A model generated the notes under the pieces. It was not told the DNA's origin and searched no databases. It worked only from the letters and a program-made list of their open reading frames with translations. DNA of 64,000 nt from Actinocatenispora rupis (lineage in GTDB: Bacteria > Actinomycetota > Actinomycetes > Mycobacteriales > Micromonosporaceae): NCBI RefSeq assembly GCF_016861975.1, contig NZ_BOMB01000023.1, positions 1 to 64,000 of the forward strand. Direction: 5' to 3'. Position 1 is the first letter of the stretch, and each line of letters opens with the position of its first letter. Positions 1 through 64,000 of the stretch are shown here, one piece after another. The position numbers and the translations under genes were made by a program.

Positions 1-247
1 GACCGAGGTGGACCTGCGGCTGCTGATGGCCCGCTGCGCCTCGATGTCGGTGACCGGGCTGCGCGCGCGGCCGGCGGCGGAGAAGGCCGCGATCGTGTCC
101 GGCGTCCGTAAGACGGTGTGGCCGATGGTCGCCGACGGCCGGATCCGCCCGGTCGTGTACCGCCGGCTGCCGATGGCGGACGCCGGCGAGGCGCACCGGC
201 TGATGGAGTCGAACGAACACATCGGCAAGATCCTCCTCACCCCCTGA
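1..247 (+). CDS. NAD(P)H:quinone oxidoreductase, C-terminal end (partial)
   Basis: Only the last 80 or so residues lie in the window; the gene enters from the left edge. The visible protein (DLRLLMARCASMSVTGLRAR, then a stretch ending HIGKILLTP) matches the end of zinc-independent medium-chain dehydrogenases of the PIG3/QOR quinone oxidoreductase type, where 'R..LMARRA...GTLRAR' precedes the last helix and a 'NIGKIVL' strand closes the fold. These enzymes use NADPH to reduce quinones in the cytoplasm. The Rossmann core is outside the window, so the exact subfamily cannot be set. Confidence 0.8.
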   Translation, partial: TEVDLRLLMARCASMSVTGLRARPAAEKAAIVSGVRKTVWPMVADGRIRPVVYRRLPMADAGEAHRLMESNEHIGKILLTP

Positions 248-310
248 CTCGGGTGCCGGGATTCGTTGCCACACAACTGATCCCGGCGGGCTTCCGGCAG
301 AACCGTTCGC

Positions 311-610
311 GCACCGGCGGGCGTCTCCTACGATGCCGGCGTACCAGACGCGCGGGTGACGGGCGTGGAATCGTTGTACCGCAAGCAGAACAGCGGCCGC
401 GGCCAGTACGCGAAGGTGGTGATCGACGTGGCAACGTTGCCGCGCGGCACGATCCGCGGCACCGCCACGCGCGGCGGCTGGCGGGTGGTGACGGCCGCCG
501 TACCGGTGGCCGGGATGTTCGGCTACGTCGGCGATCCGCGGTCCCGGACGCGCGGCCGCGCCAGCCACACCATGCGCTTCGACACGTACGCCGAGGCGCC
601 GGTCACGTGA
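311..610 (+). pseudogene. Remnant of an elongation factor G (domains IV-V)
   Basis: One frame reads VSYDAGVPDARV, then RKQNSGRGQYAKVVIDV, and ends VAGMFGYVGDPRSRTRGRAS followed by HTMRFDTYAEAP. These are two EF-G signatures: the domain IV segment (usually QVAYRET...HKKQTGGSGQFAKVVI) and the domain V segment (VPLAEMFGYVGDLRS.TQGRA). In intact EF-G they are separated by well over 100 residues; here only about 30 residues lie between them, so most of domains IV and V is deleted. No GTPase domain lies upstream, and the homology begins before any start codon. The only start in frame is a GTG at 356. I read it as a decayed paralogue, not a working factor. Confidence 0.6.
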
Positions 611-653
611 CGTACCAACGGGGTGGGGCACCGGACGTGGTGCCCCACCGCCG

Positions 654-1100
654 TCACTCGCGCAGCAGGAAGCGCGGGCCGGGTCCTTCGGCGGCGGCGA
701 CGTCGTGCGCGTTGGACAGCTCGCACCGCTTGAGGGACAGGCACCCGCACCCGATGCAGCTCGCCAGCTTGTCGCGGAGCCGTTCCATCAGGTGGATCTG
801 GTCGTCGAGGCGCTGCCGCCAGGCCCGGGACAGCCGCGCCCAGTCACCGCGCGTCGGCGTACGCCCCTCGGGGAGCATGGACAGCGCCTCGCGGATCTCG
901 TCCAGGCTCAGGCCGACCCGCTGCGCGATCCGGATGAACGCGACGCGGCGCAGTTCGCTGCGCGGGAACCGCCGCTGGTTGCCGGAGCTACGATCGCTCT
1001 CCAGCAGCCCGAGCCGGTCGTAGTACCGCAGGGCGGAGGCGGCGATGCCGCTGCGCGCGGACAGTTCGCCGATGGTCAGGGTGTCCGGCAACTCGCTCAT
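654..1100 (-). CDS. soxR: Redox-sensing MerR-family regulator SoxR
   Basis: A 148-residue MerR regulator: winged helix at about residues 6-50 (LTIGELSARSGIAASALRYY), a dimerisation helix, and the SoxR cluster motif with cysteines at 115, 118, 120 and 126 (CIGCGC-x5-C) that binds a [2Fe-2S] centre. In the family, oxidation of the cluster by redox-cycling compounds or superoxide switches on a promoter with an overlong spacer. The gene is divergent from a split transketolase, and a matching operator lies between them (1129-1159). ATG at 1100 is chosen because it places TIGELSARSG at the usual distance; a GTG at 1115 would add five residues. Actinobacterial SoxR usually controls small regulons triggered by redox-active metabolites. 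Confidence 0.9.
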   Translation of the reverse strand: MSELPDTLTIGELSARSGIAASALRYYDRLGLLESDRSSGNQRRFPRSELRRVAFIRIAQRVGLSLDEIREALSMLPEGRTPTRGDWARLSRAWRQRLDDQIHLMERLRDKLASCIGCGCLSLKRCELSNAHDVAAAEGPGPRFLLRE

Positions 1101-1128
1101 CGTGCCCAGCTTCACATCTCGGGATCGG

Positions 1129-1159
1129 TTGACTTGAAGCTTACTTCAAGTTGCAGGCT
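1129..1159 (+). promoter_or_regulatory. SoxR operator within a 19-bp-spacer promoter of the transketolase genes
   Basis: A perfect dyad, ACTTGAAG-CTTA-CTTCAAGT (1132-1151), sits between a -35 TTGACT (1129-1134) and a -10 CAGGCT (1154-1159). The spacer is exactly 19 bp, the overlong spacing typical of MerR/SoxR-activated promoters. The start codon at 1166 is 7 nt after the -10, so the mRNA would be leaderless. soxR is transcribed away from the other side. The arrangement is read directly from the sequence; SoxR binding is inferred. Confidence 0.8.
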
Positions 1160-1165
1160 ACCCAC

Positions 1166-1864
1166 ATGACTGCCGCGACGGAACGCCGGCTCGGGTACGC
1201 GGATCTTCCCGCGCTGCTCACCCGCATGACCGGCGACGAGAAGCACGGGCCGAGCGCCACCTCCACCCTCGACGTCCTCTGGGTCCTGTACGACCAGGTG
1301 CTCCGGATCGGCCCGGACACCGTCGACAGCCAGGCGCGCGACCGGTTCCTGCTGTCCAAGGGCCACGGCCCCATGGCGTACTACGCGGTCCTCGCCGCGA
1401 AGGGCTTCATCCCGCCGGACTGGCTCGACACGTTCGGCGCGTACGACTCGCCCCTCGGGTACCACCCGGACCGCACGCTCGTACCGGGGGTGGAGATCTC
1501 GTCGGGTTCGCTCGGGCACGGGCTGCCGCTCGGCGTCGGCGTCGCGCTCGGCCTGCGCGCCCAGGGCCTCACCGACACCCGGACGTACGTGCTGGTCGGG
1601 GACGCCGAGTTGGACGAGGGCAGCAACCACGAGGCCATCGCGTACGCGGGGGCGACCGGGCTGGACACGCTGACCGCCGTGGTCGTCGACAACCGCTCGG
1701 CCACGCACGGGTGGCCGGGCGGCATCGGCGCCCGCTTCGCCGCGAACGGTTGGTCCACCGCCACCGTCGACGGCCGCGACCACCGCGCGCTGCGGTCCGC
1801 GTTCACCACACCGTTGCCGGGCAAGCCGCACGTCGTCGTGGCGGTCGTCGAGGAGAAGGGCTGA
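1166..1864 (+). CDS. Transketolase, N-terminal (thiamine-diphosphate-binding) subunit
   Basis: A 232-residue protein equal to the pyrophosphate-binding half of transketolase. Visible motifs are SKGHGPMAYYAVLAAKGF, GSLGHGLPLGVGVALGLRAQ (early substrate loop) and the ThDP/Mg-binding VGDAELDEGSNHEA ending in N. With the pyrimidine-domain subunit just downstream it forms a split transketolase, which transfers two-carbon units between sugar phosphates. Many split transketolases serve secondary or specialised pentose metabolism. ATG at 1166 fits the promoter (leaderless). The divergent soxR and its operator suggest induction by redox-active compounds, perhaps to supply NADPH-linked pentose-phosphate flux; that role is inference. 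Confidence 0.88.
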   Translation: MTAATERRLGYADLPALLTRMTGDEKHGPSATSTLDVLWVLYDQVLRIGPDTVDSQARDRFLLSKGHGPMAYYAVLAAKGFIPPDWLDTFGAYDSPLGYHPDRTLVPGVEISSGSLGHGLPLGVGVALGLRAQGLTDTRTYVLVGDAELDEGSNHEAIAYAGATGLDTLTAVVVDNRSATHGWPGGIGARFAANGWSTATVDGRDHRALRSAFTTPLPGKPHVVVAVVEEKG

Positions 1865-1871
1865 GTCCACA

Positions 1872-2753
1872 ATGGACATGCGAGAGACGTTCGTCGCCGA
1901 GACCTCGGCGCTGCTGGACGACGACCCGCGTACCGCGCTGGTCCTCGCCGACATCTCGGCCGCCGCGTTCGCCGAAGCCGAGCACCGCCACCCCGACCGC
2001 GTACTCAACGTCGGCATCCGCGAGTCGCTCATGGTCAGCGTCGCCGGCGGGCTGGCGCTCACCGGCCTGCGGCCGATCGCCCACTCGTACGCGCCGTTCC
2101 TGATCGAGCGGGCGTTCGAGCAGGTCAAGCTGGACTTCGCGCACCAGGCCGCCACCGGCGTACTCGTCAGCATCGGCGCCTCGTACGACGCGGCGCAGGC
2201 CGGCCGCACCCACCACTCGCCCGGCGACGTCGCGCTCGTCGACACCCTGCCGGGCTGGGCCGTACGGGTGCCGGGCCATCCCGCGGAGGTCCCGGCGCTG
2301 CTGCGCGAATCGGTCACCGGCGACGGATCCGGCTACCTCCGGCTCTCCACCCGCGCCAACTCCGCCCCGCACGCCGGCGCCGACGGCTCCCTGGTTCCCT
2401 TGCGTACCAACGGGAACGTGCTCGTGGTCGCGGTCGGCCCGATGCTCGACCCGGTCCTCGAAGCGACCAGGGACCTCGACGTACGCGTCGCGTACACGAA
2501 CACGGTGCGGCCGTTCGACACCGCCGGACTGCGCGCGCTGGCCGGCGAGACCGTCGTCCTCGTCGAGCCCTACCTCGCCGGTACGTCCGCGCGGATCGTC
2601 GCGGACGCGCTCGGCGACCGTCCACATCGGACACTGTGCCTCGGGGTCACCCGCAACGACCTCCGCCGGTACGGCACGCCCGCCGACCACGACCCCGCGC
2701 ACGGCCTCGACCCCGCCGGCCTCCGCCGCTCGATCGTCGACTTCGGCGGCTGA
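1872..2753 (+). CDS. Transketolase, C-terminal (pyrimidine-binding) subunit
   Basis: A 293-residue partner of the preceding gene, 7 nt downstream. It has the pyrimidine-binding domain with the catalytic glutamate in RVLNVGIRESLMVSVAGGLA, then FLIERAFEQVKLDFAHQ, and a C-terminal transketolase domain (VLVVAVGPMLDPVLEAT). Length and motifs match the C subunit of two-gene transketolases. The pair should be co-transcribed from the SoxR-type promoter. An AGAAGGG stretch about 10 nt before the ATG may act as ribosome-binding site. Confidence 0.88.
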   Translation: MDMRETFVAETSALLDDDPRTALVLADISAAAFAEAEHRHPDRVLNVGIRESLMVSVAGGLALTGLRPIAHSYAPFLIERAFEQVKLDFAHQAATGVLVSIGASYDAAQAGRTHHSPGDVALVDTLPGWAVRVPGHPAEVPALLRESVTGDGSGYLRLSTRANSAPHAGADGSLVPLRTNGNVLVVAVGPMLDPVLEATRDLDVRVAYTNTVRPFDTAGLRALAGETVVLVEPYLAGTSARIVADALGDRPHRTLCLGVTRNDLRRYGTPADHDPAHGLDPAGLRRSIVDFGG

Positions 2754-2769
2754 CCGGCGACACCGGACC

Positions 2770-2809
2770 CGCGGTACGGGCCGGCTCCCTCCGGCCGGAC
2801 CGTACCGCG
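2770..2809. terminator. Hairpin between convergent genes
   Basis: CGCGGTACGG (2770-2779) pairs perfectly with CCGTACCGCG (2800-2809), and an inner GCCGG/CCGGC helix extends it. It lies in the 66-bp gap between the transketolase operon and the opposing DUF1707 gene, so it probably ends both. No U-run follows, as is common for actinobacterial terminators. Confidence 0.6.
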
Positions 2810-2819
2810 TCGGTGCGGG

Positions 2820-3437
2820 TCAGAGGCGGTCGAACAGGCGGTCGACGCGGTCGCGCTGACCGATCGGCGCGCTGCTCACCTTCAACTCGCCGAACGTGAC
2901 CTTGCAGTGCAACCGGACCGTCGGCGTACCCTGCCGCCGCGGCACCGGGTTCAGGCTCGCCTTGCGCGAACCGAACACCGCCCCGCCGTACATCTCGACC
3001 TCGACGCCCTCCGGGACGATCAGCTTCACCTCGCCGAACAGCACGCGCACGGTGATGTCGACGACGCCGTCCCGTACGGCCTCGGCGTCGATCGTCGCCT
3101 CCCGCAGATCGATCTTGGACGCGCCGAAGATCGACCGGATACGCATCCGCCGCGGCAACCGCCACCGCCCGTACTGCTTGTGCTCGCTGAAGATGGCCGA
3201 CATGTCGCTCACCGGCTGGCTCGTACCGACCGGCGGCGGCGCGGACAGCCCCTCGGTGACGGTGGCCAGCTCCTCCCGGCTCTCGGCCGCCCAGGCCACA
3301 CCCGCCCGCTCGCTGAACTCCTCCAGCGTCATCCGACCCTCGCCGCAGGCTCGCTGCAACAGCTCGACCGCGGCCTCGCGCTCGTCGTCCGTCACGGCCG
3401 GTGCCGGCACCGGGCGGATCACACGCTCTGGCTCCAT
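2820..3437 (-). CDS. DUF1707 and LiaF-like domain protein
   Basis: A 205-residue soluble protein. Residues about 15-65 are a DUF1707 module (VTDDEREAAVELLQRACGEG, then RMTLEEFSERAGVAWAAESR), a short actinobacterial helical domain. Residues about 90-200 resemble the LiaF/cell-wall-active-antibiotic-response beta domain (IFGASKIDLREATID, VRVLFGEVKLIVPEGVEVEM). Proteins of this build usually lack a membrane segment; their function is unknown, with envelope-stress signalling the usual guess. A TACGGT hexamer lies 6 nt before the ATG, fitting a leaderless start. It converges on the transketolase operon. Confidence 0.8.
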   Translation of the reverse strand: MEPERVIRPVPAPAVTDDEREAAVELLQRACGEGRMTLEEFSERAGVAWAAESREELATVTEGLSAPPPVGTSQPVSDMSAIFSEHKQYGRWRLPRRMRIRSIFGASKIDLREATIDAEAVRDGVVDITVRVLFGEVKLIVPEGVEVEMYGGAVFGSRKASLNPVPRRQGTPTVRLHCKVTFGELKVSSAPIGQRDRVDRLFDRL

Positions 3438-3494
3438 GCCCCCACCGTACCAACCGACGACGTCACCGTGAAGGCACGTGACGCCAATGCGACG

Positions 3495-4256
3495 TCATGC
3501 GTGCGAGATCGTGACCGGGTGGCGGGACAGTCGCAGCGCCGCGGCGATCTCCCGCGCCTGGTTCCCGGTGAAACCGCCGGCCAGCTGCATCGGGCCGCTG
3601 ATCGCCTGGTTGACCGTTGGCGCGGTCAACGCCACCCCGGCCACCACGATCGCCACCTGCTTCCCCACGTACCGTCCGGTCGCGTTGGTGAACGCCCGCT
3701 GCCCCGACGCCGTGAACGTCACGTTCACCGCCCACTGTCCGGACACCCGCGTCACCGTGGCATCAGCGATGCCACCACCGTCCATCAGCGCCGCGTTCAG
3801 CGTGTACGCCTGGCCGGTGCCCGGATCGCAGGCCGCGCCGTACCGGTTCACCGGGGTGCAGGGGCCGGACGCGCGGGTCGCCGACACCACCGGCCCCAGG
3901 TACAGGGCGGCCCGCAGCGGGAGCGCGCGGGTGAGCCGGTCGAGCGTGGCGCGTTGACCGGGCCGGGCCGCCAGCTCCACCCCGTACGACCGGACCGCGT
4001 AGCGGGTGTCCGTGCCGCTGAGCAGTACGAGGAGCTGGCCGGTCTCGTCGCGGACCTCGTCGCTGCCGGACACCGCGAACCGGGCGGTCGCCCAGCCCGC
4101 CGGCCACAGCGGATCGTGCCGGTCCGGCCCGTACAGCCGGTAGAGGAGGACACCGGTGACGCCGCAGCCGGCGACGGCGACGACCACGCAGACCGCGAGG
4201 GCCACGACCAGACCGGTGTGCCGCTTCCTCGGCTCCGGCGCGGGCAGCTCGGTCAT
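3495..4256 (-). CDS. Membrane-anchored protein with a SecD-head-like domain
   Basis: A 253-residue protein with one N-terminal membrane anchor (about residues 14-40) and an external domain. Residues about 165-245 (WAVNVTFTASGQRAFTNATG, YVGKQVAIVVAGVALTAPTV, ISGPMQLAGGFTGNQAREIA) strongly resemble the P1 head of SecD/SecDF, including the GGFT...A..IA..L signature. The rest of SecD (the 12-helix core) is absent, so this is a free-standing head-like module. Its start overlaps the upstream beta-lactamase-like gene's stop region (TGA-G-ATG, one base between), implying translational coupling. Function unknown; a periplasm-side partner of that hydrolase is my guess. Confidence 0.65.
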   Translation of the reverse strand: MTELPAPEPRKRHTGLVVALAVCVVVAVAGCGVTGVLLYRLYGPDRHDPLWPAGWATARFAVSGSDEVRDETGQLLVLLSGTDTRYAVRSYGVELAARPGQRATLDRLTRALPLRAALYLGPVVSATRASGPCTPVNRYGAACDPGTGQAYTLNAALMDGGGIADATVTRVSGQWAVNVTFTASGQRAFTNATGRYVGKQVAIVVAGVALTAPTVNQAISGPMQLAGGFTGNQAREIAAALRLSRHPVTISHA

Positions 4257-4257
4257 C

Positions 4258-5253
4258 TCATCCGTCCGGGGTGGGAACCGTGATCTTCGCGGGGGCGGGC
4301 ACCCCGAACAGCAGCCCGCACACGTCCGACACGGTGTGCGCGCCGTACGCGATGGTGCTGTGCGGCTGCACCTGGAACATCACGGCCACCTCGAACCGCT
4401 CGTCGGCGCCCGCGAAGCCCACCGTGTTGAGCACCCAGTGCTTGCCGTACGTGTCGGTCTCGAACGACCAGCCGTCCTTGTCGCCCGGCCGGTTCGCCGC
4501 GCCCGCCGCCCACACGCCCCACTGCTGGTTCGGCGCGACCCCGCGCATCGCGGCCACCAGGTACGCCCGGTCGTCCGGCGCGGACCTCGTCAGTACGTAG
4601 TGCATGAGGTGGCCGAGGTCGTCGGTCGTGCACTTGACGAAGCCCCAGTACGTCCCGTCGGTGAAGCCCGGTACGAAGTGCAGCCCGGTCATCCCGAACA
4701 CGTCGCGGAACCGCGCGAGCTGGTCGTCCCCGCCGAACGCCTTCCACAGCCGGTCGGACGCGTTCTCGTCGGAGAAGTTGAGCATGGTGTCCAGGTCGTG
4801 CCGGTTCGCCGCGGTGAGGCTGATCTCACCGGCGCGCTGGCGGCGCAGGATGTCGGTCGCCATCGCCAGCTTGATCGTCGACGCCGTCCAGCCCGGGTGC
4901 GTCGTCGGCCCGTGCCGCCACGTCTTCCCGGTACTCCGGTCGGTCACCACCACGCTCAGGTACGCGTTCGTCGCACCGTGCCTGTCGATGTACGCCGCAG
5001 CCGCCGCGTACCGCTTCCGCTGGGTGCAGTCGGCATTGCAGGACGGCGTCGGCGACGCGGAAGCCGACGCCGCCTCGCGCGCCCCGGTACGCTGCGGCGA
5101 CGGTGTCGGAGCGGCCGCCGAACGGCCGTGCGTCCACCACAACCCGCCGGCACCGAGCAACGCCACGACGGCCACCGCCACGACCGACACGACCACCCAC
5201 CGCCGGGCGCCCGCCCCGCGGTACCGGTGACTGCCGTGGTGTCGACCGCTCAT
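4258..5253 (-). CDS. Class A beta-lactamase-like serine hydrolase, membrane-anchored
   Basis: A 331-residue protein: basic N-terminus, membrane anchor at about 19-40, a Ser/Pro/Ala-rich linker, then a penicillin-recognising fold. The Ser-x-x-Lys motif is STIK (S125, K128), and SDEN at 161-164 takes the place of SDN. A KDG at about 259-261 stands where KTG is expected. This pattern matches actinobacterial lipoprotein/serine hydrolases related to class A beta-lactamases whose lactamase activity is often unproven. ATG at 5253 is chosen over an in-frame ATG at 5274 because the basic region leads into the anchor. It is translationally coupled to the downstream SecD-head-like gene. Confidence 0.78.
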   Translation of the reverse strand: MSGRHHGSHRYRGAGARRWVVVSVVAVAVVALLGAGGLWWTHGRSAAAPTPSPQRTGAREAASASASPTPSCNADCTQRKRYAAAAAYIDRHGATNAYLSVVVTDRSTGKTWRHGPTTHPGWTASTIKLAMATDILRRQRAGEISLTAANRHDLDTMLNFSDENASDRLWKAFGGDDQLARFRDVFGMTGLHFVPGFTDGTYWGFVKCTTDDLGHLMHYVLTRSAPDDRAYLVAAMRGVAPNQQWGVWAAGAANRPGDKDGWSFETDTYGKHWVLNTVGFAGADERFEVAVMFQVQPHSTIAYGAHTVSDVCGLLFGVPAPAKITVPTPDG

Positions 5254-5344
5254 GACGCCCGGACGGTACCGCATCGGTTCGAGGGCCGATTGCGCCGGCG
5301 CGCGAGAATCCCCATACCCCACGAACCCCCCACGGAGGTGAGGG

Positions 5345-7687
5345 ATGGCTTCCATGGCGCCACCGCGACCGGAGCCGGCCCCCGTCCGACCCGCCCGTAC
5401 CGGACCGCCCGGCTGGATCGGCCTGCTGCTCGCGCTGCCGATGTTCGCCGGCACGATCTGGTGGCTGGCGGTGCCCACGGTGCAGACGATCGTGCAGGCC
5501 TTCACCGGCAAGGCACCGATGATCGCCGGCGACGGCCGGGTCTACGCGTCGCACCGGCCCGGCTCGTTCACCGGCACCGGCGACGCGCTCGGCCGTACTC
5601 TCGTGCTCGCGCTGCTGCCCACCCTCGTGATGCTGGTGGTGGTGCCGCTGCTGTCGTTCGCGGCGGCGGAGGCCGGCAGCCCGCTGCGCAAGGCCGTCCG
5701 GGTCGTCCTCACCGTGCCAGTCGCCGGGTTCGCCCCGGCCGTCGCCGTCTCCGCGTACGCCGGGCTCGTCATGCCGGCGGACGGCGCGCTGTCGTTCCTG
5801 CGGCCGTTCGACGCCGGCACCGCCCTGCCGAAACTGAGCGTCATCGCCGGCCTCTCCGTACTCGGGCTCGTCGCCGGGATCGGTGTCAGCGCTCTGCTCT
5901 CCGCGCTGCGCCGGCGTACCGGGGAGGCGCCGCGCGGCCGGATCGGCGCCGGACTCGCCGTCTGGGGCGTCCTCGTCCTCGGCACGCTCGCCGTCGCCAT
6001 GCAGGCCATCACCATGATCATCGGCCTCACCGGCGGCGGCCCCGGCGTCAAGACCACCACCCTCGGCATCCTCAGCTACAACAACGCCTTCCGGTACTTC
6101 GCGTTCGGCGCGGGCGCCAGCGCCGGCACCGTCCTGCTCGTACCGGTGATGCTGCTCGGCGTCGCCGCCACGCTCATCCTCATCCTGTCCCGTGCCCGGA
6201 TCGAACTCACCCCGCGCGACACCGCCCCCGCGCCGAGCCTCAACCGCGGACGCGCCGTCGGACTCGGCGTCGTCGCCCTCGTCGGCTCGCTCCTGCTCGT
6301 CGCCGTCGAACTGGTCCCGCGCCTCGGCCTGCTCGGCGGCCACCCCGCGCGCACCCCCGACACCGCCACCGAAACGCTGCTCTACACGCTGCTCCCCGCC
6401 GTACTGACGACGATCGTGCAGGTCGTCCTCGCGTACCCGGCCGGCATCGGGATCGGCGCGTTCCGGCCCCTCGGCGCGCACAGCCGCTGGCTGCTGCTGC
6501 CGTTCGCGCCCTGGCTGTTCGTCACGGTCACCCCGCTGATGACCACGTACTGGCAGTCCGCGCGGGCCGCCGACACCCTCGACACCGGGCTCGGCGCCAT
6601 GTCACCGATCCTCGTCAGCATCCCCGCCATGGTGGTGTTCGCGCTGTTCGGCAGCGGGCACGCGCAACGCTGGCGGGACCGGATCGCCGGCGGCTTCGCC
6701 CGCACCGTACTCCTGCCGTCGCTCCCGCTCGTCGCCCTCGTCGGCACCGCCATCCTGCTCGTCGAGGCGCACTCCATGCTGTGGCGCCTCCTCGTACTCA
6801 CCGGCCGCCGCACCGCGTCCACGCTGCTGCTGCAACTGCTCGGCCAGTACGTCAGCCAGTCGCCGAGCATCGGCCTGCTGCTCTCCGCCGCACCCCTCGC
6901 CATCCCGGCCCTCGTCGCCCTCATCGCCCTCCAACTCGTGTACGTCGACCGCCTCGCAATCCGGCTCGGCGACCCCGCCCCCGCGGGCGCCGGTTCGGCC
7001 GGTGGCACCGGCGTACCGGCCGGGCCACAGCAGGGCACGGGCCAGTTCCCGGGGCAGAGCCAGTTCCCGGGGCAACCGGGTGCTGCGTACCCGGGGCAGC
7101 CTGGCGCGGGTGGTCAACCGGGTGCGGCGTTCCCGGGGCAGCCAGGTGCGGAGTTCTCGGGGCCGTCCGGCGCTGCGTATCCGGGACAACCTTCGGGTGG
7201 CCAACCGGCTTCTCCGGGACAGCAGGGCGTTACGGCTTTCCCGGGCCAGGCGGGCAACGGTCCGTCGGGCGGGGTGGCCGGGCAGCAGGCGCCGTGGCAG
7301 TCGCCGGGCGGGCAGACGCCGGCCACTCCGCCGGCTCAGGCTCCTGGCGCGCCACAAGCGCCGTGGGCACAGCCCGGCCCGAACTGGGGCGCGCCACCAC
7401 CTGCGCCGGGCGTACCGGGGGCTGGTGGTACGGCTGGACCCGGTGGCCCGCACCTCGGCGGGCTTCCCCCGGGTGGCGCTCCCGGCGGAACGGGCTGGCC
7501 CGGCGCACCGGGCGGCCCGGTACCTGGGTTCGCGGGTGGGCCGGGCGCGCCGCCGCCCGGAGCCTCCGGAACCCCGCAACCCGGGGCGCCCGGTACGACA
7601 ACGACTGGTGGCCGCGCTCAGCAGGCGCCGGGTGCGCCGGATCCGCAGGCGGACGGCGAGACCGGCCGACCTCCGGCGCACGGCTGA
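5345..7687 (+). CDS. Fused ABC-permease-like protein with a long Pro/Gly/Gln-rich tail
   Basis: A 780-residue protein. Residues about 24-560 hold roughly twelve hydrophobic segments in two halves. The end of the first half (LTGGGPGVKTTTLGILSYNN, then AFRYFAFGAGASAGTVLLVP) resembles the EAA-loop region and last helix of sugar-type ABC permeases, so the protein looks like two such permeases fused. The last 220 residues are low complexity, with PGQPGAAYPGQPGAG-like repeats, and should lie in the cytoplasm or outside the membrane core. No ABC ATPase or binding protein is adjacent. RBS GGAGGTGAGGG precedes the ATG. The repeat tail has no assigned role; it is unusual for a permease. Confidence 0.7.
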   Translation: MASMAPPRPEPAPVRPARTGPPGWIGLLLALPMFAGTIWWLAVPTVQTIVQAFTGKAPMIAGDGRVYASHRPGSFTGTGDALGRTLVLALLPTLVMLVVVPLLSFAAAEAGSPLRKAVRVVLTVPVAGFAPAVAVSAYAGLVMPADGALSFLRPFDAGTALPKLSVIAGLSVLGLVAGIGVSALLSALRRRTGEAPRGRIGAGLAVWGVLVLGTLAVAMQAITMIIGLTGGGPGVKTTTLGILSYNNAFRYFAFGAGASAGTVLLVPVMLLGVAATLILILSRARIELTPRDTAPAPSLNRGRAVGLGVVALVGSLLLVAVELVPRLGLLGGHPARTPDTATETLLYTLLPAVLTTIVQVVLAYPAGIGIGAFRPLGAHSRWLLLPFAPWLFVTVTPLMTTYWQSARAADTLDTGLGAMSPILVSIPAMVVFALFGSGHAQRWRDRIAGGFARTVLLPSLPLVALVGTAILLVEAHSMLWRLLVLTGRRTASTLLLQLLGQYVSQSPSIGLLLSAAPLAIPALVALIALQLVYVDRLAIRLGDPAPAGAGSAGGTGVPAGPQQGTGQFPGQSQFPGQPGAAYPGQPGAGGQPGAAFPGQPGAEFSGPSGAAYPGQPSGGQPASPGQQGVTAFPGQAGNGPSGGVAGQQAPWQSPGGQTPATPPAQAPGAPQAPWAQPGPNWGAPPPAPGVPGAGGTAGPGGPHLGGLPPGGAPGGTGWPGAPGGPVPGFAGGPGAPPPGASGTPQPGAPGTTTTGGRAQQAPGAPDPQADGETGRPPAHG

Positions 7688-8378
7688 CCCAGCCTCGCCC
7701 GCCACCGGCTCGGCACTCAACCGGCCCTGTCGCCGGGCACAGCACGACGACACGGCGCCGCAGAACCGGTTCGCTGTCGCGGAAGCGGCTGCGTACCGCG
7801 GAAGCGGCGCCGCGTCGTGAACGAGCGTTGAATCGTGGAGTCGCTCCGCGCTGTGCGACCGCACCGCTCCGTCGAATCGCGCTGGGTCGCGGAGTCGCGC
7901 TGGATCGCTTGGTGGGACGGGATCGACGCGACCATACGAACGACCTAGCGGTGAAATCGTTGCGGCGCAACGGAAGTGGCACGATCTCCACACCATGGTC
8001 CCGGACGTCACAACGAACGGTGACAAGCATTGCGGCGCAACGGAAGTGGCACGATGCCCACACCATGTCACAGGAACCACGTCACGCCGTACGAGCGGCG
8101 CGGCGTCCCGGGAACGGCTCGGCGCCGCGGCACGGCACGTGACTCGTGGACCGTACCGAAGAGATCGTCGAGTGCCGCGGAAAACGTTGCGGTACAACCG
8201 AAAGCGCTTGAGGGGTCGGCCCCGAGGACGGCTCGATGCGGCGGCTGGAGCCGGCTCCACGGAAGCCCGCGGCGAGCACCGATTCCGCGGCTCCGTGGGA
8301 CGGGCGGACCGGGGCGGCTCGGTCTCGGGTGGCGGCCGTTCGGGCAACGGTGTTCGTTGCCGCGGTCGGCGTGGCGGG
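7688..8378. other. 691-bp gene-free region with short direct repeats
   Basis: I find no open frame here with family resemblance. Notable are a 36-bp near-direct repeat at 7961-7996 and 8031-8066 (listed separately), the doubled GCGGAAGCGGC near 7788-7810, and a related degenerate unit (GTTGCGGTACAACCGAAAGC) near 8186. GC is lower and less phased than in the flanking genes. The region separates two genes that converge on it: the permease gene (+) and the hydrolase gene (-). Confidence 0.6.
7958..8066. repeat. Pair of 36-bp direct repeats with a palindromic core
   Basis: TGCGGCGCAACGGAAGTGGC followed by ACGAT-2 variable bases-CCACACCATG occurs at 7961-7996 and 8031-8066, a 70-bp period. The first copy starts inside a perfect 7-1-7 palindrome, CGTTGCG-G-CGCAACG (7958-7972); the second keeps a 5-1-5 version. 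The symmetry suggests a protein-binding site, but nothing nearby identifies the protein. Confidence 0.7.
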
Positions 8379-9176
8379 TCAGAGGTGGGTGAGGGCGGTG
8401 ACCACGGCGGGCCAGGCGGCGGACTCCGGGTCGATGACGGCGAAGTGGTCGGCGCCGTCGAGTTCGATCAGGGGTACGTCGTGGGTGCGGGCGTACTCGC
8501 GGGTGAGGACGATCGGGACGCGCCCGTCGCCCGGCCCCTGGAGCATGACGGTCGGGGCGTCGGGGGCGGGCAGCCGGGCGGGGTCGACGGCGGCGTACCG
8601 CTCGGGCAGCTGGCCGGGGCCGCCGCCCATGAGGGCCCGCGCGGCGTCGAGGTCCAGCCGCCGGCGGTACGTCTCGGCGAGGTCGCAGACGGGCGCAAGC
8701 GCGAGAACCCCGCGTACGGCCGGGGGCCGGGTGCGGGCGCCGGGCGCGCCGGCCGGCAGCCGGTGGCGTACGGCGGACCAGAGGGCGAGGTGGCCGCCCG
8801 CCGAGTGCCCCGCCAGGTACGCCGGTCCCGGCGCGAGGCGTCCCGGCGCCGCGGCCTCGACCAGCCCGGGTACCGCGTCCACCGCCGCCGCCACGTCCTC
8901 GAACGTCGCCGGCCACCCGCCGCCACCACCCGTCCGCCGGTACTCGGGGCACGCGACCGCCCAGCCCCGTCCGGCGAGATCCGCGGCGAGCGGCGCGACG
9001 TGGTGCCGGTCGTGCGCGGCGCGCCAGTACCCGCCGTGCAGGAACAGCACCAGCGGCCGGGGAGTACCGCCGGAGGGGAGCCAGACGTCGGCGACGTGGT
9101 CGGGCAGCGGGCCGTACCGGACGGTGTGGTCCGGGGGTGGCGCGGACCTGGTCAGGACGTCGCGTCGCTCGGCCAT
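8379..9176 (-). CDS. Alpha/beta hydrolase, kynurenine formamidase-like
   Basis: A 265-residue alpha/beta hydrolase. It has the oxyanion HGGYW motif (LFLHGGYWRAAHDRHH, about residues 45-60), the nucleophile elbow GHSAGGH (serine near 125), and an Asp...His pair near the end (DGADHFAVID). HGGYW plus GHSAGG is the pattern of arylformamidases and related carboxylesterases, so N-formylkynurenine hydrolysis is possible but not proven; no other kynurenine gene is nearby. ATG at 9176 is supported by GGAGGGA 7 nt upstream. Confidence 0.8.
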   Translation of the reverse strand: MAERRDVLTRSAPPPDHTVRYGPLPDHVADVWLPSGGTPRPLVLFLHGGYWRAAHDRHHVAPLAADLAGRGWAVACPEYRRTGGGGGWPATFEDVAAAVDAVPGLVEAAAPGRLAPGPAYLAGHSAGGHLALWSAVRHRLPAGAPGARTRPPAVRGVLALAPVCDLAETYRRRLDLDAARALMGGGPGQLPERYAAVDPARLPAPDAPTVMLQGPGDGRVPIVLTREYARTHDVPLIELDGADHFAVIDPESAAWPAVVTALTHL

Positions 9177-9434
9177 CCGTACTCCCTCCGGCCGGACACC
9201 ACCGCGGCCGGCGGTACCGGATTCAGACCCTACGGCCCGCCCCGCCGCATCCCAGCCACCGCCAGCCCCGACACCAACGCATGACGGCACCCCGCCACGC
9301 CCCGACTCGCCTGGACCAACCCGACCGCAGCGACGGACCGCGGCTGGGCCGGGAGTACGCAAGGGAAGGCGTGGACGGACGGAACGGTGGGGCGAGCCGC
9401 GGTACGGTTCGGTCATCTGCCCCAGGGAGGTGCC

Positions 9435-10238
9435 GTGCGACGAGAAGACTTCACGGACGTCGGGTACCGGGTCGAGCCGGGCGGGGTGGCGGTGGTGACG
9501 ATCGACCGCCCGCGCCGGATGAACGCGTTCCGCGGCCGTACCGTCGACGAGTTGATCAGCGCGTTCAAGTACGCGTGGGCCGACGGCGAGGTGGCCGCGG
9601 TGGTGTTGACGGCGTCCGGTGACCGGGCGTTCTGCGCGGGCGGGGACGTGAAGGAGCGCGCCGAGACGGGCGGGTACGGGGAGACCGAGTGGGGCACGTT
9701 CGAGGTGGAGCGGCTGCACCGGATCATCCGTGACATCCCGAAGCCGGTGATCGCCGCGGTGAACGGGGTCGCGGTGGGCGGCGGGCACGTGCTGCACGTG
9801 TTGTGCGACCTGAGCATCGCGGCGGAGCACGCGACGTTCGGGCAGGCGGGGCCGCGGGTGGGCAGCTTCGACGCGGGCTTCGGCTCGGCGTACCTGGCGC
9901 GGGTGATCGGGGAGAAGCGGGCCCGGCAGATGTGGTTCCTGCTGGAGACCGTCGACGCCGCGACCGCGGAACGCTGGGGTCTCGTCAACGCCGTCGTACC
10001 GGCGGGCGAGCTGCTGGACACGGCGCTCGCGTGGGGCCGCACGATCGCCTCGTACTCGCCGACCGCGATCCGGTTCCTGAAGCACTCGTTCAATGCCGAT
10101 TCGGACCACATGGCCGGGTTGTCCAACCTCGCGTTCGCGGGCCTCGACCTGTACGCGCACAGCGAGGAGGGCATGGAGGGCGCGAAGGCGTTCGCGGAGA
10201 AGCGTCCTCCCGACTTCACCCGGTTTCGCCGTTCCTGA
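9435..10238 (+). CDS. Enoyl-CoA hydratase/isomerase family, BadI/MenB-like
   Basis: A 267-residue crotonase-fold enzyme. Key elements are INRP-like TIDRPRRMNAFRGRTVDELI, the oxyanion-hole GDRAFCAGGDVKE, AAVNGVAVGGGHVLHVLCDL, and GQAGPRVGSFDAGFGSAYLA, with a KRPPDF ending. This combination is closest to 2-ketocyclohexanecarboxyl-CoA hydrolase (BadI) and naphthoyl-CoA synthase (MenB), rather than beta-oxidation hydratases. A ring-opening or ring-closing CoA reaction is therefore likely, but the substrate is unknown. GTG at 9435 is chosen because GGGAGG ends 5 nt upstream; the frame stays open further upstream without family resemblance. Confidence 0.82.
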   Translation: MRREDFTDVGYRVEPGGVAVVTIDRPRRMNAFRGRTVDELISAFKYAWADGEVAAVVLTASGDRAFCAGGDVKERAETGGYGETEWGTFEVERLHRIIRDIPKPVIAAVNGVAVGGGHVLHVLCDLSIAAEHATFGQAGPRVGSFDAGFGSAYLARVIGEKRARQMWFLLETVDAATAERWGLVNAVVPAGELLDTALAWGRTIASYSPTAIRFLKHSFNADSDHMAGLSNLAFAGLDLYAHSEEGMEGAKAFAEKRPPDFTRFRRS

Positions 10239-10319
10239 CCGGCCGGTACTCCAGCCCAAGATCCACCGGACCGGGCCGCGGGTTGGAGGGTGCCGCGGCC
10301 GATGCGTCAGGATGGAGGC

Positions 10320-10925
10320 ATGACGGAGACACCGCGCGACGAGGACGAGCAGCAGGCCGCCGAGCAGCAGGGCCGGACCGTGGTCGTGGTCGGGCCCGAC
10401 GGCCGGCCCGTCGGCACCGTCGACGTCGACGCCACGGTCGACGGCGACGACGCGGCGAAGGACCCGGCCAGCCAGATCGAGCAGCCCGCGAAGGTCATGC
10501 GCATCGGCAGCATGATCAAGCAACTGCTTGAGGAGGTACGGGCGGCGCCGCTGGACGAGGCGGGCCGGCAGCGTCTGAAGGAGATCCACGCCCGGTCGAT
10601 CGTCGAACTGGAGGAGGGCCTCGCGCCGGAGCTGCGCGAGGAGCTGGACCGGCTGTCCCTGCCGTTCAACGAGGAGATCACGCCGAGCGAGCCGGAGCTG
10701 CGGATCGCGCAGGCGCAGCTCGTGGGCTGGCTGGAGGGGCTGTTCCACGGGATCCAGGCGGCGCTGATGGCGCAGCAGATGGCGGCCCGGGTGCAGCTCG
10801 AACAGATCCGCGGCCAGCGGCCGGCGCTGCCGGTCGGACCGGGCGGCGTGGTGATGCCCGGCATGGACCCGGAGCACGCGGCGCAGCAGGGCGACCAGCA
10901 CACCCGGACCGGCCAGTACCTCTAG
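10320..10925 (+). CDS. bpa: Bacterial proteasome activator Bpa (PafE)
   Basis: A 201-residue protein of the Bpa/PafE family (DUF2587): acidic N-terminus, a helical core (KVMRIGSMIKQLLEEVRAAP; LVGWLEGLFHGIQAALMAQQ) and the C-terminal GQYL tail that docks into the 20S proteasome gate. In actinobacteria Bpa forms a dodecameric, ATP-independent ring that feeds damaged proteins to the proteasome. No proteasome genes are in the window. ATG at 10320 lies 6 nt after a CAGGAT -10 hexamer (10308-10313), consistent with leaderless mRNA; the GGAGG directly before it is too close for a normal RBS, and ATG at 10302 is an alternative. It converges on the next gene with a 2-bp gap. Confidence 0.92.
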   Translation: MTETPRDEDEQQAAEQQGRTVVVVGPDGRPVGTVDVDATVDGDDAAKDPASQIEQPAKVMRIGSMIKQLLEEVRAAPLDEAGRQRLKEIHARSIVELEEGLAPELREELDRLSLPFNEEITPSEPELRIAQAQLVGWLEGLFHGIQAALMAQQMAARVQLEQIRGQRPALPVGPGGVVMPGMDPEHAAQQGDQHTRTGQYL

Positions 10926-10927
10926 GG

Positions 10928-11731
10928 TCAGGCGATCGGGGCGGCGTCGAGCAGGCCGGTCAGGTACTGGGCGACGCCGTCGTCGTCGTTGCTGGTGGTG
11001 ACGGTGTGCGCGGCGGCCCGTACGGCGGGCTCGGCGTTGGCCATCGCGACGCTGTGCCCGACGTACGCGAACATGGGCAGGTCGTTGGGCATGTCGCCGA
11101 ACGCGACGATGTCGGCGGGCGCCACCTCGTACCGCTCGGCGACGCGGGCCAGGCCGGTCGCCTTGGTGACGCCGGCGGCGGAGATCTCGATGAGGCTGTC
11201 CTCGGACGAGCGGGTCACCTCGGCCACGCCGCGCAGGCTGTCGGTCATCGCCGCGGCGAGCTGCGTCGGTACCGGGTGGTCCAGCCAGGCGAGCAGCTTC
11301 ACCGCCGGTTCGGCGACCACCCGCGGCAGGTCCGCGACCCGTACGGCCGGTGACACCTCGCGGATCGGGTACGCCGGCTCGTGCGCCAGACCGTCCGCCG
11401 TCTCCGCCGCGAACGCCACCCCCGGGTACTCGGCGCGCAGCCGCTCGGCGACCTCGGCGAGCAGGTCGGGCCGGAGCGGCCGGTCGTCGAGTACGGTGCC
11501 GGACTCGGGGTCGTAGACCACGGCGCCGTTGGAGCAGACCACCGGGCCGCGCGGGCCGGTGAAGCGCAGCACCTCGGCGAGCCACCGGATCGGCCGCCCG
11601 GTCACCATCACGAACGGGATCCCCTGCTCCCGCAGGCGATCCAGCGTCCCGAGGGTGCGCGGCCCGACCGTGCGGTCGGTACGCAGGAGTGTGCCGTCGA
11701 GGTCGCTCGCGACCAGTGCTGGAGCCGTCAT
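10928..11731 (-). CDS. HAD-superfamily hydrolase, Cof type
   Basis: A 267-residue haloacid-dehalogenase phosphatase. Motif I is DLDGTLL (residues 9-15, nucleophile and acid aspartates), motif II VMVTGR, motif III the lysine in GVTKATGL, and motif IV FGDMPNDLPMF. This is the Cof/YbjI class IIB form that dephosphorylates sugar phosphates or nucleotides. It is the closest relative in the window of the two HAD genes at 14.4-16.1 kb. The hydrophobic start and a CATTGT hexamer about 7 nt upstream fit an ATG at 11731. Confidence 0.85.
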   Translation of the reverse strand: MTAPALVASDLDGTLLRTDRTVGPRTLGTLDRLREQGIPFVMVTGRPIRWLAEVLRFTGPRGPVVCSNGAVVYDPESGTVLDDRPLRPDLLAEVAERLRAEYPGVAFAAETADGLAHEPAYPIREVSPAVRVADLPRVVAEPAVKLLAWLDHPVPTQLAAAMTDSLRGVAEVTRSSEDSLIEISAAGVTKATGLARVAERYEVAPADIVAFGDMPNDLPMFAYVGHSVAMANAEPAVRAAAHTVTTSNDDDGVAQYLTGLLDAAPIA

Positions 11732-11819
11732 CCCCCCAACAATGCCGGACCGCGCGCCGCGACACCGCACGCTGTGGCCACGGCCATACCCACCGCTGCG
11801 GGCACTCCCGGCACGACGG

Positions 11820-13481
11820 TCATTTCGTGTAGTACGAGAGCTTGCAGCCGGCGGCTTCCATCACCTTGTCCGGTACGCCGACGAGTTGCTTGGGCCGGCT
11901 GCCGTCCTCCTCCGGGGCACAGACGTCGGTGCCGAGGATCACCTGCACCCAGCGCCCGTTCCGGTACCGCACGATCACGGTGACCGGGTCGAGTGCCTGC
12001 CCGTTGCTCTGCCCGTACATGGTGGCCGTCGCGTAGCCCGCGTCGCAGGTGATCTCCCCGTGTACGGCGAGGCTGGAGCCGTCGGTCGTGTCCCCACCAC
12101 CGTTCGTACTCGGGGACACGGCCTTCTGCAGGTCGGTGTTGGTCGGGCACGGCGCGGACGGGCTCGGCGAGGGCGTCGGGGACGCGGAGCGGCCGGTGTC
12201 GGCGCCCTGCCCGCCGGTGGCGCCGGGCTGGTCGTGCTGCCAGGGCCGGAGCAGCCCGAGGACCAGACCGGCGGCGGCGAGGAACGACACGGCGGCGACC
12301 AGCGGGGCCACCCAACGCCTCCGTACGGGACGGGTGCCCGGCTCGGGCTCCGTCCCGTACCGGATGCCGGGGTCGAGGCGGTCGAGGGCGCCGGCCAGCC
12401 GCGGCGAGATGCGCGGCGCGGACGGCGCGTACAGGGCACCTTCGGCGACGGCGGTCTCCGGCTGTTCGAGTACGGTCGGGGCGACGCCGAGCGCGCGGTG
12501 GAGTTCGTGTGCCACCAAGGGAATCCGGCTCGATCCGCCGACGAGGAAGACGCCGGCGAGGTCGCCCGGGGCGATCCGGGCGCGGCGGATCGTCGCCACC
12601 GTCTCGGCGACCGCGCGGCCGACGATCGGCCCGGCCACCGCCTCGAACTCGGCCCGCGTCACGTGCGTACCGCCGGGCAGGCCGGGTACGTGCACCGCGG
12701 CGCTGGCCGACCGGGACAGGATCTCCTTCGCGGTCCGCGCGTCCTGCCACACGGCGGCCCGGTCACGCAGCGCGGTGTCGTCCGGCGGCGCGGACAACCG
12801 TTGCCACACCTGCGGCGCGGCCGTACCGATGGACTGTCCTATGTGGACGATGACGGCCGCGTCCAGGTCGACACCGCCGACGCCGTCCAGTCCGCCGGTC
12901 GCCACCACCACCGGCCCCTCACCGGTACTCCGGACCACGGCGACGTCCAGCGTGCCGCCGCCGAAGTCGAACACCGCCAGCGCGCCGCCGACCGGCAACC
13001 GGCTGCCGAGTACGGCGGTGAAGTAGGAGGCGGCGGCGATCGGCTCGGCGACCAGGGCGGCCACGGTGAGCCCGGCCCGGCGAGCCGCCTCCGCCAGTAC
13101 GCCGCGGCGGGCCTGGCCCCACGCCACCGGATGCGTCAACACCACCGGCGGTACGGCACCGGCCACCCGCCGCGCCTCGTCCGCCACCCGGCGCAGTACG
13201 GCGGCGACCAGGTCCACGACCGGCACCACCCGGTCGCCCAGCAGCACGTCACCGTCGTCGATCCGCCGCTTCGGGTACGGCTCGAACCGGCCCGGCTCGT
13301 TGCGCGCCATGTGCGCCGCGTCCCGGCCGACGGTCAGCCCGGCGTCGCCGGCGAACACCGCCGACGGCAGCAACGGCGACCCGTCGTACAGGAGGATCCG
13401 GGCACGGCCGGTGTCCGCGCGCAGCACCGCGACCGTGTTGGAACTGCCGAAGTCGATCGACAGCACCAGGCTCTCCGCCAC
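11820..13481 (-). CDS. Hsp70-like ATPase with a membrane anchor and external domain
   Basis: A 553-residue protein. The first 370 residues are an actin/Hsp70 ATPase domain: SIDFGSSNTVAVLRAD (phosphate 1), VAEPIAAASYF, LAVFDFGGGTLDVAVV (phosphate 2) and VFLVGGSSRIPLV (adenosine). The Hsp70 substrate-binding domain is missing. Instead there is a single membrane segment (about 395-420), an S/P-rich linker, and an external domain of some 105 residues with four cysteines. It may link cytoplasmic ATPase state to the envelope; function unknown. GTG at 13481 is chosen for its GGAGG 7 nt upstream and because translation from there starts just before the first phosphate loop. It lies 37 nt after the FAH gene. 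Confidence 0.82.
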   Translation of the reverse strand: MAESLVLSIDFGSSNTVAVLRADTGRARILLYDGSPLLPSAVFAGDAGLTVGRDAAHMARNEPGRFEPYPKRRIDDGDVLLGDRVVPVVDLVAAVLRRVADEARRVAGAVPPVVLTHPVAWGQARRGVLAEAARRAGLTVAALVAEPIAAASYFTAVLGSRLPVGGALAVFDFGGGTLDVAVVRSTGEGPVVVATGGLDGVGGVDLDAAVIVHIGQSIGTAAPQVWQRLSAPPDDTALRDRAAVWQDARTAKEILSRSASAAVHVPGLPGGTHVTRAEFEAVAGPIVGRAVAETVATIRRARIAPGDLAGVFLVGGSSRIPLVAHELHRALGVAPTVLEQPETAVAEGALYAPSAPRISPRLAGALDRLDPGIRYGTEPEPGTRPVRRRWVAPLVAAVSFLAAAGLVLGLLRPWQHDQPGATGGQGADTGRSASPTPSPSPSAPCPTNTDLQKAVSPSTNGGGDTTDGSSLAVHGEITCDAGYATATMYGQSNGQALDPVTVIVRYRNGRWVQVILGTDVCAPEEDGSRPKQLVGVPDKVMEAAGCKLSYYTK

Positions 13482-13518
13482 CGGCAACCTCCGCCAGAAC
13501 CGTTGCCCGGCAGGGGAA

Positions 13519-14358
13519 TCAGGCAACCTGGTTGGACAGGGTACCGACCTCGTCGACGGTGATCTCGATCGTGTCGCCGGACCGCAGCGTGAATGCCAGC
13601 TCCGGCACCACGCACGTACCGGTGAGCAGGACCGCGCCGGCCGGGTGGTCCAGCTCCCGGAACAGCCAGCCCGCCAGCTCCGGCAGGGTGCGGTTGAGCT
13701 GGTCGGTGCTCGCCTTCCCCGCGAACGCGACGCCGCCGTCCCGGTGGATCGTCATGTGGATGCCGAGCCCGGTGCCGTCGCCGACCTCCCACGCCGGCCG
13801 GATGCCGGGGCCGAGCGCGCACGAACCGCGCCAGATCTTCGCCTGCGGCAGGTACAGCGGGTTGCGTCCCTCGATCGCACGGGACGTCATGTCGTTGCCC
13901 ACCGTGTAGCCGACGACCACGCCGGCGTGGTCGAGCACCAGCCCCAACTCCGGCTCCGGTACGTCGTTGCCGGAGTCCGCGCGTACGGTGACGGGCTGGT
14001 CCGGGCCGACGACCCGCCACGCCGGCGCCTTGAAGAACAGCTCCGGCCGGTCCGCCTCGTAGACCAGCTCGTACACGCTGGCCTGGCCGGACTCCTCGAC
14101 GCGCGCCTCCCGCGACCGGCGGTACGTCACGCCCGCCGCCCACACCTCGGTCACCCCGTCCACGGGCGGCAGGTACGCCAGCGTGTCCGCGGCGAGGACC
14201 GGGCCGGACGCGCCGGTCACCGCGTCCCGGAAACCGTCGGCGCCGCGGGCCAGCAGGTCGGCGAGCGTCACGCCGGGCAGCGCGGTGACCGCGCCGTCCG
14301 CGGCGACGCCGACCACCGGCTGCCCCGACTGCGGATGGATGAACCGTACGACCTGCAT
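13519..14358 (-). CDS. Fumarylacetoacetate hydrolase family protein
   Basis: A 279-residue FAH-fold enzyme. The metal-binding signature is VPEPELGLVL (E-x-E) plus a distant aspartate in GNDMTSRAIEG, followed by NPLYLPQAKIWRGSCALGPG. That arrangement, and the N-terminal GVTYRRSREAR, matches the branch containing 2-keto-3-deoxy-D-arabinonate dehydratase and related acyl-pyruvate hydrolases. Substrate unknown. It follows the two HAD genes by 75 nt, and GAGGAG precedes the ATG. Confidence 0.82.
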   Translation of the reverse strand: MQVVRFIHPQSGQPVVGVAADGAVTALPGVTLADLLARGADGFRDAVTGASGPVLAADTLAYLPPVDGVTEVWAAGVTYRRSREARVEESGQASVYELVYEADRPELFFKAPAWRVVGPDQPVTVRADSGNDVPEPELGLVLDHAGVVVGYTVGNDMTSRAIEGRNPLYLPQAKIWRGSCALGPGIRPAWEVGDGTGLGIHMTIHRDGGVAFAGKASTDQLNRTLPELAGWLFRELDHPAGAVLLTGTCVVPELAFTLRSGDTIEITVDEVGTLSNQVA

Positions 14359-14433
14359 GGGCGCTCCTCACGGACGCCGCCGGCGCCGCGCACGCGGACC
14401 CCGGCGGACGGACTGCGGGGTCCGGGCCGACCC

Positions 14434-15240
14434 CTACGAGAGCAGCCGCTCCAGGTAGTCGGCCACCCCGTCGTCATCGTTGCGGCCGGTCACCTCGTCC
14501 GCAACCGCGAGCACCTCCGGATGCGCGCCGGCCACCGCCACCGCGTGCCCCGCCCACCGGAACATCGGTACGTCGTTCGGCATGTCACCGAACACGAGCG
14601 TGTCACCCGGGTCGACGCCCAGCGCCTCCGCCACGAACGCGCACCCGGTCGCCTTCGTACAGCCCGGGGCGGCCAGCTCGACCATCTCGCCGGACGAACT
14701 CGCCTCGCACAGCCAGGCCGGGATCACCCGCCGGCACACCGCCAGCAGCTCCGGCATGTCCATCGACGTCGACCACAACATGCCCTTGATGAGCGGCCCG
14801 CGCAGCGCCTCCGACCGTGGCCGCGCCTCCGTCACCTCCGGGTACGGCCAGGCCACGTCCTCGTCGCGCCACAGCGGCGCCCACGGCGCGTCCAACGCCT
14901 CGACGGCCAGGTGCACCGGACCCGCCTCCGCCTCGACCAGCCGTACGACTCGGGCGAGGGCCGCGCCGGGCAGCGTCACCTGGTGCAGCAGCTCGGCGAC
15001 CGGCTGGGCCACACCGTAGATGCGGGCGCCCTGCGCCATCACGAGGAAGTCGGCCGGGCCGAGGTCGCGGCGGGTCAGCTCGATCAGCCGGGGGCCGCGG
15101 CCGGTCGCGCCGACCACCACGACACCGTTGGCGCGCAGCCGGGACAGCACCTCGCGGGACCGCTCGCTGACCGTACCGTCGGAACGGACGAGGGTGCCGT
15201 CCATGTCCGTCGCGACCAGCTTCGGCAGCGAACTCCTCAC
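14434..15240 (-). CDS. HAD-superfamily hydrolase, Cof type
   Basis: A 268-residue HAD phosphatase: DMDGTLV (motif I), VVGATGR (II), the lysine in GCTKATG (III) and FGDMPNDVPMF (IV). The GTG start at 15240 overlaps the stop of the previous gene as GTGA, so translation is probably coupled. In actinomycetes HAD phosphatases commonly follow serS; whether they remove a toxic by-product or act on sugar phosphates is not known. The stop TAG is 75 nt before the FAH gene. Confidence 0.85.
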   Translation of the reverse strand: MRSSLPKLVATDMDGTLVRSDGTVSERSREVLSRLRANGVVVVGATGRGPRLIELTRRDLGPADFLVMAQGARIYGVAQPVAELLHQVTLPGAALARVVRLVEAEAGPVHLAVEALDAPWAPLWRDEDVAWPYPEVTEARPRSEALRGPLIKGMLWSTSMDMPELLAVCRRVIPAWLCEASSSGEMVELAAPGCTKATGCAFVAEALGVDPGDTLVFGDMPNDVPMFRWAGHAVAVAGAHPEVLAVADEVTGRNDDDGVADYLERLLS

Positions 15241-16073
15241 AGCCACCGCTCCAGCAGTTGCGCCACGCCGTCCTCCTCGACCGTGCCGGTCACCTCGTCC
15301 GCGGCGGCCCGGATCCGGTCCGCCGCCTGCCCCATCGCCACCGCCCGACCCGCCCACGCGAACAGCGGCAGGTCGTTGTTCCCGTCGCCGACGGCAACCA
15401 CGTCCGCCGGGTCGACGCCGAGGTCCGCCGCGACCATCGCGGCACCCGTCGCCTTCGACACGCCACCGGCGGCCACGTCGATCCAGCCCGAGAACCCGAT
15501 CTCCACCGAGTACCCCAGGCCGGCCAGCCCGGCGGACTCGGCCAGCGCCGCCGCCTCGACGCGGCGGCCGTCGTGCCACGAGACGTACCCCTCGTCGCCC
15601 GGGATCCGGCACACCAGCCGCGGCGTCGGCGTCGACATCAGTGTCGGGACGTCCGCCGGACCGACAAAACTACTCTCGAAATTCAGCTCGAAGGCCCCGT
15701 TGTAGAGGTATCCGTCCGTGCCGTCCTCCACGGCGAGCCCGGCCGCCGGATTCACCGCCAGAACCGCCCGGATGGCCGGACCCGGGTCGATCAGTACCCG
15801 ATGGGTGGTCTCGGCGCGCTCCACGTCGTACACGACGGAGCCGTTGGAGCAGACGATGTCGAGCGGCGCGCCGTCGGCAAGACCCAGCGCGTGCACCCCG
15901 CGCAGCGCACCCCAGACGGCCCGGCCGGTCGCCACCGTCACCGGCACCCCGGCCGCCCGTACGCCGGCGATGGCCCGACGTACCCGCTCCGACGGCTGGT
16001 CGGTCGAGTTGCTGTACGGCGTGACGGTGCCGTCGAGGTCCAGGACGACCAGACCGGGCAGCCCGGCGCTCAC
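15237..16073 (-). CDS. HAD-superfamily hydrolase, Cof type
   Basis: A 278-residue HAD phosphatase with [14 protein letters not shown] (motif I), VTVATGR (II), GVSKATGA (III) and [11 protein letters not shown] (IV). Its GTG start overlaps the serS stop as GTGA, and its own stop overlaps the next HAD gene in the same way, giving a coupled serS-HAD-HAD unit. It is about as divergent from its neighbour as from other Cof proteins, so it is not a recent duplicate. Confidence 0.85.
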
Positions 16074-17329
16074 CGGGCGACCGGCTCCAGCACGTCCCGC
16101 CCCAGGTACTGCTGGAGTGCCTTCGGCACCCGCACCGAGCCGTCCGGCTGCTGGTGGTTCTCCAGGATCGCGACGAGCCAGCGGGTCGTCGCGAGCGTGC
16201 CGTTCAGCGTCGCCGCCACCTGCGGCTTCCCGTCCTCGTCCCGGTACCGCACGGCCAGCCGCCGCGCCTGGAACGTCGTGCAGTTCGACGTCGACGTCAG
16301 CTCCCGGTACCGCTGCTGGCTCGGCACCCAGCCCTCGATGTCGAACTTGCGCGCCGCGCTGGAGCCCAGGTCACCGGCCGCCGTGTCGATCACCCGGTAC
16401 GGCACCTCGACCTTGGCGAGCATCTCCTCCTGCCACGCCAGCAGCCGCCGGTGCTCCTCCACCGACTGCTCCGGCCGGCAGAACGAGAACATCTCGATCT
16501 TGTCGAACTGGTGCACCCGGATGATGCCGCGGGTGTCCTTGCCGTAGCTGCCGGCCTCCCGCCGGTAGCACGACGACTGGCCCGCGTACCGCCTCGGCTC
16601 GGCCAGGTCGAGGATCTCCCCCGAGTGGTACGACGCGAGCGCGACCTCGCTCGTACCGACCAGGTACAGGTCGTCGGCCTCCAGCCGGTACACCTCACTC
16701 GCGTGCGAACCGAGGAAACCGGTGCCCTCCATGGACTCCGGCTTCACCAGCGACGGCGTCACCATCGGCGTCAACCCGTACTCCACGGCCTGCGCCATCG
16801 CGAGCTGGAACAGCCCCATCTGCAGCAGCGCGCCGACCCCGGTCAGGAAGTAGAACCGGGCGCCGGACACCTTCGCGCCGCGCTCCATGTCGATCGCGCC
16901 GAGCAGCTCACCCAGCTCCAGGTGGTCGCGCACGGTGTCCAGCTCGGGCCGCAGCCCGACCTCCTTGAGTACGACGAAGTCGTCCTCACCGCCCGGCGGG
17001 ACACCGTCCTCCACCAGGTTCGGTACGGCGAGGTGCGCGGCACGCAACGCCTCGGCCGTCTCCGTGACGGTCAGATCGGCGGCCTTCACGTCCGCGGCGA
17101 GCTGCTTCGTACGCGCCAGCAGCTCCTGCTTCTCGTCGCCCTTCGCGCGCGCGACCTGCTTGCCGAGCTGCTTCTGCTCCGCCCGCAGCGACTCGAACCG
17201 GACCAGCGCGCCACGGTGCTGCGCGTCGGCGGCGAGCAGCTCGTCGACGGACGACTCGGACTCGCCCCGCGCCCGCTGGCTCGCTCGTACGGCATCCGGA
17301 TCGTCACGCAGCAATCGCAGGTCAATCAC
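16070..17329 (-). CDS. serS: Seryl-tRNA synthetase
   Basis: A 419-residue class II synthetase that charges tRNA(Ser). The N-terminal helical arm (coiled coil, about residues 30-100, [20 protein letters not shown]) binds the tRNA extra arm. Motif 2 ([20 protein letters not shown]) and motif 3 ([17 protein letters not shown], the usual NGT..A..R context) are intact. Length is normal. GTG at 17329 lies 6 nt after a TAGGCT -10 hexamer (17336-17341), indicating a leaderless mRNA. It heads a leftward unit with two HAD phosphatases. Confidence 0.95.
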
Positions 17330-17338
17330 GCTGCGAGC

Positions 17339-17746
17339 CTACCCGTCCGGCCGCGTCCGGCTCGACGGCATATCGCGGCCGGACACCACACTCCGGTCAG
17401 GACACCGCGCTCCTCGTCGCGCCGCGGTCGTGCCGGCGCTTCGTGTCCGTCCCGCCCTCCGCACGTGCAGCGGCTTCTCCACCGCGAACGTCTTCGTCGC
17501 GCAGCAGGCACCGTGGCTGTTCGACGGGTCGCGGTGCGACACGACCGCGGTGACGCCCGGGTCCGTCCACCACCCGAAGCCCACCACGCCGTACTCGTCG
17601 CCTGTGTCCCGGGCGGCCGTTGCGGTCGACGTTTCGCCGGGCGTGTGCGCCCAGCCCGAGGTGCTGCCCGCCGCCGGCACGCCCGCCGCCGACAGGACCC
17701 CCGCCGCGGCGACCACCGTACCGGCCGGTGGACGTGTCGCCGGAAT
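17339..17746 (-). CDS. Putative small secreted protein, possibly with an AUU start
   Basis: A candidate gene of 135 codons with high third-position GC in its first 85 codons. From an in-frame ATT at 17746 it reads PATRPPAGTVVAAAGVLSAA, then GVPAAGSTSGWA, which looks like a signal peptide; GGGGAGG (17753-17759) is 6 nt upstream of that ATT. A promoter-like TTGAGA-18-TACGCT lies at 17791-17820. The first conventional start is GTG 17716. Middle residues include GFGWWTDPGVTAVVSHRDPS. I recognise no family. Codon quality falls near the end, so the true C-terminus may differ (a frameshift is possible). Its TAG stop is part of the serS -10 hexamer. Confidence 0.4.
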   Translation of the reverse strand: MPATRPPAGTVVAAAGVLSAAGVPAAGSTSGWAHTPGETSTATAARDTGDEYGVVGFGWWTDPGVTAVVSHRDPSNSHGACCATKTFAVEKPLHVRRAGRTRSAGTTAARRGARCPDRSVVSGRDMPSSRTRPDG

Positions 17747-17790
17747 GGCAGACCTCCCCAGGTCCCACGCCCTCGCCGTTCGGCGACCCG

Positions 17791-17820
17791 AGCGTAGGAG
17801 CCGGATCCAGCCCGTCTCAA
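17791..17820 (-). promoter_or_regulatory. Sigma-70-type promoter, leftward
   Basis: Read on the minus strand: TTGAGA (17820-17815), an 18-bp spacer, TACGCT (17796-17791). Transcription would start near 17784 and run into the putative secreted protein and then towards serS. Confidence 0.5.
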
Positions 17821-17981
17821 CGGTTCGAGAGATCTGTCTCGTGCCGCAACGTTTCGACCCCCCTCCCGGTACGCGCGCGCCCCGCGCGGTACGCCCGGCC
17901 CGCCCCGAACCGGTCCGCCCGGTACGGACCGCGAGCTACGGTCTACCCAGCAAACGACCGACCACCAGGAGGTTCCGAGCG

Positions 17982-18413
17982 ATGTCGGTACGGAAGGGCG
18001 CCGCGGTGTGGCGGGGCGGGTTGCAGGACGGTGGCGGCACGGTCGCCCTCGGCAGCGGCGCCTACGAAGGCCCGTACTCGTTCCGCTCGCGCTTCGGCGA
18101 CGGAGCCGGCGGCACCAACCCCGAGGAACTCATCGGCGCCGCGCACGCCGCCTGCTACTCGATGGCCCTGTCGAACATGCTGGCCACCGACGGCCACCCG
18201 CCGACCGCCGTCGAGACCACCGCCGAGGTCACCATCGAGCCCGTCGACGGCCAGCAGACCATCTCGAAGATCGTCCTGCACACCGTCGGCAACGTGCCCG
18301 GCATCGACGCCGAGACGTTCCGCGGGTACGCGGAGAAGGCGAAGGCCGGCTGCCCGGTCTCCCGCGCCCTCGCCGCCACCCCCATCGAGCTCGACGCGCA
18401 GTTCTCCGCCTGA
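17982..18413 (+). CDS. OsmC-family peroxiredoxin
   Basis: A 143-residue OsmC/Ohr protein, cytoplasmic, that uses two cysteines to reduce organic hydroperoxides. The peroxidatic cysteine is in AAHAACYSMALSNML (about residue 58) and the resolving one in KAGCPVSRAL (about residue 127). The opening VRKGAAVWRGGLQDGGGTVA and FGDGAGGTNPEELIGAAHA are typical of the OsmC branch rather than Ohr. AGGAGG lies 9 nt before the ATG. It stands alone, with a strong hairpin immediately downstream. Confidence 0.92.
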   Translation: MSVRKGAAVWRGGLQDGGGTVALGSGAYEGPYSFRSRFGDGAGGTNPEELIGAAHAACYSMALSNMLATDGHPPTAVETTAEVTIEPVDGQQTISKIVLHTVGNVPGIDAETFRGYAEKAKAGCPVSRALAATPIELDAQFSA

Positions 18414-18420
18414 ACCCAGC

Positions 18421-18456
18421 GCCGCGCCGCCCCGGGAGTACCGGAGGCGGCGCGGC
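18421..18456 (+). terminator. Hairpin terminator after osmC-like gene
   Basis: GCCGCGCCGCC (18421-18431) pairs with GGCGGCGCGGC (18446-18456), with an inner CCGG/CCGG helix. It begins 7 nt after the OsmC stop codon. No U-run. Confidence 0.65.
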
Positions 18457-18475
18457 GGCGCGGGACAATCGGCAG

Positions 18476-18829
18476 GTGGGCGTGGCGATGGGGCGGGAAC
18501 GGTTCGAGGACCTCGTGGCGGACGCGCTCGACGCGGTACCGGCCGGGCTGATGAAGCTGCTCAGCAACGTCGTGATCCTCGTCGAGGACGACCCGCCGAC
18601 CCACGACCCGCACCTGCTCGGCCTGTACGAGGGCTACGCCCTGACCGACCGCGGCTGGGACTACGGCGCCGTCCTCCCCGACCGCATCACCATCTTCCGC
18701 AACCCGATCCTCGCCGTCTGCGCCACCGAAACCGATGTCGTACGCGAGGTCGGGGTGACGGTCGTGCACGAGATCGCGCACCACTTCGGCATCGACGACG
18801 CCCGCCTGCACGAACTCGGCTGGGGCTGA
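18476..18829 (+). CDS. Small zincin-like metallopeptidase family protein
   Basis: A 117-residue protein of the minimal metallopeptidase family: ERFEDLVADALDAVPAGLMK, LLGLYEGYALTDR, and the zinc signature VVHEIAHHFGIDDARLHELG (HExxH at about residue 97 plus a third ligand region HELGW). Proteins of this size in actinobacteria have this fold but no proven substrate. GTG at 18476 is chosen because GACAAT (18464-18469) stands 6 nt upstream, the leaderless pattern; ATG at 18488 is the alternative. Confidence 0.82.
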   Translation: MGVAMGRERFEDLVADALDAVPAGLMKLLSNVVILVEDDPPTHDPHLLGLYEGYALTDRGWDYGAVLPDRITIFRNPILAVCATETDVVREVGVTVVHEIAHHFGIDDARLHELGWG

Positions 18830-18899
18830 CGCGGGAGGCGCTGCGGACGTACGCGGCGGCGCGGCGGGCGACGCAGGCGCGGCGAGCGTGGCGGACAGA

Positions 18900-18975
18900 C
18901 GCGGCGGGCGCGGCAGGCGACGCAGATGCGGCAGGCGACGCGGATGCGGCGGGCGCGGCAGGCGCGGCGAGGGCT
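18900..18975. repeat. Imperfect 18-bp tandem repeat
   Basis: GCGGCAGGCGACGCAGAT (18910-18927) is followed directly by a copy differing at one base (18928-18945). Degenerate GCGGCGGGC/GCGGCAGGC units flank both sides, giving about 75 bp of GCGGC-based repeat. It lies just after the metallopeptidase gene and is not part of it. Confidence 0.7.
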
Positions 18976-19027
18976 CAAGCCGGGCTGGTAGAGACTGTCC
19001 ACGAAGCGGACAAGTTACGCGTAATGC

Positions 19028-19100
19028 CGATTGTCCAATTGTGTCATTGTTCAATTGTTCAACAGTTGAACAATGAGACAGTTGAACAATTGAACAATCT
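19028..19100. repeat. AT-rich palindromic intergenic repeat, copy A
   Basis: About 70 bp of low-GC sequence built from ATTGTTCAA and its complement: it opens CGATTGTCCAATTGTGTCAT, then TGTTCAATTGTTCAACAG, then the inverted half GTTGAACAATGAGACAG and GTTGAACAATTGAACAATC. The two halves can fold into a long hairpin or nested hairpins. It lies between the convergent metallopeptidase and LolA-like genes. A doubled CCATGATCAA-S-TTCGC follows at 19107-19146. Copies B, C and D are at about 30.2, 40.4 and 49.0 kb. Confidence 0.85.
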
Positions 19101-19315
19101 GCGCCGCCATGATCAACTTCGCCCGCGGCGGCCATGATCAAGTTCGCGCGCGTACACCGCCCACCCCACCCCCGGACGCCGCCCACCCCACTCCCCACAC
19201 ACGGCGGCGCGCCGCCCCAGACCAGTTGGGACGGCGCGCCTCGCAGGTTCCACCGCCGCACATGCGGCACCAGATCCCGCCAGTGACGGGGCTCGTACGG
19301 CCCCGTGCCGTGGGG

Positions 19316-20455
19316 TTACTTGACCTGCCCGGCCGCCTGGTACAGGGCGGACGGGTCGACGGCGCCGGCGACGAGCCGCCCGTCGTCGGTGAGGAGTACC
19401 GAGAAGAGCTTGGTCTGGATGAGCCGGCCGGTGCCCCAGCTGCCCTTGACCTTGGGCAGCGAGTTGAGGAACTTGGTGGCGGCCGCGGCGGCCTTCTTCT
19501 GCTCGGCGGTGGTGCCGGCGGGGACGCTGGTGTCGACGCCCTTGGCGACGACGACGGTGGTCCAGCCCTTGCCGACCATCTGCGGTTCGGCGCCCTTCTT
19601 GGCCGGCGTACGGTGCGGCTTCGCGGACGGCGCGTGCGCGTCACCCTTGGCCTCGGTCACCTTGGTACCAGCGGGCGGGTTGAACGTGAACTCGGACGCG
19701 TCCGGCTTGGTGAACGCGACCTGGGTGAAGCCGGCCTCGAACGCGGGGGTGTCGGAGCCGCGCGCGTACACCTGGAGGCGGAGCGGGATGTGCTTCTCGC
19801 CGTCGACGGCGATGCGGATCTGCTGGATCCGGGACGCGTTGTCCTTCGGCGACACGACCAGCTCGTACGCCTGGCGGCCGGCGACCTTGGCGGTGCCGTC
19901 GGTGGTGACGTTCGTGGTGGGCGCGAGGCTGGTGAGCAGCTGGCCGACCCCGCCGGACAGGCTGGTCGGCATGCCGGACGGCCCGCCCTTGGGCATCACG
20001 GACGGCGGTGCGGTGTGCTGTCCGGCGGCCTTGCCGGTCAACGTACGGTGCGTCGCGGACTTGGCGGCGCTGTCGTACGTCCAGACGTTGGTGCCGTTGC
20101 GGATCAGGTCGGTCTCGCTGGTGCCGTCACCCTGGGCGGAGACGCGCACCCGGTTGGTCCCGTCGTACCAGAACTTGACGGTGTGGTTGCCGGTGACCAG
20201 CGCGTTCAGGTCGGTGCCGTTGAGCTGCGGCAGGCTCGGCAGGCCCAGGTCGGACTTCTGCACGATGGTGCCGGACAGGCTGTTGACCTTGGCCTGCGCG
20301 ACGTCCATGAGCAGCTGTTGCGGGCTGCGCTCGGGCAGGCCGCTGGACGCGTTCGCGACGATCATGCGGCCGGCGCTCCCGGCGCCGATCACGGCCACCA
20401 GCGCGGCGGCCGGGATCGCCCAGCGCAGCGCGGGTCGTGATGCGAGTGCCGACAT
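19316..20455 (-). CDS. LolA-like secreted/lipocarrier protein next to a two-component system
   Basis: A 379-residue exported protein: a hydrophobic N-terminal segment (about 11-32, AIPAAALVAVIGAGSAG) and a long beta-rich domain resembling LolA/LprG-type outer-membrane-carrier folds (FWYDGTNRVRVSAQGDGTSE, VAGRQAYELVVSPKDNASRI, RIAVDGEKHIPLRLQVYARG). The family in actinobacteria is often encoded beside an OmpR-type two-component pair, as here (divergent, 205 bp away). It may bind a lipid or act in envelope sensing; no lipobox cysteine is seen. AAGGGGG precedes the ATG. Confidence 0.75.
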   Translation of the reverse strand: MSALASRPALRWAIPAAALVAVIGAGSAGRMIVANASSGLPERSPQQLLMDVAQAKVNSLSGTIVQKSDLGLPSLPQLNGTDLNALVTGNHTVKFWYDGTNRVRVSAQGDGTSETDLIRNGTNVWTYDSAAKSATHRTLTGKAAGQHTAPPSVMPKGGPSGMPTSLSGGVGQLLTSLAPTTNVTTDGTAKVAGRQAYELVVSPKDNASRIQQIRIAVDGEKHIPLRLQVYARGSDTPAFEAGFTQVAFTKPDASEFTFNPPAGTKVTEAKGDAHAPSAKPHRTPAKKGAEPQMVGKGWTTVVVAKGVDTSVPAGTTAEQKKAAAAATKFLNSLPKVKGSWGTGRLIQTKLFSVLLTDDGRLVAGAVDPSALYQAAGQVK

Positions 20456-20594
20456 CGTTACCCCCTTCGTACCCACTGCCCCCAGTGGACTTCGATGGTC
20501 CGGTACGGCCGGATCGGCGCCCCGCCGAGCGGGAGGTCCGGCGGGCGTACTGCCCGGCCTGGTTATCAGGGTGCCCGGGGGGCCCTGTGAGCAA

Positions 20595-20620
20595 CCTGAG
20601 CCAGCCTGAGTACTTCTCAG
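20595..20620. promoter_or_regulatory. Candidate response-regulator binding site
   Basis: CCTGAG occurs at 20595 and 20605, one helical turn apart, followed by an inverted CTCAG at 20616-20620. Direct hexamers with 10-11-bp spacing are what OmpR/PhoB-type regulators bind. The site lies in the shared promoter region of the LolA-like gene and the two-component system. Binding is inferred. Confidence 0.35.
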
Positions 20621-20660
20621 CATCGGTGCGCGACGATGGCGTCGGCAAGGGAGGTGTGGG

Positions 20661-21332
<672 letters not shown>

Positions 21333-21351
21333 GCGGCCGGGAGGACGGACG

Positions 21352-22764
21352 ATGCGGTGGTGGGCGCGGCTCAGTCTGCGCGGGCGGCTGATCCTGATCG
21401 GCGTCGCGGGCCTGGCCGTCGGGCTGGGTCTCGGCGGCGGCCTGCTGGTGTACGCGTTGAACGCGACGCTCGTCCGGGCCCTGGACAGCACCGCGCTGCA
21501 GAGCGGCAACGAGGTCGCCGCGCTGGTGCGCGCGGACCGGCTGGTGGACCCGATCCCGGCCGGGCAGGGCGGCGCGGTGATCCAGGTGGTCGACGCGCGC
21601 GACCGGATCGTCGCCGCGTCCGTCGGCGCCGACCGTCTCGTCCCGGTACTGCACGGCGACGAGCTGCGCGCCGCCCGTACCGGCACCCGTGCGTACGTGC
21701 CGGGGGATCGGGCGGGGCTGCCGGGGCCGCTGCGCGTCGTCGGCGTACCGGTGGGCACCGAGACCGTACTGGTGGCCGTACCGGCGGGTGAGCTGACGCA
21801 GACGGTCCGGCTGATGCGTACGGTGCTGCTGATCGCGTACCCGCTGATCGTGGCGGGGTTGGGGGTGGTGGCCTGGCGCGCGGTCGGCTGGACGTTGCGC
21901 CCGGTGGAGTCGCTGCGCCGGGGCGCGGAGGCGATCGCCGGCTCCGGGTCGGCCGCGGCGCGCCTGCCCGTACCGACGGGGACGGACGAGGTGGCGCGGC
22001 TGGCGACCACGCTGAACGGGATGCTGGCGAAGCTGGAGGCGGGGCAGGACCGGCAGCGGGCGTTCGTCGCGGACGCCGCGCACGAGCTGCGCAGCCCGGT
22101 CGCGAGCATCCGTACGCAGCTGGAGGTGGCGCAGCGGCTGGGTGACCGGGCCGACTGGCCGGACGTCGTCGCCGACGTACTCGCGGACACCGAGCGGCTG
22201 TCCCGGCTCACCGAGGACCTGCTGCTGCTGGCGCGTACCGGGGACGCGGACGCGGCCGCCGCCCGGCTCGCCCGCCGCCGCGAACGCCTCGACCTCGACC
22301 TGCTCGTCACCGAACTCGCCGAGCGCTACGCCGACGCCCGCGTGCCGGTACGGGTGACCACGGACCGTCCGGTGTGGACGGACGGCGACCCGGAGGCGCT
22401 GGGCCGGGTCGTCGCGAACCTCGTCGACAACGCGGTACGCCACGCCACCACCGAGGTCACCCTCGCGGTGTCCACTGTGGACGGGCAGGCGTCGGTGGCG
22501 GTGTGCGACGACGGTCCGGGCATCCCCGTACCGGACCGGGAGCGGGTGTTCGACCGCTTCACCCGGCTCGACGACGCGCGGGCCCGCGACGCCGGCGGTT
22601 CCGGCCTCGGCCTCGCCATCGTCGCCGACCTCGTACGGCTGCACCACGGCACGATCACGCTCAGCGCCGCACACCACCGCGACCCGAACACCGGCGGTCG
22701 CGGCGGCCCCGGCGTACGGGCCGAGGTGCGGTTGCCCGCCGCCGACCCACCGGCGCACGACTGA
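21352..22764 (+). CDS. Sensor histidine kinase
   Basis: A 470-residue membrane kinase. Two membrane segments (about 13-36 and 155-180) enclose an external sensor of some 120 residues. Then come HAMP (GWTLRPVESLRRGAEAI), HisKA with the phospho-acceptor histidine in FVADAAHELRSPVASIRTQL, and HATPase_c (N box NLVDNAVRHA, G1 CDDGPGIPV, G2 GGSGLGLAIV). It is co-transcribed with the response regulator upstream; GGGAGGAC precedes the ATG. Confidence 0.93.
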   Translation: MRWWARLSLRGRLILIGVAGLAVGLGLGGGLLVYALNATLVRALDSTALQSGNEVAALVRADRLVDPIPAGQGGAVIQVVDARDRIVAASVGADRLVPVLHGDELRAARTGTRAYVPGDRAGLPGPLRVVGVPVGTETVLVAVPAGELTQTVRLMRTVLLIAYPLIVAGLGVVAWRAVGWTLRPVESLRRGAEAIAGSGSAAARLPVPTGTDEVARLATTLNGMLAKLEAGQDRQRAFVADAAHELRSPVASIRTQLEVAQRLGDRADWPDVVADVLADTERLSRLTEDLLLLARTGDADAAAARLARRRERLDLDLLVTELAERYADARVPVRVTTDRPVWTDGDPEALGRVVANLVDNAVRHATTEVTLAVSTVDGQASVAVCDDGPGIPVPDRERVFDRFTRLDDARARDAGGSGLGLAIVADLVRLHHGTITLSAAHHRDPNTGGRGGPGVRAEVRLPAADPPAHD

Positions 22765-22773
22765 CCGCGACGG

Positions 22774-23439
22774 TCAGGAGTGCACGAACGTGGCGCGCCA
22801 GCGTCGTACCGGGGGGTCGTCGTCGGTGTCCAGCAGGTCCTCGACCTCGACCGGCCGCAGCGGCCCGTCGGCGAACGCGTCCAGCTCGACCCGGGTCAGC
22901 GGCCACGGCATCCGGCCGGGCGGGTCCTTCTCGTCCCGGGCCCGCGCGACCACGAGCAGCGTGCCGCCCGGCGCGACCAGCTGGGCACACCGCGCGATGG
23001 CCGCCCGCCGCGCGTCCCCCTGCAACGTCTGCACCGTGTACGCCTCGAACACGAAGTCGAACGCCCCGGCCAGGTCCGCCGGCGGCGCCAGCAGATCCAC
23101 CTCCCGGTACGTCACCGCCGAGTCCGGGAACCGCTCCCGCGCCGCGCGGACCGCACTCGGCGCCACGTCGAACCCGACCGTCTCGTACCCGAGGGCGGCG
23201 AGGTGTTCGGCGTCGTCGCCGAGGCCACAGCCGACGACCGCGGCCCGCGTACCGGCGGGGCGGTGCGTGTCGAGCCAGCCGAGCAGCATCGGGTTGGCGA
23301 CCCGGTCCGCCCACGGCACGACGGCGTCGCCGCTGTTCGCCGCCGCGTACAGCCGCTCGAACCAGCCGGTGTCGTCGCCGGCAGCGACCGCCTCGGCGGC
23401 CAGGTGACGGGCGTACGCCCGCTGTTCGTCGGTCGTCAT
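22774..23439 (-). CDS. SAM-dependent methyltransferase
   Basis: A 221-residue class I methyltransferase. SAM-binding motif I reads AAVVGCGLGDDAEHL (about residues 67-81), followed by an acidic VGFDVAP strand end and YREVDLLAPP; FDFVFEAYTVQTL is motif IV. It resembles the thiopurine/thiocyanate methyltransferase-like group; substrate unknown. A TAGCTT -10 hexamer lies 7 nt before the ATG (23447-23452), so it seems to have its own leaderless promoter though it follows pheA and a phosphatase gene. Confidence 0.82.
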   Translation of the reverse strand: MTTDEQRAYARHLAAEAVAAGDDTGWFERLYAAANSGDAVVPWADRVANPMLLGWLDTHRPAGTRAAVVGCGLGDDAEHLAALGYETVGFDVAPSAVRAARERFPDSAVTYREVDLLAPPADLAGAFDFVFEAYTVQTLQGDARRAAIARCAQLVAPGGTLLVVARARDEKDPPGRMPWPLTRVELDAFADGPLRPVEVEDLLDTDDDPPVRRWRATFVHS

Positions 23440-23479
23440 GGCCGCGAAGCTACCCGAGGCCGCGGCCTCGGCCGCGCGG

Positions 23480-24082
23480 TCACCCGGGGGCGTCCCAGGA
23501 CCGCACCCGCAGCCCGTCGTCCCCGTCCGTGAGCACCGCGCGCCCCGCGTTCGGCAGCTCCGGTACGTGCGGCGACAGTCCGGTCGCCAACCGTGGCACC
23601 CCCACCACGAACAGCGTGCCGTGCCCGACGAGCACCGCCGTACCGTCCGGCGGCAGCGCGCCGAGTACGTCGGCAAGCACCGTACGCAGCCGCGCGACCA
23701 GGTCCGCGCCGCTCTCCCCACCCGGCACCCGCCCGCGCAGATCCGTACGCCAGGCCGCGAACGTCGTCGCCACCCGCCGCGCGTCCGCCGGATCCGTACT
23801 CCCATGCAGGTCGCCGATGAGCGCCTCGTGCGCCGCCTCGTGTACCCGGACCGGCAGGTCGAGCCGCTCGCCCAGTTCCGCCGCGGTCTGCCGGGCGCGC
23901 AGCATCGGCGACGACCACAGGGCCACCGGCGCCGACCCGTCCCACTCCCACGTACGCCGGAGCGCGGCGGCCTGCTCCCGCCCCCGCGCCGACAGCGGTA
24001 CGCCCGGGATGGCGCAGTTGAGCGAGCCGTCGACGTTCGCGGTGCTCTCCGCGTGTCGGACGAGGATCAGGTGTCGCGGCAC
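23480..24082 (-). CDS. Histidine phosphatase family protein
   Basis: A 200-residue phosphoglycerate-mutase-like phosphatase. The phospho-histidine motif is LILVRHAEST (H10), the second RH partner is in LVGHGTLFVV, and the SSPMLRARQTA helix is typical of the branch. Substrate cannot be told from sequence. It starts 2 nt after pheA, so it is translated from the same mRNA. Confidence 0.85.
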   Translation of the reverse strand: MPRHLILVRHAESTANVDGSLNCAIPGVPLSARGREQAAALRRTWEWDGSAPVALWSSPMLRARQTAAELGERLDLPVRVHEAAHEALIGDLHGSTDPADARRVATTFAAWRTDLRGRVPGGESGADLVARLRTVLADVLGALPPDGTAVLVGHGTLFVVGVPRLATGLSPHVPELPNAGRAVLTDGDDGLRVRSWDAPG

Positions 24083-24084
24083 GG

Positions 24085-25017
24085 TCAGTCCGGCTTACCG
24101 GCGCGGATACGGTCGAGCCAGGCGGTCGCGTCCGCGAAGTCGCGGTCGGCCATCCCGGCCGGCGGCGGTACGGGTGGTTCCCCGCCGGCCCGCGGGTACG
24201 ACCCGAAGAACTTGACGTCGGCGCAGATCCGGTGCAGCCCGGCGAGCGCCGCGCCCATCCGCTCGTCGGCCACGTGCCCCGTGCAGTCGAGGAAGAAGCA
24301 GTACCTTCCGAGCCGTTCGCCGGTCGGCCGGGACTCGATCCGCGTCATGTTGATCCCGCGTACGGCCAGCTCGGTGAGCACCGCGAGCAGCGCACCCACC
24401 TGGTCGTGCCGGATGTACACGGCGAGGGTGGTGACGTCGTTGCCGGTCGGCGGGGGCGGCGGCGCGGGCCGCGTCACCACGGCGAACCGGGTCATCGCGT
24501 CCGGGTGGTCGGCGACGCCCTCGGCCAGCAGTTCCAGCCCGTTGCGCCGGGCGGCGAGCGGCGTCGACAGCGCCGCGTCGTACTCACCGGCGGCGGTGCG
24601 GACGGCGGCGGTGGCGTTGGAGAGCACGTCGACCACGGTCGCGTCCGGCACCGTACGCCGCAGCCACTCGCGGCACTGCGCGGACGCCTGCGGGTGCGCG
24701 GCGACCGACCGTACGTCCGCCGGCGCCGTACCGGGGCGGGCGGCGAACACGAACCGGATCGGCAGCACGACCTCGCGCACGATCTGCAGCGGGCTGCCGG
24801 CGGCCAGGTCGTCGATGGTGACCGGCACGGCCCCGCCCACCGAGTTCTCCAGCGGTACGAGGGCCGCGTCGGCGTCGTTGGTCCGGACCGCGTCGAGCGC
24901 CTCCGGCACCGTACGCGCCGGCAGCAGCGCGCCGTCCGCGGCGTCCGGCAGGGTACGCAGCGCCTCCTCGCTGAACGTCCCTTCCGGCCCGAGGTAGCTG
25001 TAGCGGGTGCCCGTCAT
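24085..25017 (-). CDS. pheA: Prephenate dehydratase
   Basis: A 310-residue monofunctional enzyme converting prephenate to phenylpyruvate in phenylalanine synthesis. The catalytic domain starts YSYLGPEGTFSEEALRTLP and has PLENSVGGAVPVTIDDLAAG. The TRF motif (DAMTRFAVV) closes the catalytic part. A C-terminal ACT domain follows (TLAVYIRHDQVGALLAVLTE; INMTRIESRP), which binds phenylalanine for feedback inhibition. A TAGGCT -10 (25025-25030) sits 7 nt before the ATG: leaderless. Confidence 0.95.
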   Translation of the reverse strand: MTGTRYSYLGPEGTFSEEALRTLPDAADGALLPARTVPEALDAVRTNDADAALVPLENSVGGAVPVTIDDLAAGSPLQIVREVVLPIRFVFAARPGTAPADVRSVAAHPQASAQCREWLRRTVPDATVVDVLSNATAAVRTAAGEYDAALSTPLAARRNGLELLAEGVADHPDAMTRFAVVTRPAPPPPPTGNDVTTLAVYIRHDQVGALLAVLTELAVRGINMTRIESRPTGERLGRYCFFLDCTGHVADERMGAALAGLHRICADVKFFGSYPRAGGEPPVPPPAGMADRDFADATAWLDRIRAGKPD

Positions 25018-25243
25018 GCCACCGAGCCTATTGGTACGCCCGGCGGCGTCGTCCGGGTGCCGCCGACTCCGGCCGGCCGGCGGTATGGGCAGAAACGCGT
25101 CGCCCCGACCTGGTAGCGATGTTCATTACAGATCGTGACCGAACCCCGGATAAATCGGCGATTCCCTCCACAGAACTCGGTACGCAGAGTTGCGAGGTGT
25201 AACCAGGTCTTCTCAGTATGTGCGGCAATACCTATCGTGGACA

Positions 25244-25268
25244 GATCCGCTCAGGTACGGAGCGGATC
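25244..25268. promoter_or_regulatory. Inverted repeat ahead of the IclR-family gene
   Basis: GATCCGCTC-N7-GAGCGGATC, a perfect 9-bp dyad ending 6 nt before the GGAGG of the regulator gene. It could be an autoregulatory operator or a 5'-UTR hairpin; both are inference. Confidence 0.5.
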
Positions 25269-25285
25269 AGCAGCGGAGGTTTGTT

Positions 25286-26089
25286 GTGCGTACAGACGGC
25301 TCGCAGGCACCCTCGGACCTGATCCAAAGTGTGTCCAGAGCACTGCGGATCCTGGAGACGGTCGGCCGCTCGCAGCGCGGTCTCACCGTCAAGCAGATCG
25401 CGCGACGCTGCGAACTCGGCCTGTCCACCGCCTACCACCTGGTCCGGACCCTCACCTTCGAGGGATACCTGATCCGGTGCACCGACGGGACGTATCTGCC
25501 CGGCCTTGAGGTCGCCGACCGGTTCCGCGAGTTCAGCGCGGCCATCCGGCCACCCGACACCATCGCCGGTCTGCGACGCGCCGCCGGTACCACCGGGTAC
25601 AGCCACTATCTGGCCCGGTTCATCAACGGCAAGGTCGCCATCACCGGCGTCGCGGAGGGTCCGCGGTCGCCACACCTGGAGGACCTCGTCGTCGGCTTCG
25701 ACGACGCGGCCCACGCCACGGCGATCGGCAAGGCACTGCTGTCCACCCTCGACGTGAGCCGCCGCAAGCGGTACCTGCAGGCGGTCGGCATGCGTCCCTA
25801 CACCCGCTCCACGATCGTCGACCGCGAGCAGCTGGAGTACGACCTGGCGGGGTACAAGCGCCGCGGGGTGTACGTCGAGCGCGGTCAGTACCACGAGAAC
25901 GTGGCGTGTGCGGCGACGGTCATCTCCACCGGCAACGACCAGGGGGCCAACATGGTGCTCGCCTGCTCGATGTCGCTGGACGACTTCACCCGCAACGAAC
26001 CGACCGTGCTCACCCAGCTCTCCGGGGTGGCCCGGAGCATCGCCGCCGCGGTCTCGAACAACCCGACACCACCGGCACTGCCGCTCTAG
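25286..26089 (+). CDS. IclR-family transcriptional regulator
   Basis: A 267-residue regulator: winged helix at about 10-75 (SRALRILETVGRSQRGLTVK, LGLSTAYHLVRTLTFEGYLI) and an effector-binding GAF-like domain (HLEDLVVGFDDAAHATAIGK; RGVYVERGQYHENVACAATV). Such proteins sense small aromatic or carboxylic acids. GTG at 25286 has GGAGG 6 nt upstream. No obvious catabolic target is adjacent. A strong terminator follows. Confidence 0.87.
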   Translation: MRTDGSQAPSDLIQSVSRALRILETVGRSQRGLTVKQIARRCELGLSTAYHLVRTLTFEGYLIRCTDGTYLPGLEVADRFREFSAAIRPPDTIAGLRRAAGTTGYSHYLARFINGKVAITGVAEGPRSPHLEDLVVGFDDAAHATAIGKALLSTLDVSRRKRYLQAVGMRPYTRSTIVDREQLEYDLAGYKRRGVYVERGQYHENVACAATVISTGNDQGANMVLACSMSLDDFTRNEPTVLTQLSGVARSIAAAVSNNPTPPALPL

Positions 26090-26106
26090 TACTGGCAGAG
26101 CTTTCC

Positions 26107-26152
26107 GGCGCGGTGTCCGATTCGATCTGGACGAATCGGGCACCGCGCCTTT
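26107..26152 (+). terminator. Intrinsic terminator
   Basis: GGCGCGGTG-T-CCGATTCG pairs with CGAATCGG-G-CACCGCGCC (18 pairs with one T-G) around a 7-nt loop, followed by TTT. It lies 17 nt after the IclR stop. Confidence 0.85.
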
Positions 26153-26278
26153 GCATCACCCGTACGTGTGGTCGCTTTCTGCAAGTCGCACACGTCGTCC
26201 GTCGGCATACCGTCACGCGGTCATAACTTTCAGTTCATCGATCCCGACCCCCGGGATCGTGAAGGGGAGGTGGACCAA

Positions 26279-26716
26279 GTGACCGCCAACGTGATCGAAC
26301 GCCCCACCGAGACCACCGGTACGGACGGCGCGACGGCCGACCCGTCCGGGGCCGCGGCCGAGGCGGCAGGCACGTCGGCCGGGACGCGCGCCGACGAGGA
26401 CGGTACGCACAGAGCCGGGCCGGCGCCGACCGCCGAGACGGTGCCGGACGACGTCGTCGACCGACTGCTCTGGCGCGACGCGCAGTACATCCTGGCGCGG
26501 CACCACGAGTGCGACGACACCTGCGCGTACTGCGGGGCGGCGTGGCCGTGCACCGCGACCCGGCTCGCCCGCCGCGCCGAGGCCGCCGCCCGGCTGCCGT
26601 GGCGCGAGGGCTGGACCACCCGACACGACCTGAACGCCGTACTCGCCCTGCCCGGCTGGCGGGCGGCGAGGCCACCGGCCCAGCGCCCCGCGGTACGGCG
26701 ACCGTTCGCGCGCTGA
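26279..26716 (+). CDS. Small Cys-containing protein of unknown function
   Basis: A 145-residue protein. The first 55 residues are low complexity (Thr/Ala/Gly-rich); the rest holds DVVDRLLWRDAQYILARHHE, then a four-cysteine segment CDDTCAYCGAAWPC that could bind zinc, and a basic tail. I do not recognise the family. GTG at 26279 is chosen because GGGGAGG lies 8 nt upstream; a GTG at 26270 overlaps the RBS. Confidence 0.6.
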   Translation: MTANVIERPTETTGTDGATADPSGAAAEAAGTSAGTRADEDGTHRAGPAPTAETVPDDVVDRLLWRDAQYILARHHECDDTCAYCGAAWPCTATRLARRAEAAARLPWREGWTTRHDLNAVLALPGWRAARPPAQRPAVRRPFAR

Positions 26717-27113
26717 GCGACACACGTGTGCCGGGAGGCTGTTCCGCTGGCGTCCGAACGGCCTCCACCCTCGCGGCCCCACCCGCGCCGGGCGTACTCT
26801 TCCGCCGTCGAAACCCGGGTACGCGCGGCGCCGGTGCACATCCGCGAGGTCGGCAGCGTCTCCGCACGTCGCACCGCACGGCCCGGCGGTGCACGAGTAC
26901 TGCGGGAGACCTGCCGGACGGGCGGGGCGTACCCCACCGTTCCCCCGCGAGCTGCGGGTACGGCCCCGCCCGTCATACACCGAGCGCCACTCCGATATCG
27001 CTGCCTGCTCCCATAATGTCGGAGTTATCAACTTTCGGGATGAGATTTAGATATCTACCTACCTGAATACTGATCGCATTCCTCCCGCCGACCCCTACTG
27101 CTTGGAGGACGGA
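26717..27113. other. Intergenic region before the S53 peptidase gene
   Basis: No gene is seen. The GC-rich half holds a long hairpin (listed separately). The last 120 bp are unusually AT-rich: a CATAAT hexamer at 27012-27017 is a possible -10, and TAGATATCTA (27048-27057) is a perfect palindrome in the leader of the peptidase gene, a candidate operator. Confidence 0.5.
26920..26971. terminator. Long hairpin, possible terminator
   Basis: GGGCGGGGCGTACCC (26920-26934) pairs with GGGTACGGCCCCGCCC (26956-26971) with one bulged base. It is 200 bp from the preceding stop codon and has no U-run, so it could also belong to an unrecognised transcript. Confidence 0.45.
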
Positions 27114-28304
27114 ATGCGAAAGAAGCCCCTCGCCGGTGCGGCCGTCGCCATCGGCGGCGCGCTCGCCCTGTCGTTCGCCGGAGCCCCGGCGCACGCACAG
27201 GAGAGCGCCGCCTCCGGCTCGACCGTCGCCCACCAGTGCGCGCGGCCGGACAAGCCGGGCGAGATGGCCTGCCTGGCCCTGAAGCGCCTGCACGTCACCC
27301 AGCCCAACAAGATCGGTCGGCACGCCGACCCGTCCGGCCTGGGCCCGGCCGACCTGCAGGCCGCGTACAACCTGCCGAAGGACGGCGGGGAGGGCGCGAC
27401 CGTCGCCATCATCGACGCGTACGACGACCCGAACGCCGAGGCGGACCTCAAGGCGTACCGGGACCAGTACGGGCTGGGTGCCGCGGACTTCCAGAAGGTC
27501 AACCAGAACGGTGAGGCGAGCCCGCTCCCGACCGCCGACTCCGGCTGGGCCGGCGAGATCTCGCTCGACCTCGACATGGTCTCGGCCGTCGCGCCGAAGG
27601 CCAAGATCCTGCTCGTCGAGGCCGACCAGCCCAGCATGGACGACCTGGGCACCGCGGTGAACACCGCGGTGAAGATGGGCGCGAAGTACATCTCGAACAG
27701 CTACGGCGGTTCCGAGGACGCCAGCGACACGCAGGCGGACGACAAGTACTTCAAGCACCCGGGCGTGGCGATCACCGTGAGCTCCGGCGACTCGGGCTAC
27801 GGCGCCGAGTACCCGGCGGCCTCGCAGTACGTCACCTCCGTCGGCGGTACCTCGCTGACGAAGGACTCGTCCGACCGCGGCTGGTCGGAGAAGGCGTGGG
27901 ACGGCGCCGGCTCCGGTGAGTCCGCGTACGACGCGAAGCCGGAGTGGCAGACCGACGCGACCGGTACCTCGAAGCGTGGCATCGCGGACGTCGCGGCCGT
28001 CGCCGACCCGGCGACCGGTGTCGCGGTGTACGACTCGTACCAGGAGGCCGGCTGGGTCGTGTACGGCGGGACCTCGGCCTCGTCGCCGATCATCGCCGGT
28101 GTCTACGCCGACGCCGGTACGCCGGGCGACCAGGACATGCCCGCGTCGTACCCGTGGAAGGCCACGACCGGCCTGAACGACGTGACCAGCGGCAGCAACG
28201 GCAGCTGCGACATCAAGCAGCTGTGCAACGCCGGTGACGGCTGGGACGGCCCGACCGGCCTCGGCACCCCGAACGGCACCGACGCCTTCAAGCCCGCGGG
28301 CTGA
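27114..28304 (+). CDS. Secreted S53-family (sedolisin-like) peptidase
   Basis: A 396-residue exported protein with a clear signal peptide (RKKPLAGAAVAIGGALALSF, cleavage after AHA at about 28). It has the sedolisin catalytic set: Glu and Asp in SGWAGEISLDLDM (near 147 and 151), the oxyanion Asp in VSSGDSGYG (near 226), and the nucleophile Ser in YGGTSASSP (near 322). The large pro-domain of classical S53 enzymes is absent, which is the compact form common in actinobacteria. The C-terminus CDIKQLCNAGDGWDGPTGLG, which contains the calcium-site region, is normal. GGAGG precedes the ATG. Confidence 0.9.
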   Translation: MRKKPLAGAAVAIGGALALSFAGAPAHAQESAASGSTVAHQCARPDKPGEMACLALKRLHVTQPNKIGRHADPSGLGPADLQAAYNLPKDGGEGATVAIIDAYDDPNAEADLKAYRDQYGLGAADFQKVNQNGEASPLPTADSGWAGEISLDLDMVSAVAPKAKILLVEADQPSMDDLGTAVNTAVKMGAKYISNSYGGSEDASDTQADDKYFKHPGVAITVSSGDSGYGAEYPAASQYVTSVGGTSLTKDSSDRGWSEKAWDGAGSGESAYDAKPEWQTDATGTSKRGIADVAAVADPATGVAVYDSYQEAGWVVYGGTSASSPIIAGVYADAGTPGDQDMPASYPWKATTGLNDVTSGSNGSCDIKQLCNAGDGWDGPTGLGTPNGTDAFKPAG

Positions 28305-28325
28305 ACCGGCGCCGACCGCCCCTTT

Positions 28326-28365
28326 GCGGCCGTGGTCATCAGCAGAAGCTGGTGACCACGGCCGC
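28326..28365 (+). terminator. Terminator hairpin after the S53 peptidase
   Basis: GCGGCCGTGGTCA (28326-28338) pairs perfectly over 13 bp with TGACCACGGCCGC (28353-28365). It begins 22 nt after the stop codon. Confidence 0.8.
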
Positions 28366-28394
28366 GTCACGTTGACACCCCGTCGTGTTACCCA

Positions 28395-28410
28395 TTGGTA
28401 CTCGGACCAA
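28395..28410. promoter_or_regulatory. Candidate LysR-type binding site
   Basis: TTGGT-N6-ACCAA, a 5-6-5 dyad just upstream of the LysR-family gene and downstream of a -35-like TTGACA (28372-28377). Position and symmetry suggest autoregulation; untested. Confidence 0.4.
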
Positions 28411-28432
28411 ATCAGGCCATAACATGTGGTCT

Positions 28433-29419
28433 ATGGCCGAACTCGAACTGCGGCATCTGCGTCTGGTGTGCGCCATCGCCGACGAACCCAGCCTGACCCG
28501 CGCCGCGGCCCGGCTCGGCGTCTCCCAACCCTCGCTGTCCGCCACGCTGCAACGGATCGAACGGCGCGTCGGCGGCCGGCTGTTCGAACGCGAACGCACC
28601 GGCATGCGCGTCACCGAACTCGGCGCGTTCCTGGTCAGTTCGGCCCGGGTGGTACTGGCCGACATGGACACCCTGCTCGCCGGTACGGCGGCGCGCACCC
28701 GCAAGGCCGCCGGCGAGGTACGCATCGGCGCGTGCCCCGGCGCCATCGGGCCCGGCCTCGCCCGCCACGTCACCGAGATGCTGCCGACCGACCAGGTGAC
28801 GCTGGAGGTCGCCGGCATCGGGCAGCTCGCGCAGGACCTGGAGACCCGGCGACTCGACTTCGCCGTACTCGACGAGTGTGCGGGGTTCCCGCTGCCGACC
28901 AGCGACCGGCTCGACATCCGGCAGCTCGTCGCCGAACCCGTGTTCGTCGCGCTGCCCGAAACCCACCGGTTGAGCGGCGAGTCCGCCGTCAAGCTCGCCG
29001 ACCTCGCCGACGAGGACTGGGTCGTCGCGCCGATCCGCGACGGCAACGACCAGGTCGTCCTGTCCCGGGCGTGCGCCGCCGCCGGCTTCAGCCCCCGGGT
29101 ACGGCACGAGGTCAACGAACCGGCCACCTCCCGCGAACTCGTCGCCGCCGGCGCCGTCGCGCTGGCCCAGCCCACTTCGCGCAGCGGCGCCGGCATCGTC
29201 GTACGGCCGCTCGCCGGTGACCCGATCATCCTCGAACGGTGGCTCGCCTGGAACCCGGCCGGGCCGCACGCCAAGCACGCCGCCGACGTGTACCGGTGCG
29301 CGGCGCTGGCGTACGTGCGGCAGCTCGACCGCAACCCCGACTACCAGCGCTGGTGGGACACGCACCCCGAAGCCCACCGGCAACTCACCCGGGTCGTCGG
29401 CGACGACGTGACCGCATGA
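28433..29419 (+). CDS. LysR-family transcriptional regulator
   Basis: A 328-residue regulator. The N-terminal HTH (about residues 5-62: LRHLRLVCAIADEPSLTRAA, LGVSQPSLSATLQRIER) is typical, followed by an inducer-binding domain (EVRIGACPGAIGPGLARHVT). The stop codon overlaps the next start as ATGA, coupling it to the methyltransferase. ATG at 28433 is chosen to give the usual spacing to the HTH; ATG at 28424 is possible. Confidence 0.87.
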   Translation: MAELELRHLRLVCAIADEPSLTRAAARLGVSQPSLSATLQRIERRVGGRLFERERTGMRVTELGAFLVSSARVVLADMDTLLAGTAARTRKAAGEVRIGACPGAIGPGLARHVTEMLPTDQVTLEVAGIGQLAQDLETRRLDFAVLDECAGFPLPTSDRLDIRQLVAEPVFVALPETHRLSGESAVKLADLADEDWVVAPIRDGNDQVVLSRACAAAGFSPRVRHEVNEPATSRELVAAGAVALAQPTSRSGAGIVVRPLAGDPIILERWLAWNPAGPHAKHAADVYRCAALAYVRQLDRNPDYQRWWDTHPEAHRQLTRVVGDDVTA

Positions 29420-30198
29420 CCAGCTGGGACCCGCGACAGTACCTGCGGTTCGCCGACGAACGCGCCCGGCCGTTCCACGACCTCGTCGACCGCATCCCCA
29501 CCACCGACCCCGCGTACGTGATCGATCTCGGGTGCGGGCCCGGCACCATGACCGCCACCCTCGCCGAGCGGTACCCGGGGGCGCGGGTGCTCGGCCTCGA
29601 CTCGTCACCCGCGATGGTCGAAGCGGCGCAACCACTCGGCACCGACCGGCTCACGTTCGCCGTCGCCGACATCCGCACCTGGCAGCCCGAACCCGTCGAC
29701 GTCATCGTCAGCAACGCCGCGCTGCAATGGGTGCCCGACCACACCGCGCTGTTCGGCGGCTGGGTCGCGGCGCTGCGCCCCGGCGGCACCCTCGCCTTCC
29801 AGGTACCGTCCGGCGGCGAGGTGCCCGCCGTCCGCGCCGTCGTACGCCGTCCACAGTGGAGGGACCGGCTCGACCCCGTCGCCGCCGAAACCGGGCCCCG
29901 CACCGCCAACCCCGTCAAGCACCCCGAGTCGTACGTCGACGAACTCGCGCGGATGGGCTGCGACGTCGACGCCTGGGAAACCACGTACTACCACGTGCTG
30001 ACCGGGCCGGACCCGGTACTGGAGTGGTTCCGGGGGACCGGACTCCGGCCGTACCTGGACGCCTTGGCGGAGGAGCCCGCGCGGCGGGACGCGTTCGAGC
30101 GGGAGGTGGCGGAGGCGCTACGGGAGGCGTACCCGCCCCAGTCGTACGGGACGGTGCTGCCGTTCCATCGGGTGTTCGTGGTGGCGCGGCGGGGGTGA
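29416..30198 (+). CDS. tam: Trans-aconitate 2-methyltransferase-like protein
   Basis: A 260-residue class I methyltransferase. MTSWDPRQYLRFADERARPF and the SAM motif VIDLGCGPGTMTATLAERYP, with IVSNAALQWVPDH and LQ..P, match Tam, which methylates trans-aconitate, an inhibitor of aconitase. ATGA overlap with the LysR gene suggests the regulator controls this enzyme. The C-terminus ends in a typical PFHRVFVVARR strand. Confidence 0.85.
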   Translation: MTSWDPRQYLRFADERARPFHDLVDRIPTTDPAYVIDLGCGPGTMTATLAERYPGARVLGLDSSPAMVEAAQPLGTDRLTFAVADIRTWQPEPVDVIVSNAALQWVPDHTALFGGWVAALRPGGTLAFQVPSGGEVPAVRAVVRRPQWRDRLDPVAAETGPRTANPVKHPESYVDELARMGCDVDAWETTYYHVLTGPDPVLEWFRGTGLRPYLDALAEEPARRDAFEREVAEALREAYPPQSYGTVLPFHRVFVVARRG

Positions 30199-30217
30199 CG
30201 GCAGCGCCGTCTTGATC

Positions 30218-30230
30218 GTCCACAGTGGAC
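30218..30230. repeat. GTCCAC-A-GTGGAC palindrome
   Basis: A perfect 6-1-6 dyad 20 bp after the tam gene and directly before repeat copy B. The same GTCCAC-N-GTGGAC occurs at 22470-22482 inside the histidine kinase gene. Confidence 0.6.
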
Positions 30231-30247
30231 GGTCTGGTTCAGCTATC

Positions 30248-30320
30248 GATTGTCCAATTGTTGAACTGTCGCATTGTTCAATTGTTGAACTGTTGAACAA
30301 TGAGACAATTGAACAATCAG
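30248..30320. repeat. AT-rich palindromic intergenic repeat, copy B
   Basis: Opens CGATTGTCCAATTGTTGAAC, continues TGTCGCATTGTTCAATTG, and closes with GTTGAACAATGAGACAATTG and AACAATC. It shares the outer CGATTGTCCAATTGT and the inner AACAATGAGACA with copy A. It lies between tam and an opposing small ORF; GC is about 35% against more than 70% around it. Confidence 0.85.
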
Positions 30321-30367
30321 GTGCGACACGCCGAACCCCACCCCAACCACCGGCGCGTCGCCCCACC

Positions 30368-30679
30368 TCACCCCGGTGGCCGCAGCAACCCTTCAGCCCC
30401 CGACCACCGCGCCCCACCACCCCGCGATCGCCGTACTGGCGCCGCAGCGGCCACATCCAACGCCCGGTACGGCGCGGCCCCCGTGTCCGCGAGCCCCCAC
30501 CGGTTGAGCCCGGTACGCATCAGCCGTTGGTCGGCGGCGAGTTTCTGTACGGCGCTGCGTACGGTCGGGGCGGGGGCGGCGCGGGCGATGAGCTGCCCGG
30601 TGGTGAGTGATGTGCCGGCCGCGGTGAGTGCGGCGATCGCGCGGTCCACAAAGGACCCCCGTACCTGTTCCACGCACAC
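30368..30679 (-). CDS. Small winged-helix-like protein or gene remnant
   Basis: About 103 residues from a GTG at 30679. The core FVDRAIAALTAAGTSLTTGQ, then TVRSAVQKLAADQRLMRTGL and NRWGLADTG, matches the winged-helix tail found at the C-terminus of larger actinobacterial sigma-like regulators (R.RAIAAL...G.PLT...L......SVR.L...L..D.RF.R.....W.L). Here it stands alone, with no RNA-polymerase-binding part, and the last 25 residues are low complexity. It may be a free module or the end of a decayed gene. Confidence 0.4.
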   Translation of the reverse strand: MCVEQVRGSFVDRAIAALTAAGTSLTTGQLIARAAPAPTVRSAVQKLAADQRLMRTGLNRWGLADTGAAPYRALDVAAAAPVRRSRGGGARWSGAEGLLRPPG

Positions 30680-30817
30680 AGTCAGTTCCGTTACCTCGCG
30701 TTGCCATCTACGACGCAAACAGTACTGGCGGGACGGGGCGGACCCTGGCAAGATCGACGAACATCACCGTGTAGCTGGGGATTCGTCCGTGCGGTGCGTC
30801 GTACCGGGCAGGGTAGG

Positions 30818-30848
30818 TTGTCGAGCTGTCAGCGAATGCTGCAATACT
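30818..30848 (+). promoter_or_regulatory. Candidate promoter for the DUF2326-like gene
   Basis: TTGTCG (30818-30823), an 18-bp spacer, then CAATACT. It lies 140 bp upstream of the start codon in the only AT-richer part of the 236-bp gap 30752-30987, which holds no gene I can support. Confidence 0.35.
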
Positions 30849-30987
30849 AAGCGTAGTTGCTCGGCTTTGCCGTATCCGCACCGGAACGTCCGGCGCGCGC
30901 GCAGTCACCCTGCCACCGCGTGTCAAGGTGCTGGGCTGGCACAATCCGGCGCAGCGTACGTGATCTCCCGGGGTACGGAGTACGACC

Positions 30988-32466
30988 GTGTTACGCGAAC
31001 TCGCCAGCGACCTCCCCGGATTCCGCCCTGTCCGTTTCGCGCCGGGGCTGAACGTGGCGGTCGTGGACGACACCGGCGAGAACCCGGTCGGTTCGCCGGG
31101 GCCGCGGCATGCGCTGCCGGAGATCGAGCAGTCGGTCATCCCGATCAAGCCGAACGCGCGCATCGGGTTCACGCCGCTCGGCGAGCAGTGGGCGCGGGAG
31201 CGGGAACGGGCGGCGGAGGCCGCCGCGGACGAGAGCGGCCGGCACACGTCGCGGCGTACCCGGCTGGTGTGTGCGCTGGACTTCGCGCTGGGGAGTACGG
31301 GTCTGCCGCGGCATCCGGGGCGCCGGCAGGAGTTGACCGAGTCGACCACGACGGTACGGCTGACTGGTGCGGGCGAGACGGTGACGGCGACCCGCGCTGG
31401 TGCCACTCCGGCGCGGTTGACCGTGCACAGCAGCGGTACCGACGCGGCGCCGTGGGCGCTGCCGCTGGACGAGTGGCGCGGCTGGCTCGGGCGTACGTTG
31501 TTCGGGCTGACGGACGCGGAGGACGAGCCGTCGTACCGGTCGCTCATGGGGTACTACGTGCGCGACGCGGACCACGGCGGGATGAGCGACCCGATCCGGC
31601 ACCACGCGCGGCAGCCGACGGTGGAGTCGTTGCCGCCGCTGGCGCACCTGTTCGGGCTGGATCCGGCGCTGGTGGAGGCGGCGAAGACGCTGCACCAGTC
31701 GCGGCGCCACCTGCGGACGAGTCAGCGCGGCGACGGCGACCTGCCGAGCGGGCAGCGGCTGTCCGATCCGAGCGCCAGCCGCGACCTGGCCAACCTCACC
31801 GCCGAGATCGCCACCCTCGAACTGGAGCGCGCGGAGGCGGCGGCGGCCGCGAGCTGGCGGAGTACGCGGGTGGCGGGGGGCGGGTTGGCGACCGATCCGG
31901 CGCTGGCGACCGCCACGCTGGACGCCCGGCTGGCGGAGTTGATGGCCCGCCGCGCCGCGCTCGCCCGGTACGCGGATGCCCATGCCGAGTTGCAGCGCCA
32001 GGCGCTGGAACTGCGCGACAGCGTACGGTCGGATCTGCGGGGCCGGCACGACCGGCTGACCGCGGCGAGTGCGCTGTTCACGCGCTTCGCGTACGAGATG
32101 TTCGGGCCGGGGCGGCCGGCGGCGTTGACGGTCGCGGCGCGCGACAGCGGGTACGCGTTCTATCCGGTGCTGGGCGGTGATCCGGGGCCGGGCGTACCGG
32201 GGATGACGTTGTTCTGTTTCGATCTGGCGATGGCGGTGACGGCGCACCGGGCGGGCACCGGGCCCGACTTCCTCGTGCACGATTCGGCCCTGTACGAACG
32301 GATTCCGACGGAGTTCGCCGCGGCCGCGCTCGACCTGGCCGCGCGGACCTGCGCCGCCGAGGACATGCAGTACGTGGCGGTCGTGGACCGCGCGCAGCTC
32401 ACCGCGGTCACCCGGTACGACCCGGCGCTGTCGTACCACGAGTGTGCGGTGCTCGCGGAGACGTGA
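30988..32466 (+). CDS. DUF2326-family ATPase-like protein with degenerate Walker A
   Basis: A 492-residue protein matching the DUF2326/YydD group of SMC/RecN-like ABC ATPases. MLRELASDLPGFRPVRFAPG then LNVAVVDD is the usual N-terminal strand pair; YRSLMGYYVRDADHGGMSDP matches the family's 'SLI.YFIR...GGF.DP'; two helical stretches form the coiled-coil arm (about 225-355); FLVHDSALYERIPTEFAAAA, then MQYVAVVDRAQL, is the C-terminal Walker B/D-loop region. Where N-G-x-G-K-S/T should precede DF-LG, the sequence is SGRHTSRRTRLVCALDFALG, so the P-loop glycines and lysine are lost. No partner gene lies upstream. The stop is 45 bp before larB. Relatives occur in counter-invader ABC-3C systems; a role here is unproven. 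Confidence 0.65.
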   Translation: MLRELASDLPGFRPVRFAPGLNVAVVDDTGENPVGSPGPRHALPEIEQSVIPIKPNARIGFTPLGEQWARERERAAEAAADESGRHTSRRTRLVCALDFALGSTGLPRHPGRRQELTESTTTVRLTGAGETVTATRAGATPARLTVHSSGTDAAPWALPLDEWRGWLGRTLFGLTDAEDEPSYRSLMGYYVRDADHGGMSDPIRHHARQPTVESLPPLAHLFGLDPALVEAAKTLHQSRRHLRTSQRGDGDLPSGQRLSDPSASRDLANLTAEIATLELERAEAAAAASWRSTRVAGGGLATDPALATATLDARLAELMARRAALARYADAHAELQRQALELRDSVRSDLRGRHDRLTAASALFTRFAYEMFGPGRPAALTVAARDSGYAFYPVLGGDPGPGVPGMTLFCFDLAMAVTAHRAGTGPDFLVHDSALYERIPTEFAAAALDLAARTCAAEDMQYVAVVDRAQLTAVTRYDPALSYHECAVLAET

Positions 32467-32511
32467 CCCGGGTGCCCGGCGTGTCCGCCGGGGCGCCGTA
32501 CTGTGGGCGTC

Positions 32512-33327
32512 GTGGATCGGGACGAGGCTCGGCGCTTGCTCGCCGCGGTGGCCGGTGGGGCGACCGGAGTGGACGAGGCGCTGTCGCGCCTGGAAAGTGG
32601 CGTTCTCGGGGACGGTGCCGGGTTCGCCGACCTGGGGTTCGCGCGGGTCGACACGCACCGGGTCCTGCGTACCGGTGACCCCGAGGTGGTGTACGCGGCG
32701 GGCAAGACGTCCGAGCAGGTCGTCGCGATCGTGAAGCAGCTGCGGTCGGCACACGCGACGCACCCGATCCTGGTGACGCGGGCGAGTGACGAGTGCCGCG
32801 CCGCGGTGCGTACGGCGTGCCCGGACGAGCCGCTGGTCGAGGACGCGGTCGGCCGCTGCGTGGCGCTCGGGCCGCTCCCGCGCGGTACCCGGGGCCGGAT
32901 CGCGGTCGTCTGCGCCGGTACGTCGGACCTGCCGGTGGCGGCGGAGGCGACGTTCACGGCGCGGGTGTTCGGCGCGACGGTCGAGCAGGTCACGGATGTC
33001 GGCGTGGCGGGCATCCACCGGATCCTCGCGGCGCGGCCGGCGCTGGACCGGGCCGACTGCGTGGTCGTCGTGGCCGGCATGGACGGCGCGCTGCCGGGCG
33101 TGGTGGCGGGGCTGACCGGCGTACCGATCGTGGCCGTGCCCACGTCCGTCGGGTACGGCGCGGCGTTCGGTGGTCTCGCGCCGCTGCTGACGATGCTGAA
33201 CGCGTGCGCCCCCGGTGTCGCCGTCGTCAACATCGACAACGGTTTCGGCGCCGGGGTGTACTCGGCACGCGTCGCCCGGCGTGCGGCGGCCTCGACCGGG
33301 GCGACCGTCACCGAACTCCCCCGCTGA
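32512..33327 (+). CDS. larB: Nickel-pincer cofactor biosynthesis protein LarB
   Basis: A 271-residue enzyme that carboxylates and hydrolyses nicotinic acid adenine dinucleotide in the first step to the nickel-pincer nucleotide cofactor. Motifs: GFADLGFARVDTHRVLRTGD, PEVVYAAGKT, IAVVCAGTSDLPVAAEA and DCVVVVAGMDGALPGVVAGL (AIR-carboxylase-like core). GTG at 32512 lies 7 nt after TACTGT (32499-32504), the leaderless pattern; GTG at 32503 is possible. larC follows; larA and larE are not in the window. Confidence 0.92.
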   Translation: MDRDEARRLLAAVAGGATGVDEALSRLESGVLGDGAGFADLGFARVDTHRVLRTGDPEVVYAAGKTSEQVVAIVKQLRSAHATHPILVTRASDECRAAVRTACPDEPLVEDAVGRCVALGPLPRGTRGRIAVVCAGTSDLPVAAEATFTARVFGATVEQVTDVGVAGIHRILAARPALDRADCVVVVAGMDGALPGVVAGLTGVPIVAVPTSVGYGAAFGGLAPLLTMLNACAPGVAVVNIDNGFGAGVYSARVARRAAASTGATVTELPR

Positions 33328-33395
33328 CCCGCTCGAACCCCGGCGGCCGCAGTACGCGGTCGCGGTCTGGACGACGCACGGAAGGAAACGCGTAC

Positions 33396-34583
33396 GTGAT
33401 CGGGTGGCTGGACTGTGGTGCCGGGGCGAGCGGTGACATGTTCCTCGGCACGCTGGTCGACGCCGGCGTACCGGTGGAGCACCTTCAGTCCATTGTGGAC
33501 AGTCTGCCGGTGGAACGGGTGCCGCTGACCGCGGAACGCACCAGCCGGCACGCGCTCGCCGCGACCCGGGTGCACGTCGCCGAGGTCGAGAGCCACCACC
33601 ACCGCACCTGGCGCGACGTCCGCGAGATCGTCACCGGCGGCGCCCTCCCCCCGGCGGTACGTGACACCGCGCTGGACGCGTTCGCCCGGCTCGCCGAGGC
33701 CGAGGCCGCCGTACACGGGACGACGCCCGACGAGGTGCACTTCCACGAGGTCGGCGCGCTCGACGCGATCGCCGACATCGTCGGCACCTGCGCCGGCATC
33801 GACTGGCTGCGCACCCACCGCGGCCTCACCGCGCTCTCCGCGGGCACCCTCACCCTCGGCGGCGGCCGGGCCCGCGGCGCGCACGGCTCCATCCCCGTAC
33901 CCGGGCCCGCCGTGCTCGGGATCGTCGCCGCCGCCGACATTCCCGTCACCGGCGGCGGCCTGCCGTACGAGGCGTGCACGCCGACCGGCGCCGCCCTGCT
34001 CGCCACCCACGTCGACACGTGGGAACCCCTGCCACCGATGCGGGTGCGTACCGTCGGGGTCGGTGCGGGTGGCCGCGACCCCGACGAGACCGCCAACGTG
34101 CTGCGCCTCGTCCTCGGCGAGCCCCAACCGACCCGCCCCGCCACCGAGGACGCCCTCGTACTCGAATGCAACGTCGACGACCTCGACCCGCGGCTCTGGC
34201 CCGCCGTACTCACCCGGCTGCTCGCGGCGGGCGCGGCCGACGCCTGGCTCACGCCGATCCTCATGAAGAAGGGCCGCCCCGCGCACACCCTGCACGTACT
34301 GTGCCGCCCCGACCGCCTCGACGCGGTACGCGCGGTCGTGTTCGCCGAGACCACGTCGATTGGGCTGCGCGCGTACCGGGTGGACAAGTTCCCGCTGGAC
34401 CGGGCCGGCGAGGTCGTCACCGTCGACGGCCAGCCGGTACGGCTCAAGGTGGCGCGCGACGGTGGCACCGTCGTCAACGTGTCCGTCGAGTACGAGGACG
34501 TGGTGGCGGCGGCGGAAACCCTTGGCGTACCGGCGAAGCAGGTCCTGGCGCGCGCGACCGCCGCCGCCCAGGCGCTCTACTGA
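33396..34583 (+). CDS. larC: Nickel-pincer cofactor nickel insertase LarC
   Basis: A 395-residue LarC that inserts nickel into the pincer cofactor using CTP. It begins IGWLDCGAGASGDMFLGTLV, has the histidine-rich VESHHHRTW segment, EVHFHEVGALDAIADIVGTC, LPYEACTPTGAALLATHV and, in the C-terminal half, ILMKKGRPAHTLHVLCRPDR. In some firmicutes larC is split and made by a programmed frameshift; here it is one continuous frame. GTG at 33396 has GGAAGG upstream. It ends 6 nt before the opposing PAS gene. Confidence 0.92.
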   Translation: MIGWLDCGAGASGDMFLGTLVDAGVPVEHLQSIVDSLPVERVPLTAERTSRHALAATRVHVAEVESHHHRTWRDVREIVTGGALPPAVRDTALDAFARLAEAEAAVHGTTPDEVHFHEVGALDAIADIVGTCAGIDWLRTHRGLTALSAGTLTLGGGRARGAHGSIPVPGPAVLGIVAAADIPVTGGGLPYEACTPTGAALLATHVDTWEPLPPMRVRTVGVGAGGRDPDETANVLRLVLGEPQPTRPATEDALVLECNVDDLDPRLWPAVLTRLLAAGAADAWLTPILMKKGRPAHTLHVLCRPDRLDAVRAVVFAETTSIGLRAYRVDKFPLDRAGEVVTVDGQPVRLKVARDGGTVVNVSVEYEDVVAAAETLGVPAKQVLARATAAAQALY

Positions 34584-34589
34584 CCGCGG

Positions 34590-35246
34590 TCAGATCTCGC
34601 GGAAGAAGGTGAGCGAGCCGATCAGCTCGCTCGCGTCCCGCAGCGGCGTCGCCACCGCGTCCACCGTACGGATGCCGTGGCCGTACCGGATCCGGATCAG
34701 GCTGCGGGACAGGCCGCCGGTCGTGAGCGCGGCCAGCGGCGGCAACTTCGCGACCTCCCAGTCGGCGAGCCGGTGCCCGACCGCCGTGAAGTCCACCGGG
34801 TACAGGATGCCGTCGAGCAGGCCGCGGCCGATCGTACCGTCCCGGCCGGGCATGCCGAGCAGCGTCAGCGCGCCCGCCGAACACGCCACCACCAGCGCCG
34901 AACGGTCCAGCACCAGGCACGCGTCGTACGCGGCGTCGACCATCGCCGCCCAGCCGCGCAACGCCACGTCGAGCGGCGCCGGCCCCACCCGCGCCCCGTT
35001 CCCGCCGTGCTCCCCGGCTGCCGCGTCACCGCCGTGGTCCGCGCCGTCTGCGTTCTGCGCCGCACCGTTACGGCCGGACGCGGTGTCGCCGGTCGGCGGA
35101 ACCGTACCGGCGGCGGTCGGCGGGCGCGAGTCCGTACCGCGTGGCGTGGCGGCACCGTCGGCGTTGCGGGACGACCGCCCGGTGCGTTCGTCCCCGCGTA
35201 CGCCGCGGGACGGGTCGGGCTGGTTGAGCGACAGATCGACGCGCAC
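34590..35246 (-). CDS. PAS-domain protein
   Basis: A 218-residue protein: residues 1-85 are a disordered Gly/Asp/Asn-rich region, and about 95-215 form one PAS domain ([58 protein letters not shown]). No output domain is attached, so it may sense a ligand or redox state and act through protein contacts. GTG at 35246 has AGGGGAGG upstream. Divergent from arcA. Confidence 0.7.
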
Positions 35247-35387
35247 GGTGCCTCCCCTGACCCTCTGCGTACCGCGGATAACAGTAAGCGAAAGAGTCGA
35301 CAGTCGGCACTAGCGGTCCGTTTCCGGACAGACCCCCGCACAGCAGGCCAGGTGGCCACCGCCCCGGGCGCCCGTAGGCTCGGGTAC

Positions 35388-36614
35388 GTGACTGACCTGA
35401 CGAGCGCGCACAACGCCGTGCGGCACCGGGTGGACAGCGAGGTCGGGCGGCTGCGTACCGTCCTGCTGCACCGGCCCGGCCCGGAGCTGACCCGGCTGAC
35501 CCCGCGCAACAACGACTCGCTGCTGTTCGACGGCATCCCGTGGGTGGGCCGGGCGCAGGCCGAGCACGACGCGTTCGCCGCGGCGCTCGCCGGCCGCGGC
35601 GTCGAGGTGCTGTACCTGGCGGATCTGCTCGCCGAGACCCTCGCCGACGCGGAGGCCCGGGCCGAGCTGACCGACGCGGTACTCGCCGACCACCGGCTCG
35701 GCGACACCCTGCGCGGCCGCGTCGCCGCGTACCTGGCGGACCTGGCGCCCGCCGCCCTCGCCACCGTACTGACGGCCGGGCTGGCGCACGAGGAGCTGCG
35801 GTCCGGCCGCGGCCTGGTGTACGCGCTGATGGACCGGCACGACTTCGTCATCGACCCGCTGCCGAACCTGCTGTTCACGCGCGATTCGAGCGCCTGGGTC
35901 GGCGACCACGTGGCGGTGACGAGCCTGGCCATGCCGGCGCGGTCCCGCGAGACGACCATCACCCGCGCCATCTACCGGCACCACCCGCGCTTCGCCGGCG
36001 CCCCCCTGTTGTACGAGCCGGCGCTGGAGCACGTGGAGGGCGGCGACGTACTGCTGCTCGCGCCCGGTGTGGTCGCCGTCGGCGTCGGCGAGCGTACGAC
36101 CCCGGCGGGCGCGGAACGGCTCGCCCGGCGCTGCTTCGACCGCGGCCTCGCCCGTACGGTGCTCGCGGTACCGATCGCGCAGGACCGGGCGACGATGCAC
36201 CTGGACACGGTCTGCACGATGGTCGACGTCGACGCCGTCGTCATGTACCCGAACGTCGCGGACAGCCTGGTGGCGTACACGGTGACGGCGGCCGGGCCGG
36301 ACGAGGTGTCGGTGACCGGGCCGGAGCCGTTCCTGCCGGCGGCGGCCAAGGCGATGGGCATCGACACGTTGCGGCTGATCGACACCGGCCTCGACCCGGT
36401 CACCGCCGAGCGCGAGCAGTGGGACGACGGCAACAACACGCTCGCGATCGCGCCGCGCCTGTGCGTGGCGTACGAGCGGAACACGGAGACGAACGCCCGG
36501 CTGGAGGACGCGGGCATCGAGGTCATCCGGATCGCCGGCTCGGAGCTGGGTTCGGGGCGGGGCGGACCGCGGTGCATGTCCTGCCCGGTCGACCGGGATC
36601 CGCTGCCGTCCTGA
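35388..36614 (+). CDS. arcA: Arginine deiminase
   Basis: A 408-residue guanidino-group hydrolase that converts arginine to citrulline and ammonia. Motifs: [20 protein letters not shown] (Asp), [40 protein letters not shown] (His), [20 protein letters not shown] and the catalytic cysteine in [17 protein letters not shown] near the end. Length is normal. No carbamate kinase or transporter is adjacent, so a complete ADI pathway is not shown. GTG at 35388 lies 7 nt after TAGGCT (35375-35380): leaderless. Confidence 0.94.
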
Positions 36615-36796
36615 TCGACGCGTTGTCCACAGGACACCGGACGTTGTCCACAGGCGGCGCCGTCCACAGCCGGAAGTTATCCACAGGACTTGTGGACAGA
36701 GGCTGTGGACGGTGGGCCCGTCCATGTGGATGAGGGGGCGGTCCTGTGTACAGCCGGACCGCCCCGGTGGACTGCCTGTGGGCAACCGACCACGCG
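36615..36796. other. DnaA-box cluster between arcA and a sulfotransferase gene
   Basis: At least seven matches to the DnaA box in 111 bp: TTGTCCACA at 36623 and 36644, CCGTCCACA at 36660, TTATCCACA at 36677 (all plus strand), then minus-strand boxes CTGTCCACA (36691-36699), CCGTCCACA (36704-36712) and TCATCCACA (36725-36733). Weaker ones follow at 36745 (CTGTACACA) and 36777 (TTGCCCACA). Three are perfect. The boxes change orientation once, facing each other. No dnaA or dnaN is nearby, so this is not the standard actinobacterial oriC position. Confidence 0.8.
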
Positions 36797-37435
36797 TCAG
36801 CTGGACGCGAGCCGGTCCGCGATCCGCTGCCGGAAGCTCGCCCCGTCGTTCAGGTGCGGAAAATCCTCATCCGGTACGTCCACGCCGAGGAACGCGCACA
36901 GCGGCCCCCACCCCTGCCCCACCTCGTACTCCAGCAGCCGGTCGGCCGGGATCTCGCGCCGTACCGCGGCGTTGTGCTCGGTGAACACCCGCGTCGCGTA
37001 CGCCTCGTCGCCGCCCCGGCCGTCGAACGTGCCCTGCCACACCACGTCCTGGAGCATCTGCATCGGCGCGACGAGTTCCGGCAGCTGGCGCGCCCGCTCC
37101 GGCGCCGCGTCGGCCGCGGGCAGGATCGTGTCGCGCATGCTCGCGTGCCAGCGGGCGGGATCCCGGACCGACAGCAGCACCTTCGCCTCCGGGTACCGGG
37201 CGGCCAGCTCGCGCCAGAACGCCGCGCCCGGCCAGTCCACCGTCGACTCGTACCCGGCGAACGCCGCGTCCCAGTCGACGGCCTCCCCGCGGGCCGCCGC
37301 CCGGAAGTACGGCACCCGGTCGGGGTGCTCGAACACCTCGCTCATGTGGAAACACGGGCCGACGCCCAGCCGGTCCAGCGCCGCCTTCAACGACGCCGTG
37401 CCGGTACGACCGAAACCTGCTCCGATGACCTTCAT
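36797..37435 (-). CDS. Sulfotransferase-family protein
   Basis: A 212-residue P-loop protein of the short sulfotransferase group. MKVIGAGFGRTGTASLKAAL holds the 5'-phosphosulfate loop (GFGRTGT), and KVLLSVRDPARWHASMRDTI the 3'-phosphate-binding Arg/Ser region. The family moves sulfate from PAPS to an unknown acceptor. ATG at 37435 lies 6 nt after CATACT (37442-37447). It ends beside the DnaA-box cluster. Confidence 0.8.
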   Translation of the reverse strand: MKVIGAGFGRTGTASLKAALDRLGVGPCFHMSEVFEHPDRVPYFRAAARGEAVDWDAAFAGYESTVDWPGAAFWRELAARYPEAKVLLSVRDPARWHASMRDTILPAADAAPERARQLPELVAPMQMLQDVVWQGTFDGRGGDEAYATRVFTEHNAAVRREIPADRLLEYEVGQGWGPLCAFLGVDVPDEDFPHLNDGASFRQRIADRLASS

Positions 37436-37478
37436 GGGGCAAGTATGTCCGCCCCAGAACCATCGGAGAACCGTACGG

Positions 37479-38357
37479 TCAGCGCAGGGTGAGCTGCCGG
37501 CCAAGCAGACCCTCGCGGGCCCGTCGCTGCTCCGGCGTGAGCGGCGCGTCCGACCCGACCTCCGCCCGGTACGCGTCGCGCACCGCCGCCAACGGCTGCT
37601 CCCAGTCCGCCGCCGGCGCGTCCATCGGCACGTCCCACACCGGTACGAGCAGGCCGTGCGCCCGGAACATGCCGGCGAACCGGGTGCCGTCGCCGAGCGT
37701 CAGCGCGCCCGACGCGGACAGCCGGGCGAGGCCGGCGAGCGCCGCGTCCTCGTCCTCGGCGAGTACCCAGCGCACGTGCGCCTTGTCCGGCACCTGGCAC
37801 CAGTACGCGGCGGGGGCCGCGGCCAGCCGCTCGGTCGGGTAGATCGAGTCGTTGGCGCGCTCCAGGCTGGCCGCCACGTTCGGATCGTCGGCGGCGCCCT
37901 CGGCCAGCCAGAAGTCGAACCCGGTCCGGATCGACACGTCCAACGCGCCGTCGGCGAGCACGTCCTGCAGGCGCGGCCCCGGACCCGGCAGCGCCGGTAC
38001 GCCGACCGTCTGGCCGACCTCGGTGTCCAGCGCGCTCAGCAACGACGCCGCGATGTCCCGGCTGACGTCACCCGACTGGAACTGCCGCTGCAGCCCGACG
38101 AGTACCCCGCCGTCCTGCCGGACCATCGCCGGCCAGGCCATCGGCAGCACCGTGGCCAGCGTGACCGACCGATCCGGGTACTTCTGCGCGTACTCCTCGG
38201 ACAGCTGCAGCGGCGCGGTCGCCGCGGGGACCAGCTCCCGCAGGGCCACCCACTCGGCCTCGCTGGCGAGACCCTCGAACGGACGCGCGACGAAGACGTC
38301 ACGCACCTTCTCCCGGCGCTCGGCGCGGGAGGCACTGTTTCGGCGACGCTTGCTCAC
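37479..38357 (-). CDS. DUF5926 family protein
   Basis: A 292-residue cytoplasmic protein of a conserved actinobacterial family: lysine/arginine-rich start, VARPFEGLASEAEWVALREL, LATVLPMAWPAMVRQDGGVL and a conserved C-terminus with FRAHGLLVPVWDVP and LTPEQRRAREGLLGRQLTLR. Function unknown. GTG at 38357 follows TAGGCT (38366-38371) by 8 nt. Confidence 0.8.
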   Translation of the reverse strand: MSKRRRNSASRAERREKVRDVFVARPFEGLASEAEWVALRELVPAATAPLQLSEEYAQKYPDRSVTLATVLPMAWPAMVRQDGGVLVGLQRQFQSGDVSRDIAASLLSALDTEVGQTVGVPALPGPGPRLQDVLADGALDVSIRTGFDFWLAEGAADDPNVAASLERANDSIYPTERLAAAPAAYWCQVPDKAHVRWVLAEDEDAALAGLARLSASGALTLGDGTRFAGMFRAHGLLVPVWDVPMDAPAADWEQPLAAVRDAYRAEVGSDAPLTPEQRRAREGLLGRQLTLR

Positions 38358-38491
38358 GGCACAGCAGCCTAGGCGGTTACCGCCGGTCACTCACACCCGG
38401 TACACCCACCGGGGTTCCGCCCGCACCGTCCGTCACCCGACGCAGAACAGCGGGACGGTCGTCACCAGGGACGCGAGCGGCGGCCGCGCGC

Positions 38492-38902
38492 TCAGCGTGA
38501 CAGTACGGCCCAGACGCGGCGCTGCCGGCCCTCGATCTCCACACCCCACCGGTCGGCGAGAGCCGCGACGATCTGGAGGCCGCGCCCGTCCACCGAATCC
38601 CAGTCCGCGGAACGCAGTCGCGGCATCTCCGCCGCGCCGCCGTCGGTCACCGACACCTCGACCCGGTCCCGGCCGACCGTCCACGACACGCTGATCACTC
38701 CGCCGCGCAACGGACGCGCGTGCCGGGCGGCATTACCCACCAGCTCGGAGACCACGGTGACGGCGTCGGCGGCGAGCTCCCGGTCCACCCCGACATCGCG
38801 GAGCCCACCGCGCAGGCGACTGCGGGCGAGGCCGGCGCCGCGGGCATGGTGCGGCACCGCAATGCCCCAGGCCCGCTCGCTCACGCCAGCAAACACGTTC
38901 AC
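38492..38902 (-). CDS. Anti-sigma-factor-type ATP-binding protein
   Basis: A 136-residue HATPase_c_2 (RsbW/SpoIIAB-like) protein: VVSELVGNAARHARPLRGGV is the N box, VSVTDGGAAEMPRL the G1 box, and DGRGLQIVAALADRWG the G2 box. Such small kinases usually bind a sigma factor or phosphorylate an antagonist; no partner gene is adjacent. Its GTG start overlaps the stop of the upstream sensor kinase as GTGA, so the two are made together. Confidence 0.82.
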   Translation of the reverse strand: MNVFAGVSERAWGIAVPHHARGAGLARSRLRGGLRDVGVDRELAADAVTVVSELVGNAARHARPLRGGVISVSWTVGRDRVEVSVTDGGAAEMPRLRSADWDSVDGRGLQIVAALADRWGVEIEGRQRRVWAVLSR

Positions 38903-40347
38903 GCCTCCCCAGACGTCACGCCTGCGCGTGGCAACCGTACCTCAGCGACCGTTCCGTCCGGATTACGCCGTCGTAACGACACCCAGCCGTGTTGCCCCTC
39001 GACGATCCGACGTACCAGGTAGAGGCCCAGACCGACGCCACCGAACCGGCGCCGGTCGGTGCCCTCCGCCTGCCACCGCGGCGCGAACGCCAGCTCCTGG
39101 TGCTCCGGGCGGATGCCGATCCCGCTGTCCGCGACCCGGAAGTACGCGGTGCGCTCGTCGGCGCCGGCGGTCAGCGTGATCTCGCCACCACCCGGGGAGT
39201 ACTTGTGGGCGTTCTGGACGAGCTCGGTGAGGACGGTCGGCACGCTGCCGGCGTCACCGAGTACGACCGGCAGGGTTTCGGGCAGGTCGACCCGGAGCCG
39301 CGCCGCCTCCTCCGTACCGAGCCCGCGTACGGCCCGGCGCAACGCCCCCACCAGGTCGAACGTACGCGAGGAGAGCAGTGCATCGATGCGGGCCGTGTCG
39401 TCGGCCGCGAGCAGCCGGTCCACGAGCGTCGACAACTGTCCCGAACGCTCCCAGATCCGCCGTACCGAATCGCGCCGGGTCTCGTCGTCGAGCTGGTCCC
39501 ACCGGCGGTACAGGGTGTCGGCGTGGCCGTGCACCGCGGTCACCGGACTGCGCAGCTCGTGGCTCGTCGTCGCGACGAACAGGTCCTTCACCTGCGCCCG
39601 CCGCCGCGCCGCCGACACGTCCCGGAAGGTCACCACCCGGTCCGTCGAACCGCTCAGCCGCGACGACACCACCTCGATCCAGCGGCCGTCCGGCAGCTCG
39701 TACTCGCCCACCTCACCGGCCCGCGGCACCGCGAACGGCACCGGCCGGCCGATCGCCGCCCCCGCCGGAACCCCCGTCAACGCGTGCGCCGCCGGGTTCC
39801 ACGCCCGAACCAGACCATCGGCCCCCAGTACGGCGAGGCCGTCGGCGAGCGCGGTGGCCAGCGGATCCTCGGCCGGCCGTGCCGTACGGACCGGGTCCAG
39901 CACCCGGACGCCCAGCAGTACGGCGGCGCGCTGCGCCTCGCTCAGCTCACCGGCGGCCCGGAAGTGCAGGTGCACCGACCCGGCCACCCGACCGTCGACG
40001 AGTACGCCAGCGGCAGCCAACCGCAGCACACCCCGCGCCGCCAACTGGTCCGCCAGCTCCGTCACCAGATCCGCCCGCACGTCCACGTCGACACACGAAC
40101 CGTCCGCCAGCCGCACCACCGCGGGCTGCGCGCCGTCCACCGGCCGGCCGACCGTCCACTCCGCACCCGACGTCGCCGCCAGCACCCGACCGACCGTCCC
40201 CGTGTACTCCGCGTACGTCGCCGCGTCCGCGCCCACCGCCGCCACCAGCGTCGACAGCAGCCCGTGGACGGCCGCCGGCCGCCGGTCGCCCTGCGTACAG
40301 CGGAGCAGACCGGCCACCAGAACCGGATAGTCGACGTTGGTCATCAC
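38899..40347 (-). CDS. GAF/PAS sensor histidine kinase
   Basis: A 482-residue soluble kinase with no membrane segment. An N-terminal GAF-like region (about 10-150), a PAS domain (about 165-245, LAVLGADGLVRAWNPAAHAL), HisKA with histidine in FVATTSHELRSPVTAVHGHA, and HATPase_c (N box LVQNAHKYSPGG; G1 VADSGIGI; G2 GGVGLGLYLV). GTG 40347 and ATG 40344 are adjacent possible starts. No response regulator is beside it; the coupled anti-sigma-type ATPase suggests an unusual output. Repeat copy C lies just upstream. Confidence 0.88.
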   Translation of the reverse strand: MMTNVDYPVLVAGLLRCTQGDRRPAAVHGLLSTLVAAVGADAATYAEYTGTVGRVLAATSGAEWTVGRPVDGAQPAVVRLADGSCVDVDVRADLVTELADQLAARGVLRLAAAGVLVDGRVAGSVHLHFRAAGELSEAQRAAVLLGVRVLDPVRTARPAEDPLATALADGLAVLGADGLVRAWNPAAHALTGVPAGAAIGRPVPFAVPRAGEVGEYELPDGRWIEVVSSRLSGSTDRVVTFRDVSAARRRAQVKDLFVATTSHELRSPVTAVHGHADTLYRRWDQLDDETRRDSVRRIWERSGQLSTLVDRLLAADDTARIDALLSSRTFDLVGALRRAVRGLGTEEAARLRVDLPETLPVVLGDAGSVPTVLTELVQNAHKYSPGGGEITLTAGADERTAYFRVADSGIGIRPEHQELAFAPRWQAEGTDRRRFGGVGLGLYLVRRIVEGQHGWVSLRRRNPDGTVAEVRLPRAGVTSGEA

Positions 40348-40393
40348 GATCGAGTCTTCCCGTACCGGTCAGGCTTCGGCAACCACGAGTCAC

Positions 40394-40452
40394 CTCAATT
40401 GTTCAACTGTCGCATTGTGTCATTGTTCAACAGTTGAACAATTGAACAAAAA
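40394..40452. repeat. AT-rich palindromic intergenic repeat, copy C
   Basis: Reads CCTCAATTGTTCAACTGTCG, then CATTGTGTCATTGTTCAACA, then GTTGAACAATTGAACAA. Shorter than A and B (the outer GATTGTCC arm is missing) but with the same ATTGTTCAA/TTGAACAAT build. Between the kinase start and the GDPD stop; the rest of this 205-bp gap shows no gene. Confidence 0.82.
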
Positions 40453-40552
40453 GGTGGGTCGAATCGTCGCGCAGCGAACGCGTACGGCCACCGAACGAAG
40501 CCACTGTCCGGTCTAGCGCCCCCAGCCCGTCACGAACGTCCCGCCGAGACCC

Positions 40553-41407
40553 CTACCGACCGAACCGCCGAAGGACGTACCCCGGCCGGTCGGTGATGAT
40601 GCCGTCGACGCGCAGGGACGTCACGAGGTCGAGGTCGGCGGGGTCGTTGACGGTCCACACGTACACCTTGCGGCCGGTGTCGTGGACGCGTTCGACGAAG
40701 TGCGGTTGGTCGGTGACGGCGGCGACACCGGGCCCGGCGATCCGTACGCCGGCGGGCAGGGTGCCGGTGCGCAGCCAGACGGGGATCCCGTTGAGGAGCA
40801 GGACGGTGGGGAGTCGGGGCGCGAGTTCGGCGACCCGGCGTACGGCGAGCAGCGAGAACGACATCACGGTGACGGGCGCGGTGTCGGGGTCGGGCGGGTC
40901 GTGGAGGCCGAACCGGCGCAGTTCGGTGACGAGGGCGCGTTCGACGAGCCCGGCGTACCGGGTGGGGTGTTTGGTTTCGACGAGGAGGCGCAGCGGGCGG
41001 GGCGCGTCGACGACGAGGGCGAGCAGTTCGGCGAACGTGAGGACGCTCTGGCGTTCGGGATCGGGGTCGGGGTCGACGAGGCGGTCGGCGGAGTCGGGCA
41101 GGCCGGGGTGCCAGGAGCCGAAGTCGAGCGTGGACAGTTCGTCGAGGGCGAACTCGCTGACCACGCCGCGCCCGTTGCTGGTGCGTTCGACGCGCCGGTC
41201 GTGGACGCAGACGAGGTGACCGTCACGGGTCAGCCGTACGTCGCATTCCAGGGCGTCGGCGCCGTCGTCGATGGCCCGCCGGTACGCGCCGAGGGTGTGT
41301 TCGGCGACGTCCTCGCTGGCGCCCCGGTGCGCCACCACGAGCGGCCGGTACTCGGCGGCGCCGGTACCGGCCGGGCGGGGGTCAGATGATCCGCGGCGGC
41401 GCGTCAT
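40553..41407 (-). CDS. Glycerophosphodiester phosphodiesterase
   Basis: A 284-residue TIM-barrel enzyme that hydrolyses glycerophosphodiesters to glycerol-3-phosphate and an alcohol. The catalytic start is LVVAHRGASEDVAEHTLGAY (His, Arg, Glu), followed by ALECDVRLTRDGHLVCVHDR (metal Glu/Asp and acid His). VETKHPTRY and VYVWTVNDPADLD are typical. No signal peptide, so it acts in the cytoplasm. ATG at 41407 overlaps the rhodanese gene by 26 nt. Confidence 0.87.
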   Translation of the reverse strand: MTRRRGSSDPRPAGTGAAEYRPLVVAHRGASEDVAEHTLGAYRRAIDDGADALECDVRLTRDGHLVCVHDRRVERTSNGRGVVSEFALDELSTLDFGSWHPGLPDSADRLVDPDPDPERQSVLTFAELLALVVDAPRPLRLLVETKHPTRYAGLVERALVTELRRFGLHDPPDPDTAPVTVMSFSLLAVRRVAELAPRLPTVLLLNGIPVWLRTGTLPAGVRIAGPGVAAVTDQPHFVERVHDTGRKVYVWTVNDPADLDLVTSLRVDGIITDRPGYVLRRFGR

Positions 41408-41717
41408 CGGCCGACTCCAGCGGGAGGTCGGCCGCCGCCCACGCGCGCATGCCGCCGTCCACGTTGGTGACGTTGTCCCAGCCGTTGGCCTGCAGGTACG
41501 CGGTGACCTGCGCGGACCGGCCGCCGGCGCGGCACACCACGTACACGGCGCCGTCCATCGGCACCTCGCCCATCCGGGCCGGTACTTCCTGCATCGGCAG
41601 GTGGTGGGCGGCCGGCGCGTGGCCGGCGGCCCACTCGTCGTCCTCCCGCACGTCGAGGAGGTACGCCTCGGCGGGCACGTCCTGGGGCGTGGCACTCGGT
41701 ACGTCTGGCGGGAACAC
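41382..41717 (-). CDS. Rhodanese-like domain protein
   Basis: A 111-residue single rhodanese domain. The active-site loop is CRAGGRSAQV (cysteine near 62), preceded by EAYLLDVREDDEWAAGHAPA and followed by VTNVDGGMRAW. Small enzymes of this type pass sulfane sulfur to acceptors. GTG start with AGGAGG upstream; its end overlaps the GDPD gene. Confidence 0.87.
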   Translation of the reverse strand: MFPPDVPSATPQDVPAEAYLLDVREDDEWAAGHAPAAHHLPMQEVPARMGEVPMDGAVYVVCRAGGRSAQVTAYLQANGWDNVTNVDGGMRAWAAADLPLESADDAPPRII

Positions 41718-41799
41718 GGAAGCCTCCTGACGACGGTGGTCTTCCGCTACGTATACCCCAGGGTGGGGTGCGCGGCGGTCACCCGCACCGCGACGTGTT

Positions 41800-42795
41800 T
41801 CACGCGTTGGGATTCACCAGCGTGGGGTGCGCGGCCGCCCACGCGGCGAGGTCGTCCCCGCGGATCGCGGCGAACAGGCTACGTCCGACGGAGTCGAGTA
41901 CCTCGATGGACTGGCCGTCGCTGGACGTGCCGTCGTTCTGGGGCATGCGCAGCATGGTGATGTCGGTGGTGTGGATGTACCGGAGCGAGAAGACCAGGTC
42001 GGCGAGCGGTACGCCGTTGGTGTCGACGGTGACGTCCGAGCCGATCAGCCGGATGACCTTGTCGAGCGCGACCGGGTCGCCGAGCAGCCCGGTGTCCTGC
42101 ACCTTCGCCGCCACCGCCTTGATGAGCTGCTGCTGGTGGCGCTGCCGGTCGAAGTCGCCGTGCGGCAGGTTCTCGCGCTGGCGTACGTAGTCGAGCGCCT
42201 CGGCGCCGGTGAACTGGTGGCAGCCGACGGTGAACAGCCGGCCGGTGTGGATCGAGCGGGTCTGCTCGTCGACGCACATCCGTACGCCGCCGAGCGTGTC
42301 GACGATCTTGTCGAAGCCCAGGAAGCTGACGATCGCCATGCCGTCGAGCTTCACCCCGGTCAACGACGCGACGGTACGCGCGGTCAGCGTCGGCCCGCCC
42401 CAGGCGTACGCGGCGTTGATCTTGGCGGTACAGGCGGTGCCCTGGCCGCAGTCGTCGATCCGTACCCACAGGTCACGCGGGATCGACACCAGGAACGCGT
42501 GCCGGTGGTCCGCCGTGACGTGCACCAGCATGATCGTGTCCGACCGGCCCGGCGCGCCCGTGGTGTCCGTCGGTCGCTTGTCCGACCCCAGCAGCAGGTA
42601 CGTGAACGGCCCGGACACGACGTCACCCGGCGTCGGCGTACCGGGCATCAGGTTCACCTGGTTCACCGAGTCCTCGTACCGGTGGACGAGCATCGTCGCG
42701 CCCGCGAGCGACCCGCCGCTGAGCACCATCAGTGCCGCGCCGATCCACACGAACAGCCGGGCCCACAGCGGTGACCGGCTCCGCGACCTGCGCAT
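41800..42795 (-). CDS. LytR-CpsA-Psr (LCP) family envelope ligase
   Basis: A 331-residue LCP protein. One N-terminal membrane segment (about 12-35) and an external catalytic domain: YLLLGSDKRP, GRSDTIMLVHVTADHRHAFL, VSIPRDLWVRI, KINAAYAWGG and DYVRQRENLPHGDFDRQRHQ. The conserved Arg and Asp residues that bind the polyprenyl pyrophosphate are present. LCP enzymes attach wall polysaccharides to peptidoglycan. RBS AGGAGGG. It follows a second LCP gene. Confidence 0.92.
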   Translation of the reverse strand: MRRSRSRSPLWARLFVWIGAALMVLSGGSLAGATMLVHRYEDSVNQVNLMPGTPTPGDVVSGPFTYLLLGSDKRPTDTTGAPGRSDTIMLVHVTADHRHAFLVSIPRDLWVRIDDCGQGTACTAKINAAYAWGGPTLTARTVASLTGVKLDGMAIVSFLGFDKIVDTLGGVRMCVDEQTRSIHTGRLFTVGCHQFTGAEALDYVRQRENLPHGDFDRQRHQQQLIKAVAAKVQDTGLLGDPVALDKVIRLIGSDVTVDTNGVPLADLVFSLRYIHTTDITMLRMPQNDGTSSDGQSIEVLDSVGRSLFAAIRGDDLAAWAAAHPTLVNPNA

Positions 42796-42827
42796 CCGCC
42801 CTCCTGTACGGGGATGCCCAGACACGG

Positions 42828-42863
42828 ACCACCCCGCGTACCCAGTGTCGTACGCGGGGTGGT
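42828..42863 (-). terminator. Hairpin between the two LCP genes
   Basis: ACCACCCCGCGTAC (42828-42841) pairs perfectly over 14 bp with GTACGCGGGGTGGT (42850-42863), 10 bp past the stop of the upstream LCP gene. No U-run. Confidence 0.7.
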
Positions 42864-42873
42864 GGGAGAACTC

Positions 42874-44073
42874 CTACTTCTGTGGGTTCTTCTTCACCCA
42901 GTCGGCGATCTGGTCATTGCTCATCGCCTCATACAGCGAGGACGCCTTCTCCTTGTCGGACAGCACCACGCTCTGCCCGTCCATCGTGCCGGTGCCCTGG
43001 TTGGGGCTGGTCATGAACGTGACGTCCTTGCTCCGCAGGTTGCGGAACTGGACCGCCTCGTCGACCAGGTTGAAGTCGTTGTCGACCTGGATGACCTTCA
43101 CGACCGCCTGGAGGAAGGCGTTCAGCTTCTGTGGGTTGGACAGCGTGCCGGTGCTGGCCGCCTTGTTCAGCAGCTGCTTGAGGAACTGCTGCTGGTGCTT
43201 CTGCCGCGCGAAGTCGCCCTGCGCGAACTGGTACCGCTGGCGGCAGTAGTCCAGCGCCTGGGCGCCGTTGAAGTTGTGCCAGCCCTTCGTGAACGTCCGG
43301 TACGGCGGGTGGATGGACTTGATCGTCTGGTCCACGTACATCCGGACGCCGCCGAGCGCGTCGGTGACGGACTGGAAGCCCTGGAAGTTCATGATCGCCA
43401 CGTGGTCGATCCGGACGCCGGTGAAGTTCTCCACCGTCTTGACCATGAGCGGCGCGCCGCCCCACGCGAACGCGGCGTTGACCTTCGCGTCCTGGTCGCT
43501 GGCGTCCGCACCCTTCATCGCCGGTACGTGCACCCACGTGTCACGCGGGATGGACACCACGTACGCGTGGTTGTGGTCGGCGTCGATGTGCATCAGCATG
43601 ATCGTGTCGGTACGCGGCTTCTCGCCGCTCTTCTTCCAGCTCGTCCGCATGTCGCTGCCGAGGAGCAGGATGTTCTGCGCACCGTCGACCTTCTTCGCCG
43701 GCCGGCCACCCGTCAGCCCGGCGAACGCGTCGGTGCGGTGCAGCTTGTCGTCCAGCGAGCTGGCGTACGCCCAGACGCCGACGGCGCCGATCCCGGCCAG
43801 GAGTACGAGCGCCAGCAGGGACACCAGCACGATGCGGCCCCAGCGTGGCCGACGCTTGCCCCGGTACTGGTTGTTGCCGCCGCCACCGCCCCCGCCGTAC
43901 GGCCGCCGCGGGCCGCGCGGTCCGCCGGGACCGCCACCACCCGTGCGGGGTTCACGCTCGCCGCCCAGGTACGCGCGGGGCACCGTGCCGCGGGACATGC
44001 CGGAGCGGCCCGGTGTCACACCGGAGCGGACCCGGGCCGTGCCGCGGGGATTCGGGGGATTCGAAGCCGCCAT
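42874..44073 (-). CDS. LytR-CpsA-Psr (LCP) family envelope ligase
   Basis: A 399-residue LCP protein. A cytoplasmic Gly/Arg/Pro-rich tail of about 75 residues precedes the membrane segment (GRIVLVSLLALVLLAGIGAV). The LCP domain has ILLLGSDMRTSW, RTDTIMLMHIDADHNHAYVV, SIPRDTWVHVPAMKG, KVNAAFAWGG and DYCRQRYQFAQGDFARQKHQ. The long tail is a difference from the neighbouring LCP and may allow regulation by phosphorylation. ATG at 44073 lies 7 nt after TACCCT (44081-44086). Confidence 0.92.
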   Translation of the reverse strand: MAASNPPNPRGTARVRSGVTPGRSGMSRGTVPRAYLGGEREPRTGGGGPGGPRGPRRPYGGGGGGGNNQYRGKRRPRWGRIVLVSLLALVLLAGIGAVGVWAYASSLDDKLHRTDAFAGLTGGRPAKKVDGAQNILLLGSDMRTSWKKSGEKPRTDTIMLMHIDADHNHAYVVSIPRDTWVHVPAMKGADASDQDAKVNAAFAWGGAPLMVKTVENFTGVRIDHVAIMNFQGFQSVTDALGGVRMYVDQTIKSIHPPYRTFTKGWHNFNGAQALDYCRQRYQFAQGDFARQKHQQQFLKQLLNKAASTGTLSNPQKLNAFLQAVVKVIQVDNDFNLVDEAVQFRNLRSKDVTFMTSPNQGTGTMDGQSVVLSDKEKASSLYEAMSNDQIADWVKKNPQK

Positions 44074-44422
44074 GCGCCCCAGGGTAAGGCCAACCGGCGG
44101 TACGCGAATCGCGCCACGGCGACAGTACCGACAGATCGGGCACGGCCGACGCCGTACGAGGTGCGTCCATTCCGGGAACGACCGGCGAGAACGGCACACC
44201 GGACGGGTGAGTCTGGGAGTTGACCCTGAATTCGAACGTCGCCGCCGGCGGCCGGACGCACCGCTCGCGGTGTCCCCCCCGCCCGACCGCCAATGGCGAC
44301 GACGTGTGCACGCGTCCCGGACCGGACATCCGACCCGGGATCCCCCCTCGTGCCAGTACGAACCTAACCAGCGCCCGCGGGCGTCACGCAGGGACCAAAG
44401 TCCCTATTGGCCAAGCTCACAG

Positions 44423-44953
44423 TCACGTCGGGTCGATCCGGTGGTACCGACCCCGCCGGTACGCCAGCGCCGGCTCGTCGTCGCCCAGCTCCAGGTGTTC
44501 GATCTCGCCGTCCACCCGCCGGCTCCACCCGGCCCCGGCCGTACCCGTCACGCGACAGCCCAGCCACGTACCGGCGCCGGCGGGGACCGGGCCCCAGTCG
44601 GTGTCCGTCCACGACTCCTGCGCGAACAGGCCGCCCGGCGCCGGCGCGAGCAGCCCGAACCGGTCGGCCAGCAGCCGCTGCTCCCAGCCGAGCGGCGTCA
44701 CCGCGAACCGCCCGTGCTCCTCGATCGCGTCGGCCAGGTCGCTGTCCGGGTCGAGCATCCCCACCACGACACCCGGCTCACCCGCCACCACCAGTACGGA
44801 CGCGACGGTCAGGCCGGCGCGCCCGGCGCCGCTGCCGGCGGTCCACAGGGTGACGGGGGCGGTGAGCCGACCCCGCAGCCGGCGTACCGGGTCGCGCAGC
44901 TCGGCGGGCGCGACGTACGGGTTCTCGCCGTGGATCTCGGCGCCCGCGTCCAT
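44423..44953 (-). CDS. Flavin reductase-like domain protein
   Basis: A 176-residue protein of the FMN-binding split-barrel flavin reductase family: LRGRLTAPVTLWTAGSGAGR, LTVASVLVVAGEPGVVVGML and a C-terminal barrel strand region with GCRVTGT and LAYRRGRYHRID. Activity cannot be fixed from sequence; such proteins reduce free flavin or bind F420/FMN. It starts 4 nt after the glycosylphosphotransferase gene and is thus co-transcribed. Confidence 0.75.
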   Translation of the reverse strand: MDAGAEIHGENPYVAPAELRDPVRRLRGRLTAPVTLWTAGSGAGRAGLTVASVLVVAGEPGVVVGMLDPDSDLADAIEEHGRFAVTPLGWEQRLLADRFGLLAPAPGGLFAQESWTDTDWGPVPAGAGTWLGCRVTGTAGAGWSRRVDGEIEHLELGDDEPALAYRRGRYHRIDPT

Positions 44954-44957
44954 GCCC

Positions 44958-46526
44958 TCAGTACGCCCCGCGCCGGGCGAACACCACGCCCAGCGTGCGC
45001 CACAGGATGAGCAGGTCGAACGTGAGCGACCAGTTGTCCACGTAGTACAGGTCGAGGCGGACGGCGTCGTCCCAGGACAGGTCGGACCGGCCGGACACCT
45101 GCCACAGGCCGGTGATGCCGGGCCGCACCAGCAGCCGCCGCCGTACGTCACCGAGGAAGTCGCCGTCCTCCGCCGGCAGCGGACGCGGCCCGACCAGCGA
45201 CATCTCACCCTTGAGTACGTTGATGAGCTGCGGCAGCTCGTCCAGCGACGTACGCCGGAGGAAGCGGCCGATCGGGATCACCCGCGGATCGTTACGGATC
45301 TTGAACAGCAACCCGTCGGTCTCGTTCTGGTCGACCAGGTGCGCCAGCCGCTCCTCGGCGTCCGTGTACATGGTGCGGAACTTCCACACGTGGAACTGGT
45401 CGCCCTCGCGCCCCACCCGCGGCTGCCGGAAGAACACCGGCCCCGGGTCGGACACCTTGATCATGATGGCGATCACCGCGAACAGCGGGGTCAGGACCAG
45501 CAGGCCGAGGGCCGCGGCGATCCGGTCCAGCAGGTTCTTCGCCACCCAGCCGAGGCCCGAGATGATCGGTTCCTCGACGTGCAGCAGCGGCAGACCCTCC
45601 ACCGGCCGGATGTGTACGCGGGGGCCGGCGATGTCGGTGAGCTGCGGCGCGACCACCAGGTCGATGCCGGTGCCCTCCAGCTGCCAGGCCAGCCGGCGCA
45701 GGCCGCCCTGCTCGTCGCGGGCCGTGCCACAGACCGCGATCGTGTCCGCGCCGATCTCGCGTACGACGTCGAGCAGGTCGCGGCCGGCGTGCAGCGGCAC
45801 CGGGGCGGTGACGCCGCGGGCACCGGAGCGGCCCTCGGTGAGGAAGATGCCGATCGGTACGAGCCCGGCGTTCGGGTTGCGGGTGATGGCCCGGTAGACC
45901 TCCATCGCCTCCGGCAGCGTGCCGACCAGCATGATGCGCTGCGACGCCAGCCCCCTGCGACGCGCCAGGTACAGCACGAAGCGGGCGATGGCGCGCGCGG
46001 CCAGCACGTACCCGAAGGCGCACAGCAGGGCGGTGCCCACGGCGAGCCGGGACAGGTCGTACTTGAAGGCCATGACGATGAACGACACGACGGCCACCAC
46101 GATCAGGCCGCCGCGGAACACCCGCTTGAACTCCTCGGTGCCGATCCCGAGGTAGCGCCGCTCGTACGCCCGGCTGCCCCACAGGGTGACCGACCAGCCC
46201 AGCGGCAGCAGCAGGCAGCCCCAGACGTACATGGACGGCGGGTGCTCGGTGAACCCGTCGCTGAACCCCACGTACGGATGGTCGGAGATCAGGATCGAGG
46301 TGAGGCCGGCGAGCGAGGTGAGGACGAACTCCAGCCCGGCGAGCCCGCCCGCGTACCACCGGTCCCAGCGGCCGCCGCGGCGCACCTTGGCGCGCAGCCA
46401 GGCCGAACGGGTGATGCCGTTGTTGCGGCCGTCGGGCCGCTGCTCTCCGGTCGGCGACGGGCCGCCGCCGCGCCTGCCGGTACGCCCGCGCCGGGTGGTG
46501 TCCGGACGTTCGAGGCTCGTGGTCAC
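44958..46526 (-). CDS. Polyprenyl-phosphate sugar phosphotransferase (WbaP/CpsE type)
   Basis: A 522-residue membrane enzyme that starts an exopolysaccharide by placing a sugar phosphate on undecaprenyl phosphate. Four N-terminal helices (about 50-165), a Rossmann-like domain (RIMLVGTLPEAMEVYRAI), then the catalytic domain: a re-entrant helix LLDRIAAALGLLVLTPLFAV, FRQPRVGREGDQFHVWKFRT, MYTDAEERL, RFLRRTSLDELPQLINVLKG and EMSLVGPRPLP. The KFRTM and PQL..VL.G..S.VGPRP motifs are intact. GTG at 46526 is the most likely start. Confidence 0.92.
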   Translation of the reverse strand: MTTSLERPDTTRRGRTGRRGGGPSPTGEQRPDGRNNGITRSAWLRAKVRRGGRWDRWYAGGLAGLEFVLTSLAGLTSILISDHPYVGFSDGFTEHPPSMYVWGCLLLPLGWSVTLWGSRAYERRYLGIGTEEFKRVFRGGLIVVAVVSFIVMAFKYDLSRLAVGTALLCAFGYVLAARAIARFVLYLARRRGLASQRIMLVGTLPEAMEVYRAITRNPNAGLVPIGIFLTEGRSGARGVTAPVPLHAGRDLLDVVREIGADTIAVCGTARDEQGGLRRLAWQLEGTGIDLVVAPQLTDIAGPRVHIRPVEGLPLLHVEEPIISGLGWVAKNLLDRIAAALGLLVLTPLFAVIAIMIKVSDPGPVFFRQPRVGREGDQFHVWKFRTMYTDAEERLAHLVDQNETDGLLFKIRNDPRVIPIGRFLRRTSLDELPQLINVLKGEMSLVGPRPLPAEDGDFLGDVRRRLLVRPGITGLWQVSGRSDLSWDDAVRLDLYYVDNWSLTFDLLILWRTLGVVFARRGAY

Positions 46527-46678
46527 CTCAGTCTGTCCTCCCGCGCCGCGCGCACCGTCGTATCCGGGGTCCTCAGTCTGCCACGCGCCGTCGGTCGCCC
46601 CGTGGCGGCCGAGTCGGTTGCGGGTGCGTGGCGCGCGCCGCCCGTCGGCGGTGTGCTCCTGCCCGTCCCTGCTCGTCG

Positions 46679-47536
46679 TCACTTGAGCAACTTGGACATC
46701 CGACGGTCCGCCAGCGGGCGACCGGAGGTCTGACAGGTCGGACAGTACTGGAGACTGGAGTCGCTGAACGACACCGTCCGGACAGTATCACCGCAAACCG
46801 GGCAGGGAAGCCCGGCCCGGGCGTGTACCGCCAGGCCGGACCGCTTCTCGCCCTTCAACGTCGCCGCCTTCTGCCCGACCGCGCGGGTCACCGCGGCACC
46901 GAGTACCGAGCGGGTCGCCTCGTACAGGCGGTCGACCTCCTCGTCCGACAGCTTCCCCGCGAGCGCGAACGGCGACATCTTCGCCGCGTGCAGGATCTCG
47001 TCCGAGTACGCGTTGCCGATGCCGGCGAACACCGTCTGGTCCGTGAGTACCCCCTTGACCTGGTGGCGGCGGCCGGCGAGCCGGGCGGCGAACTCGTCGC
47101 GCGACAGCTCCAGCGGATCCGGCCCCAACCGCGCGATCCCCGGTACCTGCGCCGGATCGGTCACCAGGTAGACGGCGAGCCGCTTCTGCGTACCGGCCTC
47201 GGTCAGGTCGAAACCGGACCCGTCGTCCAGGCGTACCCGGACCGCGATGGGGCCCTTGCCCGGCCTCGGCGGGGTCGACGGCAGCGAGTCGCGGTAGTGC
47301 AGCCAGCCGGCCCGGGAGAAGTGGACGACGAGGTGCAGACCCCCGTCGATGCCCACGTCCAGGAACTTCCCGTGCCGGCCGGCGCCCGTCACGGCCCGGC
47401 CGACCACCGCCGACAGCGGCGGATCGTACGTCTTCAGTGCGCTGATGGCGGCGGCGTCGGCCCGGTCGACGAGGTGACCGGCGGCGCGGTCGCTCAGATA
47501 CGCGGCCAACGCCGCTACCTCCGGCAACTCCGGCAT
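46679..47536 (-). CDS. Fpg/Nei-family DNA glycosylase
   Basis: A 285-residue base-excision enzyme. The N-terminal PELPEV holds the catalytic proline; a conserved GRHGKFLDVGIDGGLHLVVH follows. The helix-two-turn-helix reads VKGVLTDQTVFAGIGNAYSD, and a C-terminal zinc finger has CPVCG...YCPTCQ (four cysteines). Proline replaces the usual first-residue context of Nei only partly, so Fpg or Nei2 cannot be separated by eye. It removes oxidised bases. Confidence 0.9.
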   Translation of the reverse strand: MPELPEVAALAAYLSDRAAGHLVDRADAAAISALKTYDPPLSAVVGRAVTGAGRHGKFLDVGIDGGLHLVVHFSRAGWLHYRDSLPSTPPRPGKGPIAVRVRLDDGSGFDLTEAGTQKRLAVYLVTDPAQVPGIARLGPDPLELSRDEFAARLAGRRHQVKGVLTDQTVFAGIGNAYSDEILHAAKMSPFALAGKLSDEEVDRLYEATRSVLGAAVTRAVGQKAATLKGEKRSGLAVHARAGLPCPVCGDTVRTVSFSDSSLQYCPTCQTSGRPLADRRMSKLLK

Positions 47537-47639
47537 CCGTTCAGTTCAGCAGGTCCGGGCGGCGGCGTCCAACTGCCACGGCGGACCGGACCAGTACTGT
47601 GTGCGGCGACAGGTCGGAGCGAGCGGCAGGGGAACCGGG

Positions 47640-48842
47640 ATGAAGGTTGTCATCGCGCACAACCTGTACTCCTCCGCACAGCCGTCCGGGGAGAACCAGA
47701 TCGTCGAGTCCGAGTCGGCGCTGCTCGCCGACGCCGGCGTGACGGTGCTCCCACTGCTGCGCAGTTCGGACTCGATCGGGTCGTTGTCGCCGCTCGCCAA
47801 GGCCACGCTGCCGCTGTCCCCGATGTACAACGGTGGCGCGCAGCGCGAGCTGACCGAGCTGATCCGCCGCGAACGCCCCGACGTCCTGCACCTGCACAAC
47901 CCGTACCCGCTGCTGTCGCCGTGGGTGGTGCGCACCGCGCACAAGCACGGCGTACCGGTCGTGCAGACGGTGCACAACTACCGGCACGTCTGCGCCGACT
48001 CGACGTACTTCCGGGACGGGCACCCGTGTCACGACTGCCTCGGCAAGGCGTTCCCGCTCCCGGCGGTGCGGCACTCCTGCTACCGCGGGTCGCGCGCGCA
48101 GTCCGTGGTGATGGCGACGACGCTGGCCGTGCACCGTTCCACCTGGCGCACCGTCGACCGGTACATCGCGCTCGCCCCGCACATCGCCGACCACCTGCGC
48201 ACGTTCGGGATCACCGACGCGCAGGTCGCGATCAAACCCAACGGCATCCCCGATCCCGGCCGCCACGACGAGACCGGCGACGGCTTCCTGTACTTCGGGC
48301 GCCTGGTCGACGCGAAAGGTGTCGGGCTGCTCCTCGACGCCTGGGAACGGCACGCGGACGGCGAGTTCGGCACCCTGCGCATCGCCGGCGACGGGCCGCT
48401 CCGCGGTCGGGTCGAGGCCGTCGCCGCCGCCCGCGCCGACGTGGAGTACCTGGGGCTCGTGGACCACGCGGAGATCCCCGGGGTGATCCGCGCCGCGTCC
48501 GTCGTCGTCGTCCCCTCCACGTACGCCGACGCGCTGCCCACCGTGATCCTGGAGGCGTTCGCCAACGGGCGCCCGGTGCTCGGCACCGCCGTCGGCGGCA
48601 CACCGTACCTGCTGGGTCTCGACGAGGGGCACGATCCGGCCGAGACGCCGCCCGGGTGGGTCGTGCCGCCGGAGCCCGGCGCGCTGGCCGAGACGTTCGG
48701 GCTGGCGAAGCTGCGCGCCGACACCCTCGGGCCGCTCGCCCGCCGCCGGTACGAGACGGTCTTCGCGCCGGATGTGTTGCTGCGCCGCCTGATCGGCGTG
48801 TACGAGGAGCTCGCCGCAGACGCCCGCGCCGCCACCACCTGA
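47640..48842 (+). CDS. Family 4 glycosyltransferase
   Basis: A 400-residue GT-B enzyme. N-domain: MKVVIAHNLYSSAQPSGENQ, PDVLHLHNPYPLLSPWVV, a cysteine-rich loop (YRHVCADSTYFRDGHPCHDC) seen in actinobacterial members. C-domain: FLYFGRLVDAKGVGLLLDAW (GT4 entry), VVVVPSTYADALPTVILEAF with the E-x7-E motif, and AVGGTPYLL. It retains configuration when adding a sugar from a nucleotide donor. Beside the priming transferase and LCP genes, wall or capsule glycan assembly is likely. Confidence 0.9.
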   Translation: MKVVIAHNLYSSAQPSGENQIVESESALLADAGVTVLPLLRSSDSIGSLSPLAKATLPLSPMYNGGAQRELTELIRRERPDVLHLHNPYPLLSPWVVRTAHKHGVPVVQTVHNYRHVCADSTYFRDGHPCHDCLGKAFPLPAVRHSCYRGSRAQSVVMATTLAVHRSTWRTVDRYIALAPHIADHLRTFGITDAQVAIKPNGIPDPGRHDETGDGFLYFGRLVDAKGVGLLLDAWERHADGEFGTLRIAGDGPLRGRVEAVAAARADVEYLGLVDHAEIPGVIRAASVVVVPSTYADALPTVILEAFANGRPVLGTAVGGTPYLLGLDEGHDPAETPPGWVVPPEPGALAETFGLAKLRADTLGPLARRRYETVFAPDVLLRRLIGVYEELAADARAATT

Positions 48843-49318
48843 CCCGCCCAGCGGCCCGGTGGTCGACCGTGGTCCGCGCCGGGCCGGAGACCTGACCGCC
48901 GCACGGGCGGGTGGCGTTGATGTCGGACGGGCGGTCCGCTGGTCGGTGTCGTCGGTGCACTTTCTTGTTCCATTGTTGAACAAGACGATCTTGTCCAATT
49001 GTTCAACAATGGGACAGTTGAACAATTGGACATCCACCAAGATCAACTTCCGGAGCGGCGACCACGGTGGCGCGAACGTTGGTCCGGGCGGGCGCGAAAC
49101 GCGGCTCGGGAACGGCACGAAACCGCGGCCGGAGACCGGCGCGAGAGGCGGCCCTGGCCGGGCGCGAAACGCGCGGAAGTACGATGCGGAAGGCGCGAAA
49201 ATCCCGGGCGCGAAACGCGCGAAAACCCTTGGGGCCGAAGGGGATCCGCCCGACCGGAGAGTGTCCGCAATCACGCTGTCGTACGGGGCCGGCGGTCGCT
49301 AGATTCTCCTCGTACTCG
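48843..49318. other. Repeat-rich intergenic region
   Basis: No gene seen. Contains repeat copy D (48964-49033) and, after it, three copies of CGGGCGCGAAACGCG (49089-49103, 49159-49173, 49205-49219), each of which can form a CGCG-AAA-CGCG mini-hairpin. Unspaced variants (GGCGCGAAAATC, GCGCGAAAACC) lie between. Confidence 0.65.
48964..49033. repeat. AT-rich palindromic intergenic repeat, copy D
   Basis: Reads CTTGTTCCATTGTTGAACAA, then GACGATCTTGTCCAATTGTT, CAACAATGGGACAGTTGAAC and AATTGGACATCC. It keeps TTGTCCAATTGTT and AACAAT-GRGACA of copies A and B. It is followed by AAGATCAACTTC, which also flanks copy A. Confidence 0.82.
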
Positions 49319-49351
49319 GAGGTCCCGACGCGACACCGTCGGGGCCTCTTT
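49319..49351 (+). terminator. Terminator-like hairpin, possible attenuator
   Basis: GAGGTCCCGACG pairs with CGTCGGGGCCTC (one T-G) around a 6-nt loop, followed by TTT. It lies 28 bp upstream of the SemiSWEET gene and no gene ends nearby. CTCC (just upstream, near 49306) could pair with the GGAG that begins this stem, giving a competing hairpin, so attenuation is possible. Confidence 0.55.
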
Positions 49352-49379
49352 CCGTGCCTCGTTCGAAAGACCTCCCGCC

Positions 49380-49721
49380 GTGATTGCCTTTCTGGGCTTC
49401 TTCGCTGCTGCCCTCTCCACCTGCTCCCTGGTACCGCAGGTCTGGCGTACCGTCCGGACCCGTAGTACCGGTGACCTGGCCTGGGGATACCTGGTGGCCA
49501 TGCTCGCCGGCGGTTTCGCCTGGCTCGGCTACGGCATCGCGACCCGCGACGTCGCCGTCATCGGCGCGAACGCGGTGTGCGCGGTCCTGTCCGCGGTGAT
49601 CGTCGCGACCAAGGTGCACAGCCAGCTGCGGCCGGCGCGCACGCTGACGCTGGTGCCGGATCCGACGCCGGAACCGTCGCCGCTGACGGCCGATCCGCTC
49701 GCGGTGGAACCGGCCGCCTGA
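49380..49721 (+). CDS. SemiSWEET / PQ-loop transporter
   Basis: A 113-residue membrane protein with three helices (about 2-20, 33-52, 58-78) and the SemiSWEET signature: FFAAALSTCSLVPQVWRTVR (PQ motif) and GDLAWGYLVAMLAGGFAWLG (helix 2-3). These form dimers that carry sugars passively. The last 30 residues are a Pro/Thr-rich tail not usual for the family. GTG start. Confidence 0.85.
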   Translation: MIAFLGFFAAALSTCSLVPQVWRTVRTRSTGDLAWGYLVAMLAGGFAWLGYGIATRDVAVIGANAVCAVLSAVIVATKVHSQLRPARTLTLVPDPTPEPSPLTADPLAVEPAA

Positions 49722-49727
49722 CGCGGG

Positions 49728-50300
49728 TCAGGGGTGGATCTTCTCGCCCGCGGCGAGCATCGCGACGTACTTCTCGATGCGGCGGGCCCGGGTCTCCGGC
49801 CGCTTGGCGTCCTGGATGCGGTGCAGCACGGAGAACCGGTTGCGGCTGTCGAGCGTGTCGAAGAACGCGCGGGCGGCCGGCTCGGCGTCGAACGCGGCGG
49901 CCAGGTCGTCGGGCACCGTGGCCGTGCTGGCCGCGTCGTACGCCGCGGCCCAGCGGCCGTCGGCGCGCGCCCGCTCCACCTCGCGCAGCCCGGCCGGCTC
50001 CATCCGGCCGGCGGCGATCAGCTCCTCGGCGAGCGACACGTTCCGCTTGGACCACTTGCTCCGCGCGGTACGCGGGGTCCAGCGGCGCTTGTGCCACTCG
50101 TCGTCGATGCCGCGGGACTGGCCGTCGATCCAGCCGAAGCGCAGCGCCTCCACCAGCGCCTCCGCGTACGTCACCGTGGGGATGCCGGTGGCCTTCCTCG
50201 GCATCCGGATCCACACCGCGCGCGCCGACGAGTGCTCGGCGGCCAGCCACGCGGCCCACTCGGCCCGCGACGCGAACTCCAGCACCGGCTCGTCATCCAT
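49728..50300 (-). CDS. YdeI/OmpD-associated family protein
   Basis: A 190-residue cytoplasmic protein. EFASRAEWAAWLAAEHSSAR, AVWIRMPRK, YAEALVEALRFGWIDGQSRG and the HKRRWTPRTARSKWSKRN motif define the family; the end (RNRFSVLHRIQDAKRPETRA) is its second conserved block. Function unknown; linked to antibiotic/cationic peptide stress in some species. ATG at 50300 lies 7 nt after TACGGT (50308-50313). Confidence 0.85.
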   Translation of the reverse strand: MDDEPVLEFASRAEWAAWLAAEHSSARAVWIRMPRKATGIPTVTYAEALVEALRFGWIDGQSRGIDDEWHKRRWTPRTARSKWSKRNVSLAEELIAAGRMEPAGLREVERARADGRWAAAYDAASTATVPDDLAAAFDAEPAARAFFDTLDSRNRFSVLHRIQDAKRPETRARRIEKYVAMLAAGEKIHP

Positions 50301-50358
50301 GCCCACGACCGTATCCGCGGGGTACGACAGGTCCGGGCGGGTGGTCGGCGCCTGCGGG

Positions 50359-51135
50359 TCAGGGTGTCATCGCGCCGGGGGCCGGGCTGGGGGTGGCGCC
50401 GGCCGGTTCCCGTACGGTCAGCGGGGCGCCGAAGTCGCTCAACCGCAACGTCATCCGCCGGTCGACGGTGTTGCCGGCGGTGACCCGCAGGGTGATCGAC
50501 GTGGGCCGGCCGCGCAGGTCGACCACGAAGTCCAGGTGGATCTCGTACTGCAGGCCAGGGTCGGCAGCCGTGTCGTCCCCGGTGGTACCGGTGGTGCCGT
50601 CGTCGGCCGCGCCGAGCAGCGGATCCGTACAGTCCGCACAGAACACCGAGTACTTCATGCCGAACATGCCGTCGCGGGAGGCCAGCGCGTTCTCCGCGTT
50701 GGTACCGGCGAAGCGCAGCAACGCGGTCGGGTCGACCGCGGCCATCGCCAGGCTGAGGTCGTCCCCGCCGGTCGTGTCCAGCCGTACCCACGGCGTCGTG
50801 CCCGATTCGCTGTAGTTCTTCGCGTACACGGTCGGCCCGACCTCGCGCACCTGCACGTACGGGTACGTCGCGGTCATGGCCAGGTGGCGGAAGTCGCCGA
50901 CGACCCGGTCCTCGCCGGTGGTGGTGCGCCGCACCGAGGCACCGAAGAACGGCGCGTCGTCGCTGGTGGCGGTCGCGGTGACGGTGACGGTGCGCGCGTC
51001 CTTCAGCGCGGTCAGGGCGTCGTCGGCGCCGGACGCCGCGTCCGGCAGCAGCATCTCGGGCAGGGCCGCGACCACGATCCCGGCGGCCAGTACCGCCGCG
51101 ACCGCCACCCCGATCACCACGCGGCTGCGCCTCAT
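50359..51135 (-). CDS. Secreted LprG/LolA-like protein, paralogue 1
   Basis: A 258-residue exported protein: signal anchor (about 6-25), no lipobox cysteine, and a beta-rich domain resembling LppX/LprG lipid-binding proteins (DDALTALKDARTVTVTATAT; DFVVDLRGRPTSITLRVTAG). It has a C-x-x-C (VFCADCTDP) near residue 165. The next gene upstream codes for a paralogue of the same length with the same layout. Function unknown; a redox- or metal-sensitive lipid carrier is one possibility. Confidence 0.65.
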   Translation of the reverse strand: MRRSRVVIGVAVAAVLAAGIVVAALPEMLLPDAASGADDALTALKDARTVTVTATATSDDAPFFGASVRRTTTGEDRVVGDFRHLAMTATYPYVQVREVGPTVYAKNYSESGTTPWVRLDTTGGDDLSLAMAAVDPTALLRFAGTNAENALASRDGMFGMKYSVFCADCTDPLLGAADDGTTGTTGDDTAADPGLQYEIHLDFVVDLRGRPTSITLRVTAGNTVDRRMTLRLSDFGAPLTVREPAGATPSPAPGAMTP

Positions 51136-51222
51136 CACCACTCCCCGCCCGTCGACACCGCGGCCCGCCCGCGGCGCACCCCATCCTGGCGGTACGGTCC
51201 GCGCCGCGCCACCTCCGCCCCG

Positions 51223-51999
51223 TCACCGGAACGTCGGCGCCGGCGACGGCGACGCACCCGCCGGTACGGGCGCCGGCACGCGCTCCCCGTACCCGTGGAG
51301 CAGCAGCGTGACCTTCACGATCGCCGTACCGGACGCGGCGGTCAGCACGATCTCCGTCGGCCGGTCCCGCACGTCCAGCGTGTACGTCACGGCCACGTGC
51401 ACCGCGCTCGGCAGCACGCTCGTGTCGGCCGTACCGTCGTCGATCGGTGCGGTGAGCGGGAACCCGCAGTCCCAGCAGTCCACCGTGTACCGCAGCCCGA
51501 ACCAGCCGTCGCGCGCGTCGGCGACCCGCGCGTCGTTCTCCCGGGCGAAGCGCAGCAGCGGCGACGGGTCGGTCATCCCCATCGCGACGCTCAGGTCGTC
51601 GTCCCCGCTGGTGGTCAGCTCCCGCCACGGCCCGCCGCCACCGAAGTTCCGCGAGTACGTGCGGCCGTCGACGACGCGGCCCCGCACGTCCGTGCCGTCC
51701 CCGGTACGGGTCACCTGGAGCCGGTCGAACCGCGCGTCGACGCGCGGCCGGCCGGCCGTGTTGCGCGCCGCGCTTCCCTTGACGTACATGGGAACCAGGC
51801 CCTCGCCGGACACCCGCACCGACTCGTCCGCGACCAGCCCGACCCGCACCGACCCCGCCGACCGGTACGCGGCGAGCGCCGCGGCCGGCATCGCCGCCGC
51901 CCCCGGCAGCACCACGTACGGCACGGCGACGAGCGCGGCGCCCAGCGCCAGTACCGCGACGAGCGACACCACGACCACCCGGGGCCGTACCCGTCCCAT
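51223..51999 (-). CDS. Secreted LprG/LolA-like protein, paralogue 2
   Basis: A 258-residue exported protein, tandem paralogue of the previous one. It shares the signal anchor, the FD/RLQVTRTGDGTDVRGRVV barrel region, WRELTTSGDDDLSVAMGMTD, FARENDARVADARDGWFGLR and the C-x-x-C (VDCWDCGF), then TYTLDVRDRPTEIVLTAASG. The pair likely arose by duplication; the two conserved cysteines suggest function in both copies. Start ATG 51999. Confidence 0.65.
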   Translation of the reverse strand: MGRVRPRVVVVSLVAVLALGAALVAVPYVVLPGAAAMPAAALAAYRSAGSVRVGLVADESVRVSGEGLVPMYVKGSAARNTAGRPRVDARFDRLQVTRTGDGTDVRGRVVDGRTYSRNFGGGGPWRELTTSGDDDLSVAMGMTDPSPLLRFARENDARVADARDGWFGLRYTVDCWDCGFPLTAPIDDGTADTSVLPSAVHVAVTYTLDVRDRPTEIVLTAASGTAIVKVTLLLHGYGERVPAPVPAGASPSPAPTFR

Positions 52000-52050
52000 C
52001 CCCGCTCCGATCCCGCGGCCGACACGTGACTCCGGAGACGCTAGCGGGGC

Positions 52051-53289
52051 TCAGCGGGCGCGCGCCATCGCCCGCGACGCCGCCAAATACATGCCGGCCT
52101 GGACGAGGGTGCCGACGCCGGCGCCGGCCATCAGCCCCCACGCCGCGCCGACCAGCTGCCCCTGCACGGCGCCCAGCACCAGCCCGCCCAGCGTCGTCAC
52201 CGCGAAGATCGCGTACTGCGCGAACAGCAGCCGCGCCCGGTGCATCCCGCGGATCGCCACCGTGAACGGGATCTGCAGCAGGTACACCCCGGCCTGCACC
52301 GACACCGGCAGCGCGATCGCCGCGACCGCCGCGTACGCCCCGCCGTGGTACCAGTCCAGCACCGGGTGCGCCAGCGGTACGGCGACGGCCACGATGCACG
52401 CGCCGATCGCCGCGTTCACGGCCAGCACCGTACGGGTCTGGCGGCGCAGCCCGGCCACGTCACCCGCGCCCGCCAGCGCCGACGCCCGCGGGACGAGCAG
52501 CCCGTTCAGCGCCATCGTGAAGCTCTGCGCCGGTTGCAGCACGACGGTCTGCACCAGCCGCAGCCCCGAGTACGCGGCCTGGGTGAGGATGCCCTGCACC
52601 AGGCTCGCGATCAGCAGCGTCGTGAGCTGCGCCAACACCCCGGTGGCGGTGAACCAGCCGAGCAGCCGCCGGGTGTCCGACAGCCACCGCGCCGGCCGCC
52701 CCGCCAACGGATTGATCCGGGTACGCGCGTAGAACAGCGCCGCGCCCGCCGTCGCGCCGATCCCCCAGCACGCCACGATCGGTCCACCGGCGGCATGCCC
52801 GGTCCCCAGCAGTACGGCCAGGCACGCGCCCTGCACGACCACCCAGCACGCGTCGATGACCAGCGCCCGCGGCTGCCGCCCCTCCGTCTGGTACGTGTAC
52901 CGCGCCAGGTCCTGCAACAGGATCGACGGCACGAACGGCACACCCCACACCAGGTCCCCCACGTACCGGCGGGGGCCGAGCGCCCAGACCAGCAGCAGGA
53001 CGACCGCGGCGGCCGCGGCGAGCGTGCCGCTGGTGGCGTGCGCGTTCGCGAACTGGCCGCGCCGCGCCGGACCCGCCGCGTACCGCGGGACGTGCGCGAG
53101 CATCACGTCACCGACGAACGCGCGCCCGAGTCCCTGCACGAACACCAGGATCGCGATCGTGTACAGCATCACGCCGGCCTCGCGCGGCGCCAGCACCGCC
53201 GTACCGAGGAGGCCGGTGCCGGCGGTCGTGACGGCGACGAGAGCCTGGTCGGCCAGGCCCGCGAGGGTACGGCCGCGCAGCCCGCTCAC
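52051..53289 (-). CDS. Polysaccharide flippase-like membrane protein
   Basis: A 412-residue protein with about twelve membrane helices and no strong signature except the MATE/Wzx-like layout: LADQALVAVTTAGTGLLGTA, LLQDLARYTYQTEGRQPRAL, ASLVQGILTQAAYSGLRLVQ, FTMALNGLLVPRASALAGAG. It probably moves lipid-linked glycan across the membrane. The GTG start overlaps the CDP-alcohol phosphotransferase stop as GTGA. It belongs with the downstream-facing envelope genes. Confidence 0.78.
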   Translation of the reverse strand: MSGLRGRTLAGLADQALVAVTTAGTGLLGTAVLAPREAGVMLYTIAILVFVQGLGRAFVGDVMLAHVPRYAAGPARRGQFANAHATSGTLAAAAAVVLLLVWALGPRRYVGDLVWGVPFVPSILLQDLARYTYQTEGRQPRALVIDACWVVVQGACLAVLLGTGHAAGGPIVACWGIGATAGAALFYARTRINPLAGRPARWLSDTRRLLGWFTATGVLAQLTTLLIASLVQGILTQAAYSGLRLVQTVVLQPAQSFTMALNGLLVPRASALAGAGDVAGLRRQTRTVLAVNAAIGACIVAVAVPLAHPVLDWYHGGAYAAVAAIALPVSVQAGVYLLQIPFTVAIRGMHRARLLFAQYAIFAVTTLGGLVLGAVQGQLVGAAWGLMAGAGVGTLVQAGMYLAASRAMARAR

Positions 53290-54023
53290 CGCAGGCTGGC
53301 CCGCCCCGCCGCGACGATGCTGGCCAGCAGGAACAGCCCGTTGACCGCGGTGAACAGCGCCATCAACCAGACCGACCACGCCGGTGCGACCGCGAGTACG
53401 AGCGGGATCAGGGTGATCATCGCGCCGTAGTCGCGGACCAGCTTGACCACCCGTACCGGCAGCGACGACGACGTGACGAGGCTTTCGTTGGTGCCCTCCT
53501 TGGCCATCACCGAGGTCACCAGGTTGACCATCCAGCTCCCGGCGAACGCGCCCACCAGCCACGCCGGCGTCGACGGCCGCTGCGCCACCGCGACCGTCGC
53601 GACCGCCGCCACGATCGAGATCTGCACGGCCACGTCGATCAGCACGTCCACCCGGGCGCCCGCCGCGCTGCCCGTACCGGCGACGCGGGCGAGCTGCCCA
53701 TCCGCGCAGTCCAGGCAGTACGCCAGCTGCCAGACCACGAACGCCAGCACCCCGACCAGCCACGCCGGCAGGTGCCCGGCGGCCACCGGTCGCGCCGTCA
53801 GTACCACGAACACCGACGCGGCGAGCCCGAGCACCAGGTTGACCGCGCTCACCACGGTCGGCCGCAACCCCAGCCGGTACGCCCCGAGCGCCAGGTACGA
53901 CGCGGCCCGCTGGCTCAGCGTCTCCGAGAACAGCCCGCCGCCGCGGTTCGCCCGGTAGAAGTCGGCGGGGCGGGGCTCGTCGACCGACCCGCCCGCGGCC
54001 ACCGGTGCCTCAGCCCTGGACAC
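53286..54023 (-). CDS. CDP-alcohol phosphatidyltransferase family protein
   Basis: A 245-residue membrane enzyme. The active-site motif D-x2-DG-x2-AR-x8-G-x3-D-x3-D is intact (CLDCADGQLARV, then GARVDVLID at about 110-135). About six helices. The family joins a CDP-linked donor to an alcohol to make a phosphodiester. It overlaps the end of a nucleotidyltransferase gene by 14 nt and is coupled to the flippase gene, so a CDP-activated head group of a glycolipid or wall polymer is likely. Confidence 0.85.
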   Translation of the reverse strand: MSRAEAPVAAGGSVDEPRPADFYRANRGGGLFSETLSQRAASYLALGAYRLGLRPTVVSAVNLVLGLAASVFVVLTARPVAAGHLPAWLVGVLAFVVWQLAYCLDCADGQLARVAGTGSAAGARVDVLIDVAVQISIVAAVATVAVAQRPSTPAWLVGAFAGSWMVNLVTSVMAKEGTNESLVTSSSLPVRVVKLVRDYGAMITLIPLVLAVAPAWSVWLMALFTAVNGLFLLASIVAAGRASLR

Positions 54024-54729
54024 CGGGCTCGGCCGAGTCCAGCTCGTTCGCCTTGGTCAGGTCCGGCTCGAAGTCCACCTCGACGCACCCGTACGCCGAG
54101 ATGTCGATCGCCGACACCTGCACGCCCGCGTTCCGGATCGCGCCCTCGATGCCGCCCTCGAAGTACTCCTGGTCGTCGACCAGGTCGAGGTGCTCGATCA
54201 GCGTCGCCTTGTCCGCGCTGGAGATGTAGTTGATGCCGACCGCCTCGCCGAGCCCGCCGACGACCTTCTTCGACAGCTCCGCGATGTGCCCGCTCGCATC
54301 CAGCGTGTACTTGACCTCCTCGTCGGCCACGCTGTCGGTGTTCACCGCGACGAAGTTGCGGTCCGCCTCGATCGCCGGCCGCAGCTCCTCCAGCAGCCCG
54401 GGTACGAACACGACGTCGCCGTTCAGCCAGAGCACGCCGCCGGGCGGGGACAGCCGCAGCGCCTTGAGCAGGCTCTTCGACGTGTTCGTCTGGTCGTACG
54501 ACTCGTTGTAGACGAAGCTCGCCCGGCCGCCGGACTCCTCCATGATCAGGTCCTTCTTGAACCCGACCACGACCGTCACGTGCGCCTCGGCGCCGAACGT
54601 CGCCTCGATGTGGTCCAGCTGCTGCTGCTGGATCGTCCGACCGTCCGCGAGCCGGGTCAACGGCTTCGGGTGCGGTCGGCCCAGCCGCGTGCCCATACCC
54701 GCAGCAAGAATGACGACGTTCAGCGACAC
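54010..54729 (-). CDS. Nucleotidyltransferase (sugar- or alcohol-phosphate cytidylyl type)
   Basis: A 239-residue NTP transferase. The nucleotide loop is VILAAGMGTRLGRPHPKPLT; VLWLNGDVVFVPGLLEELRP has the metal aspartate (LNGDV). The fold is that of IspD/LicC/GlmU N-domains; the overlapping CDP-alcohol phosphotransferase points to a CTP-dependent step, as in the fused inositol-phosphate cytidylyltransferase/DIPPS enzymes. GTG 54729 is chosen for AGAGGAG 8 nt upstream. Confidence 0.8.
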   Translation of the reverse strand: MSLNVVILAAGMGTRLGRPHPKPLTRLADGRTIQQQQLDHIEATFGAEAHVTVVVGFKKDLIMEESGGRASFVYNESYDQTNTSKSLLKALRLSPPGGVLWLNGDVVFVPGLLEELRPAIEADRNFVAVNTDSVADEEVKYTLDASGHIAELSKKVVGGLGEAVGINYISSADKATLIEHLDLVDDQEYFEGGIEGAIRNAGVQVSAIDISAYGCVEVDFEPDLTKANELDSAEPGVQG

Positions 54730-54853
54730 GACCCGCACTCCTCTCGACTCCTGACAGTCACGTCCGTCGCAGGATAGCCCGCCGGGTCCGTGACCTTCTG
54801 TCCGCTCTCGGCGCGCGCTTCCGCCCGGAGTTCACCCGACGTTACCGGGTACG

Positions 54854-55303
54854 TCATCCCGCCCGGTGCCTGCGGGCCGCCGCGAACCCCGCCGCCACGA
54901 TCTGCCGGGTCAGGATGTCGCCCGTCTCCCGGTGCTCAGACAGCATGTCCAGCTCGTCCTCCGCCAGCCACCGGTACTCCACCTGCTTGCCCGCCTCCAG
55001 CCGGGGCGCGGCCAGGTCACCGGTCACCTCGACCAGGTAGTCCGTCTCGTACCGGGCGGGGCCGTCGTTGCCGACCCAGCGGTGCTCGCCGACCACGGTG
55101 ACGACGCGGGCCAGCTTCCAGCCGGTCTCCTCGGTGATCTCCCGGGCCAGCGCGTCGAGCGGCGTCTCGCCCGCCTCGACGTGCCCGCCGACGATGTCCC
55201 AGCAGTTCGGGAACAGCGCGCGGGTCGGCGAGCGCCGGTGCACGAACATCCGCCCCGCCCCGTCGGCGATCAGGGCCCCGACACACCGCAGTTCGTCCGC
55301 CAC
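54854..55303 (-). CDS. Nudix hydrolase
   Basis: A 149-residue Nudix enzyme. The box GHVEAGETPLDALAREITEE-TGW is complete (G-x5-E-x7-REUxEExGU). Opening VADELRCVGALIADGAGRMF and C-terminal YRWLAEDELDML are typical of MutT-like members. Substrate unknown. GTG at 55303 lies 7 nt after TAGCCT (55311-55316). Confidence 0.88.
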   Translation of the reverse strand: MADELRCVGALIADGAGRMFVHRRSPTRALFPNCWDIVGGHVEAGETPLDALAREITEETGWKLARVVTVVGEHRWVGNDGPARYETDYLVEVTGDLAAPRLEAGKQVEYRWLAEDELDMLSEHRETGDILTRQIVAAGFAAARRHRAG

Positions 55304-55402
55304 CCGGCCGAGGCTACGCGACCCGACCGGTACGAAAAGTTTGTGACTCGGGCCACTTAGCGGGAGGATGTCCGTACCGTGGGAAACCGGGGGTGAGGTG
55401 CC

Positions 55403-55819
55403 ATGCAGGTACGCGAGGCGATGAGCCCGGCAGTCGTATCGATCGGTCCCGGCCATACGCTGCGCCAGGCCGCCGCCCTGATGTCGCAGCGCAACGTCGG
55501 CGCCGCCGTCGTGATCGACCCCGACTCGTACGGGCTGGGCATCATGACCGAGCGGGACATCCTCCGCGCGATCGGCGCCGGACTGGACCCCGACGTCGAA
55601 CGCGCCGAATCGCACCACACCAGCGAACTCGTCTTCGCCGGCCCCGAGTGGACGCTCACCGACGCCGCCGACGCGATGATCCGGGGCGGGTTCCGCCACC
55701 TCATCGTCATCGAGCACGACGACGTGATCGGCATCCTCTCGGTACGCGACATCATCCGCGTCTGGTCGAAGGCGGCCGCCGAACTGCGCCCGAGGGCCGG
55801 CGCTCGCGCCAGCTCCTGA
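55403..55819 (+). CDS. CBS-domain protein
   Basis: A 138-residue protein of two CBS motifs in tandem: VREAMSPAVVSIGPGHTLRQ, then LGIMTERDILRAIGAG, and a second pair ending GGFRHLIVIEHDDVIGILSV-RDI. Free-standing Bateman modules bind adenine nucleotides and regulate partners. RBS GGGGGTGAGG precedes the ATG. Confidence 0.87.
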   Translation: MQVREAMSPAVVSIGPGHTLRQAAALMSQRNVGAAVVIDPDSYGLGIMTERDILRAIGAGLDPDVERAESHHTSELVFAGPEWTLTDAADAMIRGGFRHLIVIEHDDVIGILSVRDIIRVWSKAAAELRPRAGARASS

Positions 55820-55841
55820 CGCCCGAGGCCCCGCGGCCGGG

Positions 55842-56357
55842 TCAGTGGGTGGCGGCGGGGCGCTCCAGGCAGCGTGACTCGACCTCGCCGCTGACCCCGG
55901 CGGTGGACCGCGGACGGACCGCGTCCCGGATCGTGTGCAGCATCTCTTCCATGGACGTGAGCTGCTCGGGGGTGAGCAGCCCGGTGAACCAGCGCTCGAT
56001 CATCTCGTGGTGCGCGGGCAGGATCGCCTCGACGCGCTGCACACCGGCGTCGGTCAGTACCGCGAAGTAGCCCCGGCGGTCGCTGGGGCACGCCTCACGC
56101 GTCACCAGGCCGTCGCGTTCCAGCCGGTCGACGACGCGGGTGACGCCGCTGGTGGACAGGATCGTCTGGGCCGCCAGGTCGCTCATGCGCAGCCGGTACT
56201 TCGGGGACCGGGACAACCGGATCAGCACGTCGAACTCGGCCAGGGACAGCTTGTGCTCGGCCAGCAGCGGCTGGAACCGCTCGTTGAGCCCCGCGTACAC
56301 CTCACTCAGCAGACCCATCACGGTGATGCGCGGGTCCGTGAAGAGCTCCTTCGTCAT
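55842..56357 (-). CDS. MarR-family regulator
   Basis: A 171-residue winged-helix regulator: LLAEHKLSLAEFDVLIRLSR, MSDLAAQTILSTSGVTRVVD, RLERDGLVTREACPSDRRGY and a dimerisation C-terminus. The DR-R wing is present. Divergent from the YceI gene, whose promoter it may control. ATG with TAGCCT 6 nt upstream (56364-56369). Confidence 0.9.
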   Translation of the reverse strand: MTKELFTDPRITVMGLLSEVYAGLNERFQPLLAEHKLSLAEFDVLIRLSRSPKYRLRMSDLAAQTILSTSGVTRVVDRLERDGLVTREACPSDRRGYFAVLTDAGVQRVEAILPAHHEMIERWFTGLLTPEQLTSMEEMLHTIRDAVRPRSTAGVSGEVESRCLERPAATH

Positions 56358-56377
56358 GCCTCCAGGCTACCAGGTAG

Positions 56378-56406
56378 TTGACGGCTGAAATAATTGCCGT
56401 GTAGAT
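56378..56406 (+). promoter_or_regulatory. Promoter of the YceI gene with candidate MarR operator
   Basis: TTGACG (56378-56383), a 17-bp spacer, GTAGAT (56401-56406). Within the spacer ACGGC-N10-GCCGT (56381-56400) is a perfect 5-bp dyad, well placed to be a MarR site blocking the polymerase. Binding is inferred. Confidence 0.55.
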
Positions 56407-56462
56407 TGTTGTTCAAGCAAGTACTGCCGAGGCGGCAGGACACCACGGAGGGGGATCACGAG

Positions 56463-57038
56463 ATGAGCGAGAGCACGCTGGCGGTACGCGACTGGGACGG
56501 CCTCACCATCCCGGCGCCGGGGACGTACACCCTGGATGCGGCACACACGCGGGTCGGCTTCGTCGTCAAGCACATGATGGTGAGCAAGGTCCGCGGCCAC
56601 TTCGGTGAGTACGAGGCGACCATCACGATCGCGGAGAACCCGCTGGAGTCCTCGGTCACGGCGAACATCAAGACCGGCAGCGTCGACACCGGTCAGGAGA
56701 TGCGCGACAACCACCTGCGCACCGGCGACTTCTTCGAGACCGAGAAGTTCCCGGCCATGTCGTTCACGAGCACCGGCATCAGCGGGCACAAGGGCGACAC
56801 GTTCACGGTCGCCGGCGAGCTGACGATCAAGGACGTGACCCGGCCGGTCGAGCTGACCGTCGAGCTGGAGGGCACCGCGCTGAGCCCGTACGGGCAGCAG
56901 GTGTTCGGGTTCACCGCCACCACCGAGATCGACCGCGAGGACTTCGGCCTGAACTACAACCAGGCCCTGGAGACCGGCGGCGTCCTGGTCGGCAAGAAGG
57001 TCAAGATCGAGATCGAGGGCGAGGCCGTCCGCGCCTGA
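56463..57038 (+). CDS. YceI family protein
   Basis: A 191-residue lipocalin-like protein without signal peptide: TYTLDAAHTRVGFVVKHMMV, VRGHFGEYEATITIAENPLE, GSVDTGQEMRDNHLRTGDFF, FPAMSFTSTGISGHKGDTFT and GFTATTEIDREDFGLNYNQA are all conserved family blocks. YceI proteins bind isoprenoid-type lipids (polyprenyl chains). Controlled probably by the divergent MarR protein. A very strong terminator follows. Confidence 0.92.
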   Translation: MSESTLAVRDWDGLTIPAPGTYTLDAAHTRVGFVVKHMMVSKVRGHFGEYEATITIAENPLESSVTANIKTGSVDTGQEMRDNHLRTGDFFETEKFPAMSFTSTGISGHKGDTFTVAGELTIKDVTRPVELTVELEGTALSPYGQQVFGFTATTEIDREDFGLNYNQALETGGVLVGKKVKIEIEGEAVRA

Positions 57039-57050
57039 CGCCACCACCTG

Positions 57051-57097
57051 CGAGACAGCGGCACCCCGGAGAGGTTCCGGGGTGCCGCTGTCTCGTT
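57051..57097 (+). terminator. Terminator of the YceI gene
   Basis: CGAGACAGCGGCACCCCGGA pairs over 20 bp with its exact complement at 57076-57095 around a 5-nt loop (GAGGT). Begins 13 nt after the stop codon. Confidence 0.88.
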
Positions 57098-57101
57098 CGC
57101 C

Positions 57102-57972
57102 ATGGCCGGCTGGCGCAACCCGCGCGACGTCGAGATCCTCGGCTCTACCGGTGGAAGGCGTTCCGGTCTGGCGGAAGACCCCGGCGAACGTGAGCTTCGC
57201 GCACGCCAAGCACGTACGGATCGAGGGCAACACGTTCGTGCACCTGGGTGCGGCGGGGTTGACGCTGGACACCGGTTCGCAGGACGACACGGTGGTCGGC
57301 AACGTCGTCGCCGACACGTCGCACAGCGGCATCCAGGTCGGCGACTCCGAGGACTCGGCGCAGACCGACCCCGGCCAGCAGAACGCGCGCACCACGGTCA
57401 GCGACAACGTGCTGCGCGACATCGGCGCCGAGTACCCGAACGCGGCGGGGATCTGGTTCGGTTACTCGGACTCGGCCACGATCGCGCACAAAGACCTGGC
57501 CGACCTGTCGCACACCGGCATCTCGATCGGCTGGGGCTGGGGCAAGGCGTCGTACGCGACGAGCAACAGCATCACCGGCAACGTGATCCGGAACGCCGGC
57601 CAGACGCTCTGGGACATGGGCGGCATCCACACGCTGAGCGACCAGCCGGGCAGCGTCATCACCGGCAACGTGATCGACGGGGTCGGGCACGACAGCGACA
57701 GCGTCAGCAACGGCATCTACCTGGACGAGGGCACCGGGTACCACACGGCCCGGGGCAACGTCGTCCGCAACGCGCACGACTGGCTGTCGATCTGGACCAC
57801 CAGCCAGCACGACAACACGGTCACCGGCAACGTGTCCGACCGCGACATGGCGCAGTGTCCGGTCAACGTCTTCGGGCCGACCGCCAACTGCAACACCGGT
57901 ACGAACGTGGTGACCGGCAACGTCCTCGGCGGTGCCGGGCCGACCCCGCCGACGGGCCCCACCGGTCGGTAG
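57102..57972 (+). pseudogene. Decayed right-handed beta-helix protein
   Basis: From about 57150 one frame codes for the C-terminal two-thirds of an actinobacterial beta-helix protein: WRKTPANVSFAHAKHVRIEG, LGAAGLTLDTGSQDDTVVGN, GIWFGYSDSATIAHKDLADL, GISIGWGWGKASYATSNSIT and SNGIYLDEGTGYHTARGNVV. Upstream, another frame reads AGWRNPRDVEILGS, which matches an earlier block of the same family. So a large part is deleted and the frame is shifted, and no signal peptide remains. Ends with a short Pro/Thr-rich tail. Confidence 0.65.
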
Positions 57973-58390
57973 GCGGGGCGCACGGCGCCGTCGGTCGGTC
58001 CGCTGCCGTGGGCCGGATTCGGTGACCTGAAGCCGAAGCAGCCGCAGCCGGGCCCGGAGGACTTCGCCGCGGCCGGCCACCCGAACACGTACCACCCGGT
58101 CGGCAGTCCGCGCGGCTGACCGGTGTCCCGCGACGGCGCCCGGCGTACGACACGTCGGACGTCGTCCGTTCTGTCCGCGTGGCGACAGTCACCCGACGCG
58201 TACGGTGACCGGGCGCCGCGGGCGGGTACGGGTGTACCTGGGCAGGGAGGTGGGCACCAACCGGTGCGGGGATCGCACTCCGTGAATGACCGGTATGTGA
58301 GGTGCCGGGTTCGACCGGTCGGCCCTGGCACAGCCGGCTGCGACACGGATACGGTTGGTGTTCACCACATCGGGCAACGCGGGAGGACCG
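57973..58390. other. Gap after the beta-helix remnant
   Basis: A short open stretch at 58020-58120 (GDLKPKQPQPGPEDFAAAGH, PNTYHPVGSPRG, stop) looks like the end of another secreted protein and may be a second remnant. No further gene is seen up to the ligase gene; TACGGT near 58350 and GGGAGGACC before the ATG are its likely promoter and RBS. Confidence 0.4.
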
Positions 58391-59869
58391 ATGGGTAAGC
58401 AGCTCGACAGCCACGCGTTCACCCGCGAGGACCGCCAGCGCTACCGGGAGAAGGTCCGCCGCTGCCTGGACGTGTTCGCGTTGATGCTCAACGACTTCAC
58501 GTTCGACGCGGACAAGCCGTTGACCGGGCTGGAGATCGAGATCAACCTGATCGACGACACCGCGGCACCCGCGATGCGGAACGCCGAGGTGCTCGCCCGC
58601 GTCGACGATCCGATGATGCAGCCCGAGCTGGGCCTGTTCAACATCGAGCTGAACGTGCCGCCGCGGCTGATCGCCGGCTCCGGATTCGAGGAGTACCAGC
58701 GGGACATCGGGGCGCGGCTGGACCGCGCGGAGGCCGCGGCCGCCGGGGTCGGCGCGCACCTGTGCCTGGTCGGCACGCTGCCGACGCTGCGGCAGGAGCA
58801 GGCCGGGCCGGAGGCGCTGTCCGGCGACGAGCGGTACAAGCAGCTCAACCAGCAGATCCTGACCGCGCGCGGCGAGGACCTGATCATCGACATCCGCGGC
58901 ATGGAGCGGTTGAGCATGTTCACCGACTCGATCGTCGCCGAGGCCGCGAACACCAGCCTCCAGTTCCATCTGCAGGTCTCCCCCGACACCTTCCCGAACT
59001 ACTGGAACGCGGCGCAGGCCATCGCCGGCGTGCAGTGCGCGCTCGGCGCCAACTCGCCGTACCTGTTCGGGCGGGAACTGTGGGCGGAGACCCGGATCGC
59101 GCTGTTCGAGCAGGCCACGGACACCCGGCCGGCCGAGCTGAAGGCCCAGGGCGTACGGCCGCGGGTGTGGTTCGGGGAGCGGTGGGTCACCTCGATCTTC
59201 GACCTGTTCGAGGAGAACGTGCGCTACTTCCCGCCGCTGCTGCCGGTCATCGACGACGAGGATCCCCGCCAGGTACTGGAGTCCGGCGGCGTACCGAGGC
59301 TGGCGGAGCTGCGGCTGCACAACGGCACCGTGTACCGGTGGAACCGCCCGGTGTACGACATCATGAACGGCCGGCCGCACCTGCGCGTGGAGAACCGGGT
59401 GCTGCCGTCCGGGCCGACCGTCGCGGACATGGTCGCCAACGCCGCGCTGTTCTACGGGCTGGTCCGAGCGTTCAGCGAACAGGACCGTCCTATTTGGACA
59501 CAGATGACGTTCAGCGCCGCCGAGGAGAACTTCCACACCGCCGCGCGCGACGGCATCGAGTCCCGGCTGTACTGGCCCGGCATCGGCGAGGTGTCCGTCA
59601 CCGACCTCGTCCTCAAGCACCTGCTGCCCGCGGCGTACGACGGGCTCGACCGGTTCGGCGTCGACCCCGGCGTACGGGACAGGCTGCTCGGGATCATCGA
59701 GGGCCGCTGCATCACCGGCCTCAACGGCGCGCAGTGGCAGGCCGAGACCGTCACCAAACTCCAGGACGACCGGCAGCTCGACCGCGTCCCCGCCCTGCAC
59801 GCCATGCTCCAGCGGTACGTGGAGCACATGCGCGCCGGCAGCCCCGTGCACACCTGGCCGATCGGCTGA
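58391..59869 (+). CDS. Glutamate-cysteine ligase family protein (GCS2-like)
   Basis: A 492-residue ATP-grasp-like ligase of the GCS2/YbdK group: LTGLEIEINLIDDTAAPAMR, MMQPELGLFNIELNVPPRLI, QFHLQVSPDTFPNYWNAAQA, WAETRIALFEQATDTRPAEL, RVWFGERWVTSIFDLFEENV and RLHNGTVYRWNRPVYDIMNG. The Glu residues of the ATP/metal site are present. In actinobacteria with mycothiol its product is uncertain; it might make gamma-glutamyl peptides. GGGAGGACCG precedes the ATG. Confidence 0.85.
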   Translation: MGKQLDSHAFTREDRQRYREKVRRCLDVFALMLNDFTFDADKPLTGLEIEINLIDDTAAPAMRNAEVLARVDDPMMQPELGLFNIELNVPPRLIAGSGFEEYQRDIGARLDRAEAAAAGVGAHLCLVGTLPTLRQEQAGPEALSGDERYKQLNQQILTARGEDLIIDIRGMERLSMFTDSIVAEAANTSLQFHLQVSPDTFPNYWNAAQAIAGVQCALGANSPYLFGRELWAETRIALFEQATDTRPAELKAQGVRPRVWFGERWVTSIFDLFEENVRYFPPLLPVIDDEDPRQVLESGGVPRLAELRLHNGTVYRWNRPVYDIMNGRPHLRVENRVLPSGPTVADMVANAALFYGLVRAFSEQDRPIWTQMTFSAAEENFHTAARDGIESRLYWPGIGEVSVTDLVLKHLLPAAYDGLDRFGVDPGVRDRLLGIIEGRCITGLNGAQWQAETVTKLQDDRQLDRVPALHAMLQRYVEHMRAGSPVHTWPIG

Positions 59870-59878
59870 GCCGGGGGT

Positions 59879-60832
59879 TCAGCCGAGCGCGCTGGTGACC
59901 GCGTCGGCGGTCAGGTCGTTCTGGTCGAGCTGCTTCCCGTTGACGAAAACCGTTGGTACGCCGGTGATCCCGCGCTTCTGCGCCGCCGTCCCGACCGACC
60001 CCACCCAGCTCTTGTACAGGTCCGACCGTACGCAGCCGGCGAACGCGTCCGCGTCACGTACCGCGGCGGGGGCGTAGCCGACCAGGTCGTCGGCGGAGAA
60101 CCCCGAACTCTCGTCCGACGGCTGGTGGTCGAACAGACTTCCCTCGTACTTCAGCACGTCGGACGGGGTGGCCTTGGCGACACTCGTACAGGCGAGGGCG
60201 TTGGCGGCGCGCTTCGCGGGCTCGCCGGTGAAGCCGACCGGGTAGAGCAGCACCTGGGTGTCGCCGGCCGCGACCGCCTTGTCGATCGCCGGCTGGACCG
60301 CGGTGTGCACGGACTTGCACGGCGGGCACCCGAAGTCCAGGTACACCTCGATCTTCTTGCTGGCACCGGCCTTGCCGACCTGGATGCCCTTGCCGTCGCC
60401 GCCGGCCGCCGCCGGCGCACCCGCCGACACGTCACCCTTGCTGGTGTGCGTCGTGCCGAACTTCCGGTACAGCAGGTAGCCGCCGGTCGCGCCGCCGCCG
60501 CACAGCACCACGAGGACGATGCCGAGTACCAGGAAGATCGGCCACTTCGCCTTCTTCCTCGGCGCGCCCGGCGCCGGCTGCCACTCCGGCCCGCCCTGCG
60601 CCGGGCCGTACCCGGGCGCGGGCTGGTTCGGTTGCGGCGCACCGTATCCCGGCTGCGGCTGGTTCGGTTGCGGCGGGCCGTACCCGGGCTGTGGCTGCGC
60701 AGCGCCGGGCTGGTTCGGTTGCGGCGCACCGTATCCCGGCTGCCAGGAGGGGTCCTGCGGCGGCGTGTCCCGATGGGCGAACGGGTTGACCTCGTCCCCG
60801 CCCGGTTGCCCGGGCTGCCAACCGTTGCTCAT
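59879..60832 (-). CDS. Membrane-anchored DsbA-like thioredoxin-fold protein
   Basis: A 317-residue protein: residues 1-90 are cytoplasmic and Pro/Gln/Tyr/Gly-rich (repeats such as PGYGAPQPNQPQPGYG), a membrane segment at about 96-120, and an external thioredoxin fold with active site DFGCPPCKS (cysteines near 187 and 190) and the cis-proline in ITGVPTVFVNG. Of the DsbA/thioredoxin_4 type that helps form or isomerise disulfides outside the cell. The PG/YGQP tail recalls the adhesin-like tails of other actinobacterial membrane proteins. Confidence 0.87.
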   Translation of the reverse strand: MSNGWQPGQPGGDEVNPFAHRDTPPQDPSWQPGYGAPQPNQPGAAQPQPGYGPPQPNQPQPGYGAPQPNQPAPGYGPAQGGPEWQPAPGAPRKKAKWPIFLVLGIVLVVLCGGGATGGYLLYRKFGTTHTSKGDVSAGAPAAAGGDGKGIQVGKAGASKKIEVYLDFGCPPCKSVHTAVQPAIDKAVAAGDTQVLLYPVGFTGEPAKRAANALACTSVAKATPSDVLKYEGSLFDHQPSDESSGFSADDLVGYAPAAVRDADAFAGCVRSDLYKSWVGSVGTAAQKRGITGVPTVFVNGKQLDQNDLTADAVTSALG

Positions 60833-60923
60833 CGCGTACTCCGTCCCACCGCCGATCCGACCTTCGCACCATACGGGGTGGTCCGGACACCGGAACGCGG
60901 CGGCGCGGCCGGACGCGCGCGGC

Positions 60924-61847
60924 TCACCCCGCGGCGCCGAACTCCCGGACGCAACGCCACTGCGTCGCGTACGGCCGGTAGCCGAACGCGGCGTTGACGT
61001 GCAGCATCGGCGCGTTCTCCGCATCGTTCCCGGTGTACGCCACGGTCAACCCGGCGTCCCGGGCGCGGCGCAGGGACGCGAGCTTCACCAGCCGCGCCAA
61101 CCCCCGCCCCCGGTACGCCCGGCGCGTGCCCGTCATGCCCGACCAGTACCGGGGGGTGTCGGTCTGGGCGAGCGTGAACGCGGCGACCGTACCGTCGACG
61201 ACGGCGGCGACGCTCAGCGCGCGGTCCACGTCCGGCCGGTCCCAGCAGGACAGCCGCCACCCGTCGAAGTCCATCCCGTCCACCGGTACGTCGCCCGGCT
61301 CGTCCCGGCTGGCGTCCGCGTCGGCCGACCACAGCGGGCGCGGGTCCGCGGCGAAGTCCGTCCACGGCCGCAGCTCCACACCGTCCGGCACCTCCGGCAG
61401 ATCCGGCAGTACGCCGAGGTCGAGGCGCAGGAAGCTGGCCGGCCGGCGCCGCACGTACCGGTGGCGCTCGGCGAAGCGCAGCGACGCGTCGTCCGCGGAC
61501 ACCCACGCGTGCACGTGCGTGACGCCCGTCTCCCCCAGGTACTCCTCGGCCGCGGCGAGCAGCGCGCCACCCACGCCGTGCCCACGCTCGTCCGGGTGGA
61601 CGGACAGGTTCGCGAAGCCCTGGCCGGGGACGCTCGTCTCCCAGTCGACGCCGCAGCGTACGAGCCCCGCCACCCGGTCACCGTCGACGGCGACGAACGC
61701 CCGGAACCGTTGCCGCACCGGCGCACTGCCCACCTGGTACGCCAGCGCGGCCGGCGAAAGTACCAGGTAGGGGTGGGCGGCGCGGAGCACCGTGACGGCG
61801 CCCGTGACGTCGCGGGCGGGGTCCAGCACCCTGATGTCGGTCGGCAC
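60924..61847 (-). CDS. GNAT acetyltransferase with two domains
   Basis: A 307-residue tandem GNAT protein. First domain: LSVHPDERGHGVGGALLAAA (acetyl-CoA loop R-x2-G-x-G/A); second: GMTGTRRAYRGRGLARLVKL. The tandem form is common in actinobacterial resistance and ribosomal-type acetyltransferases; target unknown. GTG at 61847 is 6 nt after TAACGT (61854-61859). Confidence 0.85.
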   Translation of the reverse strand: MPTDIRVLDPARDVTGAVTVLRAAHPYLVLSPAALAYQVGSAPVRQRFRAFVAVDGDRVAGLVRCGVDWETSVPGQGFANLSVHPDERGHGVGGALLAAAEEYLGETGVTHVHAWVSADDASLRFAERHRYVRRRPASFLRLDLGVLPDLPEVPDGVELRPWTDFAADPRPLWSADADASRDEPGDVPVDGMDFDGWRLSCWDRPDVDRALSVAAVVDGTVAAFTLAQTDTPRYWSGMTGTRRAYRGRGLARLVKLASLRRARDAGLTVAYTGNDAENAPMLHVNAAFGYRPYATQWRCVREFGAAG

Positions 61848-61938
61848 GCCGGCACGTTACCGTGCGGACGGACAGTCGCCACGCGGCCGGCACACAGGTC
61901 GCCGTGCCACCGTGGCGGGAACGTACGCGAGGAGGGGC

Positions 61939-62208
61939 ATGCTCGGCACGATCCTGTGGGCGGTCATCGGCGGCGCGGTCATCGGCATGCTGGCCAGGCT
62001 GGTCATCCCCGGGCGGCAGCGGGTGCCGTGGTGGGCCACCGTCGGTGTCGGGGTCGTCGCCGTGTTCATCGGTACCGGACTCGCCGAGATCCTGGGCTTC
62101 CGTGACACGCCGGGCATCGACTGGAAGAAGCATCTCGTACAGTTCGGCATCGCCGTCGCCGGCGTACTGCTGCTCAGCGTCCTCGGCCGACGCCGCGCCG
62201 ACCGCTGA
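61939..62208 (+). CDS. GlsB/YeaQ/YmgE family membrane protein
   Basis: An 89-residue protein with three helices: ILWAVIGGAVIGMLARLVIP, WWATVGVGVVAVFIGTGLAE and LVQFGIAVAGVLLLSVLG. The family (transglycosylase-associated protein) is induced by stress but of unknown role. GGAGGGG precedes the ATG. Confidence 0.87.
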   Translation: MLGTILWAVIGGAVIGMLARLVIPGRQRVPWWATVGVGVVAVFIGTGLAEILGFRDTPGIDWKKHLVQFGIAVAGVLLLSVLGRRRADR

Positions 62209-62210
62209 GG

Positions 62211-62675
62211 TCAGGTCTGGCCGATGGTGATCCAGGCGCGCTCGTCCTCGGTGAGCGCCCGGACGTCCGGCGGCAGCTCACCGGCGACGACGTGGCCGAG
62301 GGTGACCGTCTCCAGGATCGAGCGTTCGCTCGCCCGCAGCGCGATCCACACCTCCTGCAACGGCCGGGCCGCGCCGGTGTAGTCCACCCGCTCCGGCCGC
62401 TCCCCGCGGACGCCGAGGAGGGGGCCGTCGACGGCGCGGATGATGTCCGCCAGCGAGATCTGCTCGGCCGGCCGGGCCAGCCAATATCCGCCGACGGGGC
62501 CGCGCTGGCTGCGCACCAGCCCGGCGCGGCGCAACTGGTTGAGGATGTGTTCGAGGAACTTCGGAGGGATCTCCTGGGAACGCGCCAGCTGCTCCGACGT
62601 GACCGGCCCCTCGGCGGCGGCGGCAAGCTCGGCAGCGGCGCGCAGTGCGTAATCGACCCGGGCGGACAACCGCAT
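62211..62675 (-). CDS. Rrf2-family regulator
   Basis: A 154-residue winged-helix protein: MRLSARVDYALRAAAELAAA, SQEIPPKFLEHILNQLRRAG, LVRSQRGPVGGYWLARPAEQ, ISLADIIRAVDGPLLGVRGE. It lacks the cysteines that hold an Fe-S cluster in IscR/NsrR/RsrR, so it must sense something else or act constitutively. Convergent with the GlsB gene. Confidence 0.87.
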   Translation of the reverse strand: MRLSARVDYALRAAAELAAAAEGPVTSEQLARSQEIPPKFLEHILNQLRRAGLVRSQRGPVGGYWLARPAEQISLADIIRAVDGPLLGVRGERPERVDYTGAARPLQEVWIALRASERSILETVTLGHVVAGELPPDVRALTEDERAWITIGQT

Positions 62676-62704
62676 GCCCCGATTATCGCCCGCCGTCGAT
62701 CGGC

Positions 62705-63385
62705 CTAGCGGGCCGGGCCGGAATCGTCGCTGGTGAGACGCTCCACCAAGCCGTACTCGACGGCCTCGGTAGCGGACATCTCGTGCCGATCGGACAGCTC
62801 CCGCTCGATCTGCGCCCGGGTGCGCCCGGTCCGCTCCGCCAGCCGTACGGCGAGGTCCTCCAGCAGGCGCAGGTGCGCGCCGGCGGCGAGGGTCACCTGG
62901 TCGGCGGTACCGGCCAGCCGGTCCACCCGCGGCTCCGACACCACGAACCGGGCATGCGGGTACGCGACGCGCTCGGTGGCCGCCGCGTACACGCCGAGGG
63001 CGGCGCCGCCGACGGTGCCGAGCGCGACCGCCCGCACCGGCGTACGCATCAGGTCGAGCACGTCCATCAGCGCGAACGCGGCCGACAGGTCACCGTCGAC
63101 GCTCGACACCTGCATGGTGATCCGGCCACCGCGCGGCCCGGCCAGCGCGTCCAGCGTCATCAGCTGCGAGCCGACCCGCGACGCCAGCTCGGCCGTCACC
63201 GGGCCGGACACCGCGACGAGCTGCTGCTCGAACATCCGCTGCTCCAGCCACGGCGCCACGCCGGCCTCGGACACCGCCGGCCGCCGCTCCGGACGCCCCG
63301 GACCGGGCGTCGGCCCCCCGGGCACCTGCCACTCCGGCGTACTCCCGGGCCACGCGCCGTACCGTGCGGTCGCCGTCGCTGTCAT
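62705..63385 (-). CDS. ClpP-like protein lacking catalytic residues
   Basis: A 226-residue ClpP/crotonase-fold protein: RMFEQQLVAVSGPVTAELAS, VSSVDGDLSAAFALMDVLDL, PVRAVALGTVGGAALGVYAA and a ClpP-like C-terminal half (LLEDLAVRLAERTGRTRAQI, SDRHEMSATEAVEYGLVERL). Where ClpP has G-x-A-S-M-A the sequence has GTVGGAALG, and where it has ...HQP, HARFVVSEPR, so both Ser and His are gone. A catalytically dead ClpP subunit of this kind may modulate a real ClpP. ATGA overlap with the upstream XRE gene. Confidence 0.78.
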   Translation of the reverse strand: MTATATARYGAWPGSTPEWQVPGGPTPGPGRPERRPAVSEAGVAPWLEQRMFEQQLVAVSGPVTAELASRVGSQLMTLDALAGPRGGRITMQVSSVDGDLSAAFALMDVLDLMRTPVRAVALGTVGGAALGVYAAATERVAYPHARFVVSEPRVDRLAGTADQVTLAAGAHLRLLEDLAVRLAERTGRTRAQIERELSDRHEMSATEAVEYGLVERLTSDDSGPAR

Positions 63386-63660
63386 CTGTCGCCCTCCTCG
63401 GGTGCGCGCAACCGCACCTCCAGTCGTCGGTGCACGGCGTCGGCGTACCGCTCCAGGGTGGACAGTCGGACGTCCACGCCACCGGTCTCCAGCCGGGCGA
63501 CCGCGGACTGCGAGGTGCCCATCCGTTCGGCGACCTCGGTCTGCGACAGGCCCGCCCGCCGACGTTCCTCGATCAGGTCGGTGAGCAGGCCGCGGCGCCG
63601 CTCCGCCATCCCCCGGAACCCGGGGAACACGGGGAGTTCGTCGTCCTGGTCCTCCGCCAT
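63382..63660 (-). CDS. XRE-family helix-turn-helix protein
   Basis: A 92-residue DNA-binding protein: LIEERRRAGLSQTEVAERMG, TSQSAVARLETGGVDVRLST and a short tail LERYADAVHRRLEVRLRA. Acts probably as autorepressor of the HTH-ClpP-like pair (ATGA overlap). ATG at 63660 lies 7 nt after TAGCAT (63668-63673). Confidence 0.87.
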   Translation of the reverse strand: MAEDQDDELPVFPGFRGMAERRRGLLTDLIEERRRAGLSQTEVAERMGTSQSAVARLETGGVDVRLSTLERYADAVHRRLEVRLRAPEEGDR

Positions 63661-63771
63661 ACCAGAAATGCTATACCGACTCCGGGGCACCGCCCAGCCC
63701 TGCCACGCCACCTTGACGGACGGACGACCCCCCGGTGGCGGGAGCCGGTCGGGCACGGCAGGCTGTCCGGC

Positions 63772-64000
63772 ATGGATCTCGTGCCGGACAGCGTCGGACG
63801 CAACGACGACGGTTTCGCCTTCCGTAACACGGTGCCCGCCCAGGGGCCGGTGAACGGTGCCGCGCACCACCGCGCGCAGGACGCGGCGGCCGCCGAGGAG
63901 GTGGCCGAACGCGTCGCCACCGACCCCGCGATCGCCGAACACCCGCTCGTACAGGGGCTGCTGGTGGAACTGCCGGCCCGGGGCAGCGCGCTCCCGGACG
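63772..64000 (+). CDS. Unknown protein, 5' end only (runs off the window)
   Basis: At least 76 residues: MDLVPDSVGRNDDGFAFRNT, AAHHRAQDAAAAEEVAERVA, then EHPLVQGLLVELPARGSALP. No family recognised. Support: ATG placed 7 nt after CAGGCT (63759-63764), the pattern seen at other leaderless genes here, and high third-position GC. Divergent from the XRE gene. Confidence 0.5.
   Translation, partial: MDLVPDSVGRNDDGFAFRNTVPAQGPVNGAAHHRAQDAAAAEEVAERVATDPAIAEHPLVQGLLVELPARGSALPD

What the first reader, a model, noticed from the sequence alone, without database searches (positions are those of the whole stretch)
19028..49033. A family of AT-rich palindromic repeats (at least four copies) scattered in intergenic DNA
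Seen directly: elements of about 55-75 bp at 19028-19100, 30248-30320, 40394-40452 and 48964-49033 share CGATTGTCCAATTGT, ATTGTTCAA, GTTGAACAATTGAACAAT and GAGACA/GGGACA words, and each reads as two or more complementary halves. They are about 35% GC in DNA of more than 70% GC. All are between genes, in different gene orders (two between convergent genes, one upstream of a kinase, one downstream of a glycosyltransferase). Copies A and D also share a flank with GATCAACTTC. Not explained by coding. They could be REP/BIME-like elements moved by a RAYT transposase, or protein-binding or RNA-hairpin elements.
Basis: partly seen in the sequence, partly recalled or inferred. Interest (0 to 1): 0.75.

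Follow-up and report, generated by a model that had tools for sequence, protein, structure and literature searches.

The report
Palindromic repeats built from 8-letter modules
One actinobacterial genome carries at least 75 scattered copies of a hairpin-forming DNA repeat assembled from interchangeable 8-letter blocks, a few of them inserted in frame inside protein genes, and the family was not found in its nearest relatives.

Summary
A-D are four of at least 75 copies in this 7.83-Mb genome. Each follows one rule: GAT-(TGT+5 nt)n-TGT-NNN-ACA-(5 nt+ACA)m-ATC, an array of 8-bp modules that switches orientation near its middle. Of 58 elements with both end anchors, 56 have lengths of 5 mod 8.

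The arms complement each other beyond the rule itself, and the TGT/ACA steps vary less than the 5-nt words. Copies are dispersed: near-identical cores sit in unrelated flanks, and orthologous site B is empty in three of three congeners. Three elements lie in frame inside genes whose homologues lack the peptide.

The family is species-limited: 57 places here, against one place in each of three genomes among about 740 family and class relatives. The REP/RAYT reading fails: no Y1_Tnp gene, no GTAG/CGTC tag. No target duplication and no RNA-strand preference were detected. Best reading: a non-autonomous, hairpin-forming mobile element that works like REPs and Rickettsia palindromic elements, with an unusual 8-bp modular build and an unidentified mobiliser. 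A TGT-8 hairpin in another family of the order may be a distant relative.

The parts
19029..19099 (.). Element A: GAT + 3 left modules + TGTTCAACA + 4 right modules + ATC; TGT...ACA core 19032-19096
   Evidence: core 64/65 identical to L069 with unrelated flanks
19107..19119 (+). Companion flank motif CCATGATCAACTT of element A
30248..30318 (.). Element B: L5R2, core 30251-30315; the orthologous site lacks it in 3 of 3 congeners
40397..40451 (.). Element C: L3R2, core 40400-40448
48965..49034 (.). Element D: L1R3 core 48992-49032 plus an extra half-array TTGTTCCATTGTTGAACAA at 48965-48983
49037..49049 (+). Companion flank motif CCAAGATCAACTT of element D

Best explanation
The repeats are copies of a non-autonomous, hairpin-forming interspersed element that spread in this species' lineage. 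Each is a palindrome built from 8-bp modules (TGT+5 nt on one arm, 5 nt+ACA on the other) meeting at TGTNNNACA. Shown: dispersal to unrelated sites, absence from the relatives searched, in-frame presence in genes whose homologues lack it, the modular rule, complementary arms, no RNA-strand preference, no Y1_Tnp match in the 96.8%-complete genome. Inferred: copies are made at the DNA level by an enzyme acting in trans that recognises the hairpin or the regularly spaced TGT/ACA steps; module number changes by slippage in steps of 8; the two arms are kept matched by template switching within the hairpin; most copies settle between genes and a few survive in frame inside genes.
For: Copy number: 61 loci read (A-D plus 57) and 14 more located (fetched), 75 in all. 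Grammar: 68 of 75 parse strictly over at least 33 nt; 56 of 58 anchored elements have lengths of 5 mod 8, from 29 to 85 nt. Dispersal: A and L069 64/65 identical; L087/L109 and L072/L078 share ungapped segments of 82 and 84 nt (about 94-95% identical by their scores), including asymmetric ends, then unrelated flanks. In-frame copies: L070, L088 and L098 encode 25, 25 and 31 aa, and homologues have gaps there. Site B is empty in 3 of 3 congeners. Species-limited: grammar pattern 57 places here, one place in 1 of 353 other family genomes and in 2 of 393 others of a class sample; model R1 finds none in 36 other family genomes (stricter filters). Hairpin: energy 3.15 +- 0.53 kcal/mol lower than with modules permuted within the element and 3.40 +- 0.62 lower than with modules drawn from the pool, 61 elements; class-B words match across arms in 17 of 42 against 6.8 expected, p=1e-4. 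DNA level: sense strand better in 9 of 18.
Against: No mobiliser was identified, and flanking direct repeats do not exceed a shuffled control. Pair counting in a fixed register is weak: 85.5% of cells paired against 84.4% in shuffles (61/500 reach it), 9 pairs with changes on both sides against 6.8 (18/500), covariation score 0.152 against 0.131 (35/500); slid registers give 29-45% paired (33 of 39 eligible sequences). Elements were found with an 18-mer seed and a model built from them, so conserved TGT/ACA is partly ascertained. Copying by gene conversion or segmental duplication is not excluded; L186 and L234 are alike also in the short flanks printed. In L070 the homologue gaps do not coincide exactly with the element.
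Confidence: 0.62

Rival explanations
1. True REPs moved by a RAYT (TnpA_REP) that was lost or lies in an assembly gap.
For: Short, mostly intergenic, palindromic, mosaic with other motifs; more often between convergent (17) than divergent (7) genes, no genome-wide baseline computed. Two of three congeners carry a Y1_Tnp gene. Completeness is 96.8%, so a gene could be missing.
Against: PF01797 has no match in the genome. GTAG near 1 of 122 ends (far control 2), CGTC near 8 of 122 (far control 23). No TGT-8 array in the 3.3-kb stretches around the Y1_Tnp genes of congeners G001 and G002. No 8-bp build in the REP passages read.
Confidence: 0.12
2. Arrays of 8-bp binding sites for a DNA-binding protein (partition, nucleoid or regulator), placed by selection rather than mobility.
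For: Between related copies, substitutions hit TGT/ACA at 174 of 5839 sites and words at 1178 of 7765 (284 non-independent pairs, TGT-aware parser). Regular 8-bp step and inward-facing orientation. Contigs C23 and C28 are denser than Poisson (P=1e-4 and 1e-3, not corrected for 81 contigs).
Against: Near-identical copies with shared asymmetric ends in unrelated loci. In-frame copies inside monooxygenase and regulator genes. Not found in three congeners.
Confidence: 0.13
3. A MITE of a DDE-type insertion sequence, mobilised through its terminal repeats.
For: Ends often read (C)GATTGT...ACAATC(G); some ends add ATCGATAG and CCAAGATCAAC.
Against: Outer ends of well-matched copies are asymmetric (L087/L109, L072/L078); no target duplication above control. 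No partner IS was seen, but the whole genome was not scanned for one.
Confidence: 0.1
4. RNA elements: bidirectional terminators or mRNA stabilisers.
For: Of 42 loci with both neighbours called, 17 lie between convergent genes, 18 codirectional, 7 divergent (19 of 61 unresolved). Many RNA folds of -20 to -40 kcal/mol.
Against: Sense strand better folded in 9 of 18; no Rfam match in the window and three loci; in-frame copies in genes; species limitation.
Confidence: 0.05

Closest known systems
REP / BIME elements with RAYT transposases
   Same: Short palindromes, many copies, mostly intergenic, mosaic with other motifs, species-specific families
   Different: No Y1_Tnp match in the genome, no GTAG/CGTC tag, longer, built from 8-bp modules in variable number
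Rickettsia palindromic elements (RPE)
   Same: Palindromic selfish repeats also found inside genes (PMC3733652, passages; that RPEs lie in frame is recalled)
   Different: RPE sequences end in CGTC in the passages read, these do not; no sequence comparison made; no 8-bp module rule known to me
MITEs
   Same: Small, non-autonomous, inverted-repeat, dispersed
   Different: Asymmetric outer ends, no target duplication detected, no parent IS seen
BOX elements of Streptococcus pneumoniae (recalled)
   Same: Modular interspersed repeat with variable module number
   Different: Modules far longer; not an 8-bp bidirectional array (recalled)
TGT-8 hairpins of genus g38 (G040, G091), another family of the same order
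   Same: Arm TGTCCGATTGTNNCNTTGTTG with TGT every 8 bp, hairpin; weak R1 hits in G040 at two places, E=0.001 and 0.009; G040 also has 91 copies of CCAAGATCAACTT with up to 1 mismatch
   Different: Conventional hairpin with a longer loop and one main sequence, not a word-exchanging array; the pattern TGTCYRAYTGTNNCNTTGTTG has no match in the window's genome

Membership tests
REP/RAYT | RAYT or other Y1 transposase gene in the genome | tested here: not met
   PF01797: 0 matches in G000; found in 8 of 40 relatives and 5 of 14 controls; genome 96.8% complete
REP/RAYT | GTAG or CGTC tetranucleotide at one end | tested here: not met
   within 14 nt of 122 ends (61 loci): GTAG 1, CGTC 8; far controls 2 and 23
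REP/RAYT | Many palindromic copies, mostly extragenic | tested here: met
   75 copies, 5 of them inside coding-like frames; 19 of 61 loci had a neighbour that the gene caller could not place
Rickettsia palindromic elements | In-frame copies inside protein genes, absent from homologues | tested here: met
   3 of 3 genes aligned to homologues show gaps at the element (in L070 the edges do not match exactly); L229 consistent; L233 not aligned
Rickettsia palindromic elements | CGTC tag or sequence relation to known RPE families | tested here: not met
   CGTC tag absent; no sequence comparison with RPEs made
MITE | Target-site duplication | tested here: not met
   flanking direct repeats no more frequent than with shuffled flanks, 61 loci
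MITE | Parent transposon with the same ends | not tested

The most novel reading that the evidence does not exclude
A new class of bacterial mobile palindrome whose copies are assembled from exchangeable 8-bp modules with fixed TGT/ACA steps, changing length only in steps of 8, keeping its arms complementary, and moved by an enzyme that is not a RAYT.
Probability: 0.35. Interest if true: 0.75.

Novelty: new variant of a known kind. Interest (0 to 1): 0.6.

Why it matters
Well-known bacterial palindromic repeats are tied to RAYTs or to insertion sequences (established knowledge, partly PMC3733652). In this family neither is visible, there is a strict 8-bp construction rule, and it is young enough to catch copies in unrelated sites and in frame inside genes. 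It gives a clean system for asking how short palindromes are copied, lengthened and kept symmetrical, and whether a protein reads the 8-bp steps.

Tried and rejected
RAYT origin: no PF01797 match in the genome. Conserved promoter: orthologous site B is empty in three congeners, and neither a triple TGT-8 array nor any of four TTGNNCAA words tested occurs in the 14 congener stretches read. Nested transposon ends (TGT + 5-bp duplication): words on the two arms are inverted, not direct, copies. Composite elements: six intervals of 3.3-5.2 kb between neighbouring copies hold ordinary-looking genes, judged by eye from translations; no family search was run on them. RNA function: no strand preference, no Rfam match in the window and three loci. 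Alignment of sites C and D with congeners was uninformative because the flanking DNA does not align well; site A was not aligned. Fixed-register covariation was weak and is told against my reading. In one search the backward control pattern itself keeps TGT every 8 bp and rings almost as often (own genome 121+116 against 88+95; G040 12 against 11; G091 17 against 15), so it is not a clean control; I lean instead on the counts in other genomes and, where the control is 0 in this genome.

Literature: (open PMC subset) gave capped lists (20 of 57, 15 of 317, 12 of 12, 10 of 74, 10 of 2,101, 6 of 6 papers); none of the listed titles or abstract starts describes such a family. I read passages of PMC12306157 and PMC3733652, and nothing more of any paper.

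Dropped rows: 6 of 39 windows with at least two modules per arm were left out of alignment A1 because a TGT/ACA step was changed; model R1 and rest on the other 33, whose TGT/ACA columns are therefore invariant by choice. Searches used 61 loci at most, not the 14 found later.

Full report
What is there. A repeat search already showed copies in register at spacings of 8. Searching the whole genome (7.83 Mb, 81 contigs, window = contig 23) with one shared 18-mer at up to 2 mismatches gave 113 matches and none for the reversed pattern (the list of places was capped). I read 57 further loci and, with A-D, parsed 61.

The rule. Elements read GAT-(TGT+5 nt)L-TGT-NNN-ACA-(5 nt+ACA)R-ATC, with L and R from 0 to 8 in the tolerant parse. 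Words are drawn from a small set: class A (TCAAC, TCAAT, CCAAT and kin) and class B (CTCAT, GTCAT, CGCAT, GCACT, TGACT, CGCCT and others); most arms carry one or no class-B word. A covariance model built from 33 windows gave 136 matches on both strands at E<=0.01, which I counted by hand as 70 places (66 on both strands, 4 on one), 14 of them new; with the 61 that makes 75 elements. This is a lower bound, as 150 of 897 candidates were scored. Of the 75, 68 parse strictly over at least 33 nt; 58 have both end anchors, and 56 of these have lengths of 5 mod 8, spread from 29 to 85 nt. Lengths therefore change in whole modules.

Structure. For 61 elements the RNA-parameter folding energy is 3.15 +- 0.53 kcal/mol lower than for the same modules permuted within the element, and 3.40 +- 0.62 lower than for modules drawn from the pool. 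Class-B words are present on both arms in 42 of 75 elements and match as reverse complements in 17, against 6.8 expected (p=1e-4; with the first 61 loci 13 of 32 against 5.1). Six different words match, so this is not one subfamily alone, although copies are related. Against this, pair counting in a fixed central register is little above shuffles, I think because the dyad of the hairpin does not always coincide with the switch point of the modules. In 18 elements between codirectional genes the sense strand is the better folder in 9, mean difference 0.45 +- 0.79 kcal/mol, so I see no sign of RNA-level selection. Between related copies, substitutions fall at 3.0% of TGT/ACA positions and 15.2% of word positions (284 non-independent pairs, TGT-aware parser).

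Dispersal. A and L069 differ at one of 65 positions and have unrelated flanks. L087/L109 share 82 nt and L072/L078 84 nt, including outer motifs such as CGGTCCGACCRATTAT, ATCGATT and ATCGATAGGCGNACCAAGATCAT, and then diverge. Outer motifs recur: CAAGATCA in 17 and ATCGATAG in 14 of 122 flanks, 0 in the next 80 nt. No target duplication exceeds a control with shuffled flanks. At site B the three congeners lack the element and its surroundings; the exact empty site is blurred by divergence. Of 42 loci with both neighbours called, 17 are convergent, 18 codirectional, 7 divergent; 19 of 61 were unresolved and no genome baseline was computed. Contigs 23 and 28 are enriched (12 and 7 copies).

In-frame copies. 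Three elements are embedded in open, GC3-rich reading frames: L070 (GAF-domain protein), L088 (FAD monooxygenase, PF01494) and L098 (no Pfam family). They encode 25, 25 and 31 residues. For L088 the five PDB alignments shown match residues 1 to 144-149 and 171-180 to 333, with 1-10 chain residues in between; 3ihg_A, not shown, was aligned in one stretch with 13 fewer residues overall. Homologues translated from large replicons in the plasmid collection show gaps too: L098 against Nonomuraea one gap of 31 at the element, L088 against Streptomyces 21 and 2, L070 against Embleya and Nonomuraea 28 and 26 in two pieces that reach past the element. L229 (VioD-like) and L233 also lie in open frames; for L229 the best homologue has 22 residues where the query has 100, some of it low-complexity. 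L233 was not aligned. So 3, probably 5, of 75 are intragenic and in frame.

Distribution. The 18-mer at up to 1 mismatch is in 0 of 60 relatives. The general grammar pattern has 57 places here, one place in 1 of 353 other family genomes and one place each in 2 of 393 others of a class sample; its backward control is 0 here. R1 finds nothing in the other 36 family genomes searched and weak hits in G040 (two places) and G039 (one), both in other families of the order (stricter filters). An exact search of the named species collection gave 28 stretches, none titled as an actinobacterium (the window's own genome may be left out there). The taxon is unnamed; from genome counts I guess Micromonosporaceae (recall, no call).

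A possible cousin. The looser TGT-8 pattern rang 12 and 17 times in G040 and G091, one genus of another family (backward control 11 and 15, see Tried and rejected; congeners 0-1). I read all 12 G040 places and 11 of 17 in G091: by eye 10 of 12 and 4 of 8 loci hold a hairpin with arms like TGTCCGATTGTCACCTTGTTGACC and a longer loop. The tighter pattern is found in these two of 397 genomes of the order and not in the window's genome. G040 also has 91 copies of CCAAGATCAACTT at up to 1 mismatch, against 14 here and 0-17 in the other 39 genomes, often inside larger mosaics (20 stretches read). AAGATCAACTTC also reads as common codons, so low counts elsewhere may be coding. Common descent is possible, not shown.

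Comparison. PMC3733652 (passages) describes REPs as short palindromes tagged by GTAG or CGTC and linked to RAYTs. This genome has no PF01797 match and the ends bear no tag, so membership fails, while the behaviour is REP-like. The in-frame copies resemble Rickettsia palindromic elements. None of the papers listed (open subset, capped lists) describes an 8-bp modular rule, judging by titles and abstract starts.

Verdict. A real, species-limited family of hairpin-forming mobile repeats with an unusual modular build; the mobiliser is unknown. New variant of a known kind; interest 0.6.

Noticed in passing
L070, L088, L098, L229, L233: Elements lie in frame inside genes and add peptides such as VEQLNNALVEQ; by eye, left-arm modules of the common words have no stop codon in any frame (no call).
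   Followed up: partly
L188-L207 (G040): A genome of another family has large intergenic mosaics joining CCAAGATCAACTT, a GTGGGTTCGCG/GGGTGGGGG palindrome and an ATGCACGCAAGGGGGCC palindrome, several as inverted pairs about 160-200 bp apart.
   Followed up: partly
flanks of the 61 loci: Other short motifs recur next to the elements: ATCGATAGG, ATAATCGGTCGTACCG, ATCGATTTGTGACC, GTCCACAGTGGAC; the ATCGATTTGTG flank goes with the GCACT word in four loci (L081, L083, L088, L089).
   Followed up: partly
L186 and L234: Two elements alike in the short flanks printed too (CTTTTTGGACAT...GTGGCCGAGCGTAATCG), perhaps a larger duplicated unit.
   Followed up: no
window 60597-60743: Tandem 36-nt repeat, in what may be coding DNA.
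   Followed up: no
window 7955-8067: Two 43-nt direct repeats, 91% identical, starts 70 nt apart, ending in CACACCATG.
   Followed up: no
window 26988-27104 and 56350-56445: Other AT-rich stretches; by eye they lack the 8-bp grammar (56409 has one TTGTTCAA).
   Followed up: no
G077:C6:356446-356520 and G035:C35:6213-6279: 8-bp tandem arrays with other words (TGTTGGGC; TGTGGTGC/TGTGGCGC).
   Followed up: no
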